Origin: an uncultured Prevotellaceae bacterium
GTDB lineage: Bacteria; Bacteroidota; Bacteroidia; Bacteroidales; Bacteroidaceae
DNA length: 52,476 nucleotides
Assembly: GCA_902799905.1 (NCBI GenBank)
Contig: CADCCB010000035.1
Coordinates: 1 to 52,476, forward strand
Direction: 5' to 3'
This document shows, one piece after another, positions 1-52,476 of the stretch. The translations under genes were made by a program, and so were the position numbers. The notes beneath the pieces are model-generated. The model saw nothing but the letters and a program-made list of their open reading frames with translations, was not told where the DNA came from and ran no database searches. Position 1 is the stretch's first letter. The number at the start of each line of letters is the position of its first letter.

Positions 1-16
1 TTCCCTACTCCCGAAT

Positions 17-80
17 GAAGCCTCCCCCTCATATCTAAGTCCCCCGTAGGGGGACAGATATAAGAGGGGGAAGAGGCTTC
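17..80. repeat. Long imperfect inverted repeat
   Basis: Arms at 17-36 and 56-80 are near-complementary (GAAGCCTC...CCCTC...ATATCT against its inverse), and the centre holds a perfect TCCCCC-GTA-GGGGGA hairpin at 40-54. The element is intergenic, just beyond the 3' end of the small gene at 153-614. It could be a fragment of a dispersed palindromic repeat (MITE-like) or a terminator. There is no clear T-run on the minus side, so a simple terminator is less likely. The rest of 1-150 shows nothing else. Confidence 0.6.
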
Positions 81-152
81 AGAAGGGCGCCGAAAAATGC
101 CGCAACCGATTCCTATTGCCTTGCTCAATTAAGAATCAGGGGACTCTCTGAT

Positions 153-614
153 CTATAGTTTCTTGTTATTATAGTTTGAAAAGAACAACTGCAGGTCTGC
201 GATGAATCGATCCTTGTCAAAGGACTTCCTGATTTTCAGGGGCAGTGGTGTTTCTGTAAAATACTTCACCAGTGTTTGTCCTATCATGGGTACCGCCTCT
301 TCTTCACTACAGGTGGCAAACTCGTCCGGCAATGGGATGTCCACTAAGAGCAAGTGATACATCCGAAAGGTGGCATCACATTTTTTGTCACGAGGTAATA
401 TTTTTACCGTCTTGTCTTCGTGGTATCTTGGCCTAATATGATGCTTCAGTCTAAACGGAGTTTGGAAACAATAAAGGTCAATGTTTATCTCTTCCACCAT
501 TGGGGAATATGTCCTTTCCATAAAATAGGAAGATAGGCATTTGTCCAGCAAGGCAACAAGATCATATTTCTGCCCTGCTTGCATATCAAATACTGTCTTT
601 AATATATATTTCAT
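153..614 (-). CDS. Uncharacterised 153-aa protein
   Basis: Not recognised. The ATG at 614 gives 153 aa. An in-frame GTG at 650 would give 165 aa and would overlap the stop of a tiny upstream frame by 4 bp (GTGA), a typical translational-coupling arrangement. There is no signal peptide and no membrane segment. The protein is mixed in charge and rich in aromatic residues, with a basic C-terminus (NKKL). A Bacteroidetes-type promoter at 840-871 points at the pair. The small size, partner frame and private promoter resemble toxin-antitoxin or immunity cassettes, but no family motif supports that. Confidence 0.6.
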   Translation of the reverse strand: MKYILKTVFDMQAGQKYDLVALLDKCLSSYFMERTYSPMVEEINIDLYCFQTPFRLKHHIRPRYHEDKTVKILPRDKKCDATFRMYHLLLVDIPLPDEFATCSEEEAVPMIGQTLVKYFTETPLPLKIRKSFDKDRFIADLQLFFSNYNNKKL

Positions 615-646
615 ATTGATATAACGCTTGAAAATGCCCTTTGGTT

Positions 647-802
647 TCACTCGGGGCGGTTCTCAGAATATGTTGGGGCTTCCCCTGAAATGATCACCGT
701 CCCTTGGTCAGGACAATCCTGTGATTCATGTTCAAATTTCTTCTTCCACTTTTTCAATTTCTTTTTCGTAATTTTAATCTCGCTATCGTCCCTTAGACGC
801 AA
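647..802 (-). CDS. Possible 51-aa basic leader or partner protein
   Basis: This open frame starts at a TTG and has no ATG. It has a very basic first half (residues such as KKKLKKWKKK) and an acidic, polar tail ending in NRPE. Its TGA overlaps the alternative GTG start of the 153-aa gene by 4 bp, and it begins about 30 nt downstream of the start predicted from the promoter at 840-871. The promoter and overlap favour translation. The lack of ATG and the small size argue against it. No function is assigned. Confidence 0.3.
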   Translation of the reverse strand: MRLRDDSEIKITKKKLKKWKKKFEHESQDCPDQGTVIISGEAPTYSENRPE

Positions 803-839
803 ACGGCGTCATCTGAATGTTATTAGTCAATTCATGGCG

Positions 840-871
840 CAAATATAGTAATATTTCGTATAGAAAACAAA
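840..871 (-). promoter_or_regulatory. Bacteroidetes-type promoter for the small gene pair
   Basis: On the minus strand the sequence reads TTTG, 20 bp, TATATTTG, an exact match to the -33/-7 consensus of the primary sigma factor of Bacteroidetes. The predicted start is near 833. Confidence 0.7.
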
Positions 872-950
872 TATTCTTATGGTTTTCTGTACAAAACAGA
901 ACTATTTCAACTTTGTTTTACACCCGACACTTTATAAATAAATGCTCCGC

Positions 951-1559
951 TTACCTTATCACATATTCAAAACTATCAAAAATAGTGAATCCCATCGATT
1001 CCAGTTGAGTACGGCTTTTGGCTATGTCAGCGGGGGTGTTGTAATCGGGGATATGGGGCAGACGGATGGTTATCTTCTGCGCATATACATGGGCGATGAG
1101 CCAACGGAGATTGGCAATCACCTGACTATTATCAACTGAAGTATATCGACTATAGATGTCGGGATTCATGTCTTTTACATCTATAATATAGTGGTCTATG
1201 TAGGGGGCTACTGCCTGCAGATGGCGGATGTCTACATTTAGCGATGTTTCGATAGCGATATGCCAGTCATCAGGCTTCAACTGGCAAAAGGCTACTATCT
1301 CATCACTCCTAAGCAATGGTTCGCCACCACCAAAGGTTACTCCACCATTCGTGGCCTTAAAGTAAAGATCGTCTATCATCACCTCGTCCAGTATCTGCTG
1401 TGCATCCATCTGCTGCCACACACCATCAGTCCTATGACACTGCTCGTTCAAACAGTATCGGCAACGCAGCGGACACCCATGGAATGCCACCAGCGTAGTT
1501 ACACCCTGACCATCAGTTGTCAGCCGATGGCGACAGATTCCTATCAGTGGTGTCTTCAT
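951..1559 (-). CDS. Radical SAM glycyl-radical-enzyme activase-like protein
   Basis: 202-aa protein from the ATG at 1559. C29, C33 and C36 form CxxxCxxC, the ligand set of a 4Fe-4S cluster that cleaves S-adenosylmethionine. A GGGEPLL segment follows, the SAM-binding GGE motif of this family. Length and motifs match the compact activases related to PflA and NrdG, which install a glycyl radical on a partner enzyme. No glycyl radical enzyme is encoded nearby, so the substrate is unknown. The start lies inside the 3' end of the TonB-domain gene (47-bp overlap), suggesting translational coupling. A longer start at 1619 is possible but would extend the overlap to 107 bp. Confidence 0.8.
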   Translation of the reverse strand: MKTPLIGICRHRLTTDGQGVTTLVAFHGCPLRCRYCLNEQCHRTDGVWQQMDAQQILDEVMIDDLYFKATNGGVTFGGGEPLLRSDEIVAFCQLKPDDWHIAIETSLNVDIRHLQAVAPYIDHYIIDVKDMNPDIYSRYTSVDNSQVIANLRWLIAHVYAQKITIRLPHIPDYNTPADIAKSRTQLESMGFTIFDSFEYVIR

Positions 1560-2172
1560 TGCTTTCAGGAAGTCGGAAAGTGATGGGGACGGTATACTTA
1601 ACTCTGGTGGGTACACCATTTAAATTGCCAGGTTTCCACTTGGGCATAGACTTGACTACACGAACTGCTTCCTCGTCGAGTGACGGATGAATACTCTTAA
1701 CCGTCTTTACATCACTTATACTACCATCTTTCTCAACAATGAAAGATACAACCACGCGCCCTTTGGCACACAACTCCGGTTCGTCAGGATAGTGGGTATT
1801 CTCCTTCAGATATTCAAGCATTTTCTCACTTCCACCAGGAAATTCTGGCATAGACTCAATAACTTCACCTATAAACGGAGCAAAATTATCGACAGATGTT
1901 GCAGGCATCGCTAATGACTCATTGTCTATAGCACAACTATTCAGCGCTGCAAGCCCAGCAGAAATGCCTATAACTGCCACGGCCTTGCCTAAATGTCGGC
2001 GGATATCCAACTGCTGCTGAATATATCTCACCTCGGCCTCGCATGCAGGACACGTGCCACGACAGTCGCCCTGATGCTGACACTCACGTGGCTCGTACTC
2101 AATTCCATTGGCATCGGCCACCTGCTTACGGATGGTCTTCAGCACGCTACATATAGATTTCCCTCTTGGCAT
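1513..2172 (-). CDS. TonB C-terminal domain protein with cysteine-rich N-terminus
   Basis: 219 aa. Residues 31-44 hold four cysteines as CX5CX3CX2C, a probable cytoplasmic metal-binding site found at the head of many Bacteroidetes membrane proteins. One membrane segment follows at about 62-80. The periplasmic part ends in a TonB_C domain (about 110-205) with the characteristic GRVVVSFIVEKDGSI and PKWKPG segments. TonB proteins transmit inner-membrane energy to outer-membrane receptors. No ExbB/ExbD or receptor lies alongside, so it may instead be a signalling or envelope protein that reuses the domain. It overlaps the downstream radical SAM gene. Confidence 0.8.
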   Translation of the reverse strand: MPRGKSICSVLKTIRKQVADANGIEYEPRECQHQGDCRGTCPACEAEVRYIQQQLDIRRHLGKAVAVIGISAGLAALNSCAIDNESLAMPATSVDNFAPFIGEVIESMPEFPGGSEKMLEYLKENTHYPDEPELCAKGRVVVSFIVEKDGSISDVKTVKSIHPSLDEEAVRVVKSMPKWKPGNLNGVPTRVKYTVPITFRLPESNEDTTDRNLSPSADN

Positions 2173-2335
2173 ATAACTATCGTAGGTTTATAATAATCTG
2201 CAAAATACAATAAGAATACTAATAATAACCAGCAGATGAAGAAAATCCAATCTAATACTAATAATAGCTCTAAATATCTTCATAACTTCTATGTTATTCT
2301 CCGAATGATACTATAGTCAAAACGAACATTTTTCT

Positions 2336-4324
2336 TTACTTTTTCTTTATAACCAACATGTCCTTGCCACGACTGGCGAAGAGATCGAAGAGTTGGCAAA
2401 GCATGTCGTATTGTTGATGGTCGTAATAGACATTGCCTAGGCGGAACTGGAAGTTGATGGTAATAGTCTTGTCATCTGTAATACCATAATTTATACGACC
2501 AGATGCGCTCTTATCGGGTGTTGACACGTTGACACTTTTCGGCATCTCTTCCAACTGCCAGCCTTCTGGCAATGTCAGTTGCACATAGGCATTAAACGTA
2601 TTACGACAGGGGAATTCCACAGGTAGCAGACGTTCCTTCTCAGTGAAAGGATTGCTGGTAATAGGGAGTTCCGTAAAAGGATTGATATAGATGTGGTCAT
2701 CAGTGACATCACCCTGCTTGGTGAAGTTGATGACTTCCGTTACACTAGGTAAGAAAGAGCGATGTCCCTCAATCTTACATTGGCTGATAGAAATGCCTGT
2801 CTGCTGTGCTTTAGCGGCTATGAATGATGTACTATCAGAAGCCGTACGGAAGGCTTTGCGCTCGTTGGCAGCAGCATTACCCGAATAGATGGTACTCTGC
2901 TCACCCTTCATCAGTCCGTCGGCTGTCAGCGTCGCCTTGATGTTGTGTACACTCTTGGCCTCACCAATTTTCTGCAAGTTAACCCACTGGCCTGGTGTAC
3001 CCTTTTCGATGATTCGAGCCTGTTCTACATAAAGATTGGCTGGCAACACGTTCAGATAACCATCAGCCGACGACGCGTCAAGATAGATCCACGATGTGCC
3101 ATCAGGAATACCAACGATAAAGGTATTCATCTTGTTGAGTGTAGGATAAGTCTTAGGTATGCGTCCATGACGGCGTGTACTCATCAGCACAGGACAAGCC
3201 TTGACACCTACATCACCCAGCATATTGATTAGCATCATATTCAGGTCTGCGTTCGAACCACTGCCCTTCTTGACGATGTCTGATGAAGATTTTGTCAGCA
3301 AGTCGTACTCACCATTCCATGCTATACGTTGGCGCAGGAAAGAGAAAGTGGCGGCGACTTTTTCTTTCAAGTCCGCAATCTTGTCGATACCGCTGGACAA
3401 TAACTCTTCACGATACTTACTGTGCTTGTAGAGGCGTGCGCCAAAGTCTGAATGCTCAAAGAGCGTATTATCCACCTGTTCCCAAGTCTTCCGCATGTCG
3501 CGGTGGTCGTCAACACTCAGATGGATGCTCTGAAGTTCGGCTGTAACCTTGGTGGCGTAGTCGTTCACATTCCATACGTAGTCATCTTTCTTCAGAGCCT
3601 GCAGGTTGCGCGCCGTACAGTTATAGACATTGGTATAGCGCTTATATTGCCTGGCCATAGCATCGTTGGCGACTTTATAGTTGATAGCCCCCTGCGTGAC
3701 GCTACTCTGCAATTGCTGTATACCTGCTGTTTCCACATTATAGATAAAGACAGTGGGTATCTCCAGTCGATAATTGGCAAAGGCTACTGGGATATTCCCC
3801 TGGGGTTCCCAGTCGTAGATATGGTAGAACACATTACTATGCAACTTGTATTCGTATTCTATCACTGTACCCACCTTTACCTGTGGGATGGCCGCCTTGG
3901 CGCGCATATAAGTATCATCGATACGCTCTTTGTGAACTTGATCCAAGCCAATTTTTGTTTTTTTGACTTTGCCATCCTCGACGTTATAGGCAACGGCCTT
4001 GAACTCTTCAAGATTCTCCTGTGCAAACTGCTGAGACATGTTGTCGATATAGATGATGTTGACATTGGCATAATCCCTACCCTCTTCCTTGAGGACTTTG
4101 ATGCGTGTCTTCACATAATAATCGACAAAATAGTTGTGGAAGTCCATCGTGTAGCCAACATCCGTGAGTTGACAGAGTACAACGGCAGATGCGTCTTTGT
4201 CCTGTTCATAAACTGTCATCGACAACTCTTCGTCAGTAGGCTTTCCGAATTTCAGGTTCTGGGCTTCGACGATTGAACAATATAAGACAAGTCCCATGAG
4301 AAGTGTAAGTTTCTGTTTCATCAT
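2336..4324 (-). CDS. Secreted DUF3857/transglutaminase-like protein (inactive-type, third of trio)
   Basis: 662 aa with an N-terminal signal peptide (hydrophobic stretch ending near EAQ, residues 1-22). It has a DUF3857 domain in the first third, a transglutaminase-like core in the middle and a beta-rich C-terminal domain. Where the middle paralogue has GDC at the active site this protein has GSNAD, and where that one has NH it has NT, so the nucleophile and the histidine are both missing. The Asp in YLDASS is kept. It is probably periplasmic or surface-exposed and non-catalytic. It overlaps the upstream gene by 1 bp, so the trio is co-transcribed from 8158-8189. Confidence 0.85.
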   Translation of the reverse strand: MMKQKLTLLMGLVLYCSIVEAQNLKFGKPTDEELSMTVYEQDKDASAVVLCQLTDVGYTMDFHNYFVDYYVKTRIKVLKEEGRDYANVNIIYIDNMSQQFAQENLEEFKAVAYNVEDGKVKKTKIGLDQVHKERIDDTYMRAKAAIPQVKVGTVIEYEYKLHSNVFYHIYDWEPQGNIPVAFANYRLEIPTVFIYNVETAGIQQLQSSVTQGAINYKVANDAMARQYKRYTNVYNCTARNLQALKKDDYVWNVNDYATKVTAELQSIHLSVDDHRDMRKTWEQVDNTLFEHSDFGARLYKHSKYREELLSSGIDKIADLKEKVAATFSFLRQRIAWNGEYDLLTKSSSDIVKKGSGSNADLNMMLINMLGDVGVKACPVLMSTRRHGRIPKTYPTLNKMNTFIVGIPDGTSWIYLDASSADGYLNVLPANLYVEQARIIEKGTPGQWVNLQKIGEAKSVHNIKATLTADGLMKGEQSTIYSGNAAANERKAFRTASDSTSFIAAKAQQTGISISQCKIEGHRSFLPSVTEVINFTKQGDVTDDHIYINPFTELPITSNPFTEKERLLPVEFPCRNTFNAYVQLTLPEGWQLEEMPKSVNVSTPDKSASGRINYGITDDKTITINFQFRLGNVYYDHQQYDMLCQLFDLFASRGKDMLVIKKK

Positions 4325-6168
4325 TATTCTTTCTTTAATACTATTTTCTGATTATAGGTGTTGCTGATGGTACGATAGAACTCTGAGAGTTGTGAGAATA
4401 GAGACTTATCATAAGTGCCAGAGTGGCGAAGCAGGCGATTGTGGACGTGGATGGTATTACCTTCAACCTGCATGGAGAAAGCAAAGGTGGCAAAGGGGTA
4501 TTCAATGCTTACGTCCTTGGGACGAGCCTCAACAACGTAACCTTCTGGGATGGTCAGCGTGATGTCATCGACATCTAAATAACCCATTTCCAGCCATAAG
4601 TCTTCCTGACGCTCTTCTTTATTGGGAATAGTATAGCCGCGATGCAAGGGACAGACAGGAACAAAAAGACGCAGACCAGTCTGTGTGGCATATCGATGGC
4701 TTTTAACCTCCGCTTCGAGCACCATCTTTGGTTCAGACTCACTGGCTCTGACTTCCAAGTGCTTAATCTCTGCCTGTGGAACGTGGGCGAAGCGCTGTAA
4801 AGCCTTCTCACGATCCTTCTCATCCATCTTCAACAATGGTATGCGGTCCTCATATTGCTGGTTGAATGTCTCCTGTCGGATAGTCATATCAGCAGCACCT
4901 TGTGCATCGATACGGATGTCAAGGGTGCTATGCATGAGGTTAGTACTGTCAGCATAGACAGGCAGGCGCACCAGTCGTCCCCCCTGCTCGTTAATCTCTA
5001 TAGCATTGTGCCCTGCAATGCCATCGTGGACATAACCCATTGGCAATTCAGGATTGGTGCATTCCAACCAGAGAGTGTCATTCTCAAGTGGTACCTGCAG
5101 GATGACGTGATTCATCTGACCCGCACTGGCGAAGTCGGGCAGTAGATTGCGGTTGACAGTGCTGATGGTGGTATAGTTGGAGGCTATACCTACCTCTTTG
5201 AGCATAGCATGCATATAGTTTGAAAGGCCCTTACAGTCGCCATAGCCACTCTTACAGACATTGGCAGCAGGTGCAGGACGCTGACCACCAATACCCAGAA
5301 GAACAGCAACATAGCGAGTCGTTTTCTCTAATCGTTTATACAATGCCCCAACTTTCTCACGAGGAGTTTGTAGTCCGTCCGTCAACTGGTGCAGTTCCTG
5401 ACAAACATTCTCAGGCAGTACATCGAGACCACGGATAAGGCTATACTCCCACAATCCGTAATCTTTCCATGAACGCAGATTTCCATGTCTGCCATAATAA
5501 CTGAAGTCGGTGGGCGCAAAACGCGCCAACGGTATTCTTTCAGACAGAGGAAGGGTAAAAGACTCTTTCTTGAGTGCCGGCAGGTCGTTAACCTCAAGGG
5601 TAAACAGTTGGTCGGAAGATGAATCGTCGCTGACTTCTACCTTATTGTTAATATGCTGAAGGGCGTAACGGACATTCATGCTCTTGGGAGCCTTCAGACG
5701 GTAGGTGGCTTTCTTCACGCTGATATCATAGTCTGACTGTGGGCAGAAGGCAGGAAACTCTATCAGGTTGTCGTGACTGTCGATAGTCCATTCATAACTG
5801 ATGGTAATAGGATAGACAGGCGGTGTATATTCCAAATACATCTTGTAGTCATCTATAGCCAGGTAGGGCGAATACTCCGTCTTCTGCAACTCACTCTCCT
5901 TCATCTTGCGGATGACACGACCTGTGGCATCAGTGACCACGCCCTTGAAACTGGTCAACTTGTCGTTCTTGCTGCACGAACAGACAAACAAGGCCAACGA
6001 CGCTCCTTGCTCGTTGAGGATAGTAGTGACCTCACGGAAGTGCTGCACAGCATGTGTGGCACTCTCGCAATAGATGTCTATGGCATACTCTTCTATGACG
6101 GCCTTTTGTGCCATAGAAGTGATGAATGATAAATGGAAAATGAAAAATAACAGCAGGAGTCTTTTCAT
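4324..6168 (-). CDS. Secreted DUF3857/transglutaminase protein with catalytic Cys (middle of trio)
   Basis: 614 aa, signal peptide at about 1-20 (MKRLLLLFFIF...AQ). DUF3857 domain followed by a transglutaminase-like core. A Cys at about residue 312 in GYGDCKGLSN and a His near 354 in MNHVILQV are the expected nucleophile and base of the papain-like fold, and LWLECTN occupies the third position with Glu rather than Asp. Such proteins are common in Bacteroidetes envelopes. Substrates are unknown, with peptide cleavage or crosslinking as the usual suggestions. It sits between two paralogues that have lost the Cys and His. Confidence 0.85.
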   Translation of the reverse strand: MKRLLLLFFIFHLSFITSMAQKAVIEEYAIDIYCESATHAVQHFREVTTILNEQGASLALFVCSCSKNDKLTSFKGVVTDATGRVIRKMKESELQKTEYSPYLAIDDYKMYLEYTPPVYPITISYEWTIDSHDNLIEFPAFCPQSDYDISVKKATYRLKAPKSMNVRYALQHINNKVEVSDDSSSDQLFTLEVNDLPALKKESFTLPLSERIPLARFAPTDFSYYGRHGNLRSWKDYGLWEYSLIRGLDVLPENVCQELHQLTDGLQTPREKVGALYKRLEKTTRYVAVLLGIGGQRPAPAANVCKSGYGDCKGLSNYMHAMLKEVGIASNYTTISTVNRNLLPDFASAGQMNHVILQVPLENDTLWLECTNPELPMGYVHDGIAGHNAIEINEQGGRLVRLPVYADSTNLMHSTLDIRIDAQGAADMTIRQETFNQQYEDRIPLLKMDEKDREKALQRFAHVPQAEIKHLEVRASESEPKMVLEAEVKSHRYATQTGLRLFVPVCPLHRGYTIPNKEERQEDLWLEMGYLDVDDITLTIPEGYVVEARPKDVSIEYPFATFAFSMQVEGNTIHVHNRLLRHSGTYDKSLFSQLSEFYRTISNTYNQKIVLKKE

Positions 6169-6169
6169 A

Positions 6170-8134
6170 TCATGCTACCTTCTTTATGGCAATTATGTTC
6201 TTACAGTTCTCTACCAACTTTTCCATGAAAGCCTTCAAATCCGGATATTGCTGCGAAGTGAAGAATGTTTGCTGGATGTCCAGTTTGTAAACCGTAGACA
6301 ACTGGTTGCCGCTCTGCCGGAACATGATGCTGGCTGTAATGCCGTCGAACTTCAGTACGATAGGCTTCGGCATCTCTTCTACCTGCCAGCCGTCGGGTAG
6401 TGTCAGTGCCACATTGATAGTCTCACGTTGTTTATAGGGCAGTTCTACGGGCAGGTTGCGCGTTTCGGCAGTAAAGGGGTTCTTGTTTATAGGTGCTATC
6501 ACCAGCGGGTTCAGGTATATGATGTCGCCTGTTGATGAACACTGTGTGGTGAACGTAATGGTCTCACGCAGGTTAGGTGAGAAATCGTGGCGTCCCTGCA
6601 ACTGATAGCCCGTAATCTCCATACTATTGTTCTCTTGTATCTGGTGGATAACGTCAGTGCTGTCCTTGGCTGTGCGCCATCTCTTTCGCAGGGAGGCGGC
6701 TGCCTCCTCTGTCAAAGCCCTCGACATGGTGCCGCTGATCTTACCATCACCATCTAAAGTGGCCTGGATAAGGGTACGTTCCGTGGCCTGTGCAACCCGT
6801 TGCAGATTAATCCATTCGCCTGGCTTGCCTTTCTTGATAAGTCGCGCACGATCTACTGATAGCCGCGCAGGCAACACGTTCAGATAACCGTCTTCTGCCG
6901 AACTGTCGAAGTAAACCATCGTGGAGTCGTTCAGCGTGATACCTACGACAAAAGTCGACAGGTACTTCATACTAGCATGAGTAATAGGCAAACGGCCACG
7001 GTCGCGCAGACGCAAGGCAATGGGACTGGCCTCGATGCCAGCATCGTGCAGCATGTTGATAAACAGGAAGTTGATGTCTGCATTGCTTCCTGTGCCGTCC
7101 TTTAACACCTTACTGCCCGACTTGGCCCAGAAAGCATAGCCGCCATTCCATCTGACTCGCTGATGAAGCAGTTTCCAAGTAGCCTCTACACGCTCCTTTG
7201 CATCTGCTATCTGTGGTATACCCGCAGCCACCATCTCGTCTTTCAGAGGACTGCTACGCTTGATACGACCACCAAACTCGTCGTCCTTGGCTAACATCTC
7301 GTCAATGTCAGACCATTGCGAAGTGTAACTCTTATATACGGCACCAGGAATGTAGATGCCCTGCAGTTCGTGGGTCACCTTGCAACCATAGTCCTCTGCA
7401 CGCCACACGTAGTCGTCATCCTTCAGCGACGGCAGGTTACGCCCAATAAATGTCTGCACTTTGGTCGCCACAGGCTCATTGCCAATGGTTATCGAGCCGT
7501 CGTCTTCTTTCTTTTCCAGATGGCTCATGCCACTCTCCTCGATATGAAAACTAAGCCATTCGGGTATCGATAGCGTGTACTTGGTATAGGCTACGGGAAT
7601 GTCCTTCTGGGCGTACCAGTCGCGCAACTCATAGAAGAAGTCGCTCTCCAAGTGGTATTCGTATTCTATGACAGTACCCACACGAACCTGAGGAACACTG
7701 AACTTTATCAGTTTGTCAGTCTTGTCAAGTTGCTCCTCATGGATCATTGAACTCTCCATCTTGGCCTTAACCACCTTGCCATTCTCCATGTTGTAGGCAG
7801 TAGCCTTCAGACCTTTCACCGTCTCTATTCTAATGGTGTTGCTCTCGCTACCCCTGGTTACTACGCTGCCGTCTGCCACCCGCTTACCATCAGGCTTCAG
7901 CACCTTCAGACGGCATTTCACCAAATAATGAACACGGAAGTCACCATTGATGAACTCATAATACACATCGGCCTGACGGAACAGTTCTACGGCATCAGCA
8001 TCCTTGTCAAGAGCATATTCGGTCATGGTTAGTTCTTCCTGTGTGGGCTTGCCCCACTTCAAATTAGGCTCTACACCCTCTGCCGAGACAGTCAAAGCCA
8101 GTAATAGTGAACAAATAAGAGTATATGCTTTCAT
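6170..8134 (-). CDS. Secreted DUF3857/transglutaminase-like protein (inactive-type, first of trio)
   Basis: 654 aa with a signal peptide (MKAYTLICSLLLALTVSA). Architecture matches the third gene: DUF3857, transglutaminase-like core, C-terminal beta domain. At the nucleophile position it reads GSNAD and at the histidine position YLSTF, so it lacks Cys and His but keeps the Asp in YFDSSA. It is clearly closer to the third gene than to the middle one (shared GKPTQEEL/GKPTDEEL starts and DGYLNVLP segments). First gene of the operon, preceded by a consensus promoter. Confidence 0.85.
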   Translation of the reverse strand: MKAYTLICSLLLALTVSAEGVEPNLKWGKPTQEELTMTEYALDKDADAVELFRQADVYYEFINGDFRVHYLVKCRLKVLKPDGKRVADGSVVTRGSESNTIRIETVKGLKATAYNMENGKVVKAKMESSMIHEEQLDKTDKLIKFSVPQVRVGTVIEYEYHLESDFFYELRDWYAQKDIPVAYTKYTLSIPEWLSFHIEESGMSHLEKKEDDGSITIGNEPVATKVQTFIGRNLPSLKDDDYVWRAEDYGCKVTHELQGIYIPGAVYKSYTSQWSDIDEMLAKDDEFGGRIKRSSPLKDEMVAAGIPQIADAKERVEATWKLLHQRVRWNGGYAFWAKSGSKVLKDGTGSNADINFLFINMLHDAGIEASPIALRLRDRGRLPITHASMKYLSTFVVGITLNDSTMVYFDSSAEDGYLNVLPARLSVDRARLIKKGKPGEWINLQRVAQATERTLIQATLDGDGKISGTMSRALTEEAAASLRKRWRTAKDSTDVIHQIQENNSMEITGYQLQGRHDFSPNLRETITFTTQCSSTGDIIYLNPLVIAPINKNPFTAETRNLPVELPYKQRETINVALTLPDGWQVEEMPKPIVLKFDGITASIMFRQSGNQLSTVYKLDIQQTFFTSQQYPDLKAFMEKLVENCKNIIAIKKVA

Positions 8135-8157
8135 AATAATTTATAAGATTTTGCCTG

Positions 8158-8189
8158 CAAAGATATATAAAACAAATGACATAGGCAAA
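8158..8189 (-). promoter_or_regulatory. Promoter of the DUF3857 operon
   Basis: The minus strand reads TTTG, 20 bp, TATCTTTG. The predicted start is near 8151, about 17 nt upstream of the ATG at 8134. Confidence 0.75.
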
Positions 8190-8237
8190 AATATGACGAG
8201 AAAAAATCGACAACAAATAACCCCCAAGTAAACAAAA

Positions 8238-8282
8238 AGTGGGAGCGCAAAACTTTCGCAATGAAAGATTCACGCTCCCACT
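8238..8282 (-). terminator. Terminator after rpoC
   Basis: Perfect 10-bp stem AGTGGGAGCG/CGCTCCCACT, followed on the minus strand by TTTTTG. It closes the rpoB-rpoC transcript 18 bp after the rpoC stop. Confidence 0.85.
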
Positions 8283-8300
8283 ATTATAGGAAAGTATCAA

Positions 8301-11300
8301 TTACTTCTCTTCAAGAACTGCCTCCTCAGCGAAATCGAGCACATTCTTGCGATTGGCCTGCATGCGCTCATACTCTTCCTTCGAGCCAACGATGATCTTC
8401 TCGAACTCACGCAGACCGGTACCAGCGGGGATGAGGTGACCGCAGATAACGTTCTCCTTCATACCCTCGAGGAAGTCCTGCTTGCCACGGATGGCGGCCT
8501 CGTTGAGCACCTTGGTGGTCTCCTGGAACGATGCGGCCGACATGAACGACTTGGTCTGCAGGGCGGCACGAGTGATACCCTGAAGAATCTGCGTTGATGT
8601 GGCGGGCACGGCATCACGCACCTGGACGATACGCAAGTCGCGGCGCTTCAGCGAGGTATTCTCGTCGCGCAGACGGCGAGCGGTAACAATCTGTCCAGGC
8701 TTGAGGTTCTCAGAGTCACCAGCATCGGTAACCACCTTCTTACCCCAGATACGGTCGTTCTCCTCAGCGAAGTCGAGTTTGTCGACAATCTCCTGCTCAA
8801 GGAACGAGGTATCACCAGGATCGTTGATCATCACCTTACGCATCATCTGACGCACGATAATCTCGAAGTGCTTATCGTTGATCTTGATACCCTGCAGACG
8901 ATACACATCCTGCACCTCGTTCACGATGTACTCCTGAACAGCGGTGGGACCCTTGATGGCAAGGATGTCACTAGGAGTGATGGCACCGTCGGAGAGCGGT
9001 GTACCTGCACGCACGGCATCGTGCTCCTGCACCAGGATCTGCTTGGACAGCGAGACGAGGTACTTGCGCTGATCGCCAGCCTTCGAGGTAACGATGATCT
9101 CGCGGTTGCCACGCTTCACCTTACCCATGGTCACCTCACCATCAATCTCAGAGACAACAGCGGGGTTCGACGGGTTACGAGCCTCGAACAACTCAGTGAC
9201 ACGAGGCAGACCGGCGGTGATATCACCACCCTTGGCGGCTGCACGTGGAATCTTGACGAGGGTCTCACCAGTCTTGACGGTCTGGCCGTCTTCGACCACA
9301 ACGTGACCACCCACGGGGAAGTTATAGGTACCTATCTTCTCGCCATCGGCGCCGATGACATCACAGGTGGGCACCTTCGTCTTATCCTTCGACTCAGTGA
9401 CAATCTTCTCAGTCAGACCAGTGGTCTCGTCGGTCTCGGCACGGAAGGTGACACCCTCGATGACGTCGTTGAACTTCAACGTACCAGCATATTCGGTAAC
9501 GATGACGGCGTTGAAGGGATCCCACTGGGCAATCTTGTCGTTCTTCGATACCACGTCGCCGTTCTTGAAATAGAGCGACGAACCGTAAGGCACATTAACG
9601 GTAGAGAGCACTATCTTAGTATTAGGATCGACAAAGCGCATTTCACCCAGACGGCTGACCACCATCTCGCATTCGCGTCCATCCTCATCGAAGGGCACTG
9701 TGCGCACCTCTTCGAGTTCGATGCGAGCCGACTCGTACTTGCAGACGATGCTGGCGTTGGCGGCTGCGTTGGCAGCCACACCACCGGCGTGGAAGGTACG
9801 CAGCGTCAACTGAGTACCAGGCTCACCGATAGCCTGAGCGGCGATGACACCTACTGCCTCACCCTTCTGCACCATACGGCGCGTAGCCAGGTTGCGGCCA
9901 TAGCACTTACGGCATACACCCTTCTTCGACTCACAGGTGAGCACGGAACGGATCTCGACGCTCTCAATCTCAGCCTTCTCAATCTCCTCAGCCAGAACCT
10001 CAGTGATCTCCTCGCCAGCAGGCACGATGACCTCACCGGTCTTAGGGTTGACCACATCGTGAACAGACACACGGCCCAGGATGCGCTCAGCGAGACTGGA
10101 GATGACCTCGTCGCCACTCTTCAGGGCGGTACAGATCAAGCCACGCAGCGTGCCACAGTCCTCCTCGTTGATGATCACATCGTGAGAGACATCGACCAGA
10201 CGACGGGTCAGATAACCAGCGTCGGCAGTCTTCATGGCAGTATCGGCAAGACCCTTACGGGCACCGTGGGTAGAGATGAAGTACTCCAGCACGGACATAC
10301 CCTCCTTGAAGTTAGACAGAATGGGGTTCTCAATAATCTGGTGTCCCTCGGCACCTGCCTTCTGAGGCTTGGCCATCAGACCACGGATACCTGACAACTG
10401 CTTGATCTGGTCCTTAGAACCACGGGCGCCAGAGTCGAGCATCATGAACACGGCATTGAAGCCCTGATCGGCCTCGGTCATCTCCTTCATCAGGATGTTA
10501 CCGATATCGTTGTTGACGTGCGTCCAGGTATCGATGACCTGATTATAGCGCTCGTTGTCGGTGATGAAGCCCATGTTATAGTTGTCGGTGATCTGCTGCA
10601 CCTCGTCATTACCCTTGGCAATAAGTTCTGCCTTCTCCTTCGGGATGATGATGTCATCGAGGTTGAACGACAGACCAGCCAGGTAAGCCATGCGGTAACC
10701 AAGGTTCTTGATACCGTCGAGGAACTCGCAAGCCTCAGCGAAACCTACATTCTTGATGACATCGGCGATGATGTCGCGGAGTGACTTCTTTGAGATAACC
10801 TTGTTGACATAGCCCACCTCCTTCGGCACGATGCCGTTGACGATGACACGACCAACAGAGGTCTCAACCTGATGACGCACCGAGATGCCATCGACCACGT
10901 CGTCGACCATCACCTTGACCTGGGCGTGGAGGTCGCACTTGCCCTCATTGTGGGCAATGATAGCCTCCTCAGGGCCATAGAACGAGAGGCCCTCGCCCTT
11001 GGCACCCGGACGGATCTTGGTGATATAGTAGAGGCCAAGCACCATATCCTGCGAAGGCACGGTGATAGGTGCGCCGTTGGCAGGGTTCAGGATGTTGTGG
11101 CTCTGAAGCATCAGCAACTGAGCCTCGAGGATGGCCTCGTTGGAGAGGGGAAGGTGTACAGCCATCTGGTCACCGTCGAAGTCGGCGTTGAAAGCCGTAC
11201 ATGCCAGCGGGTGCAGTTGGATAGCCTTACCCTCGATGAGTTTAGGCTGGAAGGCCTGGATACCCAGACGGTGCAGTGTTGGTGCACGGTTGAGCAGCAC

Positions 11301-12632
11301 GGGGTGACCCTTCATCACGTTCTCCAGGATGTCCCAAATGACGGGCTCACGGCGGTCGACAATCTTCTTGGCCGACTTCACGGTCTTAACGATGCCGCGC
11401 TCGATGAGTTTGCGGATGATGAACGGCTTGTAGAGTTCGGCAGCCATCAGTTTGGGCAGACCGCACTCACCCATCTTCAACTCAGGACCGACGACGATAA
11501 CCGAACGGGCTGAGTAGTCGACACGCTTACCGAGCAAGTTCTGACGGAAGCGGCCCTGCTTACCCTTCAGCGAATCGCTGAGGGATTTCAGCGGACGGTT
11601 CGAGTCGCTCTTCACAGCACTCGACTTGCGGCTGTTGTCGAAGAGGGAGTCGACAGCCTCCTGCAACATACGCTTCTCGTTGCGCAGGATGACCTCAGGA
11701 GCCTTAATCTCCATCAGACGCTTCAGACGGTTGTTACGGATGATGACGCGACGATAGAGGTCGTTCAGGTCGGAGGTAGCGAAGCGGCCACCATCCAGGG
11801 GAACGAGCGGGCGCAGTTCGGGAGGCGTCACAGGCAGAATCTTCATGATCATCCACTCAGGACGGTTGATTCCCTTCTCCACACTGCTACGGAATGCCTC
11901 AACAACCTGCAGGCGCTTCAGAGCCTCGTTCTTACGCTGCTGCGAACCGTCGGTATTGGCACGGTCACGCAGTTCATAGGACAGCGAGTCAAGATCGAGT
12001 TGCTGGAGCAGTTCATAGATAGCCTCAGCACCCATCTTTGCCACGAACTTGTTGGGATCGGTATCATCCAGGTAATAGTTGTCTTCTGACAGTTGGTTAT
12101 CAAGTATCTCGTTGTACTCCTCCTCTGTCAGCAGGTCGAGTTTCTGTGAACCCAGCATGGGATCGCCCTCGGAGTTCTTACGACCTTCGAGCACACCCGG
12201 CTGAATGACAATATAGCGCTCGTAGTAGATGACGGCATCGAGTTTCTTGGTAGGCAGACCCAGCAGATAGCCAATCTTATTGGGCAGACTGCGGAAATAC
12301 CAGATATGAGCCACAGGGACAACAAGTTCGATGTGTCCACTGCGCTCACGACGCACCTTCTTCTCAGTCACCTCGACACCGCAACGGTCACAGACGATAC
12401 CCTTGTAGCGAATGCGCTTGTACTTGCCGCAGGCGCACTCATAGTCCTTGGTTGGACCGAAGATGCGCTCGCAGAACAGACCGTCACGCTCGGGCTTGTA
12501 GGTACGGTAATTGATGGTCTCAGGCTTGGTAACCTCACCAAACGAACTCTCGAGGATGTCTTCAGGCGAAGCCAGTCCGATGGTAATCTTGGTGAAATTA
12601 TTCTTTGTCTTTGAATCTTTCTTGAAAGCCAT
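8301..12632 (-). CDS. rpoC: DNA-directed RNA polymerase subunit beta'
   Basis: 1443 aa, full length for Bacteroidetes. It builds the catalytic half of core RNA polymerase together with RpoB. The N-terminal zinc ligands are C66, C68, C81 and C84. The magnesium-binding NADFDGD motif lies near residues 481-487. A second cysteine cluster ([13 protein letters not shown]) lies in the C-terminal half. It follows rpoB after 82 bp and is the last gene of the ribosomal protein/polymerase run. Large antisense open frames over it are codon-bias shadows. Confidence 0.98.
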
Positions 12633-12714
12633 ATATGTATTTACAATTTGACTATTTACAATTTACTATTTCCGAGTGGAAGCAAAATTGTTCACTCTTC
12701 ACTTTTCACTTCAA

Positions 12715-16527
<3,813 letters not shown>

Positions 16528-16549
16528 AAAAAATTATTTTTTCCAGAAT

Positions 16550-16592
16550 TTCTAGTTCATCTAGATAATCTAGGTAATCTAGAAAATCTAGT
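16550..16592. repeat. Tandem ATCTAG repeats upstream of rpoB
   Basis: Five CTAG units at spacings of about 9-10 bp (variants of ATCTAGATA/ATCTAGGTA/ATCTAGAAA) lie between the rplL hairpin and the rpoB start at 16527. Their role is unknown. They would sit in the rpoB leader. Confidence 0.7.
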
Positions 16593-16608
16593 ATAAATGA
16601 CAAGAAAA

Positions 16609-16641
16609 GGTTAGGAACCCTCTACTGGAGAGTCCCTAACC
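16609..16641 (-). terminator. Hairpin between rplL and rpoB
   Basis: GGTTAGG/CCTAACC stem with further internal CTCT/AGAG pairing, followed on the minus strand by TTTTCTTG. The position fits a partial terminator or attenuator that sets the ribosomal protein to polymerase ratio. Confidence 0.7.
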
Positions 16642-16664
16642 AATAGTTATTGTTGTGCTTCAGA

Positions 16665-17015
16665 TTACTTCAGCTCAACTACGGCACCAGCGGCCTCAAT
16701 AGTCTTCTTCAGGTTCTCAGCCTCTTCCTTAGACAGGCCTTCCTTAACGGTAGCGGGAGCACCGTCAACCAGATCCTTAGCCTCCTTCAGGCCAAGACCG
16801 CAAGCCTCTTTCACAGCCTTCACAACCTGCAACTTAGCAGCACCAGCCTCCTTCAGGATCACGTCGAAAGAGGTCTTCTCTTCAACTGCCTCAGCAGCAC
16901 CGGCTGCAGCAGGACCAGCAGCTACAGCAACGGCTGCAGCAGCAGGCTCAATTCCATACTCGTCCTTCAGGACTGTTGCCAACTCGTTAACTTCTTTTAC
17001 AGTAAGGTTTACCAA
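16665..17015 (-). CDS. rplL: Ribosomal protein L7/L12 (start disturbed)
   Basis: L12 forms the flexible stalk dimers that recruit translation factors. The N-terminal dimerisation helix, Ala-rich hinge ([16 protein letters not shown]) and C-terminal domain ([12 protein letters not shown]...VELK) are complete. From the TTG at 17015 the protein is 116 aa, beginning VNLTVKEVN. Upstream codons read AEEL in frame, as expected for L12, but a stop precedes them. The nearby ATG at about 17026 is one base out of frame: ATGCAGAAGAG would read MAEELVNLT if one more G were present. The gene is certainly real, so either TTG is used or a base is missing from the sequence. Confidence 0.93.
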
Positions 17016-17049
17016 CTCTTCTGCATAATGTTAATGATATTACCTTCGC

Positions 17050-17565
17050 TTATTTGTTACGCTCAGCGATAGCGTCAAGCAGTCCGTGGATCTTTCCACC
17101 GGCATTCAAGCCAGAAACCACATTCTTGATCGGCGACTGCAGCAGAGCCACAACATCGGCGATAAGTTCGTTCTTGCTCTTGATAGCAACCAGTTCATCA
17201 AGTTTGTCAGCACCGACGAAGATACTCTCCTCGGCATAGGCACCCTTCAGAGCGGGGATACCTTCCTTGACATATTCCTTGAGGAGTTTGGCAGGCACGT
17301 TAGCCGTCTCAGTGAACATGACGGCAGTATTGCCCTTCAAGCAGTCGTACAAGGGAGAGAAATCAATCTCAGAAGCCTCGAAGGCCTTGTGGAGAAGGGT
17401 GTTCTTCACCACGACGAGTTTGATATCGCTCTTGAAGCACTTGCGACGCAGGTCGCTAGTCTTCTCTGCATTCAGTCCAGTCAGGTCGACCAGATAGAAA
17501 TGAGGGAACTGCTTCAGTTTCTCACCAAGTTCTACGATAATAGTATCTTTTACTTCCTTTTTCAT
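17050..17565 (-). CDS. rplJ: Ribosomal protein L10
   Basis: 171 aa, normal length. It anchors L12 dimers to the large subunit and typically autoregulates rplJL translation. N-terminal rRNA-binding region (MKKEVKDTIIVELGEKL) and C-terminal helix (LNAGGKIHGLLDAIAERNK) are present. It lies between rplA and rplL on the minus strand. Confidence 0.96.
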   Translation of the reverse strand: MKKEVKDTIIVELGEKLKQFPHFYLVDLTGLNAEKTSDLRRKCFKSDIKLVVVKNTLLHKAFEASEIDFSPLYDCLKGNTAVMFTETANVPAKLLKEYVKEGIPALKGAYAEESIFVGADKLDELVAIKSKNELIADVVALLQSPIKNVVSGLNAGGKIHGLLDAIAERNK

Positions 17566-17585
17566 TTGTCTAATCTTTTTGCGAG

Positions 17586-18278
17586 TTATTCAACTGATTT
17601 AGGATCTATCTTGATACCCTTACTCATAGTGCTTGAAAGGAAGATACTCTTGATATACGTACCTTTTGCAGCAGCAGGCTTCAGTTTGATAATGGTGGAG
17701 ATGAACTCCTTAGCATTCTCGAAAATCTGATCTGCGGTGAAAGACACCTTACCGATTGACGTGTGCACGATACCGGCCTTGTCAACCTTGAAGTCAATCT
17801 TACCCTGCTTCACTTCCTTCACTGCCTTAGCAACATCCATAGTCACGGTACCACTCTTGGGGTTAGGCATCAGGCCACGAGGACCGAGAACACGACCCAA
17901 GGGACCCAGTTTACCCATGCACGAGGGCATCGTAATAATCACATCAACATCGGTCCAACCACCCTTGATCTTCTCGATATACTCGTCAAGACCAACATAG
18001 TCGGCACCGGCTTCCTTGGCGGCAGCCTCCTGATCGGGGGTACAAAGAGCGAGCACGCGAGTCACCTTACCAGTACCGTTCGGCAGCGACACAACGCCAC
18101 GAACCATCTGGTTAGCCTTACGCGGGTCAACGCCCAAGCGTACATCGATATCTACAGAAGCCTCAAACTTGGTCGTGGTAATCTCCTTGACCAATGCTGC
18201 GGCCTCTTTCAAAGAGTATGCTTTCCCTGCTTCAATCTTATCAGCCACCAACTTTTGATTTTTTGTCAGTTTACTCAT
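17586..18278 (-). CDS. rplA: Ribosomal protein L1
   Basis: 230 aa, full length. Binds 23S rRNA at the L1 stalk and, in many bacteria, its own mRNA as a repressor. Typical segments are [33 protein letters not shown] and [17 protein letters not shown]. It follows rplK after 23 bp. Confidence 0.97.
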
Positions 18279-18301
18279 TGTCGTTAAATTGAAGTTATTT
18301 G

Positions 18302-18742
18302 TTATTCACCAGGGAAGTCCCCTTTTACAGTAATACCCATACTACGGGCTGTACCGGCAATCAGTTTCATAGCAGACTCGATAGTAAAGCAGTTCAGGTC
18401 GGCCATTTTATCCTCAGCGATAGCACGCACCTGATCCCAGGTCACAGATGCCACCTTCTTGCGGTTAGGCTCAGCAGAGCCGCTCTTTACCTTTGCAGCC
18501 TCCAGCAACTGAACAGCAGCGGGAGGAGTCTTGATAACGAAACTGAATGACTTGTCAGCGTAGTAAGTGATAACGACAGGAAGAATCTTGCCTGCCTTAT
18601 CCTGGGTTCTGGCGTTGAACTCTTTGCAGAATCCCATAATGTTGATGCCCTTCGAACCCAGAGCAGGTCCTACGGGAGGAGAGGGATTCGCAGCGCCACC
18701 TTTAATCTGTAATTTGATTAATCCAGCAACTTCTTTAGCCAT
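18302..18742 (-). CDS. rplK: Ribosomal protein L11
   Basis: 146 aa from the ATG at 18742 ([20 protein letters not shown]). A longer frame opening at 18787 adds 15 residues that do not resemble L11. The [22 protein letters not shown] segment is the signature of the N-terminal domain that contacts release factors and the stringent factor. Normal length. Confidence 0.96.
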
Positions 18743-18790
18743 TTCTTCCTGTGACCGTATACTAGAATCGGTGCACGTAACAATCACACC

Positions 18791-19336
18791 CTATTCTTTC
18801 TCTACTTGATTGAACCCTAACTCCAATGGAGTCTTGCGTCCGAAGATCTTGACCATCACCTTCAGTTTGCGCTTCTCGGCGTTCACCTCTTCGATGACAC
18901 CGCTGAATCCGCTGAACGGACCGTCTGTCACCTTTACGGCATCGTCAAGGTTATATGGGATGGTGACTTCCTCCGTACGGATGGCAGTATCCTCCACCGT
19001 TCCCATAATTCTGTTGATATCGGCTTCACGTACAGGGCTGGGATTATCCATGCCTCCCAAAAAGCCCAGCACATTAGGAATGAAACGGAGCGTATGTGCA
19101 ACATCGCCATCGAGACGGGCCTCAACGAGTACATAGCCAGGGAGAAACAACTTCTCCTTGACCACTCTCTTTCCATTGCGCATCTGAGCATATTTCTCCG
19201 TAGGCAGAAGAATCTGTCCGACATTGTTAGCCAATGCGGGGTTATTCTTCATCAACGCCTCCAGATACTCCTTGACCTTAGCCTCTTTACCGCTAACGGC
19301 CTTCAGAACATACCATTTCTTTCCTGTCGATGCCAT
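18791..19336 (-). CDS. nusG: Transcription termination/antitermination factor NusG
   Basis: 181 aa. N-terminal NGN domain beginning KWYVLKAVSGKEAKVKEYLE, with LFLPGYVLVEA, then a C-terminal KOW domain (DGPFSGFSGVIEEVNAEKRKLKVMV). It couples RNA polymerase to Rho or to the ribosome. It lies in the standard secE-nusG-rplK order. Confidence 0.97.
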   Translation of the reverse strand: MASTGKKWYVLKAVSGKEAKVKEYLEALMKNNPALANNVGQILLPTEKYAQMRNGKRVVKEKLFLPGYVLVEARLDGDVAHTLRFIPNVLGFLGGMDNPSPVREADINRIMGTVEDTAIRTEEVTIPYNLDDAVKVTDGPFSGFSGVIEEVNAEKRKLKVMVKIFGRKTPLELGFNQVEKE

Positions 19337-19345
19337 TTCACTTAA

Positions 19346-19552
19346 TTACTTTACAGCAGAAGGATAGACCAGACTCATAATCTGCTCGAATGTCAAATCC
19401 ATCGCGAAGACTACCAATGCTATAATAAGAGAAGCCGTCAGCACCAATACAGCGCTTCCCGTCAACTCCTTACGTGTAGGCCATGTGACCTTGTGTGCCA
19501 ACTCATCGTAGCAGGTCTGGCAATACTTGAAGAATTTAGTAAAAATATTCAT
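19346..19552 (-). CDS. secE: Preprotein translocase subunit SecE
   Basis: 68 aa with one C-terminal membrane helix (VLVLTASLIIALVVFAMDLTF) preceded by the conserved amphipathic segment ELAHKVTWPTRKEL. The minimal single-span form is usual outside Proteobacteria. Part of SecYEG. Ends 10 bp before nusG. Confidence 0.94.
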   Translation of the reverse strand: MNIFTKFFKYCQTCYDELAHKVTWPTRKELTGSAVLVLTASLIIALVVFAMDLTFEQIMSLVYPSAVK

Positions 19553-19568
19553 CTCTTTTCTTATTTAG

Positions 19569-19641
19569 CACGGGAAGGAGGACTCGAACCCACGACCCTC
19601 GGTTTTGGAGACCGATGCTCTACCAACTGAGCTATTCCCGT
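19569..19641 (-). tRNA. tRNA-Trp (CCA)
   Basis: 73-nt cloverleaf on the minus strand with acceptor ACGGGAA/TTCCCGT and anticodon loop CTCCAAA. It is the usual tRNA between tuf and secE. Confidence 0.96.
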
Positions 19642-19647
19642 AGTTAA

Positions 19648-19676
19648 AAGCCCCCACCCGACATGAGCGGGGGCTT
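19648..19676 (-). terminator. Terminator after tuf
   Basis: AAGCCCCC/GGGGGCTT stem followed by TTTT on the minus strand, just before tRNA-Trp. A second perfect hairpin, GTTGCGAC-TCA-GTCGCAAC, lies at 19700-19718 between it and the tuf stop. Confidence 0.85.
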
Positions 19677-19729
19677 GTTAATTTATTGTTGTCATGTTTG
19701 TTGCGACTCAGTCGCAACGCACTGGACGA

Positions 19730-20914
19730 TTAGTCCTCGAAGACCTCAGTGATCTGGCCAGAACCTACGGTGCGACCACCCTCACGGATAGCGAAGCGCA
19801 GACCCTTGTTCAGAGCAACAGCGTAAATCAGTTCAACAGTAATCTCCACGTTGTCACCAGGCATCACCATCTCAACGCCTTCGGGCAGAGAAATCTCACC
19901 CGTGCAGTCCATGGTGCGGAGGTAGAACTGAGGACGATACTTGTTGCCGAACGGAGTGTGACGGCCACCCTCTTCCTTCTTCAAGACATAGATAGAAGCC
20001 TTGAACTTCTTGAAGGGCTTGATCTGTCCGGGATGGCAGAGCACCATACCACGCTTGATCTCATTCTTATCGATACCGCGGAGCAGCAGACCTACGTTAT
20101 CACCAGCCTGACCCTCATCCAGCAGTTTGCGGAACATCTCAACACCAGTTACAACTGAGTTCTTGTCCTCACCAAGACCGAGCAACTCAACAGCGTCACC
20201 AACGTGGATAACACCAGTCTCGATACGGCCGGTAGCAACGGTACCACGACCTGTGATAGAGAACACGTCCTCAACAGGCATCAGGAAGGGCTTGTCGGTA
20301 GCACGGGGAGGCTCCTGAATCCAAGTGTCGCAGGTATCCATCAACTCCATAACCTTCTGCTCCCACTTCTCAACACCGTTCAGAGCGCCGAGTGCAGAAC
20401 CACGGATGATAGGAGTCTCATCCTCGAACTCGTACTGAGCGAGAATCTCCTGAACCTCCATCTCAACGAGTTCCAGCATCTCCTCGTCGTCAACCATATC
20501 ACACTTGTTCAGGAAGACCACCAGACGGGGGACGTTTACCTGACGAGCGAGCAGGACGTGCTCACGGGTCTGAGGCATAGGACCGTCAGTAGCAGCAACT
20601 ACGAGGATAGCACCGTCCATCTGAGCAGCACCAGTTACCATGTTCTTCACATAGTCGGCGTGTCCCGGGCAGTCCACGTGAGCGTAGTGACGAGCCTTCG
20701 TCTCATACTCAACGTGAGCGGTGTTGATGGTGATACCACGCTCCTTCTCCTCGGGAGCATTGTCAATCTGGTCGAAAGACTTAACCTCAGAAAGGCCCTG
20801 CTTAGCCAGAACGGTGGTGATAGCAGCGGTCAGAGTTGTCTTACCGTGGTCAACGTGACCAATAGTACCAATGTTTACGTGCGGTTTGGTGCGCACAAAT
20901 GTCTCTTTTGCCAT
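19730..20914 (-). CDS. tuf: Elongation factor Tu
   Basis: 394 aa. Delivers aminoacyl-tRNA to the ribosome. The GTPase motifs are intact: GHVDHGKTT (P-loop), [12 protein letters not shown] and the GSAL segment, followed by the two beta-barrel domains with [11 protein letters not shown]. Standard length, no anomalies. Confidence 0.98.
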
Positions 20915-20982
20915 TGTTTTTGTTGTTTATTAATTCTATGAATATACTACTGTTTTTGCTCCTCCTATTCTTTCTCAGAGAG

Positions 20983-21054
<72 letters not shown>

Positions 21055-21065
21055 AATTTGTATAG

Positions 21066-21138
21066 AGCGGAAAACGGGGCTCAAACCCGCGACCCCCAGC
21101 TTGGAAGGCTAGTGCTCTATCAACTGAGCTATTTCCGC
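21066..21138 (-). tRNA. tRNA-Gly (TCC)
   Basis: 73 nt. Acceptor GCGGAAA paired with its 3' arm (one GU), anticodon loop CTTCCAA. Confidence 0.95.
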
Positions 21139-21160
21139 AAAAACGTTTTGCTCTTGAGAG

Positions 21161-21243
21161 TGGGAGGTGATGGATTCGAACCACCGAAGTCGAAAGACAA
21201 CAGATTTACAGTCTGCCCCATTTGGCCGCTCTGGAAACCTCCC
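21161..21243 (-). tRNA. tRNA-Tyr (GTA)
   Basis: 83 nt with the long variable arm of a class II tRNA. Acceptor GGGAGGT, anticodon loop CTGTAAA. Confidence 0.95.
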
Positions 21244-21250
21244 AAAATTT

Positions 21251-21287
21251 GGCTGTTGGCTGTTGGCTGTTAGCCGTTAGCGATTAG
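21251..21287. repeat. Short tandem repeat between tRNAs
   Basis: Three to five copies of a GGCTGTT-like 7-mer (later units drift to AGCCGTT and AGCGATT) fill the spacer between tRNA-Tyr and tRNA-Thr. No other feature is seen in this spacer. Confidence 0.6.
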
Positions 21288-21329
21288 CCTTTTTCCGACT
21301 AGCGTGTGCTTTCGCGCCGCCTATCCTTG

Positions 21330-21403
21330 AGCCTCTTGTCGGATTCGAACCAACGACCCCGAGATTACAAATCACGTGCTCTGGCCAACTGAGCTAAAGA
21401 GGC
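21330..21403 (-). tRNA. tRNA-Thr (TGT)
   Basis: 74 nt. Acceptor GCCTCTT/AAGAGGC, anticodon loop TTTGTAA. The anticodon stem has one mismatch. Confidence 0.93.
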
Positions 21404-21504
21404 TTTTCTTAGCAGCCGCTCTCGTTTCAGATTTACGACCTGTCGGAAAACGGCTGCAAAGTTACGACTTATTTTCGAAATACCAAAACTTTTTCGATGT
21501 TTTT

Positions 21505-21804
21505 TTAGTATTTTCTCAATTTTTCCTTGTTTTTCTGCAGTTGCACCTTCAGCGAGTCCACACAGAGGTCGATACCTTCCTCAAATGTGTCGTTCACCTT
21601 TTCTACGTGGAATGTATTTCCAGGCACTGTCACAGTGATGCTCGTTTCTTTATTTTGAGCCGTAGCAGGTTTCACAACCTTCAATTGCACCTCTACTTTC
21701 TGAATATCTTCGTACGTTTTTTCTAACTTGGCGACCTTCTTCTCGATGAACGCCTCTAACTTCTCGGTAGCGTCGAAATGAATCGACTGAATCTTAATTT
21801 CCAT
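21505..21804 (-). CDS. hpf: Short ribosome hibernation factor (HPF/RaiA family)
   Basis: 99 aa from MEIKIQSIHFDATEKLEAFIEKKVAKLEK. This is the short form of the S30AE family, which binds the 30S decoding region and idles ribosomes during starvation. The ATG at 21804 fits the family better than the upstream in-frame ATG at 21816. It lies downstream of the Xer-type recombinase gene. Confidence 0.88.
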   Translation of the reverse strand: MEIKIQSIHFDATEKLEAFIEKKVAKLEKTYEDIQKVEVQLKVVKPATAQNKETSITVTVPGNTFHVEKVNDTFEEGIDLCVDSLKVQLQKNKEKLRKY

Positions 21805-21840
21805 AGTTACCTCCAATTTTTAAAAGTTAAACTATAAAGG

Positions 21841-22719
21841 TCAGCCCCTTGGATGGGCTTCTTTGTAAACTCGTTTCAACTGGTCGAACGTCGTATGCGT
21901 GTAGATCTCTGTTGTCTCCAGGCTTTCGTGCCCCAGCAGTTGTCTGACACTCTCCAGTCCTGCGTCATGGTTGAGCAGTGCTGTGGCGAAACTGTGCCTT
22001 AGCACGTGAGGCGACCGCTTCTTCAACGTCGTGACCTCTCCCAGTTTGCTGCGAACTATCAGATAGACCTCTTCTGCCGCTATGCGGTTTCCCCGTTTTG
22101 TAAGGAACAGGGCCTCCGAGTTTCTTTCGATAGTCTCATCGCGTAGTGCGATATACTTCTGCAACTGGTCCCTGAGTTCCTCTGCGAAGGGGATGATGCG
22201 TTGTTTGTTACGCTTACCGGTCACCTTCAGTTGACAGGCTTCCAGGTCTACATCCTGATCGTTCAGTCCAGTCAGTTCGCTTCGTCGCAGTCCCGCTTCA
22301 TAGAGTAATATAATAATGGTACGCGCACGTACATCTTTATATTCTTCACCCCATTCTGTCTCGTCGAGGAGTTTATCCATCTCGCTCTCCTTCACAAACT
22401 GAGGCAGCGGTTTCTGCTTCTTGGGCCCCTGCACGCAATATGCAGGATCCTTCTCAACCAGTTTTCTGGCAAGTGCAAACTTATAGAAAGAACGGATGGC
22501 GGCCAAATCCGCATTGACGGCAGCAGCCTTGTAGCCCTTGTCCATCAGCGATTCCATCCACGCTCGGATGATGTCGGCGTCAACCGTCTCCCATGTCTGT
22601 CCCTCGCACTGTTCTTCGAAGAAGGCCTGAAACAGCCGGAGGCTCTTTCCGTACCGTTCTATCGTCAGTTCGCTGCGGTTTCTCTCGTAGCGCAGATAAC
22701 TCAGAAACTGGTCAATCAT
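21841..22719 (-). CDS. xerC: Xer-type tyrosine recombinase
   Basis: 292 aa with an N-terminal SAM-like core-binding domain and a C-terminal catalytic domain. All catalytic residues are visible: R145 (EAGLRRSE), K168 (TGKRNKQ), H237 and R240 (HVLRHS), H263 (LGHESLETT) and Y272 (IYTHT). Length and motifs match chromosomal XerC/XerD, which resolve chromosome dimers at dif. The setting among housekeeping genes supports a cellular role. XerC versus XerD cannot be decided from sequence inspection. Confidence 0.9.
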   Translation of the reverse strand: MIDQFLSYLRYERNRSELTIERYGKSLRLFQAFFEEQCEGQTWETVDADIIRAWMESLMDKGYKAAAVNADLAAIRSFYKFALARKLVEKDPAYCVQGPKKQKPLPQFVKESEMDKLLDETEWGEEYKDVRARTIIILLYEAGLRRSELTGLNDQDVDLEACQLKVTGKRNKQRIIPFAEELRDQLQKYIALRDETIERNSEALFLTKRGNRIAAEEVYLIVRSKLGEVTTLKKRSPHVLRHSFATALLNHDAGLESVRQLLGHESLETTEIYTHTTFDQLKRVYKEAHPRG

Positions 22720-22810
22720 GGGCGTTGCTCACTGGAATTGTTCTATTCGGCAACGAATTTACGGAAAATTTTCGAAACTACCAAATAATTCCGAGTACTT
22801 TAGTACTTTT

Positions 22811-23005
22811 TTAGTTTTCCTCGGCTGTACGGAGTTGCTGTACGTAAACGGCATGCTCCATCTTCAGGCGCTTCAAGACAGAAGGTTTGTCGAATTGTTG
22901 ACGACGACGCAGTTCCTTCACCACACCTGTCTTTTCAAACTTTCTCTTAAACTTCTTGAGGGCCTTTTCGATGTTCTCGCCTTCTTTTACCGGTACAATA
23001 ATCAT
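22811..23005 (-). CDS. rpsU: Ribosomal protein S21
   Basis: 64 aa from MIIVPVKEGENIEKALKKFKR. An upstream extension to 23107 adds residues unlike S21. S21 sits near the anti-Shine-Dalgarno region of the 30S subunit. The basic C-terminus and RRRQQFDKPSVLKR segment are typical of the Bacteroidetes form. Confidence 0.93.
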   Translation of the reverse strand: MIIVPVKEGENIEKALKKFKRKFEKTGVVKELRRRQQFDKPSVLKRLKMEHAVYVQQLRTAEEN

Positions 23006-23174
23006 ACTGTTTTTTGATTTTAAATTGTTTAAATTGTTATACATTAGTGCATAGTTCGGGCATAGCGCACACGAAATGCGGCTGCAAAGGTACAACCTTT
23101 TCGCCAAATAGCCAAGTTTTTGGCCATCTTTTTGCTATTTAGGACCTTTTTTGGCCCCTTTTTCGTCTCTTTTC

Positions 23175-23957
23175 CTATGATTCTTGTAGCAGTTCCGTCA
23201 ATGTTGCCTCCAGTTCTTCCGCTGAAAGACGAAGGTTGAAACTGCCGTTTCGGGCTATCGAGATGCCACCCGTCTCCTCCGACACAACGATGCAAAGTGC
23301 ATCACTCTCCTGCGACATGCCCAAGGCAGCACGATGGCGCAAGCCGAGTTCCTTAGGTATGTCCAGATCGTGGCTCACGGGCAATATGCATCCGGCAGAC
23401 TTGATGCGACGTTTGCTGATAACCACAGCACCGTCGTGGAGTGGAGAATTCTTGAAGAAGATATTCTCTATCAGACGTTGACTGATAGCCGCATCGATGA
23501 CCTCGCCCGTATTCACGATGTCGTCGAGGGGCACGTTGCGTTCGATGACGATGAGTGCCCCCACCCTGCCCTTCGACATCGACATGGCTGCCATCACAAT
23601 GGGCATGATGACGTCCTTCTGGGCAGCATCGTCACTATTCTCCGAACGATGGAGCGAGAAGAACTTAGCCAGGGTGCGCACGCGGCGATGGGCTCCCAGA
23701 TCATAGAGGAACTTGCGTATGTCTTCCTGGAAAATAACGATGATGGCGATGAAACCCACCGACACCAGTTTGTCGAGGATGGAGCCCAGCAGTCGCATCT
23801 CCAGCACCTGCGACACAAAGACCCAGAAGACGATGAAGATGATGATGCCCACAAACACGTTCATCGAGCGTGACTCATGCATCACCCTGTAGATATAGTA
23901 CAACATCACTGCCACGAGCAGGATGTCGATGAAGTCTTTCAGTCCAAACTCTATCAT
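23175..23957 (-). CDS. cdaA: Diadenylate cyclase (CdaA type)
   Basis: 260 aa from the ATG at 23957. Three N-terminal membrane segments (about 10-25, 33-50, 60-77) precede the DAC domain. The catalytic DGA is at 175-177 and RHR at 207-209. The enzyme makes cyclic di-AMP from two ATP at the membrane, a messenger for osmotic and cell-wall control. Its ATG overlaps the folP stop (ATGA), so the two genes are translationally coupled. The nearby cell-wall gene murF fits a common association of this family with wall synthesis genes. Confidence 0.93.
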   Translation of the reverse strand: MIEFGLKDFIDILLVAVMLYYIYRVMHESRSMNVFVGIIIFIVFWVFVSQVLEMRLLGSILDKLVSVGFIAIIVIFQEDIRKFLYDLGAHRRVRTLAKFFSLHRSENSDDAAQKDVIMPIVMAAMSMSKGRVGALIVIERNVPLDDIVNTGEVIDAAISQRLIENIFFKNSPLHDGAVVISKRRIKSAGCILPVSHDLDIPKELGLRHRAALGMSQESDALCIVVSEETGGISIARNGSFNLRLSAEELEATLTELLQES

Positions 23958-24757
23958 GGTCGGTCGTTCATCATATTGACTATTTTCACGCACTCCACAG
24001 CCTCCCTCACATCGTGCACCCTCAGGATGCTCGCCCCCTTCATCAGGGCAACGGTGTTCAGAGCCGTCGTACCGTTAAGAGCCTCTGCAGGCGACATGTC
24101 CAGCAGGCGGTATATCATCGACTTGCGCGAGATGCCCACCAGCACGGGCAGATCCATCACATGAAGGCGCTCCAACTGGTTCATCATCTCGTAGTTCTGC
24201 TCCAGCGTCTTGCCGAAGCCGAAGCCAGGATCCAGTATGATGTCCTTCTGTCCCAGGTCGCGCAGCATCTGCACCTTCTGGGCAAAGGCCAGCAGCGTCT
24301 CACGGAGTGTGGGCTGTACAGACATTAATATATAAGGTACGCCTAAACGTGCCACCATGCGGAACATCAGCGGTGCCTCGCCCTCGCTGACGTCGTTGAC
24401 GATATCGGCACCAAATTCCTCCACCGCCATCCGCGCCACATCCGGCCTGAACGTGTCGATGCTCACGGCTGCCTCCGGCTGCTCACGACGCACCACGGCA
24501 AGTGCCGCCCTCATCCGGGCCATCTCCTCCTGCTCCGGCACCTCCGTGGCACCTGGCCTCGTCGAATAAGCACCCACGTCGATGATCCCGCCACCCTGCG
24601 CCACTATCTCGTTCGCCCGTTCGGCTATCTCATGTTCCGTCTGCCGCCTGCTGCCTGCAAAGAACGAGTCTGGCGTGGCATTCAGTATGCCCATCACCAC
24701 CGGCTCACTCAAGTCCATCAGTCGTCCCTTGATATTCAGCGTATATTGCATCTTCAC
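23954..24757 (-). CDS. folP: Dihydropteroate synthase
   Basis: 267 aa. Condenses p-aminobenzoate with the pterin pyrophosphate in folate synthesis and is the sulfonamide target. Signature segments: MGILNATPDSFF (22-33), GAYSTRPGA, DIVNDVS and DPGFGFGKTLEQN. Divergently oriented from murF, with a TAAATTTG -7-like box at 24771-24778 that may be its promoter (the -33 spacing is less ideal). Confidence 0.95.
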   Translation of the reverse strand: MKMQYTLNIKGRLMDLSEPVVMGILNATPDSFFAGSRRQTEHEIAERANEIVAQGGGIIDVGAYSTRPGATEVPEQEEMARMRAALAVVRREQPEAAVSIDTFRPDVARMAVEEFGADIVNDVSEGEAPLMFRMVARLGVPYILMSVQPTLRETLLAFAQKVQMLRDLGQKDIILDPGFGFGKTLEQNYEMMNQLERLHVMDLPVLVGISRKSMIYRLLDMSPAEALNGTTALNTVALMKGASILRVHDVREAVECVKIVNMMNDRP

Positions 24758-24893
24758 TTTCTTTTGCCTGCAAATTTAGCCATTTATTTCCAATTATCAG
24801 CAACAAAACGGAAAAAACTGCACAAAAGTGGTATTTCCTGCCTTCTTTGACGACAGGCACTCCGAAATCATCAGCATATTCTTCGACGCATTC

Positions 24894-24924
24894 TTGGCTA
24901 TTTGGAAAATAATTCATACTTTTG
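24894..24924 (+). promoter_or_regulatory. murF promoter
   Basis: TTG, 20 bp, TACTTTTG on the plus strand. The predicted start is near 24931, 17 nt before the chosen murF ATG, which supports the shorter start. Confidence 0.65.
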
Positions 24925-24947
24925 CACTCAGAAAAGTGACTACGACT

Positions 24948-26321
24948 ATGGACATCAAGGAACTATACAAACTGTACCAGCAACATCCGTGCATCACGAC
25001 GGACTCGCGCGACTGCCCCGAAGGGAGCATTTTCCTCGCTTTGAAAGGCGAAAAGTTCAATGGCAATCTGTATGCTCTTCAGGCTGTGGAAAAGGGCTGC
25101 GCCTACGCCATTATCGATGAAGAAAGCGAAGAAGTAAAAGCGAAGAGTGAAGAATTGGCTGCCACCCTCCATTACAATCCGATTATCAAGGTCTCCGACA
25201 CGTTGCAGACCTACAAGGACCTGGCACGCGAGCACCGCCGCCAGTTCAACATCCCCGTCATCGGCATCACCGGCACCAACGGCAAGACCACTACGAAGGA
25301 ACTCATCAAGGCCGTGCTCTCCGAGAAATACAACGTGCTGGCCACTGAGGGCAACTTCAACAACGACGTAGGCGTACCCAAGACCCTCTTCCGCCTGACC
25401 AAGGAGCATGAGATAGCCATCATCGAGATGGGAGCCAGTCATCCCGGCGACATCAAGACACTGGTGGAGACGGCAGAACCTACATGCGGACTGATCACCA
25501 ATGTGGGACGCGCCCACCTGCAGGGCTTTGGCTCGTTCGAGGGGGTGGTGAAGACCAAGGGTGAACTCTACGACTTCCTGCGAGGACGCGAGGATGGCTT
25601 GGTATTCATCAATGCCGACAACGATTACCTGGTGGACATGCTCACCGACGAGATGTGGTGCACCCCCTACTCCACCGACCCAGAGAAGCAGTACTCGTGC
25701 ATCTCGGGCGAGGTCATCGCCTGCGACCCGCTGCTGAAATTCCGCTGGCGCAAGCCGCTGTCCGAACTGGAGGAGACGGGAGCCTCGCAGAAGTGGCACA
25801 AGGTACAGACGAACCTGATAGGTGCCTACAACATTGACAACCTGCTGGCAGCCATCGCCGTCGGCATCAACTTCGGCGTAGACCGCAAGCAGATATGCCA
25901 CGCCCTGGAGAACTACGTGCCCACGAACAACCGCTCGCAACTGGTCAATACAGGCCACAACCGCCTCATCGTCGATGCCTATAACGCCAACCCGTCGAGC
26001 ATGGCGGCTGCCCTGGAGAACTTCCAGATGGTGGAGGTCCTACAAGGCGAGACGAAGATGGCCATACTGGGTGACATGCGCGAACTGGGAGAGGTCAGCG
26101 AAGAGGAGCACCAGAAGACTGTCGACCTGCTGGCCGCCTCAAGTTTGGAGAATGTTTGGCTGGTGGGCGAGGAGTTCGGCAAGACACGCTGCAACTTCCG
26201 TAAGTTCAAGGACGTGGAAGAGGTCAAGGCCGAGATTCAGAAAGCACGACCAGAGGGACACCTCATTCTCATCAAAGGCTCCAACGGCACCAAACTGTAC
26301 CAACTGCCAGAACTGCTTTGA
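24948..26321 (+). CDS. murF: UDP-N-acetylmuramoyl-tripeptide--D-alanyl-D-alanine ligase
   Basis: 457 aa from the ATG at 24948. The upstream 40 codons of open frame overlap the promoter and are not protein-like. MurF adds D-Ala-D-Ala to the peptidoglycan precursor using ATP. GTNGKTTT at 109-116 is the Mur ligase P-loop, and the N-terminal CITTDSR and AIIEMGASHPGDI segments are typical. It is the last chromosomal protein gene before the prophage. Confidence 0.95.
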   Translation: MDIKELYKLYQQHPCITTDSRDCPEGSIFLALKGEKFNGNLYALQAVEKGCAYAIIDEESEEVKAKSEELAATLHYNPIIKVSDTLQTYKDLAREHRRQFNIPVIGITGTNGKTTTKELIKAVLSEKYNVLATEGNFNNDVGVPKTLFRLTKEHEIAIIEMGASHPGDIKTLVETAEPTCGLITNVGRAHLQGFGSFEGVVKTKGELYDFLRGREDGLVFINADNDYLVDMLTDEMWCTPYSTDPEKQYSCISGEVIACDPLLKFRWRKPLSELEETGASQKWHKVQTNLIGAYNIDNLLAAIAVGINFGVDRKQICHALENYVPTNNRSQLVNTGHNRLIVDAYNANPSSMAAALENFQMVEVLQGETKMAILGDMRELGEVSEEEHQKTVDLLAASSLENVWLVGEEFGKTRCNFRKFKDVEEVKAEIQKARPEGHLILIKGSNGTKLYQLPELL

Positions 26322-26389
26322 ACGCAAGAAAGGTATTCAGGCCAAGACCACGCTTTTTCGTTACACTCGCAAATTTTTCAAGAAAAAAC

Positions 26390-26420
26390 TTGTGGAATAT
26401 CAGAAAATGTTGTACCTTTG
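26390..26420 (+). promoter_or_regulatory. Promoter of tRNA-Pro
   Basis: TTG, 20 bp, TACCTTTG on the plus strand, about 65 bp upstream of the mature tRNA 5' end. The intervening leader holds a CCGGTTT/AAACCGG inverted repeat. Confidence 0.7.
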
Positions 26421-26483
26421 CAGCCGGTTTCATCAAAAACCGGCTGCGATTATGGGCTGCACCATAATAGCACAGAAAAAAAT

Positions 26484-26559
26484 CGGGATGTAGCGCAGTT
26501 GGTAGCGCACTACGTTCGGGACGTAGGGGTCGGGCGTTCGAGTCGCCTCATCCCGACCA
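26484..26559 (+). tRNA. tRNA-Pro (CGG), likely prophage attachment site
   Basis: 76 nt including an encoded CCA. Acceptor CGGGATG/CATCCCG, anticodon stem CTACG/CGTAG, loop TTCGGGA. An integrase gene begins 131 bp downstream, so the 3' part of this tRNA (or the adjoining terminator) is the probable attB-derived junction. No second copy of the tRNA 3' end was seen before the window ends. Confidence 0.95.
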
Positions 26560-26569
26560 AAATCTCTGA

Positions 26570-26595
26570 AAACCGCCATAAACAGGCGGTTTTTC
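26570..26595 (+). terminator. Terminator after tRNA-Pro
   Basis: AAACCGCC-ATAAACA-GGCGGTTTTT hairpin with T-run on the plus strand, 11 bp after the tRNA. If the crossover is in the tRNA, this is a phage-carried replacement terminator. Confidence 0.8.
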
Positions 26596-26615
26596 CTTTG
26601 GTCGCCAGTCAAGGG

Positions 26616-26634
26616 TCGGACGCAACTCGGACGC
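26616..26634. repeat. Paired TCGGACGC direct repeats near the attachment site
   Basis: Two identical 8-bp copies (26616-26623, 26627-26634), 11 bp apart start to start, lie between the tRNA and the integrase. This is a plausible position for integrase arm-type or excisionase binding sites. A perfect 12-bp palindrome CTAAAAATTTAG lies at 26674-26685 just before the integrase ATG. Confidence 0.4.
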
Positions 26635-26690
26635 GATCAAAACACTTGGCGGTAAAATCTCATCATCCATCGCGCTAAAAATTTAGGGCA

Positions 26691-27875
26691 ATGGATAAAA
26701 AAATTTTTAGTTTAAATTCAGGAAGCGGAGTAAATAAAACGAAATTATGGACTCCTCCGGCATACCACAAAGGCAAGGAAAACTACGTAGACTTCTATGC
26801 CTTTGACCCTGCAACTGGGCGCTTGCGTAGAAAGAAGATCATGCTCGATCACTTGAAAAGTGTGAGAGCCAGGAATTCCTATGCTCGATCACTCGTCGAA
26901 GAACTGACCCAGAAACTAGTTAGGGGTTGGAACCCATGGGTAGAGTTAAAGGCAGGAGCACAGTTTACTTCCTGGAAAGAGGTCTGCACACTATACAGGC
27001 AATATGTCACGAAACTATATAACGACTCTTCCTTCCGCGAAGAGACCATGCGTGACTACCTCTCGAGACTTGGCATTCTTGAGAGATGGGAAGGAATAGA
27101 AAAGTTTAGCATCTACTACCCATACCAGATAGACGAATATGTTATCTCCCAGTTCATGGACTACCTCCTGATAGAGAGAAACAATGCGCCTCTTACCTAT
27201 AACAACTATTTATCATGGCTTCATTCCTTTTTTAAATGGATGAAGACCAGGCGATATATTCATGATGACCCTACTGAAGGGCTCGAGAGGATTAAGCGAA
27301 GGCAAGGGAAAAACCGAACCGTTATTCCCGATGGCCATCTGATTGCCATTCGAGAATACCTGGAAAAGAACAACAGGCACTTCCTCCTGGCATGTTACAT
27401 CTTACATTATATGTTCGTTCGCCCCCATGAGATGTCGTTGCTCAGGATCCGGGACTTCCAGATAGAGAAAAAGACACTCCTGCTTTACGATAACCAAACA
27501 AAGAACCGGCAAAATGCCGTAGTGACTTTGCCTGACCATATTGTAAGGTTGATGATCGACCTGAAGGTTTTCGACAATCCCGGTCACTACTATCTCTTTG
27601 GGGACAAATGCAAGCCAAGTGAAGAATGGCGTGACTCCAAGCAGTTCCGTGACTACTGGAACCATCATGTTCGCAAGGATCTTAAACTCCCTGCAGAATA
27701 TAAGTTCTACAGTCTGAAAGACACAGGCATCACGAACATGCTGCGCTCGAACACTGACCCCATCAGCGTAAGGGATCAGGCTCGACATTCCTCCCTGCTC
27801 ATCACGAATACCTACACGCCTTTGGACATCAAAGAGGCAAATCCTCTTATTCTCTCCTATAAAGGTGTACTCTGA
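26691..27875 (+). CDS. int: Phage tyrosine integrase
   Basis: 394 aa. The N-terminus resembles the arm-binding domain of Bacteroidetes integrases, a SAM-like core-binding domain spans about 95-200, and the catalytic domain follows. Visible catalytic positions are R244 (FVRPHE), K271, H366 (DQARHSS) and Y375 (TNTYTP). At the usual HxxR the protein reads YxxK (Y340, K343), and the next residue is Asp rather than His. It lies next to tRNA-Pro and is the only plus-strand phage gene, converging on the tail operon. Function: integration and excision at the tRNA. Confidence 0.92.
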   Translation: MDKKIFSLNSGSGVNKTKLWTPPAYHKGKENYVDFYAFDPATGRLRRKKIMLDHLKSVRARNSYARSLVEELTQKLVRGWNPWVELKAGAQFTSWKEVCTLYRQYVTKLYNDSSFREETMRDYLSRLGILERWEGIEKFSIYYPYQIDEYVISQFMDYLLIERNNAPLTYNNYLSWLHSFFKWMKTRRYIHDDPTEGLERIKRRQGKNRTVIPDGHLIAIREYLEKNNRHFLLACYILHYMFVRPHEMSLLRIRDFQIEKKTLLLYDNQTKNRQNAVVTLPDHIVRLMIDLKVFDNPGHYYLFGDKCKPSEEWRDSKQFRDYWNHHVRKDLKLPAEYKFYSLKDTGITNMLRSNTDPISVRDQARHSSLLITNTYTPLDIKEANPLILSYKGVL

Positions 27876-27883
27876 ATTATGTC

Positions 27884-29659
27884 CTAGGATTCGATTAATT
27901 CCCAGAAATAGCCTGTCATAAGGCGTTCCAATTCTCCGTCTATTATACTTGCTTCTATCTTCTCACAAGCAAAGTGCTTACCTTGCACAACAAATATATT
28001 TGTCGGGTCTGGTATAGTGTCAGACAGGAACCTGAACATGTGCTTCACCTTATGAGAACACATAAAAGTTTTCTTGTGGAGTTGACCAAGGTAAAACTCA
28101 TAACCAGACAACTCGTTCAACGAGAAACTCCACTTTTTCCTGTTGTTCGTCAACTGCTGCTTATAGCCATAGTCCGTAAATGACAGATGTATAGGGAATG
28201 TCACCAATCTGGATCCTCGGTCATTTACTGCCTTTATATTCTCTTTCCTGCCATCTACAAACACAACCCTCATTGTGTCAGACTTGTCAGATTCGTCTAT
28301 AATAGACTTCGTTCCCTCCACCAGTTCCTGGAGTGTCGGTGTCTCGCTTTTACCAGAAGATGGGGCGAAGAAATTACTCAATCCAAATGGGTTCTCGATA
28401 GAAGGCATGTGAACGCTGAATTTCAGTGTGTCCATTGCTCCAGCCCAGAAGTCATAGACATATGCTATTGTACATTCCACATCCTCTTCCATTAAGGCCG
28501 GCGATATCTTCAGTTTTACACTGTCGGCATCTGCATATCTTTTGAGCGGATTAAAAGGTGCTATTCTTCTCAGTTCGTACTGGTCTTCTCCTGTATTCCA
28601 TCCCACATATTTCTCTCCGTTCACCTCGTAGATCTTGTGCATCCTTGTTTCCTGGTTATCGGAACGGAAGGCATTTTCCATTGCTCCGGCATTTGGATAT
28701 CTCACCGTACTCTGGGCTTGATCTAGAATTTCGTCATCTATAATATCCAGACCTCCAGAGTCCATATCGAACTCGACGTTCTTGTTCATCACGCCTTCCG
28801 CTTCATCCTCTTCCGAATAATCAACCTGATACTCTTCTCTCGGTTCAATCTCTGTGGTCGGATTATTGGCAAAGGCACTTATAGGAACAAGTTTGAGCGA
28901 CTTATTCCCCGTTTTTGTGAAAGTGCATCCAAAGAAATTCTGGAACTCCTTAAAGAACTCCTTGACAGTCCAGTGGGGAAGTTTCTTCCCAAGGTTCCCC
29001 TGAACCGGCGTAACAATATAAATACAACGGCAAGCCTCCGGCAAATAGGAAAGATCCAGAGTGTAACCTATCTTGCTTGCTACTAACGATGCAATATCAA
29101 TAAGCCTCGGACAGTCGCTGATATATGGAAAACCACGGCCAATCAATATATCTGACGCACCTAAGTTAACAACTGCGTCATTCGTACTGTCGAGCATAAT
29201 TACCCCATATCCAAGGTGGTTATCGCCTACGATGTTGCCATAATCCATACTGTTGTACGAACCGAAAGAATGAACCAATAAGTTATAACCCTCCTTCTCG
29301 TTTACAATCCTGTCAATATACAGACCCTCTTGTTCGCTTGACATTTTTAATGCAGATACGCCACTGGCTATTTGCACCTTCACCTGCTGTTCTGTGGACT
29401 GTACGATATGAGCCGTGCCCTCCATGATTACAGAATTATTGCACATCAGCCTGCTTGTGAACTCCCGATAAGACTTGGATACATTCTTACGTTGGATACT
29501 GCCAAAGACATTCCTGTTCTGGACGATGTCAAGTGGTATTGCAACATCCAGCGTGTAAGAGTCTGACAGGGTGAAATATGGATTTTCCTTTGTGATCCTT
29601 ATTTCTTGTGCGTCGTCGATGATCACTTCTTTTTCATCCAGGAATAACTGTACTGCCAT
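27884..29659 (-). CDS. Phage tail protein downstream of the tape measure
   Basis: 591 aa. No family is recognised with certainty. The start MAVQLFLDEKEVIIDDAQEIRITKENPYFTLSDS suggests a beta-rich domain, and the bulk is soluble with no signal peptide or membrane segment. In siphophages the gene after the tape measure usually encodes the distal tail or baseplate hub protein, which is the best guess here from position only. It begins 2 bp after the tape-measure stop and ends 8 bp from the convergent integrase gene. No strong terminator is visible in the 8-bp gap. Confidence 0.7.
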   Translation of the reverse strand: MAVQLFLDEKEVIIDDAQEIRITKENPYFTLSDSYTLDVAIPLDIVQNRNVFGSIQRKNVSKSYREFTSRLMCNNSVIMEGTAHIVQSTEQQVKVQIASGVSALKMSSEQEGLYIDRIVNEKEGYNLLVHSFGSYNSMDYGNIVGDNHLGYGVIMLDSTNDAVVNLGASDILIGRGFPYISDCPRLIDIASLVASKIGYTLDLSYLPEACRCIYIVTPVQGNLGKKLPHWTVKEFFKEFQNFFGCTFTKTGNKSLKLVPISAFANNPTTEIEPREEYQVDYSEEDEAEGVMNKNVEFDMDSGGLDIIDDEILDQAQSTVRYPNAGAMENAFRSDNQETRMHKIYEVNGEKYVGWNTGEDQYELRRIAPFNPLKRYADADSVKLKISPALMEEDVECTIAYVYDFWAGAMDTLKFSVHMPSIENPFGLSNFFAPSSGKSETPTLQELVEGTKSIIDESDKSDTMRVVFVDGRKENIKAVNDRGSRLVTFPIHLSFTDYGYKQQLTNNRKKWSFSLNELSGYEFYLGQLHKKTFMCSHKVKHMFRFLSDTIPDPTNIFVVQGKHFACEKIEASIIDGELERLMTGYFWELIES

Positions 29660-29661
29660 AC

Positions 29662-32600
29662 CTATTTATTCTTTAACATGTTATTCAATCTCTTTTGCTG
29701 GGCATTCAGGCCGTTTGAGCCTGTCAGCACAACATTCGCTTCTATAGGATCCTTAAGTCTGTCTAACAGCAAATAGGTTGCAGTACCGCTTGCCTCCAGT
29801 ACTTCTCTAAGTTCCTCATTGTCGTTATTTATATTAACCACCGGGGCAACAACAGCAGCCGCGGCAGGGCCTCCCATAACATTGGTCACATCTTCAGCCC
29901 TAAGCGATCCAACACGATTGTTACGCTGCGCCTGGTCTATCAGGCTAAGCACAGGCATCAGATCAGGATTGTTTACTGCCTGATGATTGGCGACGAACTC
30001 GCCTTCATGAACCACACCAGCCTCCTTTCTATACTGGCGGCCACCTGTGAAGCCACCTTCATAGTAGCCTGCCTCCTCTGCTTCATGCTGCTTCTTAATG
30101 GTAGCAATCTGCAGGGCACCTGCAGCAAGAGCAAGGCCAGCGGCAATAGGTGCGAGCGTAGGACCCACGACAGGAATTGCTGCAGCAGAAGAATAGGCGT
30201 TGATCGCAGCAAGTGCGGTCGATGCCGTAGCCTGAGCCAATTCTATAACCATAGCCTTCTTGTTGGCCTGAGATTTGGCTTTTGCAATCTCCTTATCCCT
30301 CTCTTTCTCCAGCTGCTCCTTTTTCTTTGTGTTGTTGCCTGCTGCTGCTATCTGCTTGTCGTAGTTAGCGGTAATCTTTGCCACTTCCAGATCACTGCAG
30401 GCCTGGGCGTAGTTGCTGGCTGCAGACATAAGTGAGTTGATGGTGCTATATGCGGCCTGTGCCCCTGCCACAATGGTCTGCATCGTCTCAGCATCCAACT
30501 GTCGCTTAGCCTCCTGGTACTCACGGTTATTCTCGTAGTCCTCCCCATAGAGGGCCTTCAGTTGTTCATTGATCATCTTCTGCTGACTGACAGCCTGACT
30601 AACGGAGAATATGCCGGAGGCTGCATCGTTCCCTGCAGAGACTGATTCTGCACCTGCCTTCTTCTTGGCTATATCAAGTGCTTTGCCTGCCTTTTTCTTG
30701 ATGCTGTTATCCTCATTCTGACTGGCGGCCAGTTCTTCATACTTCATCTTGATGTGCTCGATGATGGCATCGTGCTCCTCCTTTGTCATCTGTCCCGTTG
30801 TAAGGAGTGCGCCATAGAAAGACTCTGCACCTTTCATCTCAACCTCCATCATACGCTTATAGTCCATCATGCCGGCTTCCTCCCTGTACTTAGAAAGTCG
30901 CTGCATCCAACTCTGCTCCAGTTCAAATTGGTGCTGACGTTCTTTCTGCTGGATTTGTTGCTCTATTTCAATCCATTCTTTCGAGCCATTTTGATAGAGG
31001 TTCTGCTTTTGTTTCAGATAGGCAATGTCACTCTCGAAAAGCGATTCGTTCAAAGAGTCCTCGTCTTTAATACCCTTACGGGCGTACTCCATCCTGATGT
31101 TGTGCTCCCTGACATATTTCTCCTGCAGAAGTTTATTGTCCTTCTGCTTGTTCTGCCACTGGTTGTATTCCTGTTCGTCCCTCTCCTGCTGAAGTAAGGC
31201 CTTCTTGTATTCCTTGGAGTTCTCCCCATAGATGCTTTTCAACTTGTCATAGTAGTCCTGTGTCAGGCTATGGCGCTTCTCCATGTAGTCTGTGTACGAA
31301 GTAAGGCCTTGCCTGTACGAAAGCATCTCACATGCCAGTTCCTCCTGATAGGTAGCCTTTGCTTCATCGGCACGTTCTTTCAGTTTTCTTTGTCTTTCCT
31401 TTTCGCGCTTGTCCGCTTCCTTTTCTTCTTTCCTGGAACCGCTTGTCCCATTTAAAGAATCAAGTTTTCCTTGAGCCTCTTTTACCGCCTTCTCCGCATC
31501 TTCTATGGCAGAAGCAGTTGAATTAGCGTCTTCGCGAAGTTCCTTGAGTTTCCTTTTCCGCTCCTTGATTTCCTCCTCCCAATATCCTTTCGTGTCATAT
31601 TGGTTTTTATTGCTGCCACTTCCAATATTACCCTCTATTTCTCTTAGGGCTTTTCCCTGTTCTGCAAGACGCTCATGAATGTAATCCTTAACGTAGTCAT
31701 CATCCAATTCAGCCTGTATGGCGTCGATGATTTCTTGCTGCTCTTTGATAACCCTCTCCTGAATCCTGGTTTGTCTATTTGAAATTTTTACGTCAAATCC
31801 ACCTTCATCATTCCGGATATACTCATGCTGTTCCTGGCTACCAAACATGATATAGTTGAATGTATCCATCCAAGTCCATTCGACTTCTCCATTCTCAGCA
31901 TCCTCCTTTTTCTTCATTGCCTCTTTGAGCCTCTCCATCTTCAACTCATTCTTGATTCTATTTTGGAGAGCCTTATTATACAATTCGAGTGTATCCTTTG
32001 CCTTTCCTGTTTTTATATCCTCTTCTGTCAGGTTTCCCAGATGCTCTTTCATCAAGCGACCGTTGATTTCCTCCAACAGTTCCCTACGCTTGTCAGTTGA
32101 GATGTTTGATAAGTCAAGTTGTCTTATCAACTGCTCCATTTCAGCCGTCTCGTCTACGGCATTTTTCTTTGATTCGTTCTCAATATCGTTTAAAACGTTC
32201 TGGGCCTTTGATGCCTCATTGCTTGCTTTTGCTAAATCATATATAATGGCAACAAGGACGGCTGCTGCAGCAGCAGCGGCAGCATAAGGATTAGTTGCCA
32301 ATACCTTATAGAACTGTTTTACACTTGATGTGACAGCATCTATAGCAGGTTTAAGGGCTTTATGCCAAGTAACACTTGCTATTGTCTGTATGTTCCATAA
32401 CACAATTGAAGCAGTCAGTGTTATAATTGCTGTCTTGAAGTCGTATATGAACTTCATTAACACGGACAGTCCCTTCACTAAGAGGGATCCAGAACTTATC
32501 GTGTATTTCACAACAGGCAGCAGTCTTTCTCCAAGTTCAATTGTCATTTCCTGGAATGCCTTCTTGCACTTGTCAATTCTTGCCTGAACAGTGTTATTCA

Positions 32601-33930
32601 TCGTCCCGTACTCATTGATTACACTGGTACCTTCAGCATATGCTTCAGTTGCCCTTTGTTGATGTTTGCGGACATCGTCAATCTTGTCTGCCAACGTAGA
32701 AAGAACACCGACAGCACGGCTGCCGTCAAGTCCCATGGAGTCCAACATCTTCATCATCGTTGTTGGATCCTGGCGCTTCAGGCTGTCAGCCACGGCAAGT
32801 ATGGCACCATTGGCATCTTCTCTGAGAAGTTTTGTAAAGTCTTCGATACTTTTTCCTGCAATCTGGGCAAATACCTGTGTATTGGTTTGCATCTTCGTGA
32901 GCATATTCCCAAAAGCAGTTGCAGCCATTTCATCCTTGAGCAAGTTTTCGTCCATTACGGTGCCGAATCCCATGATTTGTGCCTGGGTAAGACCCAACTG
33001 TTTTCCAAACCCAGCGACACGGGCAGTAAACTCCACAAGATAACCGGCCTGAGCGGAAGAGTTTTGTGCTAACTCGTTCAGGGCAGAACCTGTAGCAAGC
33101 ATGGCACCTTTAAGTCCCATCTTGTCATCTTCGCCAAATGCCATAGCAAGTTTACCTATCTTGTCAACAGCACCATCGCCAAGATCATCACCCAACGCCA
33201 CACCTATCATGTCGGCTGCTTGCACAAAGTCCATGATATCTTCTTTTGACTGTAATCCCAGGCGACCCGCTGCACCGGCCAACTGGTTCAGTTGCTCACG
33301 GCTGGTGCGTGTGTCCATTTCCTTGAAGGCCTCGTTCAAATCACGCACCTGCTCTTCAGTCATGCCAGTGTATTTTCGAGTATTAGCCATTTCTTCCTCC
33401 ATATCCGCATACTCCTGAACGGATTTGCGAATAGTTTGGGAAATGCCGGTAATGCTTTGGAAGAGGATGGCCAGGCCACCCCAACTCTCATTCAGGAACT
33501 TGAAGAATTTACTCCAGGCAGATCTGTTCTCCTGAGTAGCATCCTTCATCTTCGCGAGTTCCGTCTTAGCCTCTTTCAGTACAGCCACATAGGCTTTCCA
33601 CTCTTCACTGCCTTTCTTGATGAGTGGAGAGTCCAGTTCTTTGTTTATCTGTTTTATTAATTCCTGGAGTTCCTTTGATTTTGCGGTACTCAGGTTCTTG
33701 ATTGTCTCAGAGAATCCATGCGCCAGTTTCTGCTGCTTGTCCAGTTTCCTGGTCAGAGCCTCTGCCTCCTTGTTCGCGGCCTTCCATACGTCCAGCCTTC
33801 CTTCCGCAAAAGCCTTTGCTCCACGTTCCCTTACGTCTGCAATCTGCTGCTTCAACTTGGCAATGTTATTTATTGCCTGCTCTGAATTTATAAGGATGCT
33901 TGCCTTGAAGACCTGTTCCTTCGTAGCCAT
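29662..33930 (-). CDS. Phage tail tape measure protein
   Basis: 1422 aa, which would correspond to a long flexible tail. Coiled-coil N-terminal 140 residues, then a TP901-type core (about 165-440) with EMANTRKYTGMTEEQVRDLNEAF, QLAGAAGRLGLQSKEDI and AATAFGNMLTKM. Hydrophobic segments follow (about 505-575), then long charged coiled coils (about 690-1180) and a second hydrophobic Ala-rich stretch near 1270-1310. It sets tail length and takes part in DNA ejection. It has its own late-type promoter at 33956-33991. Confidence 0.93.
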   Translation of the reverse strand: MATKEQVFKASILINSEQAINNIAKLKQQIADVRERGAKAFAEGRLDVWKAANKEAEALTRKLDKQQKLAHGFSETIKNLSTAKSKELQELIKQINKELDSPLIKKGSEEWKAYVAVLKEAKTELAKMKDATQENRSAWSKFFKFLNESWGGLAILFQSITGISQTIRKSVQEYADMEEEMANTRKYTGMTEEQVRDLNEAFKEMDTRTSREQLNQLAGAAGRLGLQSKEDIMDFVQAADMIGVALGDDLGDGAVDKIGKLAMAFGEDDKMGLKGAMLATGSALNELAQNSSAQAGYLVEFTARVAGFGKQLGLTQAQIMGFGTVMDENLLKDEMAATAFGNMLTKMQTNTQVFAQIAGKSIEDFTKLLREDANGAILAVADSLKRQDPTTMMKMLDSMGLDGSRAVGVLSTLADKIDDVRKHQQRATEAYAEGTSVINEYGTMNNTVQARIDKCKKAFQEMTIELGERLLPVVKYTISSGSLLVKGLSVLMKFIYDFKTAIITLTASIVLWNIQTIASVTWHKALKPAIDAVTSSVKQFYKVLATNPYAAAAAAAAVLVAIIYDLAKASNEASKAQNVLNDIENESKKNAVDETAEMEQLIRQLDLSNISTDKRRELLEEINGRLMKEHLGNLTEEDIKTGKAKDTLELYNKALQNRIKNELKMERLKEAMKKKEDAENGEVEWTWMDTFNYIMFGSQEQHEYIRNDEGGFDVKISNRQTRIQERVIKEQQEIIDAIQAELDDDYVKDYIHERLAEQGKALREIEGNIGSGSNKNQYDTKGYWEEEIKERKRKLKELREDANSTASAIEDAEKAVKEAQGKLDSLNGTSGSRKEEKEADKREKERQRKLKERADEAKATYQEELACEMLSYRQGLTSYTDYMEKRHSLTQDYYDKLKSIYGENSKEYKKALLQQERDEQEYNQWQNKQKDNKLLQEKYVREHNIRMEYARKGIKDEDSLNESLFESDIAYLKQKQNLYQNGSKEWIEIEQQIQQKERQHQFELEQSWMQRLSKYREEAGMMDYKRMMEVEMKGAESFYGALLTTGQMTKEEHDAIIEHIKMKYEELAASQNEDNSIKKKAGKALDIAKKKAGAESVSAGNDAASGIFSVSQAVSQQKMINEQLKALYGEDYENNREYQEAKRQLDAETMQTIVAGAQAAYSTINSLMSAASNYAQACSDLEVAKITANYDKQIAAAGNNTKKKEQLEKERDKEIAKAKSQANKKAMVIELAQATASTALAAINAYSSAAAIPVVGPTLAPIAAGLALAAGALQIATIKKQHEAEEAGYYEGGFTGGRQYRKEAGVVHEGEFVANHQAVNNPDLMPVLSLIDQAQRNNRVGSLRAEDVTNVMGGPAAAAVVAPVVNINNDNEELREVLEASGTATYLLLDRLKDPIEANVVLTGSNGLNAQQKRLNNMLKNK

Positions 33931-33935
33931 AATAA

Positions 33936-33970
33936 AAGCGGTATTTTTTTATTTGCAAAAATACCGCTTT
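33936..33970 (-). terminator. Terminator-like hairpin overlapping the tape-measure promoter
   Basis: On the minus strand AAAGCGGTATTTTT pairs with AAAAATACCGCTTT and is followed by TATT. The first arm contains the -7 box of the late promoter, so termination of upstream transcripts and initiation of the tape-measure transcript occupy the same DNA. Confidence 0.6.
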
Positions 33971-33991
33971 GTCATTTGATACGAAAATACT
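33956..33991 (-). promoter_or_regulatory. Putative phage late promoter 4 (tape measure)
   Basis: Minus strand: AGTATTTTCGTA, 16 bp, TATTTTTG. Two bases differ from the other three copies of the upstream box, and the spacing is identical. It lies within the 3' end of the 122-aa membrane protein gene. Predicted start near 33949, about 19 nt before the tape-measure ATG. Confidence 0.7.
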
Positions 33992-34340
33992 CCGGCCGTT
34001 TCATGGCTCTCTTGTTTATCTTGTCCCTTATCCTCTCTTCGAGGCTGCAGAACTCCTTCTTTATCTTTTCCTCCAGTTCCTCCTTGCAGTCTGCCACAAC
34101 CGTCCACCTTGAATCCAGTTCCGGACAGACCACCTCTGCCACATATTTCCCCATACCTGCATAATACCCTGATTTGTCAACGTGACATTTGCCGCTTGGG
34201 CTTACCGTATTGTCGAGAACAACAGGATCCAGTTTGGGATAGGTCTTTTCGTTCAAAGACCTGATTCCTGCAGCAATCAACCATCCTACGATGATGACAA
34301 GCATGAATATTCCGAACTCTGGAGGTAAGAAGTAAATCAT
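33972..34340 (-). CDS. Small phage membrane protein, 122 aa
   Basis: One N-terminal membrane helix (about 8-27, FGIFMLVIIVGWLIAAGI), then a soluble domain of about 90 residues with three Cys and a charged C-terminal helix. Not recognised. The position between a DUF5053-like gene and the tape measure gives no clear role. Its 3' end contains the late promoter for the tape measure. Confidence 0.65.
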   Translation of the reverse strand: MIYFLPPEFGIFMLVIIVGWLIAAGIRSLNEKTYPKLDPVVLDNTVSPSGKCHVDKSGYYAGMGKYVAEVVCPELDSRWTVVADCKEELEEKIKKEFCSLEERIRDKINKRAMKRPEYFRIK

Positions 34341-34360
34341 AACTCTGCCTTTTGTTAAAT

Positions 34361-34386
34361 GCCCCGATGCCCTGCGACACCGGGGC
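34361..34386 (-). terminator. Hairpin after the DUF5053-like gene
   Basis: GCCCCG/CGGGGC stem followed on the minus strand by CATTT. A weak terminator or processing hairpin between the 87-aa and 122-aa genes. Confidence 0.45.
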
Positions 34387-34449
34387 TTGTGATAGATTGC
34401 GCCCGTAGGCGACGGGCGGCTTTTGTCAACAGGGGAGTTACACCCTCGC

Positions 34450-34713
34450 CTAAATCTCTATAGTGTCTGCGGCTCTGCGTATGCGGTCAGCCAGATCACA
34501 GAGTGCGCCTTTGAGTTGTATACGTTCCTGAAGGTTGAACTCAGTTGGCTTTCCGTTGCCATCGATACCCTTCATTTTGTTGTAGAACCACGAGGCCGAC
34601 TTGTCGAAGTATGTACGTGCGAGGTCGCCCCAAGTGATGGCGTCGAAAATATCGTCCATCTGTTGATACATTGTCATCCGCTTTGTCTGCGGTTCTGAGA
34701 TTGTTGTTGCCAT
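34450..34713 (-). CDS. Small phage protein, DUF5053-like
   Basis: 87 aa, predicted all helical. The core DLARTYFDKSASWFYNKMKGIDGNGKP resembles DUF5053 proteins common in Bacteroidales prophages, with a helix-turn-helix-like look (a Tyr-Phe-Lys-Ser-Trp segment and a following polar helix). Role unknown. Family assignment is from memory of the motif and is moderately certain. Confidence 0.65.
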   Translation of the reverse strand: MATTISEPQTKRMTMYQQMDDIFDAITWGDLARTYFDKSASWFYNKMKGIDGNGKPTEFNLQERIQLKGALCDLADRIRRAADTIEI

Positions 34714-34732
34714 ATCTTCTGTTTTTTTTAAG

Positions 34733-34761
34733 AAGCCCCGCCCGCTCTTGTGGCGGGGCTT
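34733..34761. other. GC-rich hairpin between two small phage genes
   Basis: Perfect 10-bp stem AAGCCCCGCC/GGCGGGGCTT with a 9-nt loop. On the minus strand it is followed by an A-run rather than a U-run, so it may stabilise or separate mRNAs rather than terminate. Confidence 0.5.
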
Positions 34762-34766
34762 GCTTG

Positions 34767-34901
34767 TTAATCGTTAATCATTTCGTCGAATAGGATTGTA
34801 GCGTAACGCCTTAATTCCTTGCTTTTGTTGTGATAAGAACTCTTGTAGTTCCTAATCGCCTCGATGAGGTCGTTTTCTTGTTCTGTGATTTCTTTTACCA
34901 T
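34767..34901 (-). CDS. 44-aa phage protein
   Basis: ATG-initiated frame encoding a charged helical peptide (MVKEITEQENDLIEAIRNYK... ending EMIND). It begins about 22 nt downstream of the predicted start of the operator-controlled promoter at 34930-34961. The promoter, ATG and codon use support a real gene. No family recognised. It could be a small regulator because of its position directly behind a palindromic operator. Confidence 0.6.
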   Translation of the reverse strand: MVKEITEQENDLIEAIRNYKSSYHNKSKELRRYATILFDEMIND

Positions 34902-34929
34902 AATTTGTAACTCTTTATGTTTGACAATG

Positions 34930-34985
34930 CAAAGATAGTGTAAATTTTCGTATTAACCAAATGTTTAGTGTAAAATTTTACACTA
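34930..34985 (-). promoter_or_regulatory. Host-type promoter with 20-bp palindromic operator
   Basis: Promoter on the minus strand: TTTG, 20 bp, TATCTTTG (34930-34961). A perfect palindrome TAGTGTAAAATTTTACACTA occupies 34966-34985 just upstream. A matching half-site TAGTGTAAATTTT lies at 34936-34948 inside the promoter spacer, 30 bp away, about three helical turns. This is the layout of a cooperative repressor or activator site. It drives the 44-aa, DUF5053-like and 122-aa genes. Confidence 0.7.
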
Positions 34986-35030
34986 CCCCCGTATTTTTAA
35001 CATTTGATGCACAAAAAAGGGCTGGAAATC

Positions 35031-35612
35031 CTATTTTCCAGCCTTTATATATTTGTTATATGTTACTCGAGAATGCGGGTTGAAGTTAACGATTTTAAGT
35101 CGGTATCCCTTCGTGCCCCACCTCCACCAAAGGAAGTGGTGACGGTACTCTCGATACACCATGGTACTCAGAGAGTCACGTATATTATAATAAAATGTTG
35201 TGTCCTTCAGCGACAGTTGCAAGTCAGCCCACTCGTCGCTGTAATAATACAGACTATCATCCGGCTCGTGATGGGCGGGTACCGTGTCGCTTGTTTCTAC
35301 CACTGTTGTCTGCAGGGACTCCAACTGCTTCACTTTCAGTTCCAGTTCACTGATTAGTTTCTGGTCAGCCGCCAGAGCCTCTTTCATTTCCTTAGGCACC
35401 ACTTCGACCACCACTTGTGATACCACCTCAATGGAGTCACGGATGGTGTCACGCTGCAGTGGGATCTGCGCTTGCGACAGTTCTACACTCAGACGGTTGA
35501 TATCGTCTTCCAGTTCCCCGACCTTTATGGCCTTGGCCCCGACTGAGACTAATGCAATAATGGCCGTTATTGTGGCCAATACGGCCCAAATAAATAACTT
35601 TATACTTTTCAT
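35031..35612 (-). CDS. Spanin-like (Rz-type) lysis protein
   Basis: 193 aa. N-terminal membrane anchor (about 5-27), then a coiled coil (about 30-100), the topology of an inner-membrane spanin. It directly follows the amidase gene with a 4-bp overlap, completing a holin-amidase-spanin order. The C-terminal part (FYYNIRDSLSTMVYREYRHHFLWWRWGTKGYRL) is Tyr/Trp-rich and is a recurrent tail on Bacteroidales phage proteins of this type. Assignment rests on topology and position. Confidence 0.6.
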   Translation of the reverse strand: MKSIKLFIWAVLATITAIIALVSVGAKAIKVGELEDDINRLSVELSQAQIPLQRDTIRDSIEVVSQVVVEVVPKEMKEALAADQKLISELELKVKQLESLQTTVVETSDTVPAHHEPDDSLYYYSDEWADLQLSLKDTTFYYNIRDSLSTMVYREYRHHFLWWRWGTKGYRLKIVNFNPHSRVTYNKYIKAGK

Positions 35613-36253
35613 AAACTCTCAATGTATCTGATGATTCCTTCTACATGAATTCTCTCGATGATGTGACGGCCCTCGTCGCTCAGCAGCAGGGCCACATCAT
35701 TGATATTGTCCTGGAACAGGTTCTCTGTCAGCACAGCGGGACAGTTCGTTTCGTTCAGGACTTTCAGTGACTGTTCCCAGTATTTCTGCTTTTCATTCGG
35801 GAGCCTTACTCTCAGGCCGTGTTGCTTGGCAGCGTCAAAGAGGCATTCGGCCAGCATTTTACTTTGCCTTGATGCCTTAGGAGAAACACGGACGCTCCAG
35901 CCGTTAGGATCATGCCATTTGCCGTCGCTACCGCTGGCATCCACGTGAATGCTTACGTAAATCACATTCTTTGCACCGTTCTGCCTGCACAGTTCGTTGA
36001 CATAGTTCACACGCATGGCCAACTCGTTCTGACGCTCCTGTTTCGTACTTGGCGACTGCATCTGCTTCGGAAGATCGAGCGGCAGGTAGTCTATGACGCA
36101 TTTGTATCCCAGTTCCTGAAGCATAGCGGCTACCTCTGATGCTATCTCACGCCCATAGACACATTCCTTCAGCCTGCCGTCAGGACTCTGCTTGCCTGGT
36201 TCACGTTTGCGGTGGCAAGTACCCAGCGCAACTACGATATCATTCTTGTCCAT
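35609..36253 (-). CDS. N-acetylmuramoyl-L-alanine amidase (endolysin)
   Basis: 214 aa, Amidase_3 fold. Candidate zinc ligands are H14 (GTCH), a Glu at 30 or 36 and H103 (SIHVDASG), with E177 (LTENLF) as the catalytic residue. No signal peptide, so export would depend on the holin. It cleaves the stem peptide from glycan strands at lysis. Overlaps the holin gene by 14 bp upstream and the spanin-like gene downstream. Confidence 0.88.
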   Translation of the reverse strand: MDKNDIVVALGTCHRKREPGKQSPDGRLKECVYGREIASEVAAMLQELGYKCVIDYLPLDLPKQMQSPSTKQERQNELAMRVNYVNELCRQNGAKNVIYVSIHVDASGSDGKWHDPNGWSVRVSPKASRQSKMLAECLFDAAKQHGLRVRLPNEKQKYWEQSLKVLNETNCPAVLTENLFQDNINDVALLLSDEGRHIIERIHVEGIIRYIESL

Positions 36254-36506
36254 GATCCATTTCCTCCTTTCTTATTGTTTGAAGTTCCTTTCTGATTTCA
36301 TCCTTGAACTCAGTTACCTTGTTGGCGAAATAGTTAGTTACCCCAAACAGTAACAGTGCTGCAGACAAAGCCTCTCCGATGTAGGTCAGCGGTCCCGTTC
36401 CTATTTCTTGTGTCGTAATGAAACACAGAAAGCCCATAGCAATAGCAGAGGCAATAAGAGCCATTGCTGATGTGTGCTGCATCCAATCTTTCGTATTCTG
36501 CTTCAT
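36240..36506 (-). CDS. Holin-like protein
   Basis: 88 aa from the ATG at 36506. A longer frame to 36566 would start upstream of the predicted transcript start. Two membrane segments (about 13-33 and 42-60) and a charged C-terminal helix (KVTEFKDEIRKELQTIRKEE), as in class II holins. It sits directly before the amidase and directly after late promoter 3. Confidence 0.7.
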   Translation of the reverse strand: MKQNTKDWMQHTSAMALIASAIAMGFLCFITTQEIGTGPLTYIGEALSAALLLFGVTNYFANKVTEFKDEIRKELQTIRKEEMDHGQE

Positions 36507-36529
36507 ATTCCCTTGAATTAATTGATGCA

Positions 36530-36565
36530 CAAAGATAGAAACAAAATGAAAGGTATGAAAATACA
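36530..36565 (-). promoter_or_regulatory. Putative phage late promoter 3 (lysis genes)
   Basis: Minus strand: TGTATTTTCATA, 16 bp, TATCTTTG. Predicted start near 36523, 17 nt before the holin ATG. The upstream box begins exactly where the preceding terminator stem ends. Confidence 0.75.
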
Positions 36566-36599
36566 AGCGAAGCCCCTGAGTTGACTCTGAGGCTTCGCT
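36566..36599 (-). terminator. Terminator before the lysis genes
   Basis: AGCGAAGCC/GGCTTCGCT, a perfect 9-bp outer stem with further internal pairing, followed on the minus strand by TTGTATTTTC. It ends the transcript carrying the 135-aa gene and abuts late promoter 3. Confidence 0.8.
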
Positions 36600-36605
36600 G
36601 ATGTT

Positions 36606-37013
36606 TTACTGTGCTGCTTTTGCCGCTATCCAGTCTTTCGCCGTCTGTACGGCATACTGACACCAGGAGTTGTACTGTTCGTACTCCTGAGGTGCTTCCT
36701 CGTATTCACCATTGATCGCATGACGCTGGATGGCCAGTTCCTGGCTTTCTGTGTAACGTGTGCGTATAATGGCGTTGGCCAATTCCCCGGAATCATCCTG
36801 CTTATCACAGGCCATGACAGTGCCACCATCTGCCTCGCTACCGGTGTAGGCGTATGCCTCTGACCATGGTTCTGGCTCATTTGCTCCCTCTCCGGCATTC
36901 GGTTCGCTGGCGGGCTGGTAGTTGTTTAACACTTCCTCGTTGAGGTAACCGATAATGTGCGCTTCATCATATCTCTGATATGTACGGCGCTCCTTGTAAA
37001 CGTGTCTGTTCAT
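36606..37013 (-). CDS. Uncharacterised phage protein, 135 aa
   Basis: Acidic, low-hydrophobicity protein. The middle is rich in Glu, Pro and Ala, and the C-terminal helix includes YNSWCQYAVQTAKDWIAAK. No family recognised. It follows the 119-aa gene after 1 bp and precedes the terminator at 36566-36599, so both form the distal part of the DGR-linked transcript. It does not resemble the accessory DGR protein Avd in length, charge or helical content, although Avd divergence cannot be excluded. Confidence 0.65.
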   Translation of the reverse strand: MNRHVYKERRTYQRYDEAHIIGYLNEEVLNNYQPASEPNAGEGANEPEPWSEAYAYTGSEADGGTVMACDKQDDSGELANAIIRTRYTESQELAIQRHAINGEYEEAPQEYEQYNSWCQYAVQTAKDWIAAKAAQ

Positions 37014-37014
37014 A

Positions 37015-37374
37015 TTATGTGAATTTTACGAATGTCTGACCGTTCTTGCCCCTGTACTGCTGAACGACAGTAGGACATGGAAGGTCTTCAATCGTAAAAT
37101 CATTCAGAGCCTGGTCAATCAGGATCTTCGAACCTGTAAAACTATAGAACTCCGCATCATCCAATGTCGGGTTGCCCTCTTCGTCTTTCTTTTTCTCGAA
37201 AGTGTAGATCTCGTCTCCGCCTACCTCCGTGGTCCTGAGTATTCGCTTGAAACGGATGGCCAGGGCCTTGTTGGGCGAACTCTTCTCTACCATCTGCTGG
37301 CTACCTTCTGAGTTTTCGACCTGCACCATGACAGTGTTTTTGTCGATCTTTGAGTCCATGACCTTGTAGTCCAT
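37015..37374 (-). CDS. Uncharacterised phage protein, 119 aa
   Basis: Soluble mixed alpha/beta protein from an ATG at 37374 (MDYKVMDSKIDKNTVMVQVE). Not recognised. As sequenced, the reverse transcriptase frame overlaps its first 88 bp. With one fewer G in the upstream tract the reverse transcriptase would stop 17 bp before this start, a more normal layout. Confidence 0.7.
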   Translation of the reverse strand: MDYKVMDSKIDKNTVMVQVENSEGSQQMVEKSSPNKALAIRFKRILRTTEVGGDEIYTFEKKKDEEGNPTLDDAEFYSFTGSKILIDQALNDFTIEDLPCPTVVQQYRGKNGQTFVKFT

Positions 37375-38633
37375 AAGTAAAATTTTAATTTTACCCCCCC
37401 CCCGTTTTCACTTAAATTAACAATTGAGGAGAATTTTACCTTTTGACTGCCGGTCATCCCAGGAAAGGGAGGTCTGACACGGCGGTTCTTGATGATTTTT
37501 CCTAAAGATTTTTCCATACCTAATGTCTTGAATAAATGTATACTGTTTGCGTGTTTCACATATCCGAAGCGGGAAGCCAGTTTTATTCGTATCTGTTCTT
37601 CACTGTATCCTTTCTTTCTCAGTCTGGTCACCCTCTTTGCCAACTCTTGTTTGTTACGCTTGTTCGTTTCTACTTTTTCATGGAAAAATACATTTCCGCA
37701 CAAGCGTATCCCCGTCCAAACAGGGCGTACATTATAGTCCTTGTTGACTGTTACGTGCCAATCGCGGGACAGATGCATGATGGCCAGTTCGAGAATGATG
37801 TGCAGTGCTGTTTTGTCGGCATGGATAAATATGATGTTGTCGACAAAACGGAAATAGTGTGTCACGCCCTCCTCAACGTAATTCTGGAATTTGCGTGACA
37901 GATAGCCTGGTCCCTGGCATAGTTCTTTGTAGTCAGACTGTGAGGCAGTACAGATGCGGTCTGTCACATACCTCTGAGTCCAATATGCCAATTTCTCAGG
38001 ATCTTCACCGATATCAAAGAACCTCATGGCAAGGCGGTCGAACCGTGCCAGGTACACCTGCCCGAACAACTGTGCCACCTTAATACCCAAAGGTACGCCC
38101 TGGACATAACTGTCTACGACCTTGTAGCAGAAGGTGAGCAACTTGCCAGGCTTCATCAGCCTTGAAAGTTCTGCCTTCAGGATGGAATGATCCATCAATG
38201 GGAAGTAATGGTGTGCATCGATGGGGACATAATAAGCCATCTCTTCCTGCGTGTTTGCGTATAACTCATTGCGCAGGAAACGGAAAAGCCCGTGTGTGCC
38301 CATGTTAGGCTTCACGGCTGGCGCTCTCCATGTTGAGTAGTCATAGATGGCTTTCTCGTATGGCAATATGGAAGCACTCTCCAGAACATGGTCTTCGATA
38401 GGCGCTTTCGCCAGAACTCGCCTTTTCCTCTCATAGATAACCTTGCGGGTGTATCCCTTAGGTATCCATGATTCATCCTTTATCTGCTGCACGATTCCTT
38501 CTAGGTTGTGCTGCAGGTCGGCATCGTAGGCCTGAACGTAATCGCGAGAATGCTTTTGGTCGGAGTAGTTGTCGTATGCCTTATAGGCATTGTCAATCGA
38601 CTCGTTCTCCCGGTTGTCGCGTATTCGACGCAT
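37287..38633 (-). CDS. DGR reverse transcriptase
   Basis: 448 aa as sequenced, probably about 413. The fold and motifs match DGR reverse transcriptases: motif A with D139 (YYVPIDAHHYF); LGIKVAQ at 182-188, the DGR-type variant of the QGxxxSP motif (here with Ala for Ser); the catalytic box FVDN at 263-266 where YxDD is usual; and the downstream LCGNVFFHEKVETNKRNKQ and ASRFGYVKHANSIHLFKTLGM thumb segments. It copies the template-repeat RNA with errors at adenines. It lies about 195 bp downstream of the template repeat on the same strand. The last 35 residues run through a G10 tract into the next gene and are doubtful. Confidence 0.92.
   Translation of the reverse strand: MRRIRDNRENESIDNAYKAYDNYSDQKHSRDYVQAYDADLQHNLEGIVQQIKDESWIPKGYTRKVIYERKRRVLAKAPIEDHVLESASILPYEKAIYDYSTWRAPAVKPNMGTHGLFRFLRNELYANTQEEMAYYVPIDAHHYFPLMDHSILKAELSRLMKPGKLLTFCYKVVDSYVQGVPLGIKVAQLFGQVYLARFDRLAMRFFDIGEDPEKLAYWTQRYVTDRICTASQSDYKELCQGPGYLSRKFQNYVEEGVTHYFRFVDNIIFIHADKTALHIILELAIMHLSRDWHVTVNKDYNVRPVWTGIRLCGNVFFHEKVETNKRNKQELAKRVTRLRKKGYSEEQIRIKLASRFGYVKHANSIHLFKTLGMEKSLGKIIKNRRVRPPFPGMTGSQKVKFSSIVNLSENGGGVKLKFYLWTTRSWTQRSTKTLSWCRSKTQKVASRW
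37394..37403. repeat. C10/G10 homopolymer at the end of the reverse transcriptase gene
   Basis: Ten consecutive C on the plus strand (G on the coding strand) encode Gly411-413 and enter the next codon. With nine G the frame would end immediately with TAA (plus-strand 37391-37393). It may be a contingency tract or a length error. Confidence 0.85.
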
Positions 38634-38646
38634 AACGGGTTCTTTG

Positions 38647-38815
38647 CGGTTACTGAATAAGGTGTCTTGGCGGGATCTTGGCGGGGTCTGTGTGTTCTTG
38701 TGGGAGTCTGCAAATACCTCCCGACAGGTATGCCGCTCACCATCAGGGCTACGAGGCTCGCTGCCATCTATGATATGTTCGACCTTTGGGTCCGGCTCAC
38801 TCTCTTATACAGGTT
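38647..38815 (-). other. Template-to-reverse-transcriptase spacer
   Basis: The interval between the template repeat and the reverse transcriptase start has no convincing gene: an 88-aa frame here overlaps the reverse transcriptase start and has no protein-like composition. In the Bordetella phage DGR the matching spacer RNA is needed for priming and for binding the accessory protein, so this stretch is probably functional RNA. Two near-identical 12-nt units (CGCCAAGATCCC / CGCCAAGACACC on the minus strand) lie in it. Confidence 0.5.
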
Positions 38816-38827
38816 TCAGGTCTTGTT

Positions 38828-38946
38828 GAGGAACGCGCCCCAGTTCGCATTGGCATTCGAGACCGCATTGTTGCCATTGAGGTACAACGAGCCAGCATTG
38901 TCACCATTGTTCGCATTGCCGAGCAATTTGGCACCACGCAAACCGC
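38828..38946 (-). repeat. DGR template repeat (TR)
   Basis: 119 bp, aligned without gaps to 39228-39346. It differs at 15 positions, all of them T on the plus strand (A on the coding strand) out of 25 such positions. No other base differs. The coding strand is dense in AAC/AAT codons: read as protein it gives GLRGAKLLGNANNGDNAG and so on, where Asn marks the diversified positions. AAY codons under adenine mutagenesis reach many residues but no stop. Confidence 0.97.
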
Positions 38947-38964
38947 GCTGTGGGAGTTCTACCG

Positions 38965-38982
38965 GCTTTCGCTTCGGAAAGC
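38965..38982. other. Hairpin just upstream of the template repeat
   Basis: GCTTTC-GCTTCG-GAAAGC, a 6-bp stem that would lie at the very 5' end of the template transcript predicted from the promoter at 38988-39017. Confidence 0.45.
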
Positions 38983-38987
38983 GAGTG

Positions 38988-39017
38988 CAAAGGTACACAT
39001 TTATTTTGTATCAGCAA
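38988..39017 (-). promoter_or_regulatory. Host-type promoter of the template RNA
   Basis: Minus strand: TTG, 19 bp, TACCTTTG. Predicted start near 38981, 35 bp before the template repeat. The late-type box is absent here. Confidence 0.7.
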
Positions 39018-39075
39018 GTCAAAGAGCGAAATTTAATCACTAATTTAATAATTATTTAATCACAGAAAGAAAAAT

Positions 39076-39099
39076 GCCGACCGCTACCGCGGTGTCGGC
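39076..39099 (-). terminator. Terminator of the DGR target gene
   Basis: GCCGAC/GTCGGC stem with inner CGC/GCG pairing, followed on the minus strand by ATTTTTC. A second GC-rich hairpin (CGCCC/GGGCG) lies directly before it. It separates the target-gene transcript from the template transcript. Confidence 0.8.
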
Positions 39100-39173
39100 C
39101 GCCCTTTCCGGGCGGGGGCGCTGTCGCGCCGGTGTGCTTTGCGCTCCGCGCCTACTGCGCCACCTTGATCCAC

Positions 39174-40592
39174 TTAGTCTTCCACGGCCCAGAATGGTTT
39201 CGTCGTGAACGCCTCTGCCCATTCGCAGAGGAACGCGCCCCAGAGCGCATCGGCAGCCGAGACCGCATTGCGGCCACTGAGGTACAACGAGCCAGCACAG
39301 TCACCATAGCTCGCAGTGCCGAGCAATCCGGCACCACGCAAACCGCTTGTAGCGGCAGGATTGTAGTAACCGTCGCAGTAGAACGTACTGGCGCTGCCGC
39401 CGAGTTCTTCGCCTGGGAAAAACGCAAGGTTCTTCAGGACATAGTCCTTTGCGTACTGCCAGCCTGCAGACGCAGCAACGGGTCCCTTGGCAATCTGAGT
39501 CAGGCCTGCCACGCTGCCAAGATTCATGTTAGAGCCATCAATATCGTCAGCCACGAAGAGCGTCTGAGACTTGTCGGCATTACTCTGCAGCAGCATGTTC
39601 TCGCTCATACAAACGAGATACTTATAGTCATTCTTCAGACCATAGAAAGACGGAATGTTTCCGATAGCCTTCTGGGCACCATTCTCTGTAATGGTCGTAT
39701 TGATCAGGCCTGTGAAGTCACCCTGGGAGATTCCCACATCCAGAGTGATGTACGGATAATAATTGAAATTGCCACTCCAGTCCGTTGGCATGTCGACACC
39801 CTGTCCGGTACCGCCCTGACGAAGACCGTTTGCATCAAGCGTGGCATTGAATGATGCCTGAATGTTACGGTTGCCGAAGATAATACGCTTTAACATGGCA
39901 GTTACATACTGCATGACTCGCTCGTTGGCGAACCACAGAGTCCCGTTCTTACGTGCTGCCGTGCGGAATGAACTAATGTCCATATTCGTAGCAGGCTTGC
40001 ACAACTGAGACTTATATGTAGCGTCCAAAGATGCGTCGTTGTTACCTCCACGGTATTGGACGGCATCGTTAACATAACTCACAAGTTTGCTGTTTGTGCG
40101 GTCCATCGTTGCATAACCAGCACAAGAACGGGAGCCAACGGGGATGTAGTAGTTCCAGAAACCCTTACGAGGCCCGCCCAGCGAAATTGTCTCGTAGACA
40201 TAGGTGTCATCTTCATACACCTGGTAGTACATCGGTACGTTCCAGCCCCACTGGTAGTGGCCAGCGGCACCTGTCAGGTCGGCAGCGCCACCATTATCCA
40301 GGAGATTATGGTTTGCTGCAGACAGTTTCCTGCGAGTGTGGTCATTCTGTACGAGATAGCCTCCAAGTCCCAACTGTTTTGCCAGCACCTGTCCGAGGTC
40401 AAAATCGCCTACAGGTGAACCTACTGGAGAAGCGTTTCCTTTCGCCCACTTACGGCCAAACCAAGGAAGGTTACCGTTTACTTGCGACACGGCTACAAGA
40501 CCGGTCTTTCCTGCCAGCGTGTCATAACCTACAAGGTAAGTGTTTGCACCTACATTCAGGTTTTCCAAATTCCTCATTAATTGTTTATCCAT
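39174..40592 (-). CDS. DGR-diversified phage tail (receptor-binding) protein
   Basis: 472 aa. Residues about 416-455 are the variable repeat, followed by a constant 17-residue tail (CEWAEAFTTKPFWAVED). The GLRG...AGSLYLSGRNAVS...WGAFL pattern is that of C-type-lectin-like DGR targets, in which the variable residues lie on a rigid ligand-binding surface. Relative to the template translation ten residues differ: K to G, and N to T, S, Y, C, S, R, A, D and L. The N-terminal 400 residues are soluble and Gly/Asn-rich. Position after the tail-fibre genes supports a role in host-surface recognition, inferred rather than shown. Confidence 0.88.
   Translation of the reverse strand: MDKQLMRNLENLNVGANTYLVGYDTLAGKTGLVAVSQVNGNLPWFGRKWAKGNASPVGSPVGDFDLGQVLAKQLGLGGYLVQNDHTRRKLSAANHNLLDNGGAADLTGAAGHYQWGWNVPMYYQVYEDDTYVYETISLGGPRKGFWNYYIPVGSRSCAGYATMDRTNSKLVSYVNDAVQYRGGNNDASLDATYKSQLCKPATNMDISSFRTAARKNGTLWFANERVMQYVTAMLKRIIFGNRNIQASFNATLDANGLRQGGTGQGVDMPTDWSGNFNYYPYITLDVGISQGDFTGLINTTITENGAQKAIGNIPSFYGLKNDYKYLVCMSENMLLQSNADKSQTLFVADDIDGSNMNLGSVAGLTQIAKGPVAASAGWQYAKDYVLKNLAFFPGEELGGSASTFYCDGYYNPAATSGLRGAGLLGTASYGDCAGSLYLSGRNAVSAADALWGAFLCEWAEAFTTKPFWAVED
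39212..39231. promoter_or_regulatory. Hairpin/cruciform at the 3' end of the variable repeat
   Basis: Coding strand CCTCTGC-GAATGG-GCAGAGG, a perfect 7-bp stem with a 6-nt loop, starting in the last four bases shared by both repeats. The template repeat lacks it. In the Bordetella phage DGR a similar hairpin just after the variable repeat boosts target-site homing. Confidence 0.75.
39228..39346 (-). repeat. DGR variable repeat (VR)
   Basis: 119 bp inside the 3' end of the target gene. The shared 3' segment GGGGCGCGTTCCTC (coding strand) has no A and is invariant, as expected for an initiation-of-mutagenic-homing region. The 5' boundary is the shared GCGGTTTGCGTGGTGC. Confidence 0.97.
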
Positions 40593-40613
40593 ATCTTTTC
40601 TGATTAAAAGTTA

Positions 40614-42206
40614 TCAAGTTAGTAATCTGCCATCAGGAAGGACCTGGTACCTGTCCGTCCCGTTTATTTGGTCCCGGATGCCAAGTATGCCTCGTTGTCC
40701 TACAACGACCCAGTTTGTCCCGCTGTTAGGCCCATAGGCCATTATCGATTGAATAGTCAGTACGCTCAATCCTTCTACTGAGTGAGCGGCCTTGAAACTC
40801 ATCCCGTTCTGTGTCACCTGTGTAGTGCCTGTATAATAAGCCATATAGATGCCACCATCATAAGCCAGTACTGAACCTGCAGAAAACAGTATAGTCAGCG
40901 ACAGTCCTTCATACGGAGCCGGAGCAGGCAGGTACACTGTCGTATTTCCAGGCAGCACATAGGAGTTCCCCGGATTCGTGTCCAGGTCTATCATCTCTAC
41001 GCCATTGACTGTTTTTATTGATCCTACTATTGTGTACAGTGCCATCACTTTAAGGACACCTCTGACTACAGCATCATTCAGGAACCCCTTACCCAGTAGC
41101 AGGTCAAGAGCGAGGTTCGGCCTAAAATGTCCCTGGACAGTACCTTCTGGATCACTGGCCACGAATGACTGATAGGCCGTCGATGCAACACCGTCTATCT
41201 TGCCATGCTGCGAAATCATCCAGTCTCCGCTGAAGATGGCAGAGCCTAGTTTTCCGAACGCAGCAAACAGCGCCTCGATAAAGACAACTCTCAGGTTGTC
41301 ACACAGCCCCCATGCGGTACTGTTTGCTGTCGGCTCCTCGTTTAAGGAAGTCGGCTGCTTTAAATACCAATAAGAGTTGTTCCAGACAACGTAGGGAGTC
41401 AGCACATTATTACTTTCGTACCTCACGCTCGGATCCCAAATACCCGCAGGGTACATCATGGGGCCTGTATTCCCGGTTCCTCCCGGACTGCCGTCCTTCA
41501 CTACTCTCAGACCCGGACACTCCTTCAGTACCGTTGGTGATCCTGTAGCATAGGTATTATTGCAGACTAATCTTATTTCGAGTATACCAACTGTAGCCCT
41601 TACGGCAAAAGCGGCAACAAAAGATGTCGGAGTGTTATACCATTGTCCACCATCTCTTCTGTATTGCAACCAGTAGTACTGCCCGTCCGCTGCTACTGAG
41701 TTTCCGACTGTCATTTCTGACCTGCTACCTCCGACCGATCTATACACTTTAACTGTCACATCTCCTGTCTGCACCGAACCAGAATAGTCAGCATGAAGTA
41801 TAGACTCGCTGGGAACCAGTTCGTATTCCACAGCACTTTCGCCCTGCTTGTTCACCGGAATACTCAGGGAGTCTACAATGTTGTTTGTACCATCCAGGAG
41901 TTCTGCCAGTATACTGTCCTTTCCCTGTGCGACGGAAGAACTGAAGTTAAAGTAAGGAGCACAGTTTACCTGACCGAAATATGTTTTGGTCCCGTTCAAG
42001 ACCGTGTAGAGTTTCAATACCATGTCGGACGAAACGACGGCCCCATCCTTTCCCACTTTTTTCCATTCCGTCACCGTAATGGACTCGTTAGGATTGACGG
42101 GCACGCCGTTCTCGTCAGCCGCGATAGACATCACGGTCGAGGTGATATAGTATCTCACGGCATCTTCCGGAGCAGGTATCAGGGTCTTTACTTTTATTAC
42201 TTTCAT
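40614..42206 (-). CDS. Phage tail-fibre/baseplate protein, 530 aa
   Basis: Soluble beta-rich protein. A short collagen-like Gly segment (DGSPGGTGNTGP, about 236-247) separates an N-terminal domain from a central part with the carbohydrate-binding-like YRGIW-style motif (GIWDPSVRYESNNVLTPYVVWNNSYWYLK). Such linkers are common in phage fibres. It lies between the 362-aa gene and the DGR target and probably contributes to the same distal tail structure. Confidence 0.7.
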   Translation of the reverse strand: MKVIKVKTLIPAPEDAVRYYITSTVMSIAADENGVPVNPNESITVTEWKKVGKDGAVVSSDMVLKLYTVLNGTKTYFGQVNCAPYFNFSSSVAQGKDSILAELLDGTNNIVDSLSIPVNKQGESAVEYELVPSESILHADYSGSVQTGDVTVKVYRSVGGSRSEMTVGNSVAADGQYYWLQYRRDGGQWYNTPTSFVAAFAVRATVGILEIRLVCNNTYATGSPTVLKECPGLRVVKDGSPGGTGNTGPMMYPAGIWDPSVRYESNNVLTPYVVWNNSYWYLKQPTSLNEEPTANSTAWGLCDNLRVVFIEALFAAFGKLGSAIFSGDWMISQHGKIDGVASTAYQSFVASDPEGTVQGHFRPNLALDLLLGKGFLNDAVVRGVLKVMALYTIVGSIKTVNGVEMIDLDTNPGNSYVLPGNTTVYLPAPAPYEGLSLTILFSAGSVLAYDGGIYMAYYTGTTQVTQNGMSFKAAHSVEGLSVLTIQSIMAYGPNSGTNWVVVGQRGILGIRDQINGTDRYQVLPDGRLLT

Positions 42207-42208
42207 GG

Positions 42209-43297
42209 CTACTGTTTACTTGCCTGTATACGGGTAGCGATGCCTCCGCTTGCAACCAGGCGTTCGTAGGTGATGCCCGTCTGATCGAAGCCCGTGATGA
42301 CTGTACCTGTTTTCTGTGCCACCAGACTATATGTAAACGCCCACCCCTCACTGACGGTGACATCCTCGTCCTCCTCATTCATGCCGTAATGGCGCTTGTA
42401 TACCTTCGGGCTAAAGGTTACAGTGTCAGTATTCTTTACTGTATCACCGTCTATCGAGCAGCCGTCAACAATATAATAGGGATCGTGCTCATCTGTCGGA
42501 TTCAGCAACTGGTACCAGGTGTTGCCGTTATATTGGGCCTTTACCCTGAACAATTCCGAACCATTCACGGCAGCCTCGTAGAGTTTCATTGTCTTGTTCG
42601 CACTGTTGATCTCGATGATGCCAGCATTGTTTGCAACAGTAGTCCAGGCTCCATTCTCAAAATGCTCGAAGGTGATGACGGCTGCATTAATGCTGGTTCC
42701 CGTTGACATCATCTGCAGGGAGGCTGTGTAGAGAATATAGTCATTGTCATCAGACAGGACCTCGTCACCCAGACCGTTTGCACCAGTTACAGACACCATA
42801 AGTTGATAGGCATCACCAACCACACTCTGAACGGGTATGCACTGCTCGCAAGTGAACTGTTTGCCACCATACTGCCCCACATAGTAGATATAGATATCGG
42901 TGGATATGAGGTTGGTGCTGTTCACGAGATTTGCCTTGATGGTAAGGGCAGGGAACGTCTTGCCGTTCATGACTACTGTTGTCACCTCGAACCGATCCTG
43001 GAAAGCAGCCTTGATAGCACCTCCGGAGTCGAGAATGCCGGCATTGTCTGCAATGTTATTGAAATACCACTGGCCACCGGCTGCAGGAACCACTACAGAG
43101 CCAGCCCTGCTACTGTAGGGCTGAGGGAACAGCGTGGCGTGATAAGTGCCGAAATCCGTATTCGTCACGTCATGCGTTTCTGCGTTGTAGAACTGCTGCA
43201 GGCCATGGCCCGTTGCTATCTGCACACCCATTCTCGGTGTGATGGTGTCGCCGTCTTCATAGGCGTACAGGGTTTTGATTTTCGATATGTTGTTCAT
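42209..43297 (-). CDS. Phage structural protein, 362 aa
   Basis: Soluble, predicted mostly beta, no signal peptide. Start MNNISKIKTLYAYEDGDTITPRMGVQ. Its ATG overlaps the stop of the 66-aa gene (ATGA), and it ends 3 bp before the 530-aa gene. No family recognised. The position within the fibre/baseplate run suggests a tail-tip component. Confidence 0.65.
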   Translation of the reverse strand: MNNISKIKTLYAYEDGDTITPRMGVQIATGHGLQQFYNAETHDVTNTDFGTYHATLFPQPYSSRAGSVVVPAAGGQWYFNNIADNAGILDSGGAIKAAFQDRFEVTTVVMNGKTFPALTIKANLVNSTNLISTDIYIYYVGQYGGKQFTCEQCIPVQSVVGDAYQLMVSVTGANGLGDEVLSDDNDYILYTASLQMMSTGTSINAAVITFEHFENGAWTTVANNAGIIEINSANKTMKLYEAAVNGSELFRVKAQYNGNTWYQLLNPTDEHDPYYIVDGCSIDGDTVKNTDTVTFSPKVYKRHYGMNEEDEDVTVSEGWAFTYSLVAQKTGTVITGFDQTGITYERLVASGGIATRIQASKQ

Positions 43298-43494
43298 TGC
43301 TTGAGTGATTTTACGAATTCAACTGCTTCATTCTCTGTCACTGGAAGGGCGCGATCCATGAAGTCCTCGGTTGCGCAAGCGAAATCGCCTGAGTGCACCA
43401 GATATCCATCTGACTCGTTACCCTCGCGGTAGCCCGTCACACCCAACCTGTGGGCATCATCGGCACTAATGATGTAATACTTTAACTTGCTCAT
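43294..43494 (-). CDS. Small phage protein, 66 aa
   Basis: From the ATG at 43494 (MSKLKYYIISADDAHRLGVTGYREGNESDGYLVHSGDF). ATGA overlaps at both ends bind it tightly into the operon. Not recognised. Possibly a chaperone or small baseplate part. Confidence 0.65.
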   Translation of the reverse strand: MSKLKYYIISADDAHRLGVTGYREGNESDGYLVHSGDFACATEDFMDRALPVTENEAVEFVKSLKQ

Positions 43495-44648
43495 GTTGTC
43501 TCTCTTGATTTTGTTGGAAACTGTGCAAATATTGGCGTTCCATCGTCCATACAAAGCAACTTTCCGTTGTCCAAAGCCAGAGCACGATAGGCGCTCAACT
43601 CACGGCACAGGATGCCTGCCTTTGGCTGGCCGTCTTGAAGATCACTCCTGGTGACTGTCGCCTCAGTGCCGTAACCGATGCTCTCATAGCCGTTGGCACC
43701 GATGGCAAAGAACAGTTCCAGATCGAAAAACCTGCACGGGTTGCTGATTATGCCCTTGGCGTTGGCCACCCACGCCTCCAAGGCAATCGTGTTTGAGTCA
43801 TGGAAGACATATTTGCCACGCAGGAACTCCACGTCGTAGTCAAACTGGCCATACCAACGACGCAGTTTAGTGGTCCAGTACTTCGTTGTCGCATTATTCC
43901 CGAATGCGATGGCCTTCACCCTCAAGACTACCTCCTGAATAAAGTCTTGGTCCACGATGATCTCTTTTGTCTGCTCACCGCTTACCAGCCACGCCTGTTC
44001 GCTGAAGTCTTCACTCCAGGAGTGTGAAGATTCATTCCACCACTGCCATTGATAGGAGCAACGTGCATCAGGAATGTCGTCTCTTCCGTTTTTCAGTTGC
44101 ACATGAATACCGAACTGTCCCCAGTGCTTCATTGGCAACAGTCGCACATTACCCTTCCAACGTCCTGTATCCAGTGTCACGTTCATGTCAGTCTGTGCCT
44201 CACAGCCGAAGTCTCTTTCCCATACGAACTCCAGGACCTCTCCGCGTCTTGTATCGGTATATTTGCCGTAGAACCGGATATGCAATACCTCCTGAGGCTG
44301 CACATTGTAGTAGAGCGTGAGTCGTTTGGTCACGTTATCAACAACATAGTGTGTGACATCACCTGGCGTTGTAGCAGGAAGTGTTGACGTTGCATTTCCG
44401 CTTGTCACAGTCAACGTCCAAACCACACTGTTCATCTGAGCAACATAATCAGCCGTGTTCACGATGCCATCAGGATCGCTGAGGATCAGCGACGGCTGCA
44501 GCACGAAAGGCGTTGCCTGCCTGTTCGGTATGAACGAACTTGTCGTGGCATCGTATTTCTGCATGGCAGAGCCACCCATCTCCAGTACTTGGAAGATGGC
44601 ACTCAGAGGAGAGTAGACGACGTGGCCTTGATTTTTCTTTAACTTCAT
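43491..44648 (-). CDS. Phage structural protein, 385 aa
   Basis: Soluble, Trp-rich, beta-rich protein (MKLKKNQGHVVYSPLSAIFQV). The segment RCSYQWQWWNESSHSWSED looks like an immunoglobulin-like repeat motif. It begins 3 bp after the 468-aa gene. No family recognised; baseplate or fibre role inferred from neighbours. Confidence 0.65.
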   Translation of the reverse strand: MKLKKNQGHVVYSPLSAIFQVLEMGGSAMQKYDATTSSFIPNRQATPFVLQPSLILSDPDGIVNTADYVAQMNSVVWTLTVTSGNATSTLPATTPGDVTHYVVDNVTKRLTLYYNVQPQEVLHIRFYGKYTDTRRGEVLEFVWERDFGCEAQTDMNVTLDTGRWKGNVRLLPMKHWGQFGIHVQLKNGRDDIPDARCSYQWQWWNESSHSWSEDFSEQAWLVSGEQTKEIIVDQDFIQEVVLRVKAIAFGNNATTKYWTTKLRRWYGQFDYDVEFLRGKYVFHDSNTIALEAWVANAKGIISNPCRFFDLELFFAIGANGYESIGYGTEATVTRSDLQDGQPKAGILCRELSAYRALALDNGKLLCMDDGTPIFAQFPTKSRETT

Positions 44649-44651
44649 ATC

Positions 44652-46058
44652 TTACATCAGAATTGAATATTGTGTACTAAATGGTTCGTTATATCCATCC
44701 AGAAGGATGTCGCACTGGAAACTCACCTTCGAACCTGGCTCCCATACGCCCGGATAGTCAACTGTGGAGTCCAGTTGAAGTTCCAACCCCTGTGTGCCGG
44801 TGGCATGCTGGATATTCCACGCGATATCACCCTGCACGTCATCGCTGATACGCTGCCAGGTAATTTTATTGCGACCAATTTCCGCTTCCGTAATCAGCAT
44901 CTCCGCATTCCATAGTGAAGCAACGAGCGTTGTCTGCCATGGTTTCCCTGCAGGGAAGGAATCGCCAGCCGTCGATATGATATCCATCGACATATTCATA
45001 CCACCCAACAGGCACACCCAGTCGGCATTGTTGTACCGTGGCTCCCTGCCAATGGTGGGAAGCGCAACGGCAGCCTGCCACAGACAGCCACCCCACCAAA
45101 CGCGGTCTGTGAAGAATCCCTGAGCAGTCTCGTCGTAGCCATGGATATACTGTACATCTGCCTGCCACGAGCCCCTATCACGGGCCGTGTATTCAGGATT
45201 GCCTTGGTAATCTATCCTGATGACATCCTGGACTATCAGGCCTCGTGCGTAGATATAAGGCTGGCGCCTGTTGATTGGAAGGTTCCTCAGGCATTCGAGG
45301 TCTGGAGGCAAGCCTATGAAAGCAGAATAGTTCGTGTCATTCACGACAGGCTGAGTGACGCCCTGCAGGAACAGGAACCGTCCGTCTTCGCTGCTGATGA
45401 AGAACACCTGCTGTCGATCACGGTCTGCCTGATTACCCCAGCGTATCAGTCTTGCAGCAGGTTCCGGAGCATAGTTCACACCACCTGGCACATCCTCGTT
45501 GTCATACAGCGTCACGTCCAAGGTGTTCGCTGTCAGATCCACCGAATCCACTCGCATCCAAGATGTCTTGTAAGTGCGGGCGATATCGAGGTTGTTCATT
45601 GAGCAGCGTAGCACATCATAGGCATGAAATGTCACCTGATCATTGTCATACATCTTGCGCATGGTCAGCCGGTACTGACCACTGCCCAGATATTCCACAT
45701 CGTCGATGATGCCCCTGTCCGTAAAGTATGTGTCGCCCTCCAACACATTCTGATGATTGAACACCAGTTCGTTGAAGACTGCGCTGCCCAGCACATTAAT
45801 TCGTGAGCAGGAAATGGAGCCGTCAGGGTTGAGCCGGATTTGTCCTGTCTCACCGATGACGGCCCCGGCGACAAGGCGCAGGAGATAGTTGGTTTGGTCT
45901 TCCTGGTCCTTACGGATGAAAGGCGTGTCAGGATCCAGGATATACTGTAGCAGCATGAGGAAAGCCGTACCGATACGGGTAGCCGTGTTCGCATGGGTCA
46001 CCCGCTCATCACGGATCCCTTCGAACCACTGTCTCATATATTCGGTATTCTGTGCCAT
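44652..46058 (-). CDS. Phage baseplate/tail protein, 468 aa
   Basis: First gene of the distal tail block, with its own late promoter 15 bp upstream. Segments such as TGQIRLNPDGSISCSRINVLGSAVFNELVFN are short beta repeats typical of tail-tip proteins that display or trimerise fibres in Bacteroidales phages, and RGSWQADVQYIHGYDE recalls a chitin-binding-like YxxGxxV element. No enzyme motif seen. Confidence 0.65.
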   Translation of the reverse strand: MAQNTEYMRQWFEGIRDERVTHANTATRIGTAFLMLLQYILDPDTPFIRKDQEDQTNYLLRLVAGAVIGETGQIRLNPDGSISCSRINVLGSAVFNELVFNHQNVLEGDTYFTDRGIIDDVEYLGSGQYRLTMRKMYDNDQVTFHAYDVLRCSMNNLDIARTYKTSWMRVDSVDLTANTLDVTLYDNEDVPGGVNYAPEPAARLIRWGNQADRDRQQVFFISSEDGRFLFLQGVTQPVVNDTNYSAFIGLPPDLECLRNLPINRRQPYIYARGLIVQDVIRIDYQGNPEYTARDRGSWQADVQYIHGYDETAQGFFTDRVWWGGCLWQAAVALPTIGREPRYNNADWVCLLGGMNMSMDIISTAGDSFPAGKPWQTTLVASLWNAEMLITEAEIGRNKITWQRISDDVQGDIAWNIQHATGTQGLELQLDSTVDYPGVWEPGSKVSFQCDILLDGYNEPFSTQYSILM

Positions 46059-46074
46059 GTTGCTTGTTTTTATG

Positions 46075-46110
46075 CAAAGTTAGGAAGAAGATTATGGGTA
46101 TGAAAATACA
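46075..46110 (-). promoter_or_regulatory. Putative phage late promoter 2 (distal tail block)
   Basis: Minus strand: TGTATTTTCATA, 16 bp, TAACTTTG. It lies in the 55-bp gap between two structural genes. Predicted start near 46068, about 10 nt before the ATG at 46058. Confidence 0.75.
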
Positions 46111-46113
46111 CAA

Positions 46114-46656
46114 TCAGAAGTTTGCCAGCACGTGACTTATATCCTTCCCGTTGCGATCCTTCAGGCTTCCGTCGGTCCCTCCTCCGAGAATGGCATCGAG
46201 CACGTTTGAGAGATTACCCATGAACATCTCCCCATAGACGTTACGCTCCGTCTCTGCCAGCACATACATGGAGCGCAGGTATTTCTTCAGGAACCAGTTT
46301 CGCTTCTTGCTGAGAGGCTTACCGCCAGCCACACGGCCGCCCCATGCAGGGCCAACCTTCCTGGGCTTGTTCAAGCCGTGCTCAACGCGGTACGACTGTG
46401 ACAGGAAAGGAAGGTCTCCAGGATTACCTGGAGTATAACCTCGTCCGGTACCACGCGCCACATAGATACCATACAGGGCAAACTCATGAACCATCTCCTT
46501 CTGGTCAGCGGTAGCCATCACGCGGCCTGTCAGCGAACGCATCAGGTTCCCGGTGTCCACAATACCCAGACGCATGATATTCTCCGTCCATATCGTCACC
46601 ATCATGTCACTCCACTCCTCTTCCCACTTCCGAAGTTCCTCTTCGGTCTCGGGCAT
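46114..46656 (-). CDS. Head-tail joining protein, HK97 gp10-like
   Basis: 180 aa from the ATG at 46656, which follows the previous stop almost directly (an in-frame start at 46680 would add 8 residues). The segment GIVDTGNLMRSLTGRV and the later FALYGIYVARGTGRGY follow the pattern of gp10-type neck/tail-completion proteins (VDTG.L..S and an A..VE.GT-like element). Position between portal-like and tail genes agrees. Confidence 0.65.
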   Translation of the reverse strand: MPETEEELRKWEEEWSDMMVTIWTENIMRLGIVDTGNLMRSLTGRVMATADQKEMVHEFALYGIYVARGTGRGYTPGNPGDLPFLSQSYRVEHGLNKPRKVGPAWGGRVAGGKPLSKKRNWFLKKYLRSMYVLAETERNVYGEMFMGNLSNVLDAILGGGTDGSLKDRNGKDISHVLANF

Positions 46657-46657
46657 G

Positions 46658-47158
46658 TTAGCACCATTGATCCGCCTCATATTCCAAATCTATGGGTTCC
46701 CAGGTGTAGAGTGTAAAATGCAGGCCTGTCATGCCGGAAAGGTAGTATCGGCCTATCTCCTGATTTGGGATGGCGTGTGTATCGAAGAACATCTGCTTTT
46801 CCTCATATTCATATTTGTCGTGTATGATTTTACTGACGAACTGATGGAACAGCATCCGGCACAATTCCAGTTCTTCCTGACGTGCGGACATGTTCCCGTA
46901 TTCGTAGGCCGACAAGATGAACACAGTGAAGGCCCTGCGTTTCTGGAACCCATAGGCACCGTCCGGAGATGCAAGGTTACCGCTGCTGGTGTCAGCGATG
47001 GCCACGAACCGGTCGTGGTCACGATACTCTTCCATCAGTCCCTCCAGGTTGTCGGTGTTTGAGATAACCACCGGCAGGAAACCTTGCTCCTGTGCCAACT
47101 TGTTGCTCTGAGTCATATCCTCAAAGTAACGGATGGCATCAAAACTAGTTCTTTCCAT
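46658..47158 (-). CDS. Phage protein, 166 aa, probable neck/tail completion
   Basis: Soluble alpha/beta protein (MERTSFDAIRYFEDMTQSNKLAQEQGFLPV). No motif is diagnostic. In the portal to gp10 to tail order, a protein of this size just before gp10 is often a head-tail connector or tail terminator. Overlaps the upstream gene by 14 bp. Confidence 0.6.
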   Translation of the reverse strand: MERTSFDAIRYFEDMTQSNKLAQEQGFLPVVISNTDNLEGLMEEYRDHDRFVAIADTSSGNLASPDGAYGFQKRRAFTVFILSAYEYGNMSARQEELELCRMLFHQFVSKIIHDKYEYEEKQMFFDTHAIPNQEIGRYYLSGMTGLHFTLYTWEPIDLEYEADQWC

Positions 47159-47903
47159 ACTTTTGCTTTATTTCCTCTGCCTCCTTGGCCAAAGCATCCA
47201 GTTCAGCCAGCGCAGTCCATGTATCTACATTATCCCTCACATACTGTTCCTTGGTCACATCTCCTTTCGTCAGCAGACGGATCTGAGCCCTCATACTCTC
47301 TATCAGAGACTGCCTCGTGACAGCCTCGCCCTGCTCACCTGACAGTTTCAGGAATCTGGGGAACTGCCTGCCTAATTCCTGCTTGACAGCGTTGAACCAC
47401 AGGAAGGTGGCAAGCAGCATCCAATCGCGTAATTCCGGCACAGACGCATCATCCGGAATACGGTAAAGAATCCTGGCAAGCCCTATCAGGCTTTTCTCTT
47501 CCCTTCCAATCAAGTATGACTGGAAGTAGTTCTCTGCCTTGAGGTATTCACCGAATGGAAGTTCCTGAAGCAGGAAATCTACAGCCTGGTACTCCCCTAC
47601 CCTGTCAATCCTGACGGTCAGGTTGTCCGTATCAACAGTCCATGCAACCTTTTCCATCATCGAGGGCAGCAGTTCCGTGTCCAGGATAAAGCAATCACCG
47701 CTTTTCCTCTCACGGCACATCCATCCACTATCTGTCAACTTTTGGATTTCTATGTTGCAGAACTTCACCAGTACCGCGGCCAGCACCCCATCCTTCCACG
47801 CATCTCCCGTGCCGTCCCCGCTATACAGCCATATCATGCGTATCACGAAGCGCAACTGCTCCGGCGTCAGTTCCTCCCATCCTGATGGAATGGTGAAGGC
47901 CAT
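47145..47903 (-). CDS. Uncharacterised phage protein, 252 aa
   Basis: From the ATG at 47903 (MAFTIPSGWEELTPEQLRFVIRMIW), 4 bp after the previous stop. A longer frame to 48008 would overlap that gene by 100 bp. Largely helical, with a charged C-terminal helix (LDALAKEAEEIKQKYGK). The opening WEELTPEQL segment is a recurring feature of Bacteroidales phage and conjugation-linked proteins, but no function is known to me. Confidence 0.6.
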   Translation of the reverse strand: MAFTIPSGWEELTPEQLRFVIRMIWLYSGDGTGDAWKDGVLAAVLVKFCNIEIQKLTDSGWMCRERKSGDCFILDTELLPSMMEKVAWTVDTDNLTVRIDRVGEYQAVDFLLQELPFGEYLKAENYFQSYLIGREEKSLIGLARILYRIPDDASVPELRDWMLLATFLWFNAVKQELGRQFPRFLKLSGEQGEAVTRQSLIESMRAQIRLLTKGDVTKEQYVRDNVDTWTALAELDALAKEAEEIKQKYGKN

Positions 47904-47907
47904 CTCC

Positions 47908-48750
47908 CTACATAAAGAAGAATGTGGGATCTTCTTTCTTGTTCTGGTATCTTTCGGCATGTCGTTTGGCATATAGTCTTGAATTGCAGTAGGTAGGATA
48001 ACTGTCACGGTAGGACTCCAGTTGATGTACTATCTGGCGCAACATCACCTCGTTTGGGCATCCCTTTGTCTGCTCATAGTTCGAGATGAAGTCTGCCATG
48101 AAGCGCAGGCACTTGTCAATGACGATGTTGTCAGCGTTATTGGTACCGCCAGTACGCAACTTTTCCAGAAGTTCGTCCATGTATTCTTCACTGATCTCAT
48201 TACTAAGCAATGCGCTGGCTGTCACGGCACAGCCCATGGCGAACTGCCATGTCTGCGTAGTCAGCACAATACCACACAGCGATTTCAACTGCTGCGGACG
48301 ATATAAGAAAGTCGGCACACGCCCCTTTGCCTGGTCAGTCAGTCCCCAGCCGTCAATCTTTATCAGTTCCTGGATCAATTCATCTATCAGGTCCAGTTCC
48401 TGAAGGCTCAGTTCCTCGATGAGCGCATCGACGCGACTCTTCGAGGCAGGTGCCGTACTCTCAGTAGATACGATACCGAAGCCGGTGGCTGTCAGTACCA
48501 GGTCAAGGGTTCGGCAAGTACGAATAAATCCATCGATACACACCAAGGGTATTACCAGCCGCTTGAGGTTGGCATTACTGTCAATAGCGGCCTCACATTC
48601 TGGCGATACAATCGTACGTACCATCATAAAGTACGCAGTCTGAAAAGAGGCCTCCAGACGATCGAATACGCTCGTATTCCTGTCCGGCATCTTGGCTGCA
48701 GGGACATAAGTCTCAAATACAGTCTTAGTTATTTCCGTCTTCAGATCCAT
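47908..48750 (-). CDS. Uncharacterised phage protein, 280 aa (DUF6712-like?)
   Basis: Mostly helical protein (MDLKTEITKTVFETYVPAAKMPD). Size, position after the portal-like gene and the C-terminal SYRDSYPTYCNSRLYAKRH segment suggest a Bacteroidetes phage head-completion family, possibly DUF6712, but this is a weak recollection. Overlaps the portal-like gene by 26 bp. Confidence 0.6.
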   Translation of the reverse strand: MDLKTEITKTVFETYVPAAKMPDRNTSVFDRLEASFQTAYFMMVRTIVSPECEAAIDSNANLKRLVIPLVCIDGFIRTCRTLDLVLTATGFGIVSTESTAPASKSRVDALIEELSLQELDLIDELIQELIKIDGWGLTDQAKGRVPTFLYRPQQLKSLCGIVLTTQTWQFAMGCAVTASALLSNEISEEYMDELLEKLRTGGTNNADNIVIDKCLRFMADFISNYEQTKGCPNEVMLRQIVHQLESYRDSYPTYCNSRLYAKRHAERYQNKKEDPTFFFM

Positions 48751-50122
48751 CTCCTTTTCCTCCGTTATTAGTTGTCACTTCCTTCGCATCAGTATTCTTA
48801 TCCAGCGTGGTCAGCAGAATCATCGGCACGTCCGGATAGACCTTTTCCTGCCATTCGTTATAGTAGATGATGGTATTATGCACGGTCATCATCATGTCGT
48901 GCGGCATAGTCTCCAGAGCCTGTTTCATGGTGAACAACTCACGTTTGTCAGAGCCCGAATTGTTCATCTGGCTCTTGCCGGGCGTAGCACCTGCCAGGTT
49001 AGGATGCACGTTGTCCGAATAGGCCAGCACATTTGCAGCCTCGGCCACATCGTCGTTATACTCGTTGCCAGCCTTCGACGTGTCCACCACGTTGATCTTG
49101 ATATTGTGGCGTTCCTTGCCGTCCATCAGCGCATCGAACTCCGACCATATCAATTTGTCTGAGTTCTCAGAACCGCCCAGGTACTCCTTCAACTGTGTAA
49201 TGAACTCCGTTTTCATTGTCACAAACTCCGGATCGTTCATCGAGATTCCCTTCTCACGGGCACGGCTTTCCCAGAAGCCCGTATTGATCTCCACATGGTA
49301 GCGAATATTCTGGCCGTTTTTGATTTTCGCCTTCTTGGCAGCAGTCAGCAGTCCATAGATATCATACCAGCCGTCACGCAGCGTGGCACTCCAGTACGGT
49401 ATCGGATAGATGCTGCTGCCCACTGTCGGCATACGGCAGACAATGGCAAATTTCTTATACCTGCCAGGCATCACCTTGAACATACCCAGCGGATCTTTCT
49501 CCTTGTCAGTACGGGCCATCAGGTCACCCAGGGGGTCGTATTCGTCCAGCAGGGGAACGACCTCCACATTCTCCGGATTGTCGTTATCCTTCCAGTCTGC
49601 AAAGAAGATATTCTTGATCCTGCCCATGTCGTCGGGTTTCTGGAAACGGACATGGCAGGCATCCTTGTGCACTACGCGCGCGATCTTCTGACGATCATTG
49701 CTCAGGATGACCACACTGACACAGAAGAAATAGTACTTCAGGTCTGTCACCTGCTCCGCAAAGAAGCGCTTCATGTTGTTACGCATGAAGAAAGTCCTAA
49801 CATTCACCTCCTTTGACGGCAAAGGATTCTTTTCCCCCTGAGTGGCCATGTCCATATACTCCAGACCCCTGCCATAGCAAGTGAGCACGTTGAAGAATTT
49901 GTCCTGGCTCAGGACAGAATTCTTCTCCACCCTCTCCTTCAATTCGTATGGCAACTGGTTATTTGTTCCCCACGCAACCACCTCGTAAGTATTACCATCA
50001 TCGGCCTCTATCTCCATGATGTCCTCTTTCTCCGGACTACTGAAGATGCTGCCAACGGTCACGGCCTCAGAAGCGATATTACAAGTCTTCTGTATCTCGA
50101 AAAAATACTGTTCCTTCATCAT
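48725..50122 (-). CDS. Portal-like protein
   Basis: 465 aa. The pattern resembles portal proteins: an N-terminal wing (WGTNNQLPYELKERVEKNSVLS), a central part with alternating beta and acidic segments, and a C-terminal stretch PNLAGATPGKSQMNNSGSDKRELFTMKQAL followed by long helices, like the clip/stem region in which a bound G-rich loop precedes the crown. The tail end is Lys/Gly/Asn-rich. The identification is from pattern and position (before connector-type genes). No terminase or capsid gene is visible to confirm it. Confidence 0.5.
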   Translation of the reverse strand: MMKEQYFFEIQKTCNIASEAVTVGSIFSSPEKEDIMEIEADDGNTYEVVAWGTNNQLPYELKERVEKNSVLSQDKFFNVLTCYGRGLEYMDMATQGEKNPLPSKEVNVRTFFMRNNMKRFFAEQVTDLKYYFFCVSVVILSNDRQKIARVVHKDACHVRFQKPDDMGRIKNIFFADWKDNDNPENVEVVPLLDEYDPLGDLMARTDKEKDPLGMFKVMPGRYKKFAIVCRMPTVGSSIYPIPYWSATLRDGWYDIYGLLTAAKKAKIKNGQNIRYHVEINTGFWESRAREKGISMNDPEFVTMKTEFITQLKEYLGGSENSDKLIWSEFDALMDGKERHNIKINVVDTSKAGNEYNDDVAEAANVLAYSDNVHPNLAGATPGKSQMNNSGSDKRELFTMKQALETMPHDMMMTVHNTIIYYNEWQEKVYPDVPMILLTTLDKNTDAKEVTTNNGGKGDGSEDGNN

Positions 50123-50376
50123 ATATATACAGGATGTCCATTAATCTCAAATATCAATATGTCTCTCACCTTGCGGATCTGTCTGCTTACTGGGTTGTAG
50201 AAGTCGTGCGTTCCTGCACGCCAGTAACTACTCTGCACCAGCCAACCGTCATAACGGTGTATCACTCCTTCCGCGTCGAGTGCCACGACCCACACCTTTT
50301 CGCGGGTACGCTTACACTCATCGAGGAACAGTTGCGCTTCCTTCAAGTGGATGGCTTTCTTTACCTTCTGGCTCAT
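50119..50376 (-). CDS. Small phage protein, 85 aa
   Basis: From the ATG at 50376, 1 bp after the previous stop (an ATG at 50397 would overlap it). Contains VWVVALDAEGVIHRYDGWLVQSSYW, a small beta domain. Overlaps the portal-like gene by 4 bp. Not recognised. Confidence 0.6.
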   Translation of the reverse strand: MSQKVKKAIHLKEAQLFLDECKRTREKVWVVALDAEGVIHRYDGWLVQSSYWRAGTHDFYNPVSRQIRKVRDILIFEINGHPVYI

Positions 50377-50377
50377 A

Positions 50378-51433
50378 TCAGTTGAATGTTCTGTCAAACG
50401 TGTTGTCGAATATCCTGGCCACCCGCCCAGACTGCATCACATTATGTATGCGCTGCGAGTAGGTATAGGTGAACTCGAATGCCGGCATGTTGTCATCATC
50501 GTTGGTAATCTCACTCTTCGAATCACTCAACACCACTTCACGGCCTACGACGCCATTCACCCACAGGAACACCGACTCAGAGCGGAACAGTTCATCAGCC
50601 CAGTCGGCCATGGCCTCGTTGAGCCAGCCAGTGTTAGCATGCAGTTGCCTGTCTTCCGTCACGCGGTAGTTCCTCAGGCGTCCGCCTATGCGGGCCTGTT
50701 TGCGGTCATACTTCGAGTCCTTTTTGTGCGTACCCACACAATGAAGGAACTCCTCATATCCGAAACTGTTGATGAACAGTAGCGACGGAGCGGGAGGCAC
50801 CAGGTCTTCCACCATACGGAAGTCCTGACGACGGCTGCCGGCTTCCACCGTATAGCCCAGCAACCGGCCACCGATCAGGCCTATGAGTGATATCACATTG
50901 TCGGGCGACACATCAAAATGATAGACGCTGCCCTCATGGTCCGCACTGGTAAGTTCTGCAGACAGTGTGTTATACTGTCCATTGGCCAGAAGAACGTCTG
51001 CCCGCACTGTCACTGCCGACACGTTATAGGCATGGATGCGCTCAGCACGCCCAAGGGCTGTCATTTTCTCCCCGTCAAGGGTACTCAGGAAATGATTCGC
51101 CACAAAGTCTGCTGCAGTGGTACCAACATCCACCATACCAAAGAGGATGACCACCTGTGTAATGCTGGCAGTACCGCTACTATCCCTGAAACTGCAATTC
51201 ATCCACACCGACAGATATTTCCTGGCATATGGCTCCACCAGCGAAGCCAAGTCGCCCACCACTACGCTGCCGTCCACCGATGAGTACAATGTCTCTTCCA
51301 TGATGGTCTGAGTAACTCCTCCACAGACAAGTTCCAGCACGAGCACACCGTTTTCATCGTTGGTACTGAAAACGATGTCATCGATCATCGACGAGAAATT
51401 GAGGAACGGGGGTTGACTTACGAGAGTTGCCAT
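50378..51433 (-). CDS. Phage structural protein, 351 aa
   Basis: From the ATG at 51433 (MATLVSQPPFLNFSSMIDDIVFST). The extension to 51532 crosses the promoter and is rejected. Beta-rich, no membrane segment, with a Trp-containing segment (WLNEAMADWADELFRSESVFLWVNG). It opens the visible late transcript and has its own late promoter and terminator pair upstream. No family recognised; a capsid-associated or tail-attachment role is a guess from position. Confidence 0.65.
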   Translation of the reverse strand: MATLVSQPPFLNFSSMIDDIVFSTNDENGVLVLELVCGGVTQTIMEETLYSSVDGSVVVGDLASLVEPYARKYLSVWMNCSFRDSSGTASITQVVILFGMVDVGTTAADFVANHFLSTLDGEKMTALGRAERIHAYNVSAVTVRADVLLANGQYNTLSAELTSADHEGSVYHFDVSPDNVISLIGLIGGRLLGYTVEAGSRRQDFRMVEDLVPPAPSLLFINSFGYEEFLHCVGTHKKDSKYDRKQARIGGRLRNYRVTEDRQLHANTGWLNEAMADWADELFRSESVFLWVNGVVGREVVLSDSKSEITNDDDNMPAFEFTYTYSQRIHNVMQSGRVARIFDNTFDRTFN

Positions 51434-51451
51434 CTTTCTTTTCTTTTTCTG

Positions 51452-51487
51452 CAAAGATAGCAACACGTACGAAACTATGAAAATACA
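51452..51487 (-). promoter_or_regulatory. Putative phage late promoter 1 (351-aa gene and portal block)
   Basis: Minus strand: TGTATTTTCATA, 16 bp, TATCTTTG. Predicted start near 51445, 12 nt before the ATG at 51433. Confidence 0.75.
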
Positions 51488-51489
51488 GA

Positions 51490-51515
51490 GACGGCGACCA
51501 TCACTGGCCACCGTC
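51490..51515 (-). terminator. Terminator-like hairpin before late promoter 1
   Basis: GACGGTGGCC/GGTCGCCGTC stem (one GU and one mismatch), followed by the TCTGTATTTTC of the promoter. It lies 31 bp after the stop of the 65-aa gene. Confidence 0.6.
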
Positions 51516-51545
51516 CCCCAAATAACATGCAATAGATAAAAAAAA

Positions 51546-51743
51546 CTACATCTTCACCCACACCAGACGATCATCCTGACGTTCCAGGACATAGCCCCGA
51601 CCCATCATGTACTTCGTCACCTCGTCGGGAGTGAGGCTTACCGTATCACGCAGGTTGTCACAGATGTCCTGCGACGAAAAGCGCCCGTTGTCCTTGCGGT
51701 CCTTGAAATAGACATTCAGTACCGTTTCCTTATACTCATCCAT
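51546..51743 (-). CDS. Small phage protein, 65 aa
   Basis: MDEYKETVLNVYFKDRKDNGRFSSQDICDNLRDTVSLTPDEVTKYMMGRGYVLERQ... The fold prediction by eye is a small winged-helix-like domain (helix, helix-turn-helix, beta hairpin), so it may bind DNA. It overlaps the upstream frame by 8 bp and is the last gene before the terminator at 51490-51515. Confidence 0.6.
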   Translation of the reverse strand: MDEYKETVLNVYFKDRKDNGRFSSQDICDNLRDTVSLTPDEVTKYMMGRGYVLERQDDRLVWVKM

Positions 51744-52120
51744 TCGTCACCTCCTTTCCTTTGTATTCTGTCTCCAGTCTATCAATATTATTCCTTATAC
51801 CACGGCGCAATTCTTCCTTCTTTTCATGCAAGGCCTTGAACTTTCCGAAATTCTCAGCCAGCGCATTCACCAGTTGCTTCCGCTCCAGTTCCAGGACTAC
51901 GCTCTCTTCCATCTCCTCTTCGTAGGTCTCACGCAGGCGGGCCTCCAACCACAGCAGCCAGTCCCTGCAAGGAGAAAAACTGCGGGGTGACACCAATCAC
52001 CTGACAGAACCTGCTTTCCTCGACCTTCTGGTCAAACTTCGCTCTCAAGTTCTTTACAATTCTTTCAACCATGGAAAGAATTGAGGGCTGAACCTGCCCA
52101 ACATTGATTGTCTGTTGCAT
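51736..52120 (-). CDS. Small phage protein split by a frame change
   Basis: Two overlapping frames. Frame one, 52120-51929, starts MQQTINVGQVQPSILSMVERIVKN and ends soon after GVTPQFFSLQG. Frame two, 51996-51736, has no ATG near its start and continues CRDWLLWLEARLRETYEEEMEESVVLELE to a coiled-coil end. Removing one T from the T5 run near 51977-51981 joins them into one protein of about 127 aa. Either there is a sequencing error, a real mutation or programmed frameshifting. Helical, charged C-terminal half; function unknown. Confidence 0.5.
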
Positions 52121-52124
52121 ATTG

Positions 52125-52207
52125 CATCATTCTGTAAGCAAGCCGGAGAACCGCCCCGGCGCGGTGACAGAGAAACGGCTGCACATCCCGTTGCTTACAG
52201 AATGATG
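52125..52207. repeat. 17-bp inverted repeats forming a leader hairpin
   Basis: CATCATTCTGTAAGCAA at 52125-52141 and its exact inverse at 52191-52207 enclose a 49-nt GC-rich loop with further AGCCG/CGGCT pairing. A third copy of the first 15 bases lies at 52342-52356. On the minus transcript the hairpin ends 4 nt before the ATG at 52120. Confidence 0.8.
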
Positions 52208-52341
52208 ACTCACCCGAAGGGCAGTTCGATTCTCGGAATGGCAGCCGTAGAGGTATGTTACGAGTAACTACTCTGAATGGCAAAAAAAATGCCCGGCCAA
52301 TAATGCTGAGCGTCTGACGTGCGCCCTGCCGGATGGACTAC
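52208..52341. other. Leader segment without a gene
   Basis: No convincing coding frame. It contains GTTAC-GA-GTAAC (52257-52268), two GAATGGCA direct repeats and a GGCAAAAAAAATGCC hairpin. Best read as part of an untranslated leader or a small RNA. Confidence 0.4.
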
Positions 52342-52356
52342 CATCATTCTGTAAGC
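52342..52356. repeat. Third copy of the CATCATTCTGTAAGC element
   Basis: Same orientation as 52125-52141. It lies at the predicted transcription start of the promoter at 52362-52392. Confidence 0.75.
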
Positions 52357-52361
52357 GGGAG

Positions 52362-52392
52362 CAAAGATAAATAAAATTCCCGAATCTCCAAA
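52362..52392 (-). promoter_or_regulatory. Host-type promoter for the right-edge small genes
   Basis: Minus strand: TTTG, 19 bp, TATCTTTG. The TTTG lies in the loop of the hairpin at 52377-52404. Confidence 0.65.
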
Positions 52393-52404
52393 GAAATTCG
52401 GGAA
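52377..52404 (+). terminator. Terminator-like hairpin at the right edge
   Basis: Perfect TTCCCGAAT/ATTCGGGAA stem followed by ATATTTTTC on the plus strand. It could end a plus-strand transcript, or act as an operator because it encloses the -33 box of the minus-strand promoter. Nothing further is seen in 52405-52476. Confidence 0.55.
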
Positions 52405-52476
52405 ATATTTTTCACTTAGCGATGATTTTCTTTCCTTTTTGTACAATTTTGTATATATTTGCTATTTCTTTTTCCC

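Follow-up and report, generated by a model that had tools for sequence, protein, structure and literature searches.

A conserved box on the -33 position of putative late promoters in a Prevotella-type prophage and related Bacteroidales phages

The window analysed here, the whole stretch of 52,476 nucleotides, carries tail, lysis and portal genes on its minus strand together with a tyrosine integrase (Table 1). Four copies of a bipartite promoter-like element precede blocks of these genes, and they are best explained as late promoters of a tailed temperate phage whose host is a probable Prevotella. The portal protein resembles the annotated portal of a Polaribacter phage (24.5% identity, 3e-26). 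The 468-aa product matches phrog_26822 (4e-40, function unknown), with an additional weak tail fibre match, and the 88-aa product, scanned as its 108-aa form, matches phrog_8278 (unknown function, 2e-5). An earlier note on this DNA had called the 351-aa product structural: its position and its conservation, with relatives in the A, B and C phages described below, fit that label, whereas the 384-aa form that was scanned has no Pfam or PHROG match. Because a 16-bp tRNA-Pro repeat is common to both contigs, positions 1-20177 of contig C44 are probably the rest of the same prophage, including gene X and a fifth exact core site (C44:10898-10932) ahead of the head protease gene. A variant site, GTATTTTG, lies ahead of the primase gene (C44:15713-15747).

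Table 1. Features of the prophage in the window and on contig C44
Feature	Position	Strand	Description
Late promoter 1	51452..51487	-	Core box GTATTTTC 51479-51486, N19, TATCTTTG 51452-51459; exact match, 0 in shuffles
Late promoter 2	46075..46110	-	Core box 46102-46109, N19, TAACTTTG 46075-46082; exact match
Late promoter 3	36530..36565	-	Core box 36557-36564, N19, TATCTTTG 36530-36537; exact match
Late promoter 4	33956..33991	-	Core box GTATTTTC 33983-33990 exact, N19, TATTTTTG 33956-33963
351-aa late gene	50378..51433	-	Opened by promoter 1
Portal protein	48725..50122	-	PHROG portal 8.4e-5
468-aa gene	44652..46058	-	Opened by promoter 2, begins tail-type block
88-aa gene	36240..36506	-	Opened by promoter 3, adjoins endolysin; holin-like by place only
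Endolysin, lysis block	35609..36253	-	phrog_435 endolysin 1.5e-25
Tape measure protein	29662..33930	-	Opened by promoter 4; phrog_25337 2.4e-48
Tyrosine integrase of prophage	26691..27875	+	phrog_1 9.8e-27
16-bp repeat, tRNA-Pro end	26542..26557	+	Also at C44:20162-20177; probable attachment core
Gene X	C44:11420-11908		162 aa; encoded just before first late promoter
LuxR/GerE-type HTH protein	C44:18612-19226		204 aa, early

The pattern TGTATTTTCATA-N16-TAnnTTTG has exact matches at promoters 1 to 3 and none in 100 shuffles, while the fourth copy differs from the 12-mer at 2 of its 12 box positions, so that the description of four identical promoters holds for three of them. The 12-mer was rejected as the unit, since only 8 bp are kept in relatives: its leading T and trailing ATA vary, and the conserved core is GTATTTTC, placed exactly 19 bp ahead of TAnnTTTG. 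By itself the 12-mer is unremarkable (9 matches at no more than 2 mismatches versus 3.7 expected); unlike the 12-mer alone, the combination of box, spacing and -7 element is distinctive. The start codon, placed by the earlier note 15-25 bp beyond each site, follows TTTG by 18, 16, 23 and 25 nt at promoters 1, 2, 3 and 4. The spacers of the window sites are unrelated in sequence, as had been claimed. The small number of sites in a single window is all that speaks for chance or recent duplication, a reading with next to no credibility: it is refuted by the unrelated spacers, by homologous placement in tens of phages and by the single spacing.

Canonical promoters of the Bacteroidales sigma-ABfr factor consist of a -33 TTTG and a -7 TAnnTTTG (PMC7366714). 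TAnnTTTG is present at all four window sites, some C-type sites deviating from it, and TTTG is absent from the -33 position, where all five exact prophage sites have TTTC. Sampling 141 promoter-like sites of the prophage's own genome gave TTTG at N19-20 in 29, TTTC at N19 in none and GTATTTTC/G at N15-24 in none. Since the sampled host promoters show TTTG there and never the box, and since lineage-specific alleles occupy the same register, the box, judged by sequence, occupies the host -33 position, with an allele that tracks the phage lineage; the claim that it replaces the host TTTG is thereby upheld.

Within the 3.42-Mb genome, the core followed by N19 and TAnnTTTG occurs five times, always in this one prophage (4 in the window, 1 on C44). 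Allowing N14-24 gave six matches, five at N19 in the prophage and one outside it at N16, with none in the reversed control. Across 150 genomes of the genus, own included, the exact core was found in 25, at 35 sites; the reversed control gave 3. From these counts one might invoke an alternative sigma factor or an activator encoded by the host, all the more as 15 of the 28 genus sites that were re-read are unassigned. Nine of the 28, however, are reversed aroQ starts, recognized by their peptide pattern, and four precede phage-type genes or belong to a box cluster; three sites (L360, L367, L373) open genes that resemble phage late genes as judged by eye. Only two genomes hold more than two core sites: the own genome has 5, all in the prophage, and G077 also has 5, with 4 of them sharing a strand of a single contig. 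Alleles moreover differ within one host genus, and on all these grounds a host factor is very improbable. Frequent host use of the box, suggested by a first scan with hits in 28 of 100 genomes at no more than 1 mismatch, was rejected: 16 of 29 loci (L036-L064), read by eye, lie ahead of what we take to be a xerD-like gene, and the "box" there is the reversed start of a divergent gene, presumably aroQ. The expected near absence from hosts is thus borne out in the own genome and its sampled promoters and qualified by the 25 genomes of the genus.

In viral sequences, the placement of the element is regular. Sixteen viral contigs were found by exact match, and in 15 of them the gene behind the site belongs to one or other of the same two late types; promoters of genes homologous to that behind promoter 1 also bear the box. 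Longer viral records hold additional sites, all on the same strand. Divergent relatives retrieved by protein homology, independently of the box, have lineage-specific alleles at the identical distance: GTATTTTT/GTAGTTTT in a second lineage (B) with similar hosts and GTCCTTT/C in Bacteroides/Porphyromonas-type phages (C). We counted, after deduplication, the 7-mers ending 20 nt before any TAnnTTYG on the late strand. GTATTTT accounts for 28 of 157 in A phages, where the next commonest occurs 3 times; B phages gave GTATTTT (29/198) and GTAGTTT (8/198), and C phages GTCCTTT (22/267) and GTCCTTC (4/267), while no 7-mer exceeded a count of 3 on the opposite strand of any group. The box itself had led to five viral A and B records; the six remaining B records and every C record were found independently of it. 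A single spacing among N10-31 accounts for 29/29, 37/38 and 31/32 sites, and the opposite strand has none at that distance. Whole B records reached through X or the portal hold 4-6 sites at no more than 1 mismatch, on one strand, in 11 of 11 chosen (reversed control 0), and each of 12 chosen whole C records has one exact site or more. Searching the 22 entries with a looser pattern returned 2 matches on the minus strand; relaxing the -7 element returned 5 scattered minus-strand matches (one at N20), as against 28 of 29 late-strand matches at N20. The same element thus stands before several late blocks, as a phage late regulon implies. The proposed phage-specific regulon is supported by the element's restriction to the prophage within its own genome, by its late-gene placement, by single-strand sites and by relatives' alleles at one distance; in other genomes of the genus, the element is not wholly restricted to phages.

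A reading in which the box is simply a strong -33 variant recognized by the host primary sigma unaided, the promoters being constitutive or controlled by a repressor only, would account for the register shared with TTTG. It would also suit the final G that restores TTTG at the primase promoter (GTATTTTG) and at some head-protease promoters, namely those of five fetched loci (L097, L101, L102, L263, L182). We consider it improbable: the box is missing from the 141 sampled host sites, and A and B alleles are both present in contigs titled Prevotella, so that the allele does not depend on host sigma alone. Furthermore, the box begins with GT, outside the host TTTG, and all three groups retain this GT; it was demanded by the search patterns but not by the k-mer counts. 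Some C-type sites keep the distance unchanged despite a poor -7 element (TTTCTTTG, CACCTTTG), as expected if a box factor compensates. In BT-TP2, whose deposited record gives B. thetaiotaomicron BG12 as the host, one of five boxes has a full TAnnTTTG and four have weaker -7 elements.

The best reading is that a phage activator or sigma-appropriation factor, as the earlier note proposed, would recognize the box, with X as its candidate gene. X is the only protein with no obvious function in the virion, in packaging or in integration that is present in nearly every genome of the three groups, among proteins seeded from this prophage's ORFs of at least 50 aa, a choice that small or fast-evolving factors could escape. 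It was found in 20 of 22 record entries. The two remaining entries are the half of this prophage that lacks X, and Pg018a, in which a homologue annotated as hypothetical was aligned; the homology extends across groups (hhalign probability 98.3, E 2.5e-14, 136 columns). Three control Bacteroides phages of our choosing, p00, crAss001 (1-50000 of 102679) and B124-14, gave no X at E<=10 and together a single box-type match, on the strand that encodes almost none of the B124-14 genes. On the X tree, GTC-type boxes occur only with C-type X and GTA/GTT-type boxes only with A/B-type X, a tracking that terminase or any other phage gene passed on vertically would show equally; 14 of 48 rows lack a box in the 1600 nt after X, at least one of them, L092, being truncated. 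DNA binding by X is unsupported by any family, since X has no significant match in Pfam, PHROG, NCBIfam or PDB sequence searches. The promoter of X itself has no box and no consistent TTG at -33. Upstream of X, a 7-mer followed by G or A at the eighth position was found in 12 of 12 A/B genomes, with a primase recognized behind 6, and a simple "late only" scheme does not account for these sites ahead of X and primase.

The reader might instead be another phage factor, such as the early LuxR/GerE-type HTH protein or an unrecognized small protein, X acting otherwise. The 204-aa HTH protein matches GerE (8.6e-10) and Sigma70_r4 (9.6e-6), its HTH scoring as sigma-70 region 4, and is present in 5 of 5 A genomes; among the B and C genomes, however, all of which bear boxes, it occurs in no more than 4 of 7 and 2 of 9, respectively, and we regard this alternative as rather unlikely. 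Promoters of the T4 gp55 type are those read by a phage-encoded sigma factor; among the prophage proteins scanned there was no full sigma factor, the sigma-4-like score falling on the LuxR-type protein only. The uncharacterized X, of about 160 aa, is retained as the likely reader of the box.

By sequence, the sites have the form of sigma-appropriation promoters, a box standing for the -35/-33 element and the -10/-7 element being retained. The box, its exact spacing, late placement and own-genome confinement, the lineage alleles and the co-conservation of X are read from sequence; from them we infer binding of the box by X, contact with sigma or RNA polymerase, silence in the lysogen and timing. 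In a host primary-sigma promoter, the -7 TAnnTTTG would be kept and the -33 TTTG swapped in register for the phage box. X, most likely binding the box, would hold the host holoenzyme through contact with sigma region 4 or RNA polymerase, and the head, portal, tail, lysis and tape-measure blocks would turn on together once X is made; in the lysogen the late promoters would be weak for want of TTTG. We hold this coordinated late switch-on by X to be reasonably probable as a whole. There is about an even chance that it represents an old switch of tailed phages throughout the Bacteroidales, in which X, a protein family not named before, alone appropriates the primary sigma via an 8-bp box replacing -33, box and X co-diversify (GTATTTTC, GTAKTTTT, GTCCTTT/C) and a degenerate -7 element is tolerated.

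The primary sigma factor of Bacteroidales is unusual, and little was found in open-access print on the timing of their phages' late genes. No open-access paper describing a late promoter with this architecture was found, nor any naming BT-TP2; the consulted main text of a P. gingivalis phage paper does not mention promoter, late genes, transcriptional or activator (PMC10367356). The box offers a simple handle for finding late operons and joining split prophages, and a named candidate makes sigma appropriation directly testable in this phylum, BT-TP2 carrying candidate X as gp8.

As described in the sources consulted, the sites share with sigma-ABfr promoters the -7 element and the overall register, and differ from them by the replaced -33 TTTG, the one fixed spacing and the extra upstream bases GTA or GTC (PMC7366714). 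The PM2 motif of B. thetaiotaomicron, near-palindromic with elements at -10 and -30 and linked to oxidative stress, is likewise a second non-canonical promoter class in the order but, unlike the present one, not a phage class (PMC7366714). In crAss-like phages, which encode a giant virion RNA polymerase, host RNA polymerase is thought by the authors likely to transcribe the late genes (PMC8375218); these are Bacteroidales phage late genes as here, and crAss001 1-50000 is without box and without X. No MotA or AsiA match to Pfam or PHROG families was found among the scanned prophage proteins, which covered part of the small ORFs. A close parallel in form is with T4 middle promoters, where in MotA/AsiA sigma appropriation a DNA-binding phage protein and host sigma share the promoter (PMC6755090). 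In both cases, a -10-type element is kept and a phage box stands at a fixed position instead of the -35-type element, whereas sequence, hosts and sigma differ and the genes are late here and middle in T4; in place of T4's two proteins there is one candidate here, X, matching no family of the searched libraries.

The earlier note had described four identical promoter copies in the window. All four lie on the minus strand and three are exact, while the fourth has two mismatches in its 12-mer; each stands just before a block-opening start, as claimed, with an ATG 16-25 nt away. The exact pattern gave no match in shuffles of the window, and the 12-mer counted without the −7 element is near chance (9 copies vs 3.7 expected). 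What stands out is the 12-mer combined with the −7 element, not the 12-mer alone. In seven whole IMG/VR records, themselves found by the box and including two (G111 and G115) that share much sequence, and in the window prophage, GTATTTTC with TAnnTTTG 10-29 nt behind it occurs in 28 copies; another 15 copies in the same set lack TAnnTTTG within this range. All 28 have a spacing of 19 nt, and the core is therefore GTATTTTC-N19-TAnnTTTG. Scanning the prophage's own genome for this core at N14-24 gave six matches: the four of the window, one before the head-maturation protease on a second contig, C44, and one elsewhere at N16. The reversed control gave none.

The window is one entire contig. Because its integrase adjoins tRNA-Pro and 16 bp of the tRNA end are repeated on C44, positions 1-20177 of C44 are probably the remainder of the prophage.

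Features of the prophage and of X, the candidate reader of the box
Feature	Location	Remark
Integrase	window	adjoins tRNA-Pro
Genes behind the four sites	window, minus strand	351-aa gene; 468-aa gene; 88-aa gene adjoining endolysin; tape measure gene
Diversity-generating retroelement	window 37287-38633, 38828-38946, 39228-39346	reverse transcriptase, 119-nt template-like repeat, variable-like repeat; the last extends into a 472-aa tail gene; 15/15 mismatches at A of template
15-nt stretch GCTTACAGAATGATG	window 52136-52360	near contig end; twice, and once inverted (read by eye)
Head protease	C44	phrog_94, 4e-41
DnaG-type primase	C44
LuxR-type HTH protein	C44
X	C44 11420-11908	conserved, 162 aa
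Site upstream of X	C44 15713-15747	like sites in relatives; G or A in place 8 across the set
Repeat of tRNA-Pro end	C44 20162	16 bp
Terminase		named via annotated Porphyromonas phage terminase in same profile family
Capsid		named by place only
X's own promoter, example from another phage	L084 11909-11960	−7 before ATG

Some 426 kb of chromosomal sequence from the own genome contained 141 promoter-like sites. TTTG was observed at N19 in 11 of them and at N20 in 18, in agreement with the published consensus −33 TTTG / −7 TAnnTTTG (PMC7366714); none of the 141 carried TTTC at N19 or the box. The near absence from host DNA expected in the earlier note holds in this sample. Across the genus the absence is not complete: the exact core occurs in 25 of 150 genomes, the own one included (35 sites vs 3 in the reversed control). 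When 28 of the sites were re-read, nine were aroQ starts, three (L360, L367, L373) opened genes that look phage-late by eye and one (L370) fell in the cluster of genome G077 with L373; the remaining 15 are unassigned. Only the own genome and G077 have more than two sites. The G077 cluster comprises four core boxes, all on the same strand of contig C65, and is probably a related prophage. By eye, xerD-like genes of the host genus (L037, L038, L043, L045 and others) seem to use, at the −33 register, the start of the divergent aroQ in reverse orientation.

Related phages fall into groups A (nearest), B (more divergent, similar hosts) and C (Bacteroides/Porphyromonas-type). For group A, an exact scan of viral contigs retrieved 16 records. 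The gene behind the match is of the 351-aa type in 13 of them and a 77-aa gene at the lysis position in two; behind one match no ORF was found. At up to 3 mismatches the records hold 42 sites, on a single strand per record, against 1 in the reversed control. The pattern recurs before late genes in relatives. For group B, loci were anchored on the portal (the best 80 of 140 viral loci, plus 48 in genomes whose titles read Prevotella, Prevotellaceae, Bacteroidaceae, Bacteroidales or Hallella) and their k-mers were counted without the motif in mind. Among near relatives, 37 of 83 deduplicated promoter-like sites have GTATTTTC at N19. In distant ones, whose portal is 37-47% identical, GTATTTT takes this position in 80 of 247 sites, mostly as GTATTTTTA, and GTAGTTT in a further 21. 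All 11 group B records picked for length or for carrying X show 4-6 sites each at up to 1 mismatch, confined to one strand, with 0 in the reversed control.

Starting from X, the search reached BT-TP2, a Bacteroides phage, and Porphyromonas phages, which share a similar gene order (primase, other genes, X, small gene, head protease). Late genes of these group C phages bear GTCCTTT or GTCCTTC. In 35 loci, several of them near-copies, GTCCTT[TC] precedes TAnnTT[TC]G by 20 nt in 41 cases; no other distance between 12 and 29 nt was seen, nor any case on the opposite strand. All 12 records picked from 32 loci contain one or more exact sites; when 1 mismatch is allowed, their minor strands total 4 matches and the reversed control 6. 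BT-TP2 has five boxes, with an imperfect −7 behind four and the distance unchanged. With a relaxed −7, 28 of the 29 late-strand boxes in nine group C phages are at N20; the other strand has 5, scattered.

We counted 7-mers ending 20 nt before any TAnnTTYG (the register of the 8-bp core at N19) in 22 record entries oriented by the majority of their boxes; the A records and G100 had been found by the box, the others not. GTATTTT occupies 28 of 157 sites in A and 29 of 198 in B, where GTAGTTT adds 8; in C, GTCCTTT has 22 and GTCCTTC 4 of 267. No 7-mer exceeds 3 at that place on the opposite strand, and a looser box pattern gave 2 matches on minor strands. The single spacing holds in 29/29 (A), 37/38 (B) and 31/32 (C).

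The window prophage's proteins were used to seed iterative profile searches over phages of group A (5), B (7) and C (9). Four proteins were found in every one of these phages: the terminase, the tape measure, a 206-aa head-block protein and a 591-aa protein from the tail region. The 351-aa protein was found in 5, 7 and 8, and the integrase in 5, 7 and 6. X was found in 5, 7 and 8, and the ninth C phage, Pg018a, has an annotated homologue. Partial in each group (A, B, C) were primase (4, 2, 8), the LuxR-type protein (5, 4, 2), reverse transcriptase (4, 6, 2), portal (5, 7, 1) and, likewise, two small proteins. Among the near-universal proteins of this seeded set, X alone has no evident place in the virion, in packaging or in integration. 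The X of A/B is homologous to that of C, and box type splits along the X tree. It is annotated as 'transcriptional regulator' in BT-TP2 and as 'hypothetical protein' in two Porphyromonas phage records. In 12 A/B phages, a −7 of X's own (TATCTTTG or similar) precedes the X start codon by 13-30 nt; the box is absent there, and in most cases so is TTG at −33.

The box lies over the host −33 site and the −7 is kept, in line with the earlier proposal that it replaces the −33 element. In five A phages, 23 of 24 late sites have C or T as the final base of the box, which removes TTTG. Unlike most late sites, a site upstream of X in 12/12 A/B genomes shares the 7-mer but has G or A as the eighth base; a primase was recognised behind it in 6 of the 12. 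Such sites may mark promoters that the host can read too, or that both can. No description of a late promoter of this form was found in full-text searches of an open-access collection that omits most subscription papers and bioRxiv. A phage protein that would read the box and partner the host sigma is the best account of a box over −33 with a kept −7; we infer that X binds the box and contacts sigma, and we infer the timing. The proposed late switch would resemble T4 MotA/AsiA, in which a box-reading phage protein likewise partners the host sigma (PMC6755090).
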